Virus record (IMG/VR): IMGVR_UViG_3300027741_000328 | Location: 1 to 20,175 of that record | DNA: 20,175 nucleotides | Source: a virus | Direction: 5' to 3' (one strand) | Shown here: positions 1-20,175 of the stretch, in pieces | Numbering within the stretch: the stretch's first letter is position 1 | Layout: the number at the start of each line of letters is the position of its first letter | Translations under genes and position numbers: made by a program | The notes under the pieces: generated by a model | Databases searched by the model: none | What the model was told of the DNA's origin: nothing | Seen by the model: the letters and a program-made list of their open reading frames with translations, nothing else

Positions 1-199
1 TGCCGTTTACAGTCACGTTTATGAACCCGACGGGGTTGGCTGGCAAAGTCGCCGAACCAGCCGTAGCCGTTGTCGCCGATGAAAAATTGAGCAAATTCAA
101 AAAGAACTGCTGCCATGAACGGGTTGGCCGGTTGGTTGTCTTATCCAAAAACTCGGCTTGTGGATAAGGGTTGATTTGTTGGGTGTTTGAGAGTGCCAT
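1..199 (-). CDS. Phage structural-region protein, N-terminal part only
   Basis: The first 66 codons of a gene whose 3' part lies beyond the left edge. The start ATG at 199 shares one base with the stop of the gp10-like gene (TAATG), and AGGAG lies just upstream, so the start is well supported. The peptide begins [14 protein letters not shown] and contains NRPTRSWQQFF, then an Ala/Thr-rich stretch and PANPVGFINVTVNG at the window edge. I recall similar starts (a TQQxNPYPQ opening and a PxNPVGFI segment) in small proteins next to gp10-type genes in environmental phages, but I cannot name a function. Position suggests a late virion or tail-associated role. No signal peptide or membrane segment is visible in the part present. 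Confidence 0.8.
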   Translation of the reverse strand, partial: MALSNTQQINPYPQAEFLDKTTNRPTRSWQQFFLNLLNFSSATTATAGSATLPANPVGFINVTVNG

Positions 200-2178
200 T
201 AGTTTTCTCCTGCGCTCATTTTTAAGTTAGCGGAGATGATGACCGCATTCACAGGGTCGGTGATAGACACTTCAAAAACTCTGTCGCGAGCCTGCCCAAG
301 TCGCCGCCATATAGCGCGGTTGCGATACTTACCTAATTGGCCGATAGTGACCCAATATTCTTTAGACCAAGTGGAGCCGCCATCATTAGACCAACGCAAC
401 ATAGCCTGTGGATAAGTTGTGGTCGTGGTGTTGTTAACCGCAGCTTGCAGGCCAAGAATGTAAGTCTCAAGCGCCCCAATGGTGAATTTGGCATTAGGAT
501 AAATGTAATACGGCGAATTAACGTAAATGCTTGGGATTGTGGATAGCCCCGTTGAACCTACGCCTGGCTGAAATTGAATCTGCAATTCCTCAAAATACTG
601 ACGTTGTAGGTCTGTGGTCAGGTGAGGGGCGCGACGTAGCCGACGGACGTTTTGGCCGTTATCGGTATAGTTCTTTTTATCTAGTTCGTATATACAACCA
701 TTGGCATAGTCTCCGACCAGAACCATTCCTTGAAAGACCGCGCAGCAGTTACCGCGATGGCGGCCATAAGTACCATCCGTATTGGTGTACAGCCATTTGT
801 GCCACATCTGCGTAGTGAAGTCGTATGCCCACGTCAAATTAAGTGTCGGGAATGTGCAAACGTAGACTTCGTGGCCTTCAAGCTGATACGTCCAAGCAAT
901 CGCGTCATCAATGTATTGATTGGTGAGCGAATTCTCTACAGCATGGGTGGAAATGCGCTGTGGGATGTAGCCGTTCATCTGCATCACTTGCGCTTGGCCG
1001 CGATTGTTACGCGACACATACGCAAACGATGGGCCAAGGCGAGCAATTGAGAATTGAGCCGCAATGCCTTGTTGGGTAGATGTTCCTGGAATGCGCTGGA
1101 ATGGAAACTGAACCGCGCCCACATCTGTCCACACTTCGGACGATGCTTCGCCCATCAAATAAACTTCGCGATGGTCAACGATGAGCGCCACCAGCTTGTC
1201 GGGAGACCCGTCTTTCAGCGAATAGGATGTGCTAGGCGAAATGGGCGACAACAGGTTAGACGCGCCAAACAGTTGTGTCCCAGGGTCGTTGTAGACAAAG
1301 TAATTGTCCACAATGTCAACAGAATTTGCGCCGCTAAATGCCCCGTCGGTAGATGGCAAAACGCTGAAGTTCAGCGCATACATGGTTTCCGATGCAACGG
1401 TTTGGCTTACGCTAACGGTGTAAGTTCCCGCGCCGCCCGAGCCAGTACCAAATGCGGTGATGATTGTCCCCGCCGTAATGCCCGCGCCTTGGATTGTCTG
1501 CCCAAGATAAATCGTGCCTGATGCGACTGCGGTCACAGTTAGCACAGTTGTGCTAATACTAGCCGTAAATCGAGCGCCGACCGCGGCGCTGCTCAAAGAC
1601 CGCGCTGAAACTGTTTGCGATGTGTTTAGGGTGTAAGTACCAACTCCACCCGTCCCCGTCCCTAGCGCCGTTATAACGGTCTCAGCGGTCACGCCAACAC
1701 CAGTAAGACTTTGGTTAGCTGTAATCGTACCCGAACTCATGGCGGTAACGGTCAGCGTTGTGCCTGACACAGAGCCGGTGAAAATGGCGTTAGACGGTGT
1801 GGAAATGCGCCATGTATACCGATAAGCCCCGTCCACAATGTAGGCGTTGATGCCGTTATCGGTAATGCCTACTCGCCCCGTAGACGAATTGAGCGTTCCT
1901 ACAATGGTCGGGGTCAGATTAGACGTAAAGACGTAAACGTAAACGCCGCAAACCGCAATCATTTGCGACCCGCCCGACAATGTGCGTAGTCCGCGCACTT
2001 CAGCGCTATTCAGCACAGTCTGTAAGGTTAGCCCTGGGGTTGGATAGAGCGCAACAATGCCCCGCGTACCAGGCTGCTTGAGTGGGTCAATCTCGGGAAA
2101 GAAATTGATGCACTCCTGCGATTCCTGATAAATCGACGGTGCTTCGTAAGATGGGCCAACAAAACCAAAATCGGGCAT
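199..2178 (-). CDS. P22 gp10-like packaged-DNA stabilisation (tail hub) protein with inserted repeats
   Basis: A 659-aa protein resembling the P22 gp10 / phage-stabilisation family, which plugs the portal channel after packaging and joins the gp4 ring to the tail needle. Visible support: the N-terminal pattern [14 protein letters not shown] and LYPTPGL (about 23-50), then beta-rich segments such as [18 protein letters not shown] and [14 protein letters not shown], and a gp4-like gene directly upstream, the P22 order. It is longer than P22 gp10 (about 470 aa). Much of the excess is two tandem Gly/Thr-rich modules at residues 130-197 and 202-267, between the YTW segment and [11 protein letters not shown]. 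The start is ATG 2178, ten bases after the previous stop, with AAGGT upstream. The family call is from recognition and order; the modules' role is unknown. Confidence 0.82.
1378..1575 (-). repeat. Gly/Thr-rich virion module, copy 2 (in gp10-like protein)
   Basis: Residues 202-267 of the gp10-like protein, directly after copy 1 with a short SSAAVG linker. The pattern is [52 protein letters not shown]. The GTYT...SQTV end is the best-conserved part across the three copies in this window. Confidence 0.85.
1588..1791 (-). repeat. Gly/Thr-rich virion module, copy 1 (in gp10-like protein)
   Basis: Residues 130-197 of the gp10-like protein. The pattern is [14 protein letters not shown], then SGTI, G(V/I)TAxTxI, [18 protein letters not shown]. 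It matches copy 2 at 1378-1575 and the copy in the gp4-like protein at 2723-2932 at protein level. The corresponding DNA is clearly diverged, so these are not recent duplicates. Confidence 0.85.
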
Positions 2179-2188
2179 TTATTTGACC

Positions 2189-3160
2189 TTAGCGGAAGAA
2201 GCCGCCCGACAAAATCCAGCCCGCATCTTTTTGGCGACCAACAAGCAGCGCATCGGCGTACCGAGCAACAGGTGGCGGCTTCATGTTTGTGCGTTTGATT
2301 GTGGCTTTGCCCTGCGCGGAAAACTTCATAATCATTGCGATTTGCGTCTGACTCGCCTTGCCGTACATGGGCATTAGGCGTTCTGCAAGACACCAGCGCA
2401 ACGCCATTGCGTAGCCTTGCGGCAGCAGAATGTTGTCGTACAAGCCGGTGTAATTGCTGAAAATCGTATCGGCAAAAATGTGCATTTCGCCTTGGGCGGG
2501 ATTTGGCCACACAAACAAATTGCCCAGCGTTTCGGTCGGTTGATAGTAGAGCGCCTTGGGCCAAGGGCCGTTTAGCGTTTTCAAGCCAATCATTTCGTAT
2601 TCTTCGACGTTCAGCACCGAAACGGGATAGTCAAGGCCGCCATTGGTTATTGGCTGGCCGTTTGAATAGGTGTTAATCCGCACGAATGCGGAATTGATGA
2701 CCAAGGGCCGCTGGTAATAAGCGTTAATCGTGGTGGATGCTGCGCTTTGCGAGAAGTTGACGGTGTAAGTTCCCGCCTCATTGACATTACCACCCGCGCC
2801 GCTTTGAAACGACAAAATCTTAGTCCCGTCGGTGATTCCTGTGCCACTTAGGGTTTGCCCTATGGCGATTGCGCCCGATGTGATAGCCGTAACCGTGAGG
2901 GTTGTGCCGGTAATTGAGCCGGTAAAGACTGCGCCGACCTGACCGCCTGGGCCGATGGTGTATTGGGTTTGACCTGACGTAACGGGAAAGATGATTTCTG
3001 TCTTGTAGAAAGTCATCATGTCCTCATTCGACCATTGGTCAATAAGGTCGTTGAGCATTTCAAACGCATCTTGCGCCGCTTCGGGCGTAGGTGTCTCACC
3101 GGCTTCTAAAGCGCCAATGTCCTTGAGTGCGCGAGAAATGATGTCAATCGGGGCTGTCAT
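2189..3160 (-). CDS. P22 gp4-like tail accessory / head-completion protein
   Basis: A 323-aa protein of the P22 gp4 tail-accessory type, which forms the ring under the portal. The N-terminus [21 protein letters not shown], the segments [14 protein letters not shown] and YTIGPGG, and a later LxxYALRW-like part ([15 protein letters not shown]) fit the family. I place the start at ATG 3160 rather than 3193. The 3160 ATG overlaps the stop of the upstream gene as ATGA and has GGAG eight bases before it; the longer form would only add 11 residues inside that gene. One Gly/Thr-rich module sits between GPGG and [11 protein letters not shown], which in relatives are normally close together. P22 gp4 is about 166 aa, so even without the module this is a long version. 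Confidence 0.85.
2723..2932 (-). repeat. Gly/Thr-rich virion module, copy 3 (in gp4-like protein)
   Basis: Residues about 77-146 of the gp4-like protein counted from ATG 3160. It reads [18 protein letters not shown], then [15 protein letters not shown], then a variant centre [20 protein letters not shown]. It has the same layout as the two modules in the gp10-like protein, with a few extra residues before GTYT. It interrupts an otherwise family-typical loop after YTIGPGG. Confidence 0.85.
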
Positions 3161-3471
3161 GTCTGCTCCAGGGTAAACACTTGCGGTTTCCAAGGAGGCA
3201 CAACAGAATTCGACTTACGCGCCAGTTGTTCCTCTAGCCCCGATTTTATAACATTTATCCCGTCTTTGTAAGACTCGGCTTCAATCCAACCGGCCACCAT
3301 GTCCTCAGTCACATCGGCAAACGGCGTTTTTAGGGTTGGCTCGTTAAAGTACCAATTGCCCTCAGTCTCCACCGAATCGTTGTCTACTTGGGCTGTCACA
3401 TGGTATTTCGCATGAGTAATCAGCCCGTCTGTAGCGGAAATCTCAGGAATTTTCCATGTGAAATTTGCCAT
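3157..3471 (-). CDS. Small phage protein, DUF7936-like
   Basis: 104 aa. The start ATG 3471 shares a base with the upstream stop (TAATG), and the gene ends in an ATGA overlap with the gp4-like gene, so it is translationally linked on both sides. It opens [16 protein letters not shown], has a middle [15 protein letters not shown], and ends [14 protein letters not shown] recall this pattern from small Mu- and P22-like phage proteins grouped as DUF7936, where the N-terminal beta strands and a C-terminal PPW motif are typical. The function is unknown. Its place between fibre and head-completion genes suggests a virion or assembly role. The domain name is from memory. Confidence 0.8.
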
Positions 3472-3695
3472 TATTGAACCTTTATTTCTTTTAGTTCGTC
3501 AGGAGTTGTAGCCGCATCAGCCAACTTGGTGATGTCCCGTAGGCGCTGCTTCTCTGCCACAATAGCGGAAGTGTCTGCGCGGGCTTCCAGCGCCCGCTGG
3601 AACGCTACATCTTGTGCCACAAGCAATGGTTCGCGCTCTACGCGCAATCTAGCCTTAGTAATTTCTTTGGCTTTGTCCATGTTAATGATAATCAT
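3471..3695 (-). CDS. Small helical protein downstream of tail fibres, possible assembly factor
   Basis: 74 aa, beginning MIIINMDKAKEITKARL. It is almost entirely predicted helical and charged, with a C-terminal TTPDELKEIKV. I chose ATG 3695 because it overlaps the upstream stop (ATGA) and has GGAG eight bases upstream; an ATG at 3710 would add five residues. Short proteins with the IINMxKAxEIxxxRxR pattern commonly follow tail-fibre genes in environmental phages and are often labelled tail-assembly chaperone-like. That label is positional inference; no catalytic motif is visible. Confidence 0.75.
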   Translation of the reverse strand: MIIINMDKAKEITKARLRVEREPLLVAQDVAFQRALEARADTSAIVAEKQRLRDITKLADAATTPDELKEIKVQ

Positions 3696-3895
3696 GCTGG
3701 ATACTCCCATGCGTTGAAAAATGTATGGTCTTGTGGTAAATCAGAAAATTCAACAATCTTGTAAGGCTTGCCTACAGGCACATCTTTAGCAGCAAGAATT
3801 TCAATGGCGTTTCCATCTTGAGCAAGCCAATCAGGAGTAGGAATAATCAAAGCTACGCTGCCATTGTCATTTGGATAAATAATTGCTTGTGTCAT
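3692..3895 (-). CDS. Small conserved phage protein next to tail fibre
   Basis: 67 aa, beginning MTQAIIYPNDNGSVALIIPT and containing AAKDVPVGKPYKIVEFSDLP and a C-terminal FFNAWEYPA. I recognise the layout (IIYPNxxG opening, KDVPxGxPYxI, FxNAWE end) as recurrent in phage genomes directly after tail-fibre genes, with no assigned function. The start at 3895 lies 11 bases from the upstream stop, and its end overlaps the next gene as ATGA, so the pair is probably co-translated. A tail-fibre assembly or capping role is possible but not shown by the sequence. Confidence 0.75.
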   Translation of the reverse strand: MTQAIIYPNDNGSVALIIPTPDWLAQDGNAIEILAAKDVPVGKPYKIVEFSDLPQDHTFFNAWEYPA

Positions 3896-3906
3896 TTTTT
3901 GTCCTT

Positions 3907-5115
3907 TTAACGAAATACTGCCGCATAAACATTTGCAGAATCAATATATGCGGGAGTAAGACTATAAGTTTCCAAAAGGCAATTGCTTACGGCTCTTGCC
4001 TCGCCCGTATTACACCATCCACTATTTAATACACTTGCTGCGCCAGCACCTTTTGAAACACTAGCAACTACAGAATAATTAGTATCAACTAAGTTTGTTG
4101 TAAAATTTATTGCATAATTTCCTGTGCTTGTTTTTGTTATTGATGATACATTGCCCGAGCCGCGAATGGTGGATGGGGACGCGGTTGTTCCATTAAAATT
4201 TACCCAAGCACGACAACCATATGCATTTACAGCAGAACCATAGCCAGAATTAAATAAAAAATTCCCGCTTATGTCAAAACGCCCCCGTTCTGCGTTGTTT
4301 GTTCTAAAACTTAATGGGTGATTGCTATATGAGCCAACAATTGAGATGCTGTTTGTATTATCTGCTGTTATTTGCGTTTTAACAGTACCGTTTTGCACAT
4401 ACATCTGTACATCGCCGCCAGCAGCTTGGAAGTTTGCTAGCAAAGGAGCGCCGCTAGATGCCGTGCTTTGCACATCCAATTTGTAGCCGGGCGAAGTAGT
4501 ACCAATCCCCACATTTTGGCTTGTGTCTACGGTGACCGCAGTAGTTGTGCCATTGCTTTGCAAAGTCAACGAACTAGCACTTTTAACAATTGGCGTAGTG
4601 ACAGACGTTGTGCCGCTTAGTGTGGTAAACGTGCCTGCGGCTGCTGCCGTTCCACCGATAGCTGGCGGCGAAGCAAGGTAAGTGCTAAAGCCTGTTCCGC
4701 TTACGGTGCTAGATGCCGACAATGTAGTAAATGAACCCGCTGCCGCAGCCGTGCCTCCGATGGCTGGCGGGCTTGCCAAATAGGTGCTAAAACCTGTACC
4801 CGATACCGTGCTAGACGCGCTTAATGTGGTAAACGCGCCAGTTCCAGCCGTTGTCGCGCCGATATTTACGCCATCCAATGTGGTAGATGTTGCGCCTAGC
4901 GCGATGGATGTTGAGCCAACAGTTACGCTTGAGTTTGTCAGTTTTGCGTTAGCAATTGACCCCGCAAGCATCGTATTGGTGACCGTTCCCGAGTCGCCGG
5001 TGGTGACCATTGTTCCCGTTGTGGCAGGCACAGCAATGTCAAATGTGGACGCGGTATTAGGGCCATTCAGATTAACCTGGCCGCCGAGCGTTGCTTGAAA
5101 GACTAATGAACCCAT
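3907..5115 (-). CDS. Tail fibre protein with tandem repeat
   Basis: 402 aa, rich in Ser, Thr, Gly and Ala. The N-terminal 180 residues are low-complexity fibre-type sequence that includes NSSVTVGSTSIALGAT (62-77), a motif shared with the neighbouring 654-aa protein. A perfect tandem repeat covers residues 95-127 and 129-161. A NVGIGTTSPGYKLDVQ segment (201-216) is typical of phage tail fibres and marks the transition to a likely receptor-facing C-terminal part (about 220-402), which ends in SANVYAAVFR. AGGAG lies seven bases before ATG 5115. No enzymatic tailspike or intramolecular chaperone motif is recognised. Receptor binding is inferred from composition and position. Confidence 0.8.
   Translation of the reverse strand: MGSLVFQATLGGQVNLNGPNTASTFDIAVPATTGTMVTTGDSGTVTNTMLAGSIANAKLTNSSVTVGSTSIALGATSTTLDGVNIGATTAGTGAFTTLSASSTVSGTGFSTYLASPPAIGGTAAAAGSFTTLSASSTVSGTGFSTYLASPPAIGGTAAAAGTFTTLSGTTSVTTPIVKSASSLTLQSNGTTTAVTVDTSQNVGIGTTSPGYKLDVQSTASSGAPLLANFQAAGGDVQMYVQNGTVKTQITADNTNSISIVGSYSNHPLSFRTNNAERGRFDISGNFLFNSGYGSAVNAYGCRAWVNFNGTTASPSTIRGSGNVSSITKTSTGNYAINFTTNLVDTNYSVVASVSKGAGAASVLNSGWCNTGEARAVSNCLLETYSLTPAYIDSANVYAAVFR
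4630..4833 (-). repeat. Tandem 34-codon repeat in tail fibre, synonymously diverged
   Basis: Two adjacent 102-base units (4732-4833 and 4630-4731) encode the same 33 residues (FTTLSASSTVSGTGFS..., ending AIGGTAAAAG) followed by Ser or Thr. Comparing codon by codon, 21 of the 33 identical residues use different codons, including three Ser sites that switch between AGC and TCG. The units are therefore protein repeats but poor DNA repeats. Confidence 0.93.
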
Positions 5116-5125
5116 GATTTAACTC

Positions 5126-7090
5126 CTATGGTGCAATTACCAATTGCGATGCGCGTAATGCGCCGGTGGATGGTGTAAAGCTAAGTTTAGTGGACGATGT
5201 TTTCTGAGGCAAATTGCCTGTGGTCGATGTGACCCATGTTGGATAAACCGACGATGAAGTTGACACATCATCCGTAATGGCCGTATTTGTGGCATTTGTT
5301 GCCGTAGTTGCTGTGGTCGCGCTGCTTGCATTGCCGGTCAAAGCACCGACAAATGTCGTGCTAGTGACCGATGTCAAGCCTGCAATCGTGGTGGCCGTAC
5401 CGCCCAAACTGACCGCAGTTGAGCCAATAGTGATGGATGAATTGGTCAGCGCAGCATTAGGGATGTTTGTCAGACTTGCGCCCGAGCCGCTAAACGTGGT
5501 GGCGGCCAACAATCCGCTGCTGGGCGTGTACTGAAGTTTGGTCGAACTGGTGTATTCGGTTGAGATATTCCCGCTTGTTTGATTGGCAAACAGAGGATAA
5601 CGAACCGCCGCAGTAGTTGTGTCATCGGTAACTGTTGCGTAAGCCGTGGGCGTTGACCATGTTGGCGTGCCCGAGCCAGCCGAGGTTAAGACCTGGCCAG
5701 AAGTGCCTGCCGCAGTAAACGCATAAGCCGTACCCGTGCCGTACGCCACCGCGCCCGCAGTCGGAGTTGTTGTAGCATTTGTGCCTCCGTTCGCAATTGC
5801 AAGTGTTCCCACAACGCTGCCAGCCAAAACATACGAATTGGATTGGCTAACATAAATCGCCCCATTAGGGCTGTTGGCATACGCAACAACACCAATTTTG
5901 ACCGGATATCCCGTCGGCGGGTAAGTGTTCATTAACTGACCAGCAGAGTACGGGCTTACATAAACCGTGTCCCCGACCGTCATTGCGCCAAGACTTAGGC
6001 CGTTAATTAGACCGGCAATGACCACATAACCAGCGGTTGCGGTAGGAATGTCCTGATTTGCCAATCCGATGGCGTTACCTGTGGTTTGCGTATTGGCTTG
6101 TGCCAATGCCACCAAGGGATAGGTAAACCCGCTTGTGGTCGAAGTAATGTAGACCGGCGCGCCCTTAGAAATCGTGCTTCCGGTGTTGTTGTAAACCTTT
6201 AACTGGGTCTCTTGGCCGACATGGATTGTGTTGTTCGTTACGTCATTGAAATACGACAGCGCCTTTTGCGTGGAGTCATACCAAAGCCGACCCTCCGCAT
6301 AGCTTGGCGCGGAAGTCGACGTAAATACGCCGTAATTGCTTATGGTTGGGTTGGCTAGGGTGACCGCGGTCAGCGTGGATGCCGTAGCGCCAAGCGCAAT
6401 CGATGTACTTCCAATGGTGATGCTTGAGTTAAGCAAGCCGCCATTAGGGATGCCGGTAATGTTTGTGCCGGTCAGCGTCGGAGTCGTGGAGTAGCTTGGT
6501 GTTACCCCACCAACAAGTACGCCTGTGCCCGTTGCAAGGAACGTAGTCGCGCCTGCGCTTGTTTGGTAAGGGATAGACCCTGCTGCGCCGCCTGCAAGGT
6601 TTGTGGCCGTTGTAGCGGTAGTGGCAGACCCTGCCGTAGTCGCTGACCCTGCGGTGGTCGCATAGGTCGCGGTGGCCGCATTGCCGTTAATCGAGCCGCT
6701 AATCGTGTTTGTGACTGACAGACCGGTCGAACTGAGCGTTGTAAACGCGCCGGTAGATGGCGTGATATTGCCGACCGGAGTGTTGTTTAGCGCGGTAATT
6801 GTGATGGAAACACCAGAAATTGACCCGCCGGTGATGTTGACATTGCTAGACGCGAAATTGTTGAATGTTGCAAGTCCGCTGCTTGTAATTGTTGTAAACG
6901 CGCCCGTTGATGGGGTCGTTGAGCCGATTGGAGATGCGTCAATCGTGCTATTAAGAATCGTGTCTGAATTGATAGGAGGGGAGAAAAACTCCCCGCCTGG
7001 GCCTACTAAGCCGACACAAACGCCCGTCTCGCTAAAGATGCCCTGCACGGGCACGATATTGATTGTTTGCGTAAGTGCGGCAGAGGTCAT
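5126..7090 (-). CDS. Long tail fibre / baseplate-type structural protein
   Basis: 654 aa, low complexity apart from one central domain. Repeats: STTPSTGAFTTI and GNITPSTGAFTTL (about 57-68 and 108-119), NSSITIGSTSIALGAT-like segments (221-236 and 550-565), and a TDD...YP...SSTKL...TPS(S/T)G unit at 487-526 and 606-643. The central globular region (about 262-419) has GRLWYDSTQKALSYF, GAPVYIT, GYVVIAGLINGL, GDTVYVSP and GAIYVSQ. I recognise it as a domain recurring in phage tail and cyanophage structural proteins. The Ala/Thr run at 135-164 probably forms a flexible shaft. It sits just upstream of the 402-aa fibre gene, so the two may form successive fibre segments. No strong ribosome site is seen; a GC hairpin lies just before ATG 7090. 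Confidence 0.8.
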   Translation of the reverse strand: MTSAALTQTINIVPVQGIFSETGVCVGLVGPGGEFFSPPINSDTILNSTIDASPIGSTTPSTGAFTTITSSGLATFNNFASSNVNITGGSISGVSITITALNNTPVGNITPSTGAFTTLSSTGLSVTNTISGSINGNAATATYATTAGSATTAGSATTATTATNLAGGAAGSIPYQTSAGATTFLATGTGVLVGGVTPSYSTTPTLTGTNITGIPNGGLLNSSITIGSTSIALGATASTLTAVTLANPTISNYGVFTSTSAPSYAEGRLWYDSTQKALSYFNDVTNNTIHVGQETQLKVYNNTGSTISKGAPVYITSTTSGFTYPLVALAQANTQTTGNAIGLANQDIPTATAGYVVIAGLINGLSLGAMTVGDTVYVSPYSAGQLMNTYPPTGYPVKIGVVAYANSPNGAIYVSQSNSYVLAGSVVGTLAIANGGTNATTTPTAGAVAYGTGTAYAFTAAGTSGQVLTSAGSGTPTWSTPTAYATVTDDTTTAAVRYPLFANQTSGNISTEYTSSTKLQYTPSSGLLAATTFSGSGASLTNIPNAALTNSSITIGSTAVSLGGTATTIAGLTSVTSTTFVGALTGNASSATTATTATNATNTAITDDVSTSSSVYPTWVTSTTGNLPQKTSSTKLSFTPSTGALRASQLVIAP

Positions 7091-7097
7091 TTTTCAA

Positions 7098-7110
7098 GGG
7101 GCAAAGCCCC
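7098..7110 (-). other. GC hairpin in the gap before the 654-aa fibre gene
   Basis: A perfect inverted repeat, GGGGC-TTT-GCCCC on the minus strand, fills most of the 25-base gap between the stop at 7116 and ATG 7090. On the minus strand it is followed by TTGAAAAATG rather than a T-run. It is therefore more likely a processing or translation-control structure than a full terminator. Confidence 0.6.
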
Positions 7111-7115
7111 GCCTT

Positions 7116-7463
7116 TTACGATTGGTCTGACACAGCAGTAACGTATACCAAAGATGGGCCAGCAGCCGCGCCAATTATGCGGACATAAAAAGGTGCGGTA
7201 GGAACGGCAAGCACAATCGGAGATGTCATGCCTGCGGGCAAAACGTAATCGCCGGTTGAAGTCCCGCTTACAGGGAAGACAGCAGCGCCCACGTTAGCGT
7301 CGCCCCATTTAACAGCAACCGCAACCGAGCCAGTGTTCAAAAAACTTGCGTAATTGACCTGGTCGTTTGTGTTGTCATCAATGAGGGTAGCCGACGTGGA
7401 CGAAGCCGTTACCGACAGAGCAACGGTTTGCCCTGCTGTACGGATAACGGATGTGCTTGCCAT
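7116..7463 (-). CDS. Small beta-rich virion-type protein
   Basis: 115 aa, beginning MASTSVIRTAGQTVALSV, with LNTGSVAVAVKWGDANVGAAVFPVSG and a C-terminal FYVRIIGAAAGPSLVYVTA. It is nearly all short beta strands, with many Ser, Thr, Ala and Val residues and few charges, as in small phage decoration or fibre-associated proteins. Starts of this kind are common in freshwater phage structural regions, but I cannot name a family. ATG 7463 lies two bases after the upstream stop (TAATCATG), implying reinitiation or coupling; the ribosome site is weak. It lies upstream of the fibre genes and downstream of the late terminator. Confidence 0.78.
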   Translation of the reverse strand: MASTSVIRTAGQTVALSVTASSTSATLIDDNTNDQVNYASFLNTGSVAVAVKWGDANVGAAVFPVSGTSTGDYVLPAGMTSPIVLAVPTAPFYVRIIGAAAGPSLVYVTAVSDQS

Positions 7464-7465
7464 GA

Positions 7466-7789
7466 TTAAACCGCGTTCGCAGGAATAGGCGAATCTTCGC
7501 AGGATTTCACGCTCACCAACATAGTAGCCGCAGCTTGCGTAACCGACGTGCCGGTCAGATTAAGCAAACGCACGGTGATTTGGTTATCCGTGTTGGTGTA
7601 AGCATTGCAGATACCAACGCCGACGGTCATTGCTGCATCAATTTGCACTTGGATTTTGTCCGTAGACTTAACGCCAGGGCAAGAAATGGCGACTTCGGTG
7701 GTGGTAGTGGAGAAAGTGGTGCTAGGGAATGTAAGCTGGCAAATGGTGTGCGCTATAACATTGCCGCGACTAATGGTCGTTTTTGACAT
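7466..7789 (-). CDS. Small virion-type protein, unknown function
   Basis: 107 aa, beginning MSKTTISRGNVIAHTICQLTFPSTTF, with VQIDAAMTVGVGICNAYTNTDNQITVRLLNLTGTSV and a C-terminal acidic SCEDSPIPANAV. It appears beta-rich, with four Cys spread through the chain but no CxxC pair. AAAGGA lies five bases before ATG 7789. It is the first gene after the strong terminator at 7832-7868, so its expression needs readthrough or a local promoter; the only hint of one is a TACAAT hexamer at 7815-7820 on the minus strand. Position suggests a structural protein. No family is recognised with confidence. Confidence 0.78.
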   Translation of the reverse strand: MSKTTISRGNVIAHTICQLTFPSTTFSTTTTEVAISCPGVKSTDKIQVQIDAAMTVGVGICNAYTNTDNQITVRLLNLTGTSVTQAAATMLVSVKSCEDSPIPANAV

Positions 7790-7831
7790 GGTTTTCCTTT
7801 AGTAGAGGATGAATGAATTGTAGCCTAAAAG

Positions 7832-7868
7832 TAAAAAGCCGCCCACCGAGAATCCCCAGTAGGCGGCT
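7832..7868 (-). terminator. Intrinsic terminator after the coat-distal gene
   Basis: On the minus strand a 12-bp stem, AGCCGCCTACTG paired with CGGTGGGCGGCT (two G-T wobbles), encloses an 8-base loop and is followed by TTTTTACTTTT. This is a strong rho-independent terminator. It lies 17 bases after the stop of the 146-aa gene and before the next start at 7789. It should cut transcription after the capsid block. Confidence 0.92.
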
Positions 7869-7885
7869 CCAATTGTCTTCCCCGC

Positions 7886-8326
7886 TTATGGCAGGAAAGT
7901 CAGGTCGTAACCGTAAACAAATACGTCACAGGTCGCGGCAATCGTAGTACCAACGTTCACATAAATGTTTGTTGGGTTAGAAATGGCGGTGTTGGGATTT
8001 GTTGCATCGGTCAGCGTCACATAAGGGCCACCGGTGTTGCTAGTCAAAGCAGCGGTAGTCAAAATGGTCGAACCTGTTGCGCCTGGGCCGGTGTATGCAC
8101 CAACAGTAGCGGTAGCAATAGTGGTCGTGGAACCGCTAGAGTTAAGGCCATTGGTGATGATAACTTTGGTGGGCACAAATTTGCTCACATCCAAAACCAC
8201 CATCGCGGTATCACCGGCGACGGACAAGTTAACGGATTGTGCGGAGGCAATCAAACGCAACGCTTGGTTTGTAGCCAAGTTTTGGGGATGATTGCTGACT
8301 GTGGTTGCTGGGCCTGGATTTGCCAT
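7886..8326 (-). CDS. Coat-distal small virion protein, possible decoration protein
   Basis: 146 aa, beginning MANPGPATTVSNHPQNLATNQALRLI, with VVLDVSKFVPTKVIITNG, a Gly/Thr-rich centre, and an end VFVYGYDLTFLP. It has few charges and many short beta stretches. It follows the coat gene by 18 bases with a strong AAGGAG and is the last gene before the terminator. That places it in the same high-expression transcript as coat and makes a capsid decoration or head-stabilising role reasonable. No named family is recognised, so the role is inference from context only. Confidence 0.8.
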   Translation of the reverse strand: MANPGPATTVSNHPQNLATNQALRLIASAQSVNLSVAGDTAMVVLDVSKFVPTKVIITNGLNSSGSTTTIATATVGAYTGPGATGSTILTTAALTSNTGGPYVTLTDATNPNTAISNPTNIYVNVGTTIAATCDVFVYGYDLTFLP

Positions 8327-8344
8327 GATGTTTACTCCTTAAAG

Positions 8345-9592
8345 TTAAGCTGCAACGCGGCAAGCGAGTTCGGGGTACAGCGGTGCCCAGCCATACAACA
8401 CGTCCAAGCGAGTCGGAATCGAATCGTTGTTGATGGTGTATTGGCGAACCACGCGCATGGACAGACCGATTTCCTTGTCGGAAGCGCGACCGGCGAAGTG
8501 AACGCCATCAGGCAGTTCCAAGTCAGCCACAGCCAAAGTGAATGCATTGCGGTGCATCACGATGTTTTGGGGCGACACGGTTCCGGTCTGATTGAACGGG
8601 GTCACAGCAGCGGTCGAAGACGTAGCCGAGATGTATACGTTTTGGAACTGGCCTGCGGAGATGACAGCGGGGCTGACAGTCACCGAGGTAGTACCGGACG
8701 TGGAAACAGTCACAGCAGAGGTCACGACAAAGTTACGCAGCTTGTTAGAGCCGTAAGCCTGGCGGTTCTGTGGGTTGACTGCGTACACGTTTGCAATGGT
8801 GATAACGTCACCTTGTTGCAGCGATGCGGTAGCAGTCGTGGCGGTCAGGGCGATGGTGGACGTAGAAGCCCAGCCAGAGGTCAAGAAGCCAGTTGCGGTA
8901 GAAGTATTGCAAGCCAAGGTAGCTGTGCTATACGAACCGAAAGTCTGGCTCACAACGTTCTGGTCAAGTTTCCAGTTCATGCCGGCGGAGTCGCGTCCCA
9001 TCAAGCCCTTGCGATATTGCTCGCCAATGGCTTCTTGGGGCACAAACAGACCCTTCAAGCTGTCAACGATAGTCGCAGCGGTGAAAGGCTCCACGATACA
9101 CGAACGGCGGCCATCACGGGGTGCGCCCTCGGCATCGAGGTAAGCGCCTGCGGTCAGGTAAGTAATCAAACCGGTGGGAGGCGTGCCAGCAGTACCGACA
9201 ATATTGGCGGTATTGTTTTTAGCCATAACAAGACCGTCGCGGTCAATCTTATTGGCAATGGCGGCCACAGCGGGTTTGAGAACGCGGTCACTAAACATAT
9301 CAAGAGATAATGCAAGGTCAGCGGTGGTGAACTGGGTATCAACGTGGAACTGGGTCGACAGGGTAACGGGAACCGAGGTCTCGTTAAAGTCTTCCACGTT
9401 CAACGCGGGGCCAGTCGTACCAATAAAGCGGCCAGGGCGACGGACGTTTACGGTATTACCGATTTTCGCACCAACGACAGCAAACTGGTCGTCGTAGTTG
9501 CGGTCTACTTCTGACGTGAAAGTCAGTTCATTTTCCAAAACCATCAATGCTTCATTGGTGATTTTGGAGATGGTCAACAGATTGTTGCTCAT
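8345..9592 (-). CDS. Major capsid protein, P22 gp5-like coat
   Basis: 415 aa. It begins MSNNLLTISKITNEALMVLENE, then TNEALMVLENELTFTSEVDR, GNTVNVRRPGRF and VTLSTQFHVDTQFTTADLALSLD. These are features of the P22-type coat family, an HK97 fold with an inserted domain. Residues about 225-320 form a Ser/Thr-rich segment (ALTATTATASLQQGDVITIA and following) where the P22 coat carries its inserted beta-barrel. The C-terminal RLDVLYGWAPLYPELACRVAA is also typical. It lies directly downstream of scaffold, and AGGAG is seven bases before ATG 9592. Length is close to P22 gp5 (430 aa). The family call rests on pattern and gene order. Confidence 0.87.
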   Translation of the reverse strand: MSNNLLTISKITNEALMVLENELTFTSEVDRNYDDQFAVVGAKIGNTVNVRRPGRFIGTTGPALNVEDFNETSVPVTLSTQFHVDTQFTTADLALSLDMFSDRVLKPAVAAIANKIDRDGLVMAKNNTANIVGTAGTPPTGLITYLTAGAYLDAEGAPRDGRRSCIVEPFTAATIVDSLKGLFVPQEAIGEQYRKGLMGRDSAGMNWKLDQNVVSQTFGSYSTATLACNTSTATGFLTSGWASTSTIALTATTATASLQQGDVITIANVYAVNPQNRQAYGSNKLRNFVVTSAVTVSTSGTTSVTVSPAVISAGQFQNVYISATSSTAAVTPFNQTGTVSPQNIVMHRNAFTLAVADLELPDGVHFAGRASDKEIGLSMRVVRQYTINNDSIPTRLDVLYGWAPLYPELACRVAA

Positions 9593-9611
9593 TTACAAAC
9601 TCCTAAAAATA

Positions 9612-10514
9612 CTAGCGGATACGACCAGCTTTTCTCGCTTCTTTCCAGGCTTGATAACTTCCGTGGAATTGACCGTCAGAACCAATTGACACATCACTCA
9701 TCTTGCCCGTTCCGCGAATAGGGCTAATCGGCGGTGGTGCTTTACTTTTACCGACAGGATTACTTGACTTGGTCTCAGGTTGCTTCTCAAACCGCGCCTC
9801 TAGTTTCCCAATCTCGCGTAGCGCCTGCGCTGGCGACATAGAAGTTAGGCGCTTTGCAGCGTCATCTTCTTTTGCAAGGTGATACAGGATTTGTGGGCCT
9901 ACATCACTTTCCAATATTGCGTCCCGAATGTGGTCACCAACAACCACGCTGCTTGACGCAACCATGTCGTCGAAATCGGGCATTTCTGCTTTCGCTGTTG
10001 CCACTTTGGAGGCCCAGGTAGATATTACCTTTTGGCGCTCCTCGTCAGCCCTGCGATTAGCGTCTTCCCTATCTCGCTTTACCAATGCTTGCTCAGTCGA
10101 CCATTCTGCTAGTGCCCTTGCATATTCAAAAGCATCAGTAAATTGGCTCGGCTGTGGCTCTGCGTTCGCTTGCTGCACCGGTTGGGGTGCTGCTTGCTGG
10201 CGTAGTGCTGCTAACTCGGTTTCTAGCCTTTGCCTTGCTTCACGTTCTTGCGCTGCTTCTTGTTTGGCAAGTTCGCGTTGCTTGGTTATCTCTGAAAACC
10301 GCTTTTCAAGTTTCGGATTCTGCTTCCGTTCCTCTGTCGGTTTGGCATCATCGTCTGCTGACTGTTCACTCTGTGTCGTATCCTCTGACGGCTCTGCGGG
10401 AGTATTCTCAACCGTAGCCTCGTCAGTATCACTAGCAGCTAAACCAAGTCGATTTGCATAAAAATCTGCCGAATTCTCACTGGTCAAAACATGACCGGCT
10501 TCTTTGTCACTCAT
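9612..10514 (-). CDS. Capsid scaffolding protein
   Basis: 300 aa. Residues 1-65 are acidic and Ser/Thr-rich, about 66-108 is a Glu/Arg/Gln-rich coiled coil (KLEKRFSEITKQRELAKQ), 109-125 is a Gln/Pro/Ala linker, and 125-255 is helical. The C-terminus is basic (YQAWKEARKAGRIR), like the coat-binding helix of the P22 gp8 scaffold; P22 gp8 is 303 aa. It sits between portal and coat, the P22 order. AGGGA lies five bases before ATG 10514. It should co-assemble with coat and leave the procapsid before or during packaging. Sequence identity to gp8 is not obvious, so the call rests on length, composition, tail and synteny. Confidence 0.88.
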   Translation of the reverse strand: MSDKEAGHVLTSENSADFYANRLGLAASDTDEATVENTPAEPSEDTTQSEQSADDDAKPTEERKQNPKLEKRFSEITKQRELAKQEAAQEREARQRLETELAALRQQAAPQPVQQANAEPQPSQFTDAFEYARALAEWSTEQALVKRDREDANRRADEERQKVISTWASKVATAKAEMPDFDDMVASSSVVVGDHIRDAILESDVGPQILYHLAKEDDAAKRLTSMSPAQALREIGKLEARFEKQPETKSSNPVGKSKAPPPISPIRGTGKMSDVSIGSDGQFHGSYQAWKEARKAGRIR

Positions 10515-10534
10515 AGGTTTCCCTAAGTATTTTC

Positions 10535-10575
10535 CCCATGAGCCTCACGGGTAAGGTTGGTGGTTTATACCACAA
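10535..10575 (-). other. Portal-scaffold intergenic inverted repeats
   Basis: The 63-base gap between the portal stop and the scaffold start holds two short inverted repeats on the minus strand: GTGGT-ATAA-ACCAC (10560-10573) and CCCGTG-AGGCT-CATGGG (10535-10551, one wobble pair). Neither has a T-run. They could space or stabilise the message between portal and the more abundant scaffold, but no function is shown. Confidence 0.4.
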
Positions 10576-10577
10576 AT

Positions 10578-12659
10578 TTATATTGCGCGCTCAGTAGTTT
10601 CCAACGATGCCGCATGAGCCGATGCTTTATCCAAATGCGCCAACATAAGGGCAACTTCGGCTTTCATGCGCTCAATTTCCAATTGCGTCTGAGTTTTAAG
10701 CACAGTATCGTGCGCCTGGGTGCTTGTCCGCATTTCCATGTCCTTATGGCGCTCTTCGTTCCGCAATTCAATATCGTGGGCGCGGTTGGTTTCTTTAATG
10801 AGCGTCCGCTTGGTTTCAGCGTCTTGCTTGACTTGCTCCACGTCTTGACGGGTTTTAATCATCATCTGCATTTGCTGGATAGCCTGCTGCATCTTCTGCA
10901 TTTGCGCCTGATTTGCCTTAAGTTGCATCTGAACTTGCGGCGGCACGGGTGATTTATCGTCAATCTGCGCCATCGGGTTAGCAGCGGCCAGCCGGTCGGC
11001 AATGATGTCCGCACCAGGGAAGTCCATATTGCGGAAGATAAGGTCTCCAGCCTGCTGCATAAGGGCGGGGTCAACCTTGAGCATACTGACCATAGATTCC
11101 ACGGCCTCTTGGCGCTTGCTGTTGTAGCCTGGGCCGGTATCCATAACCACGTCGTATTCGCCCACAGTCATGTCGTGCATGATGGTGTAAACACCTTGTG
11201 CGTCCTGCTTGGGTTCATTGATGTTTACCAAGTCAGGCTTGCCGTCATCTCCGATGATTCGCATTACCCGTTGAGAGTCGTAAATCTTGGGAATAAGGTC
11301 AAGAATAATCGTGCCGGTCTGCGCGATGGATTTGGTCAAGTTGTCGTAGAAATCAAAGTTGGTCAGGTCAACTTGTTGCTGCTGGCCGTTCAAAGCCTTG
11401 CCCGAGATGTTTCCTGGCAGTTGTTGGCTTGGGTCAAATATGCCCATCAGCGTCGCAATGTCTTGGTTAATCATTGCAGACGCGGCCATCACTCCGTTTG
11501 GAGGCGGCTCGGGCTGTAGGCGCTGTGGAGGAGGCGCTGGCTGTCCGTCAATGTCGGTTTGCTTGTAACGCAACAGCGGAAACGACTTTATGTTCGCTGC
11601 CGCCCATTCGGTCTCGTGGCCCTCGTCCTGCCCTTCGGCCATCAACCACTTGGCTTTAGGAGCCAGCGCGACGCTTTCGGTGACAGTTGTTTGCCAAAAG
11701 TTATACATCCGCTGCGCGTCTTTAGCGTGGCGCACCATGCCAAATTTCTTGCGCTTGTCGCCGATGACGATATGGCGGCCATAGACGGGCACGACGGGGA
11801 TGTAAGAACCAGGCCAATCGCGCTCTTCAATGACTTCAATGGCGGTCAGCTTCTTCCACTTTATTACTTTTTTATATGAATCACGCTCGTCAACTACGGT
11901 CAAACCAGCTAAAGCCATTCGGTCTTTCATGTCTTTATCCATGAATCCCTGAGTGCCGTCGGACAGTTTGACCAGCTTGGCAGGCTCGCGACGGGTGTAG
12001 AAATACTCGGCAATGCGTATATCTTCTTTGGTAATCCATTCGGATTGGCTGTCGCCTGTGCCGCGCTGCGTAAAGCTGCTGCCATCGTCGGAATCGGGGT
12101 ACAACTCGCGGAATTTGACCTTGCTCATCATTGTGGTGATAAGGCAACGGTCAGCATCCGAGCCGTTTACGGCTTCGGAATTGGGGTCAAAGTAGACGGT
12201 AAACGGGTTTTGGATAGCCTCAATAAAGATTTCTTGGTCAAAGCTGTCCTGCTTTACATAGTCGGTTGTAACGCGCCAAAAGCCCCAACCCATCCGCACG
12301 GCATGGTCAAAAGCGGTGTCGTAGGCATTGTCGGCATTGGAGTTAATCTCAATATGGCGGCAGATGCCCTCAACGATTTGGGCGGTCTTAACATCAGCTT
12401 GGGTGTTTGTTGGGTGAACCTTGATGCGTGGGCGTTGCTGGCGCTGCTGATTGGTCACTTGGCGGCAGTATCCATCTAGCTTGTTAATGGTCAGGACGGG
12501 GCGCGATTCAAGATTACGAGAGTTTTGTAGGTCAACGGGCCATTGGTCGCCGCCCGAGACAAATTTCAAGTCTTCTAGGGCTTCTTGGCGGTTCATTGTG
12601 TCCGCGTCGTTGCAAAGTTTAAGAAAGTCCTTTGCTTCGTTAATTATTGCGTCGTCCAT
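10578..12659 (-). CDS. Portal protein, P22 gp1-like
   Basis: 693 aa (P22 portal is 725 aa). The N-terminal half has the family pattern: EALEDLKFVSGGDQWP, RPVLTINKLDGYCRQVTNQQRQ, AFDHAVRMGWGFWRV and NPFTVYFDPNSEAV. A long helical C-terminal region (about 575-690), rich in Gln, Met and Lys (QMQKMQQAIQQMQMM, then ELRNEERHKDMEMR), fits the barrel helix of P22-type portals. It forms the dodecameric entry channel at one head vertex and binds terminase. ATG 12659 directly follows the terL stop, so the two are coupled. The Met/Gln run in the barrel is unusually repetitive but remains in frame. Confidence 0.92.
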   Translation of the reverse strand: MDDAIINEAKDFLKLCNDADTMNRQEALEDLKFVSGGDQWPVDLQNSRNLESRPVLTINKLDGYCRQVTNQQRQQRPRIKVHPTNTQADVKTAQIVEGICRHIEINSNADNAYDTAFDHAVRMGWGFWRVTTDYVKQDSFDQEIFIEAIQNPFTVYFDPNSEAVNGSDADRCLITTMMSKVKFRELYPDSDDGSSFTQRGTGDSQSEWITKEDIRIAEYFYTRREPAKLVKLSDGTQGFMDKDMKDRMALAGLTVVDERDSYKKVIKWKKLTAIEVIEERDWPGSYIPVVPVYGRHIVIGDKRKKFGMVRHAKDAQRMYNFWQTTVTESVALAPKAKWLMAEGQDEGHETEWAAANIKSFPLLRYKQTDIDGQPAPPPQRLQPEPPPNGVMAASAMINQDIATLMGIFDPSQQLPGNISGKALNGQQQQVDLTNFDFYDNLTKSIAQTGTIILDLIPKIYDSQRVMRIIGDDGKPDLVNINEPKQDAQGVYTIMHDMTVGEYDVVMDTGPGYNSKRQEAVESMVSMLKVDPALMQQAGDLIFRNMDFPGADIIADRLAAANPMAQIDDKSPVPPQVQMQLKANQAQMQKMQQAIQQMQMMIKTRQDVEQVKQDAETKRTLIKETNRAHDIELRNEERHKDMEMRTSTQAHDTVLKTQTQLEIERMKAEVALMLAHLDKASAHAASLETTERAI

Positions 12660-13931
12660 TTAGCCCATCCAATTCTGTGGTTGCAAATAGGTCGATTTGG
12701 ACACTCGCTTACGCGGCTCATTTACTACAAGCCCAAGCATACGGAATGCGTCCGCGCCATGCGAAAACTGGTCATGCAGCGGGTTTTTGCTGAACGCTTT
12801 AGTGTCGGGGTCAACCTCGTAGCGGTAATGCCGCAAACATTGTAACCCATCGTAGCAGTTATCCCTGTCAAACCAGCAATTTCTAAATAGGGTACGCGCC
12901 GCGTTAATACTGTCCACAATCGGGGTGCGCGGGATGATTTTGGTCTTATATCCTGCGCTTCTGACAATTTGGTCAATGCTCCGACCGGCGGCGGCCAACG
13001 TTTTATTCTCAGCGTCGTGCGGCAACCAGAGGGTGTCGTAGACATAGCCGTAGGTTTGCATCTTGGCCAAGTAGTCGGATATGGTCTTTTGATTGTCCTC
13101 GTGGTAGCGGATGAGCCTAGTTTCCATACCAATAAACTGCACAAACCATATCGCAGTCGCATCTGACCAGCCCAAGTCGAACACGGCGTGAACCGGCTTC
13201 ATCGGGTCATAGCCCACCTTGGTGATGCGGCCATCCAATTCAGCCATCTGCATCTCGCGGGCAAAGATAGCCCCGTCGACGGTTTGGCGGCATATGCCTT
13301 CCCATACGGTGTTATATGCCTCTACGTCGCGCATTCTGAGCGCGTCTTTCTCTAGCATCAACGTCTCAGGAAACCAGGGATTGTCCGACCAGTTAATCTT
13401 TTGGACGACGGAGTTCTCAGGCGGGTGCAGCACAAACCGCTGATAAGTCTCGTCCGTCTCCAACTCAGGATTAAACGTAACCCATATCTCGCTGCCTTCC
13501 TTGCGAATGGTTGGAATCAGGATGTTCCACGATAGGCGGCTGGTGGTCTGCGCCTCTTCTACCCAGCAAATATCCACGCCCTCGTAGGATTTGACGTTAG
13601 CGACGTTGTTCTTGAGGCCAACAAAACTGAATTCAGTCCCGTTCTTTCCCCGAATGCTGGCCTGGGTGATTTCGTAAAAGCCCTCTAGCCCTAAGTCGAT
13701 GATTTGGTCGCACAGCAGTTTGTGGACGGAATCTTTGATAGAAGTCTGAAACTCACGGGCGCAAAGGATACGCAAACTGCGTTGTGCGCCTTTTATGAGC
13801 AATGCCCGAGCCACGCCCCAAGACTTAGCCCCACCGCGCCCACCGTACAAGATTCGGTAGCGGCTTTTCTCAGGCTGGAACAGGCACTCCAGCTTTACGG
13901 GGAATTGCGCCTTACTTAGATTCGGCTGCAT
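12660..13931 (-). CDS. terL: Terminase large subunit
   Basis: 423 aa. The ATPase half has Walker A GGRGGAKSW (30-38), Walker B VDICWVEEA (119-127) and the coupling motif TFNP (152-155). The nuclease half has an RNase H-type pattern: VFDLGWSDATAIWF (250-263, Asp252), WLPHDAENK (302-310) and HDQFSHGADAFRML (386-399), which supply the likely metal-binding acidic residues. The order and the GGRGGAKS form fit the PBSX-type Terminase_3 group. It drives DNA into the procapsid and cuts concatemers. The start overlaps the terS-like gene by 20 bases and its end abuts portal. Length and motifs are complete. Confidence 0.96.
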   Translation of the reverse strand: MQPNLSKAQFPVKLECLFQPEKSRYRILYGGRGGAKSWGVARALLIKGAQRSLRILCAREFQTSIKDSVHKLLCDQIIDLGLEGFYEITQASIRGKNGTEFSFVGLKNNVANVKSYEGVDICWVEEAQTTSRLSWNILIPTIRKEGSEIWVTFNPELETDETYQRFVLHPPENSVVQKINWSDNPWFPETLMLEKDALRMRDVEAYNTVWEGICRQTVDGAIFAREMQMAELDGRITKVGYDPMKPVHAVFDLGWSDATAIWFVQFIGMETRLIRYHEDNQKTISDYLAKMQTYGYVYDTLWLPHDAENKTLAAAGRSIDQIVRSAGYKTKIIPRTPIVDSINAARTLFRNCWFDRDNCYDGLQCLRHYRYEVDPDTKAFSKNPLHDQFSHGADAFRMLGLVVNEPRKRVSKSTYLQPQNWMG

Positions 13932-14259
13932 TCGGCGCTACAAAGCTGACCTGGATGCCTTCAATGGCCGACCCATCAGGATTAGCCAGCTTGGTTGTAT
14001 TTGTCTCGCCCCAGGCCATTTGTGCTTTTGTCCACCATATCAGCGCCGTAGTGTCGCCCCCTTGGGCTTTGTTGAACAGCGTCCGAGCAATCGACGCGCT
14101 GGCCGTAGCCTTACCTAACGCCAGTTCAGTCTCGTAATATTTGCGCAACGTCTTATCGCTTATGCCTAAAAGTGCGCCTATTTGGTCGTGCGGCAATCCG
14201 AGCCCCGCAGCTTGTTGGGCTTGCGCTTTTGTCTTGTCGGTTGGCTCGTGAGGTAGCAT
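13912..14259 (-). CDS. terS: Terminase small subunit (putative)
   Basis: 115 aa. The N-terminal half reads as a helix-turn-helix: AQQAAGLGLPHDQIGALLGI followed by SDKTLRKYYETEL (about 15-46). The next helices (ASASIARTLFNKAQ, TALIWWTKAQMAW) would form the oligomerisation part. The pattern of a DNA-binding HTH followed by TLxxxYxxEL is common in small terminases, and the gene lies immediately upstream of terL, overlapping it by 20 bases. It would recognise the packaging site and recruit TerL. ATG 14259 has only a weak ribosome site. The pac or cos site cannot be identified by eye. Confidence 0.85.
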   Translation of the reverse strand: MLPHEPTDKTKAQAQQAAGLGLPHDQIGALLGISDKTLRKYYETELALGKATASASIARTLFNKAQGGDTTALIWWTKAQMAWGETNTTKLANPDGSAIEGIQVSFVAPNAAESK

Positions 14260-14290
14260 CTTTTTATTAGCGGAAAGTGTTGACTAAATT

Positions 14291-14998
14291 TTAAGCAATT
14301 TCTGCGGCTTCTGTCAATATGGAGCGTGTGGGTCGGTGATGCACCGCCGCTGTGTCGAGGGAATCGACCATCGCCTGCTTCACACGCTTAGGATAAGGCT
14401 TTGCTAATTTTGCTACTTGATTTCTCATCTCATCATCAAGTGGCATCAAATATCTGTGTTTTCCAATTGTTTTAACAATCTTACATTCACTTGGCTTCAA
14501 TGTCTTTCGTTGTTGCCCTTGCTGAATATTCCATCCTTTTTCGCTTATTTGGCGAGAATGAAGTCTTTTCCCATTATGCCAATATTCAATGCCTGGTGCT
14601 GTATCACCGCAATAAATCCAGTTACCAGCCTGATATACACCACCATGATGCCCGTATTGTGGGTCAGCAAATGAAACAATTAGTCTTAAATTAGGACTGT
14701 TTTTCTTTAAAAACATTAAAGCAAACTTAACTATTCTGCTTACTGTGCTTTTGTGGCTCGTCAAAGCAATACGAGTCAACTCGCATCCTTCATCTTGTTT
14801 TAACCCGTATGGTTTCATCAAATTTGATGATGCGCCCCTACTAAAAATGACTACACCAATAAACTTTCCGTCTTCCCATGCGCCTATCTTAACTAGTGGT
14901 GGTACGGGAATTGATTTGCTGTAATGCCATGTCGTGCAAGCATACTTAGCCGCGTCATGGCTTGCCCAATCAATTTTCAAGTCAGGTTTGTCTTGCAT
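14291..14998 (-). CDS. mom: Mom-like DNA adenine hypermodification protein
   Basis: 235 aa. It resembles phage Mu Mom, an acetyltransferase-fold enzyme that converts adenine in DNA to a carbamoylmethyl form and so blocks many restriction enzymes. The recognisable Mom-family pattern is WHYSKSIPVPP (24-34), KIGAWEDGKFIGVVIFSRGA (37-56), GCELTRIAL (71-79), then VSRIV and LRLIVSFADPQYGHHGGVYQ (104-123) with AGNWIYCG, and GKHRYLMPLD (179-188). Mu Mom is 241 aa, so this looks complete. ATG 14998 lies inside the upstream ParB-like gene (17-base overlap). A TTG one codon earlier is a less likely start. The ribosome site is weak (GGTAAAG), so translation probably depends on coupling. The target sequence cannot be deduced here. 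Confidence 0.92.
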   Translation of the reverse strand: MQDKPDLKIDWASHDAAKYACTTWHYSKSIPVPPLVKIGAWEDGKFIGVVIFSRGASSNLMKPYGLKQDEGCELTRIALTSHKSTVSRIVKFALMFLKKNSPNLRLIVSFADPQYGHHGGVYQAGNWIYCGDTAPGIEYWHNGKRLHSRQISEKGWNIQQGQQRKTLKPSECKIVKTIGKHRYLMPLDDEMRNQVAKLAKPYPKRVKQAMVDSLDTAAVHHRPTRSILTEAAEIA

Positions 14999-15488
14999 CA
15001 AATTCTTTACCGCAATGAGGACAGACTATCCATTTTGGGTCCAATTCGTCTAATTTTCCTTGTTCTTCTTCTGTTGCGGGCTGAAAATCAGGCTCATCTA
15101 ATAATTTGCTAATTTCATCGTTGTTAAAGCCCAAAATATTTAAGGCAAATCCGTCTGCCAGCAACTCGTTTAGCTCAACGGTCAACAGGTCTGTGTCCCA
15201 TTCAGCATTCATTGCCAGCTTGTTGTCAGCAATGATGAGCGCCTTGCGCTGGGTGTCCGTCAGGTGCGCCAATTCAATAACCGGCACTTCCTTCATGCCT
15301 AGCTTACGCGCAGCCATTAACCGCCCGTGGCCTGCAATGATGCCCTGGTCGCCATCCACCAAGATTGGATTAGTCCAGCCAAATTCCTTAATGCTGGCCG
15401 CTATTTGCGCGACTTGAGCGTCGGAATGCTTGCGGCTATTGTTGACGTAAGGGATTAGCTTGTCAACGGCGACCTGGGTGATGTTCAC
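14982..15488 (-). CDS. ParB/Srx-fold nuclease-like protein with CPHC tail
   Basis: 168 aa. Residues 1-95 match the ParB N-terminal / sulfiredoxin fold: VDKLIPYVNNSRKHSDAQV, IKEFGWTNPILVDGD, GIIAGHGRLMAARKLG (49-64) and RKALIIADNKLAMNAEWD (81-98). In many phages this form precedes or is fused to a DNA methyltransferase; here the next gene is mom. The C-terminus ends WIVCPHCGKEFDARQT, a single CxxC knuckle (156-159) with no second pair. The start is GTG 15488, overlapping the upstream 34-aa gene as GTGA. A role in targeting or controlling DNA modification is inferred from neighbours; ParB-type domains can also be CTPases or nucleases. Confidence 0.88.
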   Translation of the reverse strand: MNITQVAVDKLIPYVNNSRKHSDAQVAQIAASIKEFGWTNPILVDGDQGIIAGHGRLMAARKLGMKEVPVIELAHLTDTQRKALIIADNKLAMNAEWDTDLLTVELNELLADGFALNILGFNNDEISKLLDEPDFQPATEEEQGKLDELDPKWIVCPHCGKEFDARQT

Positions 15489-15589
15489 TTTTTCTTTTTC
15501 TCTGCTTCGCGCTTAACCGAAAGGGCAATAGCTACCGCTTGCTTGAGCGGTTTGCCAGCCTTAATCTCGGCCTTGATGTTCTCACTCAT
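15485..15589 (-). CDS. 34-aa lysine-rich miniprotein
   Basis: A complete small gene, ATG 15589 to TGA 15485. It encodes MSENIKAEIKAGKPLKQAVA, then IALSVKREAE and a run of four lysines. The start overlaps the upstream stop by eight bases (ATGAGTGA), and the end overlaps the ParB-like start as GTGA. It therefore exactly fills what would otherwise be a hole in a tightly packed operon. The GKPxKQAVAIALS motif recurs in short phage proteins and in DUF6496-like ends, to my recollection. It is strongly basic and probably helical; nucleic-acid binding is a guess. Confidence 0.78.
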   Translation of the reverse strand: MSENIKAEIKAGKPLKQAVAIALSVKREAEKKKK

Positions 15590-15752
15590 AGCTTTGGGTG
15601 TCGGGGATTTCTTTAGGGGCATCTTGCTTCTCCAGTTCGGTTAGCGTCCATTGGCATTGTTGCAGCGCACCATTTACTTGGTGTATCTGCGCTTCTAGTT
15701 CGCGGCCTTTAGCCATGAGGTCTTGGATTCTTGCGGTGATTAGGTCTTTCAT
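15582..15752 (-). CDS. 56-aa helical protein, unknown function
   Basis: 56 aa, beginning MKDLITARIQDLMAKGRELE, with QIHQVNGALQQCQWTLTELE and an end KEIPDTQSYE. A heptad-like pattern over residues 4-42 suggests one coiled-coil helix. The start ATG 15752 was chosen because it overlaps the upstream stop as ATGA, with purine-rich GAGAAAG before it. An in-frame longer form from 15869 would put an Arg-rich non-protein-like stretch inside the neighbour. Similar short coils with a QVNGALQQCQ motif are common in phages. Function unknown. Confidence 0.75.
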   Translation of the reverse strand: MKDLITARIQDLMAKGRELEAQIHQVNGALQQCQWTLTELEKQDAPKEIPDTQSYE

Positions 15753-15976
15753 GCTTTCTCTTTCTCTGCTTCTAAAACATCTGTCCACAAAGCGCAGGGG
15801 ATGCCTTCGGTGTATTTCATCTCTACCGCGCCATGCGGCAAAACGATTGTCTTGTCGGCGTAAACCCACATATGAGTGTGTACGCCATACAAGGGCAGGG
15901 CATATCCTTTATCAAAAAACGCTTTTGTCGTATTGTATTTCCCAACAAGTTCTCTTGTCATTGTCTCTTCGCTCAT
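15749..15976 (-). CDS. 75-aa unknown protein
   Basis: 75 aa from ATG 15976, whose A is shared with the upstream stop (TAATG). A second Met at residue 6 (MTRELVGKYN) has GAAGAG before it and could be the real start. The sequence has YALPLYGVHTHMWVYADKTIVLPHG (about 25-49; two aromatic-rich strands) and ends with a charged LEAEKEKA helix. I see no known motif. It sits in a run of coupled small genes between the GroES-like gene and mom, so it is probably expressed with them. Confidence 0.75.
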   Translation of the reverse strand: MSEETMTRELVGKYNTTKAFFDKGYALPLYGVHTHMWVYADKTIVLPHGAVEMKYTEGIPCALWTDVLEAEKEKA

Positions 15977-16245
15977 TAACAATTCCAGTTCTTGAGTGAC
16001 GCTTTGGCGCGTTCGGCTGGGCCTTTGGCATTCTTTACCACGCCCTCCATTCGCGCACAAAACGATGCTTTGCGGCCTTCATCCTTCTTTGTCTTCGGAT
16101 TCGGCGCAGGCGGCTTTAGGTTTGAGCCGTTCTTGGCGTTGTACTCAGCGCGGCCTTTGGCGGTCATGCCAGCGCCTTTGTCCGTCGGGTTGTAGGTCTT
16201 GCCTTTACCCGTCGTTTTATGCTCAATGGGCTTGTCGTGCTTCAT
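15976..16245 (-). CDS. DUF6321-like basic phage protein
   Basis: 89 aa, very rich in Lys and Gly. The core GKGKTYNPTDKGAGMTAKGR (13-32), then AEYNAKNGSNLKPPAP and a late KASFCARMEGV with ALxKWxC-like end (SLKNWNC), is the pattern I know as DUF6321 in marine and freshwater phages. Its function is unknown. Two Cys (CARM and the C-terminal Cys) are conserved in the relatives I recall. ATG 16245 overlaps the end of the 52-aa gene by four bases. Strong positive charge suggests DNA or RNA contact, or packaging with the genome, but that is inference. Confidence 0.85.
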   Translation of the reverse strand: MKHDKPIEHKTTGKGKTYNPTDKGAGMTAKGRAEYNAKNGSNLKPPAPNPKTKKDEGRKASFCARMEGVVKNAKGPAERAKASLKNWNC

Positions 16246-16400
16246 TTCTTGGCCGTTTTAGCGGATTGCTTGAATGCGGCCGCAGTCGGTGCGCCTTTGG
16301 AGCCAGGCTTACGCATCTTCTCTACGGGTTTACCCTCGGCTTTTTCCTGCTTGATGCGTTCCTGCTTGGCGTGAATGTTGGCATAGAGTCCAGGTTTCAT
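16242..16400 (-). CDS. 52-aa basic miniprotein
   Basis: 52 aa, beginning MKPGLYANIHAKQERIKQEK, with VEKMRKPGSKGAPTAAAFKQ and an end SAKTAKK. The YANIHAKxxRI and KMRKPGxKGAPT motifs recur in many environmental phages in my memory, without assigned function. A near-ideal GGAGG lies five bases before ATG 16400, and that ATG overlaps the GroES-like stop as ATGA, so expression should be high and coupled. An upstream in-frame ATG at 16430 is inside the GroES-like gene and has no such support. Confidence 0.85.
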   Translation of the reverse strand: MKPGLYANIHAKQERIKQEKAEGKPVEKMRKPGSKGAPTAAAFKQSAKTAKK

Positions 16401-16675
16401 ACTTCCTCCACGAAACAAATGTCTTGCCAACTCATGCGGAGGTGGCGCTCGTCGTCAATGGTAATGGTATCAAATTTAAGGTATTCGTTCTGATAGTCTT
16501 TAGCCAACGTACCAAAATAGACCTTGTCGCCGACCTTTAAGCCTTCGGCGGCGGCCTCATCACCTACGGCGGTAATGTAGCCAACGGTGTCAGCTTCTGC
16601 GGTCTTGACCCACAACTCGCTCTTGATGCGCGGCTCGGGCTTAACGATGATTTTGTCTTTAAGCGGCTTGAACAT
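16397..16675 (-). CDS. GroES-like co-chaperonin
   Basis: 92 aa, close to bacterial GroES (97 aa). It begins MFKPLKDKIIVKPEP, matching the GroES opening (xxRPLxDRVIVK). It then has GYITAVGDE (32-40), LKVGDKVYFG (46-55) and LRMSWQDICFVEE (79-91), all GroES landmarks. The short loop at about 16-28 contains hydrophobic LWV (21-23), where GroES carries its GroEL-binding tripeptide. ATG 16675 has AAAGGA five bases upstream; a longer open frame to 17080 lacks support. It would cap host GroEL, perhaps to fold the coat protein, as T4 gp31 does. That target is inference. Confidence 0.85.
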   Translation of the reverse strand: MFKPLKDKIIVKPEPRIKSELWVKTAEADTVGYITAVGDEAAAEGLKVGDKVYFGTLAKDYQNEYLKFDTITIDDERHLRMSWQDICFVEEV

Positions 16676-16856
16676 CGCCGTCCTTTCGGAGTTTGAGTAT
16701 TTTGCGCGCTTCGCGTTTGCCCTCAACTGGTTCTTTGCGGAACTCGCCGCACCATTCACTTTCGTGCTTAGTAACAAATTGCGGATAACGCCGACATTGG
16801 CCAATTCGGTCAATATCAACGAAGTAAACGCATAACTTACAATTGCTTTCAGCCAT
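16659..16856 (-). CDS. Small four-cysteine protein
   Basis: 65 aa. Cysteines at 6, 9, 21 and 36 in the pattern CKLCVYF, GQCRRYP and EWCGEF suggest one metal site (zinc or an iron-sulfur cluster). The C-terminal 25 residues are basic and helical (GKREARKILKLRKDG). The CxxCxxF...GxCRRxP...WCGEF layout is one I have seen in short phage and bacterial proteins of unknown function. AAAGGG lies seven bases before ATG 16856. It overlaps the GroES-like start by 17 bases, so the two are probably co-translated. Confidence 0.82.
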   Translation of the reverse strand: MAESNCKLCVYFVDIDRIGQCRRYPQFVTKHESEWCGEFRKEPVEGKREARKILKLRKDGDVQAA

Positions 16857-16883
16857 ATAGCCCTTTCTATGTGGTCAGGGAAA

Positions 16884-16905
16884 CCGAGACGTTGCTGCGT
16901 CTCGG
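16884..16905 (-). terminator. Hairpin between small genes, possible weak terminator
   Basis: A perfect 8-bp stem, CCGAGACG with CGTCTCGG and a 6-base loop, lies in the 57-base gap after the 108-aa gene. On the minus strand it is followed by TTTCCCT, a short T-tract. It could be a weak or attenuating terminator, or a processing site setting different levels on its two sides. Confidence 0.55.
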
Positions 16906-16913
16906 AGACCCGC

Positions 16914-17240
16914 TTACTTGTCTTGTGCGTGTTCCATGCGCTCGTGGCTGTAGCACTCGTGCTCTTTGCTACCGCCTTTGAACTCACCGGCAAACCCGTC
17001 CATCTTGCCCACGTCTTGGCGGGTAACGCTGTCTTTAGCGCCCATGCCAACACCGCCAACAATCTTAGCGCGACGCTCACCAGACGTATCGGAGGCCAAC
17101 ACGCCCTTGGGCATGGTCTCGCCAGACATACCGCTGCGGTAGGTCTCTTTGTCCACTTTGCTTGTGCCGACGTTTTTCATACCAGTCTTATCCGACGCCA
17201 TCACTTTAGCGGGGATTTTTTCCATTTTTGGATAGCCCAT
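16914..17240 (-). CDS. 108-aa unknown protein
   Basis: 108 aa from ATG 17240 (MGYPKMEKIPAKVMASDKTG); an ATG one codon earlier is also possible. AAGGA lies six bases before the 17240 ATG, while a TTG further up is unlikely. It is Lys/Gly/Met-rich, with repeated Thr/Ser-Gly segments (KTGMKNVGTSKVDKETYRSG), KIVGGVGMGAKDS, and a C-terminal Cys/His part (HECYSHERMEHAQDK). It appears mostly disordered. It is first in its operon, opposite the plus-strand gene. I do not recognise a family or function. Confidence 0.78.
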   Translation of the reverse strand: MGYPKMEKIPAKVMASDKTGMKNVGTSKVDKETYRSGMSGETMPKGVLASDTSGERRAKIVGGVGMGAKDSVTRQDVGKMDGFAGEFKGGSKEHECYSHERMEHAQDK

Positions 17241-17297
17241 CATTAGTCCTTGCAAGGTTGATGTAAAATGCTGTCACCATTCTAACAGGATTTTCCT
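17241..17297. promoter_or_regulatory. Divergent intergenic region with palindromes over both ribosome sites
   Basis: The only divergent junction in the window. It contains a perfect 10-bp palindrome CCTTGCAAGG (17248-17257) that includes the AAGG ribosome site of the minus-strand gene. It also contains AGGA-TTT-TCCT (17287-17297), in which the AGGA site of the plus-strand gene can pair with the bases before its ATG. Possible -10 hexamers are TAAAAT (plus, 17265-17270) and TAGAAT on the minus strand near 17276-17282; no good -35 is visible. Promoter or operator function is inferred. Confidence 0.4.
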
Positions 17298-17513
17298 ATG
17301 GCAACAAACTTCAAAATCACCGCCGAGAAAGCAAAACACTCTACGCCCTCGAACTATGTGATTGAGCGTGAGTATAAAGCAGAACGCCGCAAAGTCATGG
17401 AATTGGAAAAAGAACTCAAAGCCCATGAGCGTACGGACATGGCCCACGCCCATCCTATGCACCGTTCCCATGAAGCGCAGCCAAGTGCCCCGCTTCCATC
17501 AATGCGGAAATAG
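17298..17513 (+). CDS. 71-aa charged helical protein, only plus-strand gene
   Basis: 71 aa, beginning MATNFKITAEKAKHSTPSNY, with EREYKAERRKVMELEKELKA (about 23-42; a strong amphipathic helix) and a His/Pro-rich tail. AGGA lies seven bases before the ATG. The minus strand has no credible gene in 17298-17454, and the protein composition looks genuine, so I accept it. Its 3' end overlaps the 3' end of the YbcO-like gene by 59 bases (convergent). Orientation opposite to all neighbours suggests separate control, as for a regulator or a moron, but no DNA-binding motif is visible. Confidence 0.72.
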   Translation: MATNFKITAEKAKHSTPSNYVIEREYKAERRKVMELEKELKAHERTDMAHAHPMHRSHEAQPSAPLPSMRK

Positions 17514-17799
17514 TCTTCTCGTGGGCGGCTTGCCACATGGCTTGTCGCTCATTCTTGGATAGGGAAGCGCCCTGGTCTAAGTTGTAGTGACAGCGAAAGC
17601 ACAGGCTGGCAATTAAAAGGTCGGTGGCTTTTATCCCCCTCCCTTTGCCACCACCCCAATTTGTATGTGCGGCCACCACAGTCCCATCGTCAATCCCGCA
17701 ATGCTGACACGGCAGGCTTCGCGCCGCTTTTAGCAGGCTTTTGCTTCGCACATACGATTGTTTCGACCGTCCCAAACCGGTGCTCATTGGCGCATTCAT
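17455..17799 (-). CDS. YbcO-like HNH-type nuclease
   Basis: 114 aa. SLPCQHCGID (28-37), VVAAHTN (41-47), GRGIKATDLLIASLCFRCHY (53-72) and LDQG fit the YbcO/DUF1364 family, metal-binding His-Cys nucleases of lambdoid recombination regions. Likely ligands and active residues are Cys31, Cys34, His45, Cys67, Cys70 and His71. A helix SKNERQAMWQAAHEKTI follows. The core begins near residue 21 (17739). ATG 17799 has a poor ribosome site, and ATG 17787 or GTG 17751 are alternatives. Even the shortest form overlaps the upstream zinc-ribbon gene. Presence next to ninB supports a recombination or DNA-processing role. Confidence 0.85.
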   Translation of the reverse strand: MNAPMSTGLGRSKQSYVRSKSLLKAARSLPCQHCGIDDGTVVAAHTNWGGGKGRGIKATDLLIASLCFRCHYNLDQGASLSKNERQAMWQAAHEKTISALMEAGHLAALHGNGA

Positions 17800-17878
17800 A
17801 TCGTCGCTTTCTTGTGTTGTCGTCTCTGATTACCGTTTGCTTTACAAAAGTCCACGACCCACATATCGGGCATTTCAT
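17690..17878 (-). CDS. NrdR-like zinc-ribbon protein
   Basis: 62 aa. MKCPICGSWTFVKQT (1-15) and RKRRYECANEHRFGTVE (23-39) are very like the zinc ribbon at the start of NrdR (CPxC, RRRxxC, RFTTxE). Cys3, Cys6, Cys29 and His33 are likely metal ligands. The ATP-cone half of NrdR is absent, so this is a stand-alone ribbon, probably binding nucleic acid. ATG 17878 overlaps the ninB stop as ATGA, with AGGGA nine bases upstream, which makes it credible. Its last 110 bases overlap the YbcO-like gene in another frame, and residues after about 42 may be unconstrained. Confidence 0.75.
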   Translation of the reverse strand: MKCPICGSWTFVKQTVIRDDNTRKRRYECANEHRFGTVETIVCAKQKPAKSGAKPAVSALRD

Positions 17879-18276
17879 ACGTCGATTCCCTTATTGGTTG
17901 CCCAGGCAATTAAAAATTCTATGAACTCGCTTGAGTCCTCTACGGTGAATTTGTGAGACTGTAGGCCAAGCTGTACCACGCGGTCACCGTCCAAACTTGG
18001 CACGACTTTGCCGATTCTGCGATTAGTCTCATGCGCCCATTGGTCTATCAGCAGGCGTTTCCAATCGTCGGCAGTCCATGTTGACCCTGCTTCGCCCATT
18101 TTTTGAGCAATTTGAGCAATGATGGAGTGAAACATATCGTTCTGCTCGGTGCTGCGCCTACTTTCTTTTATTTCCAAGCGCATCTTTTTGCCCGATTCCA
18201 ACGCATCTTTGACTCTAGGCCACAGGTCTTTCATCACCGTCGTGGCTTGAGTCGGGCTATACAGGTGGACTATCAC
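17875..18276 (-). CDS. ninB: NinB-like recombination protein
   Basis: 133 aa, with the NinB (lambda Orf) pattern: LEIKESRRSTEQNDMFHSII (about 34-53), TWTADDWKRLLIDQW (66-80) and a C-terminal FTVEDSSEFIEFLIAWATNK. Lambda Orf is 146 aa and helps load recombinase onto SSB-coated single strands. The start is GTG 18276 with AAGG seven bases upstream; it keeps the HLYSPTQATTV strand, which an ATG at 18234 would drop. It overlaps the upstream nuclease-like gene by 20 bases and the zinc-ribbon gene by four. Position in a recombination cluster supports the call. Confidence 0.87.
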   Translation of the reverse strand: MIVHLYSPTQATTVMKDLWPRVKDALESGKKMRLEIKESRRSTEQNDMFHSIIAQIAQKMGEAGSTWTADDWKRLLIDQWAHETNRRIGKVVPSLDGDRVVQLGLQSHKFTVEDSSEFIEFLIAWATNKGIDV

Positions 18277-18550
18277 TCATGCACCTTATCAGCCATTGCG
18301 CGGCATCTACTGAATCAATCAAAGCGACCGTTCCACCGTTCCAGCCCCTCAAAAATGCACTTTGCTTTTCATTTAACCCTTTTCTGCCGTAGGCGCTGCT
18401 TCGGTCTTTGATTTCGACTAAAGCCGTTTTTCCCGCGTAGCCTACAAGTAGGTCTACCGGCAGCTTTAGAACGAATACAGAGGCTCCTGATTCCCTTAGT
18501 GCGGCCACTATTTCGGCCTGGTTCCCGTCAACCCTTGCTGCGTGTCGCAT
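18257..18550 (-). CDS. PD-(D/E)XK nuclease-like protein
   Basis: 97 aa. It has the compact endonuclease pattern: Glu13 in NQAEIVAALRESGASV, Asp33 in LPVDLLVGYAG, and Glu46-x-Lys48 in ALVEIKDR, followed by LNEKQSAFLRGWNGGTVALI and VDAAQWLI. This fits small phage PD-(D/E)XK proteins of the VRR-NUC or resolvase-like kind. It may cut branched DNA during recombination beside NinB and YbcO. GGAG lies seven bases before ATG 18550. Overlaps are 23 bases with the upstream gene and 20 with ninB. The exact substrate cannot be told from sequence. Confidence 0.84.
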   Translation of the reverse strand: MRHAARVDGNQAEIVAALRESGASVFVLKLPVDLLVGYAGKTALVEIKDRSSAYGRKGLNEKQSAFLRGWNGGTVALIDSVDAAQWLIRCMSDSPPV

Positions 18551-18707
18551 TCATTTGCTCCAAAACATGGGCTTTAATGCCCCTAAACAAGTCGTCTTCA
18601 TCCATGCGCTTCACTTCAGCCCATGCCCATTCTTTCCAAGCTGGGTCGCGGCAAAGACGCACATATTCCGCAAATGTTGCGGCGCGGATTTTTTCAATGT
18701 CAAACAC
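18528..18707 (-). CDS. 59-aa unknown protein
   Basis: 59 aa, from GTG 18707 (read FDIEKIRAATFAEYVRLCRD after the initiator). This start has GGGGA five bases upstream, whereas GTG 18719 has no ribosome site. The peptide is helical and charged, with DPAWKEWAWAEVKRMDEDDL and a C-terminal GIKAHVLEQMNATRSKG. Trp-rich helices like this occur in small phage Nin-region proteins, but I recognise no family. It begins at the end of the PAPS-reductase-like gene and overlaps the nuclease-like gene. Confidence 0.7.
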   Translation of the reverse strand: MFDIEKIRAATFAEYVRLCRDPAWKEWAWAEVKRMDEDDLFRGIKAHVLEQMNATRSKG

Positions 18708-18708
18708 A

Positions 18709-19503
18709 TCAGTCCCCACAAAAGCAGGAAATTGCTTCTTCTATTGGGTCAAACATATCGCGTTGCTCTTTGGAAAACTTCAGCATCTGTGCATAGGATG
18801 GACGGTCTTTGCTAAAAGTGCCACCAATCAACGCCTCTTGTTTTGCCCACCAAACGGCTCGGTCTGGCTTATCAAACACCATTGATGAAATTTGATGCAT
18901 GGGCTTCATAAAGCACAAATCACAATTTCCCAACGCTGTTACGCCATCAGCAAAATTTAAACGCAAATCAAAATTATTGTTCTTCCAAAAATCTTGAACC
19001 GTTGCTTGCGTCACATCGCTGTTTGCCAATGGCATCAACTTAGTGCCTCGCATTTTTGTAACACGCTTAGGCTCATCTGCCCTAATGCCGACCATTGTCT
19101 CAAACTCATCAATACCCAAACTTTTAAAATACCGCTCAATGGGCAAAATTTTTAGTTCTGACGTGCAAAATCTCATCACGCTGTTAGGCAAAAAACTGCG
19201 TTTTTTTATCAAGTCAGCAAATGGTTGTCCATCACGATTGGCGGCTTCAAAGTTCACCACCTTGAATTTGTCTCCATCTGGCGTGTATTCTAGCCAAGTG
19301 ATAGGCACATTCCAATGTTCTGAGCAATCCTGCACAAACCGCAGCGTGGCTTCATCTTCTTTGCCGGTGTTGGCAAAACAGACAGTCGCCTCGGCTGGCA
19401 ACCCGCCATTGCTTTGCAGTACGCGCCAAAGCATATAAGCGCTAGTACGCCCGCCGCTAAAGCTGATGCAAGTCGGCTCGGTTATCTTGAATGGGTCAAA
19501 CAT
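18709..19503 (-). CDS. PAPS reductase-fold protein
   Basis: 264 aa. The PP-loop SFSGGRTSAYML (14-25) binds adenine nucleotides in the PAPS reductase / ATP pyrophosphatase fold. FANTGKEDEATLRFV (43-57) is the usual second motif, and RFCTSELKILPIERY (111-125) resembles the Cys/Lys motif of this family. Cys194xxCys197 and Cys260xCys262, with Cys113, could bind an iron-sulfur cluster. It is complete in length. Phage proteins of this type are common and mostly unassigned; relatives include sulfate-assimilation reductases and the DndC protein of DNA phosphorothioation. A role in nucleotide or DNA chemistry is inference. Start ATG 19503 overlaps the upstream gene by eight bases. Confidence 0.87.
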   Translation of the reverse strand: MFDPFKITEPTCISFSGGRTSAYMLWRVLQSNGGLPAEATVCFANTGKEDEATLRFVQDCSEHWNVPITWLEYTPDGDKFKVVNFEAANRDGQPFADLIKKRSFLPNSVMRFCTSELKILPIERYFKSLGIDEFETMVGIRADEPKRVTKMRGTKLMPLANSDVTQATVQDFWKNNNFDLRLNFADGVTALGNCDLCFMKPMHQISSMVFDKPDRAVWWAKQEALIGGTFSKDRPSYAQMLKFSKEQRDMFDPIEEAISCFCGD

Positions 19504-19861
19504 TTTTCACGCTCGCAATTAGTTCGGCAATGCGCCGCTTATTCGTTGCCATTTGTTCGGCGGTCAAGTCGTTGCTCAAACGCAAAACCGATGGCTCCAC
19601 ATAGCAGCGCCGCAACAAGGCCATCCATTGCGGCAGGCTTGGCGGTTCTTCCGGAAGCTGCTCAAGTGCCCGCTTGATTGTCGCCGCACTTGTCCCGCCC
19701 ATTTTCTCCGCCCAATGGTTCATTGCGTTGACCACACCCGCATCAGACCCGTCGGGCAGCACCTGGCCGGTCTTCCATTGGTTCATAAACCGAGTGCCAT
19801 AGTTGCCCTGCATCGTGGCAAAAATGCGCTGAATCCAGCTGTCAGGTAATTTGGAGGGCAT
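19496..19861 (-). CDS. Replication protein P-like helicase loader (putative)
   Basis: 121 aa from ATG 19861, beginning MPSKLPDSWIQRIFATMQGN. The pattern WIQRIF...YGTRFMNQW, then DAGVVNAMNHWAEKMGGTSA, ATIKRALEQLPEEPPSLPQW and LLRRCYVEP, is one I associate with phage replication proteins of the lambda P group in proteobacterial phages. It is shorter than lambda P (233 aa). It follows the O-like gene directly, the lambda order. ATG 19876 is an alternative start five codons upstream; neither has a strong ribosome site, and both lie within the O-like gene's end. It would load host DnaB at the phage origin, if the assignment holds. Confidence 0.72.
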   Translation of the reverse strand: MPSKLPDSWIQRIFATMQGNYGTRFMNQWKTGQVLPDGSDAGVVNAMNHWAEKMGGTSAATIKRALEQLPEEPPSLPQWMALLRRCYVEPSVLRLSNDLTAEQMATNKRRIAELIASVKNV

Positions 19862-20175
19862 TGAAGTTTCTTTCATCGCCAAAGATGGCCCTGGCAGCGC
19901 CAAGGTTCTTGTCCTGATAGTTATGAGATTGTTTAGGCTGCAACCAATCGGCCTTAAAACCCGTCCAGCCGCGTTCACAGCACGTTTCCAAAGCTACCTG
20001 TAGGCTTACCCCTGCTTTGTCCGCTTCGCGCTGTATCCCGTCTATTGCGGTTTGGGTGACTGCCGCTTTTTTTGCTTTCCTTAGCTTTAACCAATCCTGC
20101 CAAACAGAATCCGTCACGCCGAACGGCGGGGCGACTGTATTCTTTGGTTTATGGTTATTGGTTAATGGTTCTTGG
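19842..20175 (-). CDS. O-like replication protein, C-terminal part
   Basis: The reading frame stays open to the right edge, so this is the 3' end of a larger gene, not a 91-aa protein from GTG 20117. About 110 residues are visible: a linker QEPLTNNHKPKNTVAPPFG, then VWQDWLKLRKAKKAAVTQTA, GIQREADKAGVSLQVALETC and CERGWTGFKADWLQPK. That AVTxTA...AGxSLxxALExCxERGWTGFKAxW ending is typical of phage replication initiator and DNA-binding proteins. Origin binding would lie in the missing N-terminal part. It overlaps the P-like gene by 20 bases. Confidence 0.82.
   Translation of the reverse strand, partial: QEPLTNNHKPKNTVAPPFGVTDSVWQDWLKLRKAKKAAVTQTAIDGIQREADKAGVSLQVALETCCERGWTGFKADWLQPKQSHNYQDKNLGAARAIFGDERNFNALQIT
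20143..20175. repeat. Degenerate 7-bp tandem repeat in replication gene
   Basis: Four 7-base units, tttggtt, tatggtt, attggtt and aatggtt, follow each other from 20143 to 20170. A fifth (cttgg) is cut by the window edge. The constant part is TGGTT, and the first two bases vary. The array lies in the linker of the O-like protein and may continue beyond the window. Confidence 0.8.

Follow-up and report, generated by a model that had tools for sequence, protein, structure and literature searches.

The question raised by this viral DNA is why a four-base palindrome should be missing from it altogether. The window, i.e., the whole stretch analysed here, corresponds to an entire IMG/VR record (positions 1..20175; record length 20175). 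It is a GATC-free fragment of a podovirus, with P22-like portal (10578..12659, minus strand; PF16510, 9.6e-175) and coat (8345..9592, minus strand; PF11651, 7.6e-35) proteins.

Absence of GATC from the window and its closest relatives

An earlier note, made from the letters alone, had reported zero GATC and had proposed comparing the count with Markov and codon-shuffled expectations and with the other 4-mers. The count bore this out: 0 GATC were found in 20,175 bases, whereas 57.5 were expected under a second-order Markov model (z -9.7) and 78.0 from base composition. Synonymous codon shuffling gave an expectation of 57.4±6.3 sites, with a minimum of 42 across 300 shuffles, and GATC had the lowest z among all 256 4-mers of the window.

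Base composition, codon usage or mutational bias might strip GATC from a genome, and the mild depletion of several other palindromes was consistent with such a bias. However, the absence of GATC corresponded to a codon-shuffle z of -9.1, and the window showed no decrease in the one-step neighbours of GATC (47.6 per kb, versus 42.1 in the sister genome G003). Moreover, a sister locus, L005, contained 37 GATC at a GC content of 0.493, which is similar to that of the window (about 0.507). This explanation was contradicted by the shuffles, and its probability is practically negligible.

Two relatives, G001 (29,572 bases) and G002 (30,360 bases), diverged from the window at about 8.5-17% of bases across long aligned blocks. 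They also contained 0 GATC, against 65.4 and 75.8 expected, respectively, which gave 0 versus 194.2 for the three genomes pooled. In contrast, 61 GATC were found in G003. At the aligned places where G003 had GATC (25, 27 and 28 for the window, G001 and G002, respectively), none of the three genomes retained a single site, whereas each of eleven control 4-mers was kept at 17-52%.

Loss of other palindromes in the window and across the family

It was checked whether GATC was the only motif avoided. In the codon shuffle of the window, the next-lowest palindromic 4-mers were TCGA (0.43), TATA (0.54), AGCT and CCGG (both 0.59) and GTAC (0.62); some non-palindromic 4-mers were equally low in the window, G001 and G002 pooled (CTCT 0.45, GGAG 0.52). 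The value for TATA and these low non-palindromes form a counterpoint to an explanation by Type II restriction sites. The earlier statements that one 4-mer was strongly avoided and that palindromes were not lost in general therefore held among 4-mers, where GATC stood alone, but they overlooked sites of five and six bases.

A single GGWCC site (15038..15042) was present in the window versus 22.2 expected, and a single CCSGG site (4487..4491) versus 24.2. In the three pooled genomes, GGWCC was found 2 times versus 79.0 expected (O/E 0.03) and CCSGG 5 times versus 91.5 (O/E 0.05), whereas their counterparts GGSCC (O/E 0.69) and CCWGG (O/E 1.0) were retained. The median O/E of six-base palindromes in these genomes was 0.19, and 33 of 64 such palindromes had an O/E of at most 0.2, compared with 16 of 398 non-palindromic 6-mers. 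CASTG occurred twice in the window (7331..7335 and 10478..10482) against 42.9 expected in its genes; this loss may be partly compositional, CAWTG being at 1.66. Low values were also observed in the three genomes for the non-palindromic 5-mers TGWTC (0.28), AGSTC (0.31) and GAWCC (0.31). Half of the TGWTC and GAWCC words include GATC, and half of the AGSTC words include AGCT.

Both GGWCC and CCSGG were at 0 in G003 despite its 61 GATC, and therefore these losses likely predate that of GATC. The sequence of loss events thus seems readable.

The loss pattern was then studied across the phage family, using a tree of the large terminase (12660..13931, minus strand; PF04466, 6.6e-35). The 250 loci collected were collapsed by shared 100-mers to 198; after addition of the window, 131 members with a terminase identity above 70% were retained and 68 were dropped. 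Every viral search was limited to its 80 top matches out of at least 599, so that the family was sampled rather than covered. Locus L096, from a beta-proteobacterial MAG, was below the limit (66% over 240 residues) and was excluded from the counts; it had 3 GATC versus 27.8 expected.

Among the 131 relatives, loss was recorded in 277 of 7659 tests of palindromic motifs and in 34 of 119,179 tests of non-palindromic controls, these tests not being independent because the motifs overlap and the members are related. Different palindromes were gone in different lineages, GGWCC, CCSGG, CCGG, CGCG and AGCT among others; CTAG was not among the palindromes lost in the family. GANTC was lost in 0 of 128 relatives, in agreement with its reported retention.

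The losses were repeated and all-or-none. GATC was lost in 18 of 130 members, which required about 8 changes at the fewest on the terminase tree, and its O/E was bimodal: 15 of 120 members were at or below 0.1, none between 0.1 and 0.2, and one between 0.2 and 0.3. The degenerate base tracked enzyme specificity: of the W and S forms of a motif, one was lost while the other was retained. GGWCC was lost in 39 loci, GGSCC in 4 and both in 0; for CCSGG and CCWGG, the numbers were 24, 14 and 0. Joint loss was likewise never observed for the pairs CASTG/CAWTG and GCWGC/GCSGC, the exception being CGWCG/CGSCG, both of which were gone in 2 loci. Among 70 members of at least 9 kb, 47 distinct sets of lost sites were found. 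In this heavily sampled uncultured family, the Type II sites eliminated from each lineage could amount to an all-or-none barcode that records the restriction systems of its hosts, with successive purges readable in order; this reading is tentative, at somewhat less than even odds.

Phage modification genes and host enzymes

A Mom-like DNA modification protein is encoded in the window (14291..15001, minus strand; PF25680, 4.7e-44; phrog_1384, 3.5e-58), with a ParB-N domain protein upstream of it (14982..15488, minus strand; PF02195, 4.8e-07; phrog_620, 6.4e-63). For the small terminase gene (13912..14259, minus strand; phrog_309, 2.1e-12), tblastn at E 1e-3 found no counterpart in G001, G002 or G003; therefore, it was probably exchanged together with the Mom and ParB genes. 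This module, which is absent from G001 and G002, contains the single GGWCC site of the window.

The presence of the Mom-like gene suggested that GATC loss might be linked to this gene or to the methylases of the phage, for example by removal of sites that Mom fails to mask. However, Mom was not found in the GATC-free G001 and G002, and Mom-bearing relatives had normal GATC numbers (27 versus 24 expected in L277, 46 versus 42 in L278 and 57 versus 64 in L323). Among 80 Mom loci, which lie outside the 131-member family set, 10 were GATC-poor (O/E at most 0.2, no minimum expectation), a share similar to the 18 of 130 in the family. Mom and methylase scans were also performed on 51 records, comprising 50 of 80 loci chosen by length and GATC state plus the window, which was positive for Mom. 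Mom was detected only in the window and in G039, which contains L058 with a GATC O/E of 0.70. No D12-type (Dam-like) methylase scored above the cut-off in the 51 records, one sub-threshold match being found in G030. An N6_N4 methylase scored above it in 11 of the 51, in the GATC-free G043 and G044 and in GATC-bearing records alike, i.e., with no clean association with the GATC state. Mom as a common cause was contradicted by the GATC-free relatives in which it was not detected, and a link to the phage's own modification genes is very improbable.

Bacterial contigs were searched with the terminase, which gave 72 loci, and GATC had an O/E of at least 0.4 in 71 of them. The nearest terminases (74-82%) came from Legionella, Burkholderiales and Methylococcales MAGs, whose contigs may be mis-binned phage contigs; in the nearest long bacterial contig the terminase was at 61%. 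The DpnII family was found in none of the 6 genomes that contain terminase relatives, in 0 of 250 genomes of the Massilia order and 1 of 151 genomes of the order of the Methylococcales MAG, the host of the phage not being proven to belong to either order. The scarcity of such a GATC cutter in the expected hosts is a further counterpoint to Type II site avoidance. MutH, searched for with E. coli as a control in which it was detected, exceeded the cut-off in 1 of the 250 genomes (2 at E of at most 0.001) and in 0 of the 151; the host is likewise not proven to lie in these two candidate orders.

These figures bear on the other half of the earlier proposal, in which GATC-cutting restriction or Dam-directed functions had been named as the cause. 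If the host is Dam-positive, GATC might be lost as an escape from Dam/MutH mismatch repair or from nicking by MutH; this was argued for phiX174, which has no GATC and in which added sites reduce the mutation rate (PMC5014478). However, this would explain GATC only, and not the losses of GGWCC, CCSGG, CCGG, CGCG, AGCT and others in the same family. Because of these parallel losses and the scarcity of MutH in the two candidate orders, the Dam-directed reading was not supported and appears quite improbable, whereas GATC-cutting restriction was supported, with GATC as one of several Type II sites that are avoided.

Another alternative is modification-based defence, by a nuclease acting on methylated GATC (Type IIM or Mrr-like) or by phosphorothioate restriction at GATC. 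As reported in PMC6286503, GATC was below expectation in all 46 phages whose hosts encode GATC Type IIM enzymes, and below 0.8 in 45; this is the clearest GATC case in that survey, which lends weight to the methyl-dependent alternative as far as GATC is concerned. In haloviruses, the defences named are an Mrr nuclease that targets methylated GATC and phosphorothioation of GATC sites (PMC7230728). However, such defence leaves GGWCC, CCSGG and the other palindromes unexplained, and therefore a second cause would be needed. We consider this alternative unlikely.

Probable avoidance of Type II sites and its meaning

The preferred explanation, with a probability of about 0.8, is that this podovirus lineage was long selected for loss of the sites that its hosts' Type II restriction endonucleases cut. 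Whenever phage DNA entered a cell unmodified, each site would reduce survival, and mutation would then remove sites until zero or one was left. Host nucleases would be the selecting agent, and for GATC, the enzyme would probably be of the MboI, DpnII or Sau3AI kind, all of which are specific for GATC.

Nearly eliminated Type II sites are likewise described for non-temperate dsDNA phages in PMC6286503, where near-complete or complete elimination was commoner in non-temperate phages. Perhaps in line with this, no integrase of the PF00589 type was found in 12 records, which may be fragments. In that survey, the hosts were known and the GATC case was Type IIM, whereas here the losses were mapped on a family tree. 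Coliphages carrying a DNA-modifying enzyme avoid few sites (PMC6286503), unlike the window, which avoids sites despite its Mom-like gene, another counterpoint to Type II site avoidance.

Haloviruses of the HF1 group resemble this family in multi-site avoidance that varies by lineage. GATC and CTAG were wholly absent in seven isolates, GGWCC was absent except in HRTV-7, many 6-mer palindromes were absent, and AGCT was absent from one member only (PMC7230728). However, these are archaeal myoviruses of a host group with described GATC and CTAG systems, whereas the present uncultured podovirus family has lost CCGG, CGCG, CCSGG and others, but not CTAG. GATC is also reported as completely absent from the Staphylococcus phages K and fRuSau02 (PMC5618024); these are staphylococcal Twort-like phages, and the likeness is drawn on GATC alone. 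Zero GATC versus about 20 expected was reported for phiX174, which differs in being a single-stranded DNA phage of 5,386 bases and in that the effect studied was one on mismatch repair (PMC5014478). The reverse case is provided by mycobacteriophages with a four-fold GATC excess (PMC4841201). Among the open-access matches listed, judged by title and abstract opening, there was no work on this podovirus family or family-wide map of lost sites, although such work may exist.

Restriction-site avoidance by phages is already known, and this genome is a well-resolved further case, in which site loss can be followed clearly over a whole phage family. Because close relatives differ cleanly in their missing palindromes, the tree can be used to study how fast and in what order sites were lost. 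From the sites that are missing, the restriction enzymes of hosts yet to be known can be predicted, and the barcodes, if true, would be usable for finding hosts and tracing host shifts.

GATC and longer motifs in the window and its closest relatives

The window contained no GATC in 20,175 bases, whereas 57.5 sites were expected under a second-order Markov model and 78.0 from base composition. Synonymous codon shuffling over its genes gave 57.4±6.3 sites, with a minimum of 42 in 300 shuffles, and GATC had the lowest z among all 256 4-mers. The absence described in the earlier note was borne out for this complete public record, which is possibly a genome fragment. The accompanying statement that palindromes were not generally lost held for 4-mers, of which GATC alone was eliminated (45 CCGG sites were retained), but not for longer palindromes, because GGWCC, CCSGG and 6-base sites were lost too.

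These motifs were counted in a pool of three related genomes: the window and its closest whole relative records, G001 and G002. Against codon shuffling, GGWCC was found 2 times (79.0 expected), CCSGG 5 times (91.5) and CASTG 32 times (157.3); these were the three lowest 5-base motifs with a central W (A or T) or S (G or C). The sister specificities were retained or slightly low, with observed/expected ratios (O/E) of 0.69 for GGSCC, 1.0 for CCWGG and 1.66 for CAWTG. Because CAWTG was over-represented, the loss of CASTG is less secure. The median O/E of 6-base palindromes was 0.19, with 33 of 64 at 0.2 or less, versus 0.97 and 16 of 398 for non-palindromic 6-mers. Among 4-mers other than GATC, palindromes were slightly low (median 0.85 versus 1.00), and some non-palindromic words were equally low (CTCT 0.45, GGAG 0.52).

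GATC was also absent from the nearest relatives, L001 to L004 (terminase 97% identical), and from the whole records G001 (29,572 bases, 65.4 expected) and G002 (30,360 bases, 75.8 expected), which differed from the window at approximately 8.5 to 17% of bases in long aligned blocks. Contig L265, which matches the window at 98.7% identity over 9.4 kb, had 0 sites versus 32 expected. The sister-clade record G003 retained GATC (61 in 32,159 bases). In alignments of 10.7 to 12.1 kb at 74-75% identity, 25, 27 and 28 GATC places of G003 were aligned with the window, G001 and G002, respectively, and none was kept, whereas eleven control 4-mers were kept at 17 to 52%. Changes at the lost places, pooled over the three comparisons, hit all four site positions.

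By gene content, the virus is a podovirus: the window encodes P22-like portal and coat proteins, a Terminase_3-type large terminase and NinB-like, ParB-N and Mom-like proteins. The PF00589 integrase was found in none of the 12 family records searched. A near DNA search of an annotated phage collection returned two records only, covering 4-5% of the window at ~71% identity. A PAPS-reductase-like protein is encoded at 18709-19503 (PF01507, 8.6e-05; phrog_424, 4.8e-47); DndC belongs to the same superfamily. L265, close as it is to the window over 9.4 kb, carried only a 63% identical version of this protein.

Site loss across the terminase family

Loci were collected by terminase searches: five of viral contigs, each contributing its best 80 out of at least 599 matches, and a sixth of bacterial contigs. 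The 250 loci were reduced to 198 after duplicate removal and to 131, including the window, with terminases >70% identical. A 4-mer was considered lost at an O/E of 0.2 or less with at least 12 expected. By this criterion, CGCG was lost in 37 of 114 members, CCGG in 28/83, GATC in 18/129, ACGT in 7/122, AGCT in 6/131, GGCC in 6/128, GTAC in 4/107 and GCGC in 1/125. Losses among the 240 non-palindromic 4-mers were limited to one each of CGGA, CGGG and CTGG. Under a first-order model with a stricter limit, loss was scored 277 times in 7659 tests of 80 palindromic motifs, including gapped ones, and 34 times in 119,179 tests of 1200 control motifs, the tests being non-independent owing to kinship among members and overlapping motifs. 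CTNAG was lost in three loci (L200, L192 and L195; 3/130) that had also lost GTAC, a further lineage-specific loss.

Among paired specificities, loss affected GGWCC at 39 loci and GGSCC at 4, CCSGG at 24 and CCWGG at 14, and GCWGC at 16 and GCSGC at 1, with no locus losing both members of these pairs; CGWCG was lost at 17 and CGSCG at 6, both together at 2. Loss of CCGG brings that of CCSGG with it, since both CCSGG words contain CCGG. This W-versus-S pattern is the way in which restriction enzymes read degenerate bases.

On the terminase tree, built from one gene by a quick method and with many weak deep forks, no fewer than 8 changes were needed to explain the 18 members, out of 130, that had lost GATC (4 to 8 under other limits). 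Among the 120 members with at least 15 sites expected, 15 had an O/E at or below 0.1, none fell between 0.1 and 0.2, one lay at 0.2-0.3 and the rest were higher. A distant record, G044, had 0 GATC versus 66.6 expected in 21,097 bases. In bacterial contigs, the GATC O/E was at least 0.4 for 71 of the 72 terminase relatives. The remaining one, L096 (3 versus 27.8; terminase 66% over 240 residues), lies in a contig binned to a beta-proteobacterial MAG and is possibly a GATC-poor relative with a hint of its host.

Seventy members of at least 9 kb had 47 distinct lost-motif sets (median 3 lost; none in 5 members), drawn from 17 motifs picked after the data had been seen and possibly inflated in number by partial contigs. 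The window had lost GATC, GGWCC, CCSGG and CASTG; the sister-clade locus L005 had lost AGCT, GGWCC, CCSGG and CGWCG, and its record, G003, contained 0 GGWCC and 0 CCSGG. Because GGWCC and CCSGG were lost in both clades while G003 keeps GATC, the simplest reading is that these two were lost before the clades split and GATC afterwards.

The Mom-containing module

The small terminase, Mom-like and ParB-N genes (13912-15488) look like a swapped module, because tblastn found no counterpart of them in G001, G002 or G003 and the open frame occupying this place in G001 is a different one. The window's sole GGWCC site, at 15038, lies inside the module; this single site fits a recent arrival.

Mom was rejected as a tracker of GATC loss, since G001 and G002 were GATC-free with no Mom detected, while L277, L278 and L323 bore Mom and had normal GATC. 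Ten of 80 Mom loci were GATC-poor, and L268 had Mom with 0 GATC versus 44. This phage contig contained two Mom-like stretches, at 1236-1775 and 6001-6699, which share 29% and 91% identity with the Mom of the window. L021, L056, L067 and L068 encoded a methylase of the N6_N4 type, in frames of 400-418 residues, whose end lay ~450 bases upstream of the large-terminase gene, approximately where ParB and Mom lie in the window. Coliphages with DNA hydroxymethylase avoid few sites, according to a survey (PMC6286503); the Mom-bearing window avoids sites as fully as its Mom-less kin.

Selecting agent and known systems

Type II endonucleases cut unmodified palindromic sites when phage DNA enters the cell, and fewer sites leave more phage survivors. 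Such restriction predicts what was observed, namely that several unrelated palindromes are lost, that loss follows W/S specificity and that it recurs in an all-or-none manner, and we infer that a GATC-cutting enzyme was the selecting agent. Searches for the DpnII family count against this reading, with hits in 0 of 6, 0 of 250 and 1 of 151 genomes. For GATC loss alone, a nuclease of methylated GATC is possible (PMC6286503). The earlier note had proposed either a restriction system or Dam-directed functions. Restriction fits, but avoidance directed by Dam/MutH, argued as a genuine case for phiX174 (PMC5014478), bears on GATC alone, which here is one of many lost motifs; moreover, MutH exceeded the cut-off in only 1 of 250 genomes of Massilia's order, or 2 when matches with E up to 0.001 are counted, and in 0 of 151 of the Methylococcales MAG's order.

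The window's site loss belongs to the known phenomenon of restriction-site avoidance. The survey cited above places avoidance mainly at orthodox Type II sites and describes complete elimination as commoner in non-temperate phages (PMC6286503). HF1-group haloviruses are described as being without GATC, CTAG and mostly GGWCC, one member having lost AGCT (PMC7230728), and Phage K and fRuSau02 as being without GATC (PMC5618024). The distinct value of the present family lies in its many close relatives with differing, clean sets of lost sites.

Follow-up and report, generated by a model that had tools for sequence, protein, structure and literature searches.

A ParB-like gene overlapping mom resembles part of a swappable DNA-armour module, not the com-mom switch of phage Mu

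DNA-modifying genes situated between ParB and TerL have been described as the ParB-TlS locus, in which ParB may also be fused to a methyltransferase and has been proposed to direct genome modification during packaging (Iyer et al. 2013, to the extent summarised in PMC6536676). ParBc domains are also frequent near CmoX, the function of ParB there being stated as unknown (PMC12783734). It is known as well that phage genomes which are otherwise constant can differ in their methyltransferase genes, and a published figure shows ParB and terminase at a variable region (PMC7468147). Another closely comparable system is the com-mom pair of Mu, where mom starts inside com. Com has been described as a CCCC zinc finger (PMC6483171).

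The locus described here is of an already known type, with the same order of ParB-like gene, modifier and terminase as in the ParB-TlS locus as summarised in PMC6536676. Here, however, the modifier is Mom, ParB bears an invariant CPxC tail, mom starts within the ParB gene, and the tail is exchanged together with the modifier. Four features are apparently new: the tail is invariant, it goes with enzymes encoded in trans, mom begins inside the upstream gene, and the boundaries of the exchange lie within parB. Part of this may be contained in Iyer et al. 2013. The locus shares with Mu com-mom a homologous Mom enzyme and an upstream gene that overlaps mom and encodes a CxxC, but it has no Com homologue, the mom start is not buried by structure, a ParB domain with a single CPxC stands in the place of Com's 62-aa zinc finger, and the partner of the tailed ParB is not limited to mom. 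The pair thus looks like a swappable DNA-armour module and not like a copy of the Mu switch.

The window, i.e. the whole stretch of DNA analysed, is a single virus record of 20,175 bases, in which the ParB, mom, TerS and TerL genes all lie on the minus strand. The features referred to below are the following:

12660-13931, minus strand: terminase large subunit neighbour (Pfam Terminase_3, E 6.6e-35)
13912-14259, minus strand: terminase small subunit-like neighbour (PHROG 309, E 2e-12)
14291-14998, minus strand: mom, encoding a GNAT-fold adenine acyltransferase-like protein of 235 aa (matches to Pfam PF25680, PHROG 1384 and 8bv8)
14299-15152, minus strand: exchanged segment, comprising the C-terminal third of ParB with the CPxC tail and essentially all of mom (homology breaks)
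14982-14998, minus strand: 17-nt overlap of ParB and mom, the mom ATG lying within the Asp-Ala codons of ParB
14982-15488, minus strand: ParB/Srx-fold gene with a GTG start, encoding 168 aa with a ParB N-domain and a CPxC tail (PF02195, PHROG 620, structure model)
15003-15011, minus strand: Gly-Lys-Glu codons (GGTAAAGAA), doubling as the Shine-Dalgarno-like region of mom (-3.0 kcal/mol)
15012-15023, minus strand: codons of CPHC, residues 156-159, in a predicted beta-hairpin with strands 153-155 and 162-164 (sequence and AF2 model)
15153-15488, minus strand: shared ParB core, codons 1-112 (blastn against contigs L097 and L101; Pfam of both loci)

From 15488 to 12660 the gene order is ParB, mom, TerS and TerL, corresponding to ParB, modifier and terminase. 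The C-terminal sequence of the ParB-like protein is WIVCPHCGKEFDARQT, and mom starts with the ATG at 14998, an in-frame TTG being present also at 15001. The initial annotation had placed the start of mom inside the end of a ParB/Srx-fold gene with a CPHC knuckle at its C-terminus, and both statements agree with the gene positions found. It had also put the CxxC exactly at the mom start; the two are adjacent but do not coincide, the last CPHC codon ending 13 nt upstream of the ATG. The 17-nt overlap is unexceptional in this genome, because TerS and TerL share 20 nt and overlaps of 4-23 nt occur at several further junctions (starts assigned mechanically). The ParB start in turn shares a GTGA with the end of an ORF of 45 aa (34 aa from an inner ATG) at 15485-15622, and ParB itself may thus be coupled to an upstream gene. 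The window also encodes a phosphoadenosine phosphosulfate reductase-like protein at 18709-19503 (PHROG 424, E 5e-47; weak similarity to DndC, E 0.09). A tRNA scan of the window found none.

The identity of Mom was supported by Pfam PF25680 (E 4.7e-44, 150.9 bits, gathering cut-off 27.1) and by the PHROG 1384 family 'Mom-like' (E 5e-58). A profile of 54 Mom relatives had Mu Mom, 8bv8, as its sole PDB sequence match (E 7e-19), and the window Mom family and Mu Mom have the core residues HYS, EL-R, SFAD and YQA-N in common. The AF2 model (pLDDT 89) superimposed on 8bv8 with Z 20.6 and an rmsd of 2.7 A over 184 aligned residues, far above the other GNATs at Z 12.8 and below; alignments for the structure models were built from fetched loci only. 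The adenines of the phage DNA are probably the target of Mom, which would attach a protective chemical group to them.

The ParB-like protein matched Pfam ParB_N PF02195 (E 4.8e-07) and, with the tail included in the match, PHROG 620 (E 6.4e-63). Its model (pLDDT 90) resembled Noc 7ng0 (Z 15.6) and ParB 6sdk (Z 15.5) over residues 1-138, nucleotide-bound structures being included among the matches. The N-domain fold is thus common to the chromosomal CTP-binding ParB/Noc proteins (Z about 15.5 over residues 1-138), but in the model the N-domain is followed by a short helical linker and a small beta-hairpin carrying the CPHC, and no HTH DNA-binding domain was recognised in the 168 residues modelled. 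The knuckle region had no structural neighbour among the matches listed, which were dominated by the N-domain. Only G37, G53, C156, P157 and C159 were invariant in 50 non-redundant ParBs, the CPxC thus forming three of the five invariant residues. Each ParB had a single CxxC, 22 of the 50 lacked any further cysteine, and all 108 CxxC tails surveyed read CPxC.

Conservation of the gene pair was examined in viral and bacterial genome contigs and isolated phages, with Mom clustered at 80% identity. In this survey of ParB-mom neighbours, which the initial annotation had proposed, a ParB was located within 1.5 kb upstream of mom in 70 of the 79 Mom clusters (less than 80% identical to each other), 69 of these 70 ParBs carried a CxxC tail, and mom began before the ParB stop in 62 of the 69 loci with an assigned start. 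The commonest offset of the mom start relative to the ParB stop was -17, followed by -14, -4 and -8. The tail exceeds chance expectation, since among other ORFs of the same loci only 22 of 1630 (1.3%) had a CxxC in their C-terminal 32 aa, and since it makes up three of the five invariant residues. Also a narrower first survey of viral loci had found a tailed ParB immediately upstream of mom in nearly all complete cases. The same pair is present in the isolated phages phiEf11, Appa, BarretLemon and Salinibacter B2_17, and altogether extends over phages and prophages of Firmicutes, Actinobacteria, Proteobacteria and Salinibacter, which bears out the notion of a compact, conserved unit. In other loci, too, the long ORFs that follow mom included TerL families. 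With the more distant Moms of Mu and Proteus PM87, ParB_N gave no match anywhere in the phage genomes, and Mom there evidently works without ParB. Single loci deviated in other ways: in L230 (1885-2992 and beyond) an apparent second mom-like gene lies about 600 nt downstream, and in L044 (77-779) mom is split over two ORFs by an internal stop codon.

The range of partners was surveyed from 162 ParB representatives at 80% core identity. The CPxC-tailed ParBs were followed by Mom in 82 cases, by a C5-cytosine methyltransferase in 13, by a TGT-like protein in two (called by similarity to a phiFN37 gene annotated as queuine tRNA-ribosyltransferase) and by TerL in one, and the other-tailed ParBs by an ABC-ATPase-GNAT protein in five, a TAGT glycosyltransferase in five and a divergent Mom in two; as the loci were fetched with Mom and ParB queries, these proportions are not population frequencies. 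The type of tail tracked the class of partner (97/97 versus 0/12), and the association held also in the loci fetched by ParB queries alone. A further 38 ParBs had long C-terminal extensions, which proved to be N6/N4 methyltransferases in most of those tested, and a CxxC after the core was found in none of these 38. The phage ParB-methyltransferase fusions of the PHROG 498 type thus share the ParB core, at up to 95-97% DNA identity, and the genomic slot before the terminase, but have the enzyme fused in cis and lack the CPxC tail (0/38), whereas here the tail goes with a separate enzyme. The earlier suggestion that such ParB domains partner DNA-modifying enzymes was therefore well founded, the partners being Mom, C5-methyltransferases, TGT-like proteins and fused N6/N4 methyltransferases.

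Comparison with loci of the fused type located the boundaries of the exchangeable part. The window ParB was approximately 95% identical in DNA to viral contigs L097 and L101 from upstream of the gene through codon 112, the blastn match spanning reverse-complement positions 4405-5023 of the window, and in both contigs ParB runs on into N6/N4 methyltransferases (Pfam). Homology to both stopped at one base, window position 15153, and resumed at the mom stop, at 14299 with L097 and at 14282 with L101; the terminase genes were again 90-91% identical. Altogether 45 pairs with both flanks homologous were found, including 20 query loci, 15 subject loci and seven distinct left breakpoints. The left break fell at ParB codons 88-126, each time 5' of the CPxC codons; the right break preceded the partner stop by a median of 2 nt (at most 37 nt in the best pair per subject locus). 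The pattern was seen for Mom, and for the C5-methyltransferase in three pairs, while 672 Mom-Mom comparisons were contiguous across the region. Because the breaks lie inside ParB and at the partner stop, the tail and the enzyme are replaced together and the ParB core and terminase stay; in none of the 45 pairs were tail and partner exchanged apart. Judged from these alignments, the CPxC tail and mom are exchanged as a unit against the fused methyltransferase, the 45 pairs not being equated with independent events. In the ParB-core tree, based on few columns, the partner and tail labels changed many times, at least 5-6 of the changes being forced by well-supported branches. Within near-identical flanks the modifier slot is thus interchangeable between Mom or a C5-methyltransferase with a CPxC tail and a fused methyltransferase, and the boundaries show phages trading DNA protection chemistries at one fixed slot.

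In our judgement the pair is probably a modification module of the ParB-terminase type, in which an accessory ParB is linked by its CPxC tail to a separate enzyme and the overlap provides translational coupling. In such a module Mom would modify the adenines of the phage DNA, and ParB, probably a factor that binds nucleotide and associates with DNA, would serve many different base-modifying enzymes as an accessory subunit. The C-terminus would be where ParB acts: either the core continues directly into an N6/N4 methyltransferase, or it ends in a zinc-knuckle-like CPxC tail that would connect it to a separate Mom, C5-methyltransferase or TGT-like enzyme. As the CPxC is present with separate enzymes and absent with fused ones, the tail appears to replace fusion as the connection, standing in for the covalent link through direct docking or zinc-mediated assembly. 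Tail and enzyme would together be a cassette that can be exchanged, with the conserved ParB core as its chassis. Translational coupling and stoichiometry would come from the gene overlap, with the Shine-Dalgarno written in the knuckle codons. Since no ORF fusing ParB to Mom was found in the survey of Mom loci, direct contact between the two proteins is suggested by the equivalence of their slot with that of the ParB-methyltransferase fusions. Docking of the enzyme on ParB, binding of zinc and nucleotide by ParB and an effect on the activity or targeting of Mom are what we infer from these patterns, and the term 'targeting unit' for base modification used in the initial annotation is plausible. 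Going further, we tentatively suggest that the CPxC tail might be a zinc-mediated connector for docking in trans, by which a nucleotide-switched ParB carries interchangeable base-modifying enzymes along the DNA near packaging, cassette swaps within parB then changing the DNA armour. Against the module reading count the Moms of Mu and PM87, which do without ParB, and the different tail of the divergent Mom-ParB pairs. A zinc site shared by ParB and Mom cysteines was rejected, the cysteines of Mom being too little conserved (C72 in 44/56, C21 in 50/56). The invariant CPxC, its restriction to trans-encoded enzymes and the boundaries within parB provide a concrete, mutable handle on the role of ParB.

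An alternative is plain operon packing: ParB and Mom would have separate functions, the overlap would reflect phage compaction with translational coupling, and the tail would have an unrelated role, e.g. in self-association. In line with this, further genes of the window overlap by 4-23 nt, the ParB start has its GTGA overlap, and Mu and PM87 have a Mom but no ParB; but the pair is kept across very distant phages, the tail type follows the partner class (97/97 versus 0/12), and tail and partner were swapped jointly throughout the 45 pairs. We consider this explanation unlikely.

Quite improbable in our opinion is a combination of offence and defence, in which ParB would be a nuclease cutting unmodified host or rival DNA and Mom, or another modification, would protect the phage. 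ParB-like domains have published nicking or nuclease activity, among them that of the ParB-methylase Bce_0392, for which nicking was reported (PMC5512222), and G53, H54 and R56 are strongly conserved in the present ParBs. Nevertheless, a single ParB core serves modifications of differing specificity, which a fixed self/non-self nuclease would be unlikely to tolerate easily, and the closest structures are nucleotide-binding ParB/Noc proteins and not nucleases.

The initial annotation had further compared the pair with com-mom and considered the ribosome site of mom weak. The anti-Shine-Dalgarno duplex energy of the window mom, -3.0 kcal/mol, is average against the family mean of -3.36 and not unusually weak; the mean at ParB starts was -3.32 and at pseudo-starts -1.91, and the Shine-Dalgarno of mom was often encoded by the codons immediately 3' of the knuckle. 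In 62 loci the mom start codon was more accessible than control positions (mean 0.54 versus 0.44, p 0.01) and local folding around it was weaker (p 0.002). The value for the window was 0.80 and that for the GTG start of Mu, by an identical calculation, 0.0007, so that the calculation gives no sign of a translation-inhibiting RNA structure of the com-mom kind. A switch like that of Com, in which the CPxC knuckle of ParB would bind the parB-mom mRNA and be required for opening the mom ribosome site, can hardly be credited despite the superficial resemblance of an overlap with a nearby CxxC and the similarly embedded mom start in Mu, since Com PF10122 was found neither in the window nor in three complete phages with the ParB-mom pair (phiEf11, Appa and BarretLemon) and the Mu control matched (E 1.2e-10), the mom start is accessible and its Shine-Dalgarno equals that of ParB itself, the identical tail type precedes partners other than mom, ParB has one CPxC and not CCCC, and overlap without CxxC (L271, L349, L449) and CxxC without overlap (L159, L208 and L220, with mom about 180-230 nt further downstream) both occur.

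The genes downstream of CPxC-tailed ParBs suggest an unbiased route for discovering new base-modifying enzymes. The C5-methyltransferase-like partners in L141 (4455-5543) and L161 (3488-4555) have an SPPC motif similar to that described for CmoX, a cytosine carboxymethyltransferase (PMC12783734); some of these partners may therefore not be simple methyltransferases. In L325 (2688-3932) no modifier separates a CPxC-tailed ParB from TerL, which follows it immediately and with an overlap. The ParBs overlapped by the divergent Mom-like genes of L349 (2979-3585) and L449 (2173-2860) have another kind of tail, which lacks the cysteines. In Pseudoalteromonas phage SL25 (L162, 3498-4574) an ABC-ATPase-GNAT protein, resembling the GNAT-ATPase systems for which acylation of DNA bases has been predicted, comes right after an other-tailed ParB. 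In Fusobacterium phage phiFN37 (L163, 80-883; L167, 2564-3849) a CPxC-tailed ParB overlaps by 4 nt the gene annotated as queuine tRNA-ribosyltransferase, the next gene is a queosine precursor transporter, and these genes are possibly a set for 7-deazaguanine modification of DNA. The same phage has another CPxC-tailed ParB a few kb off, before a short unknown gene.
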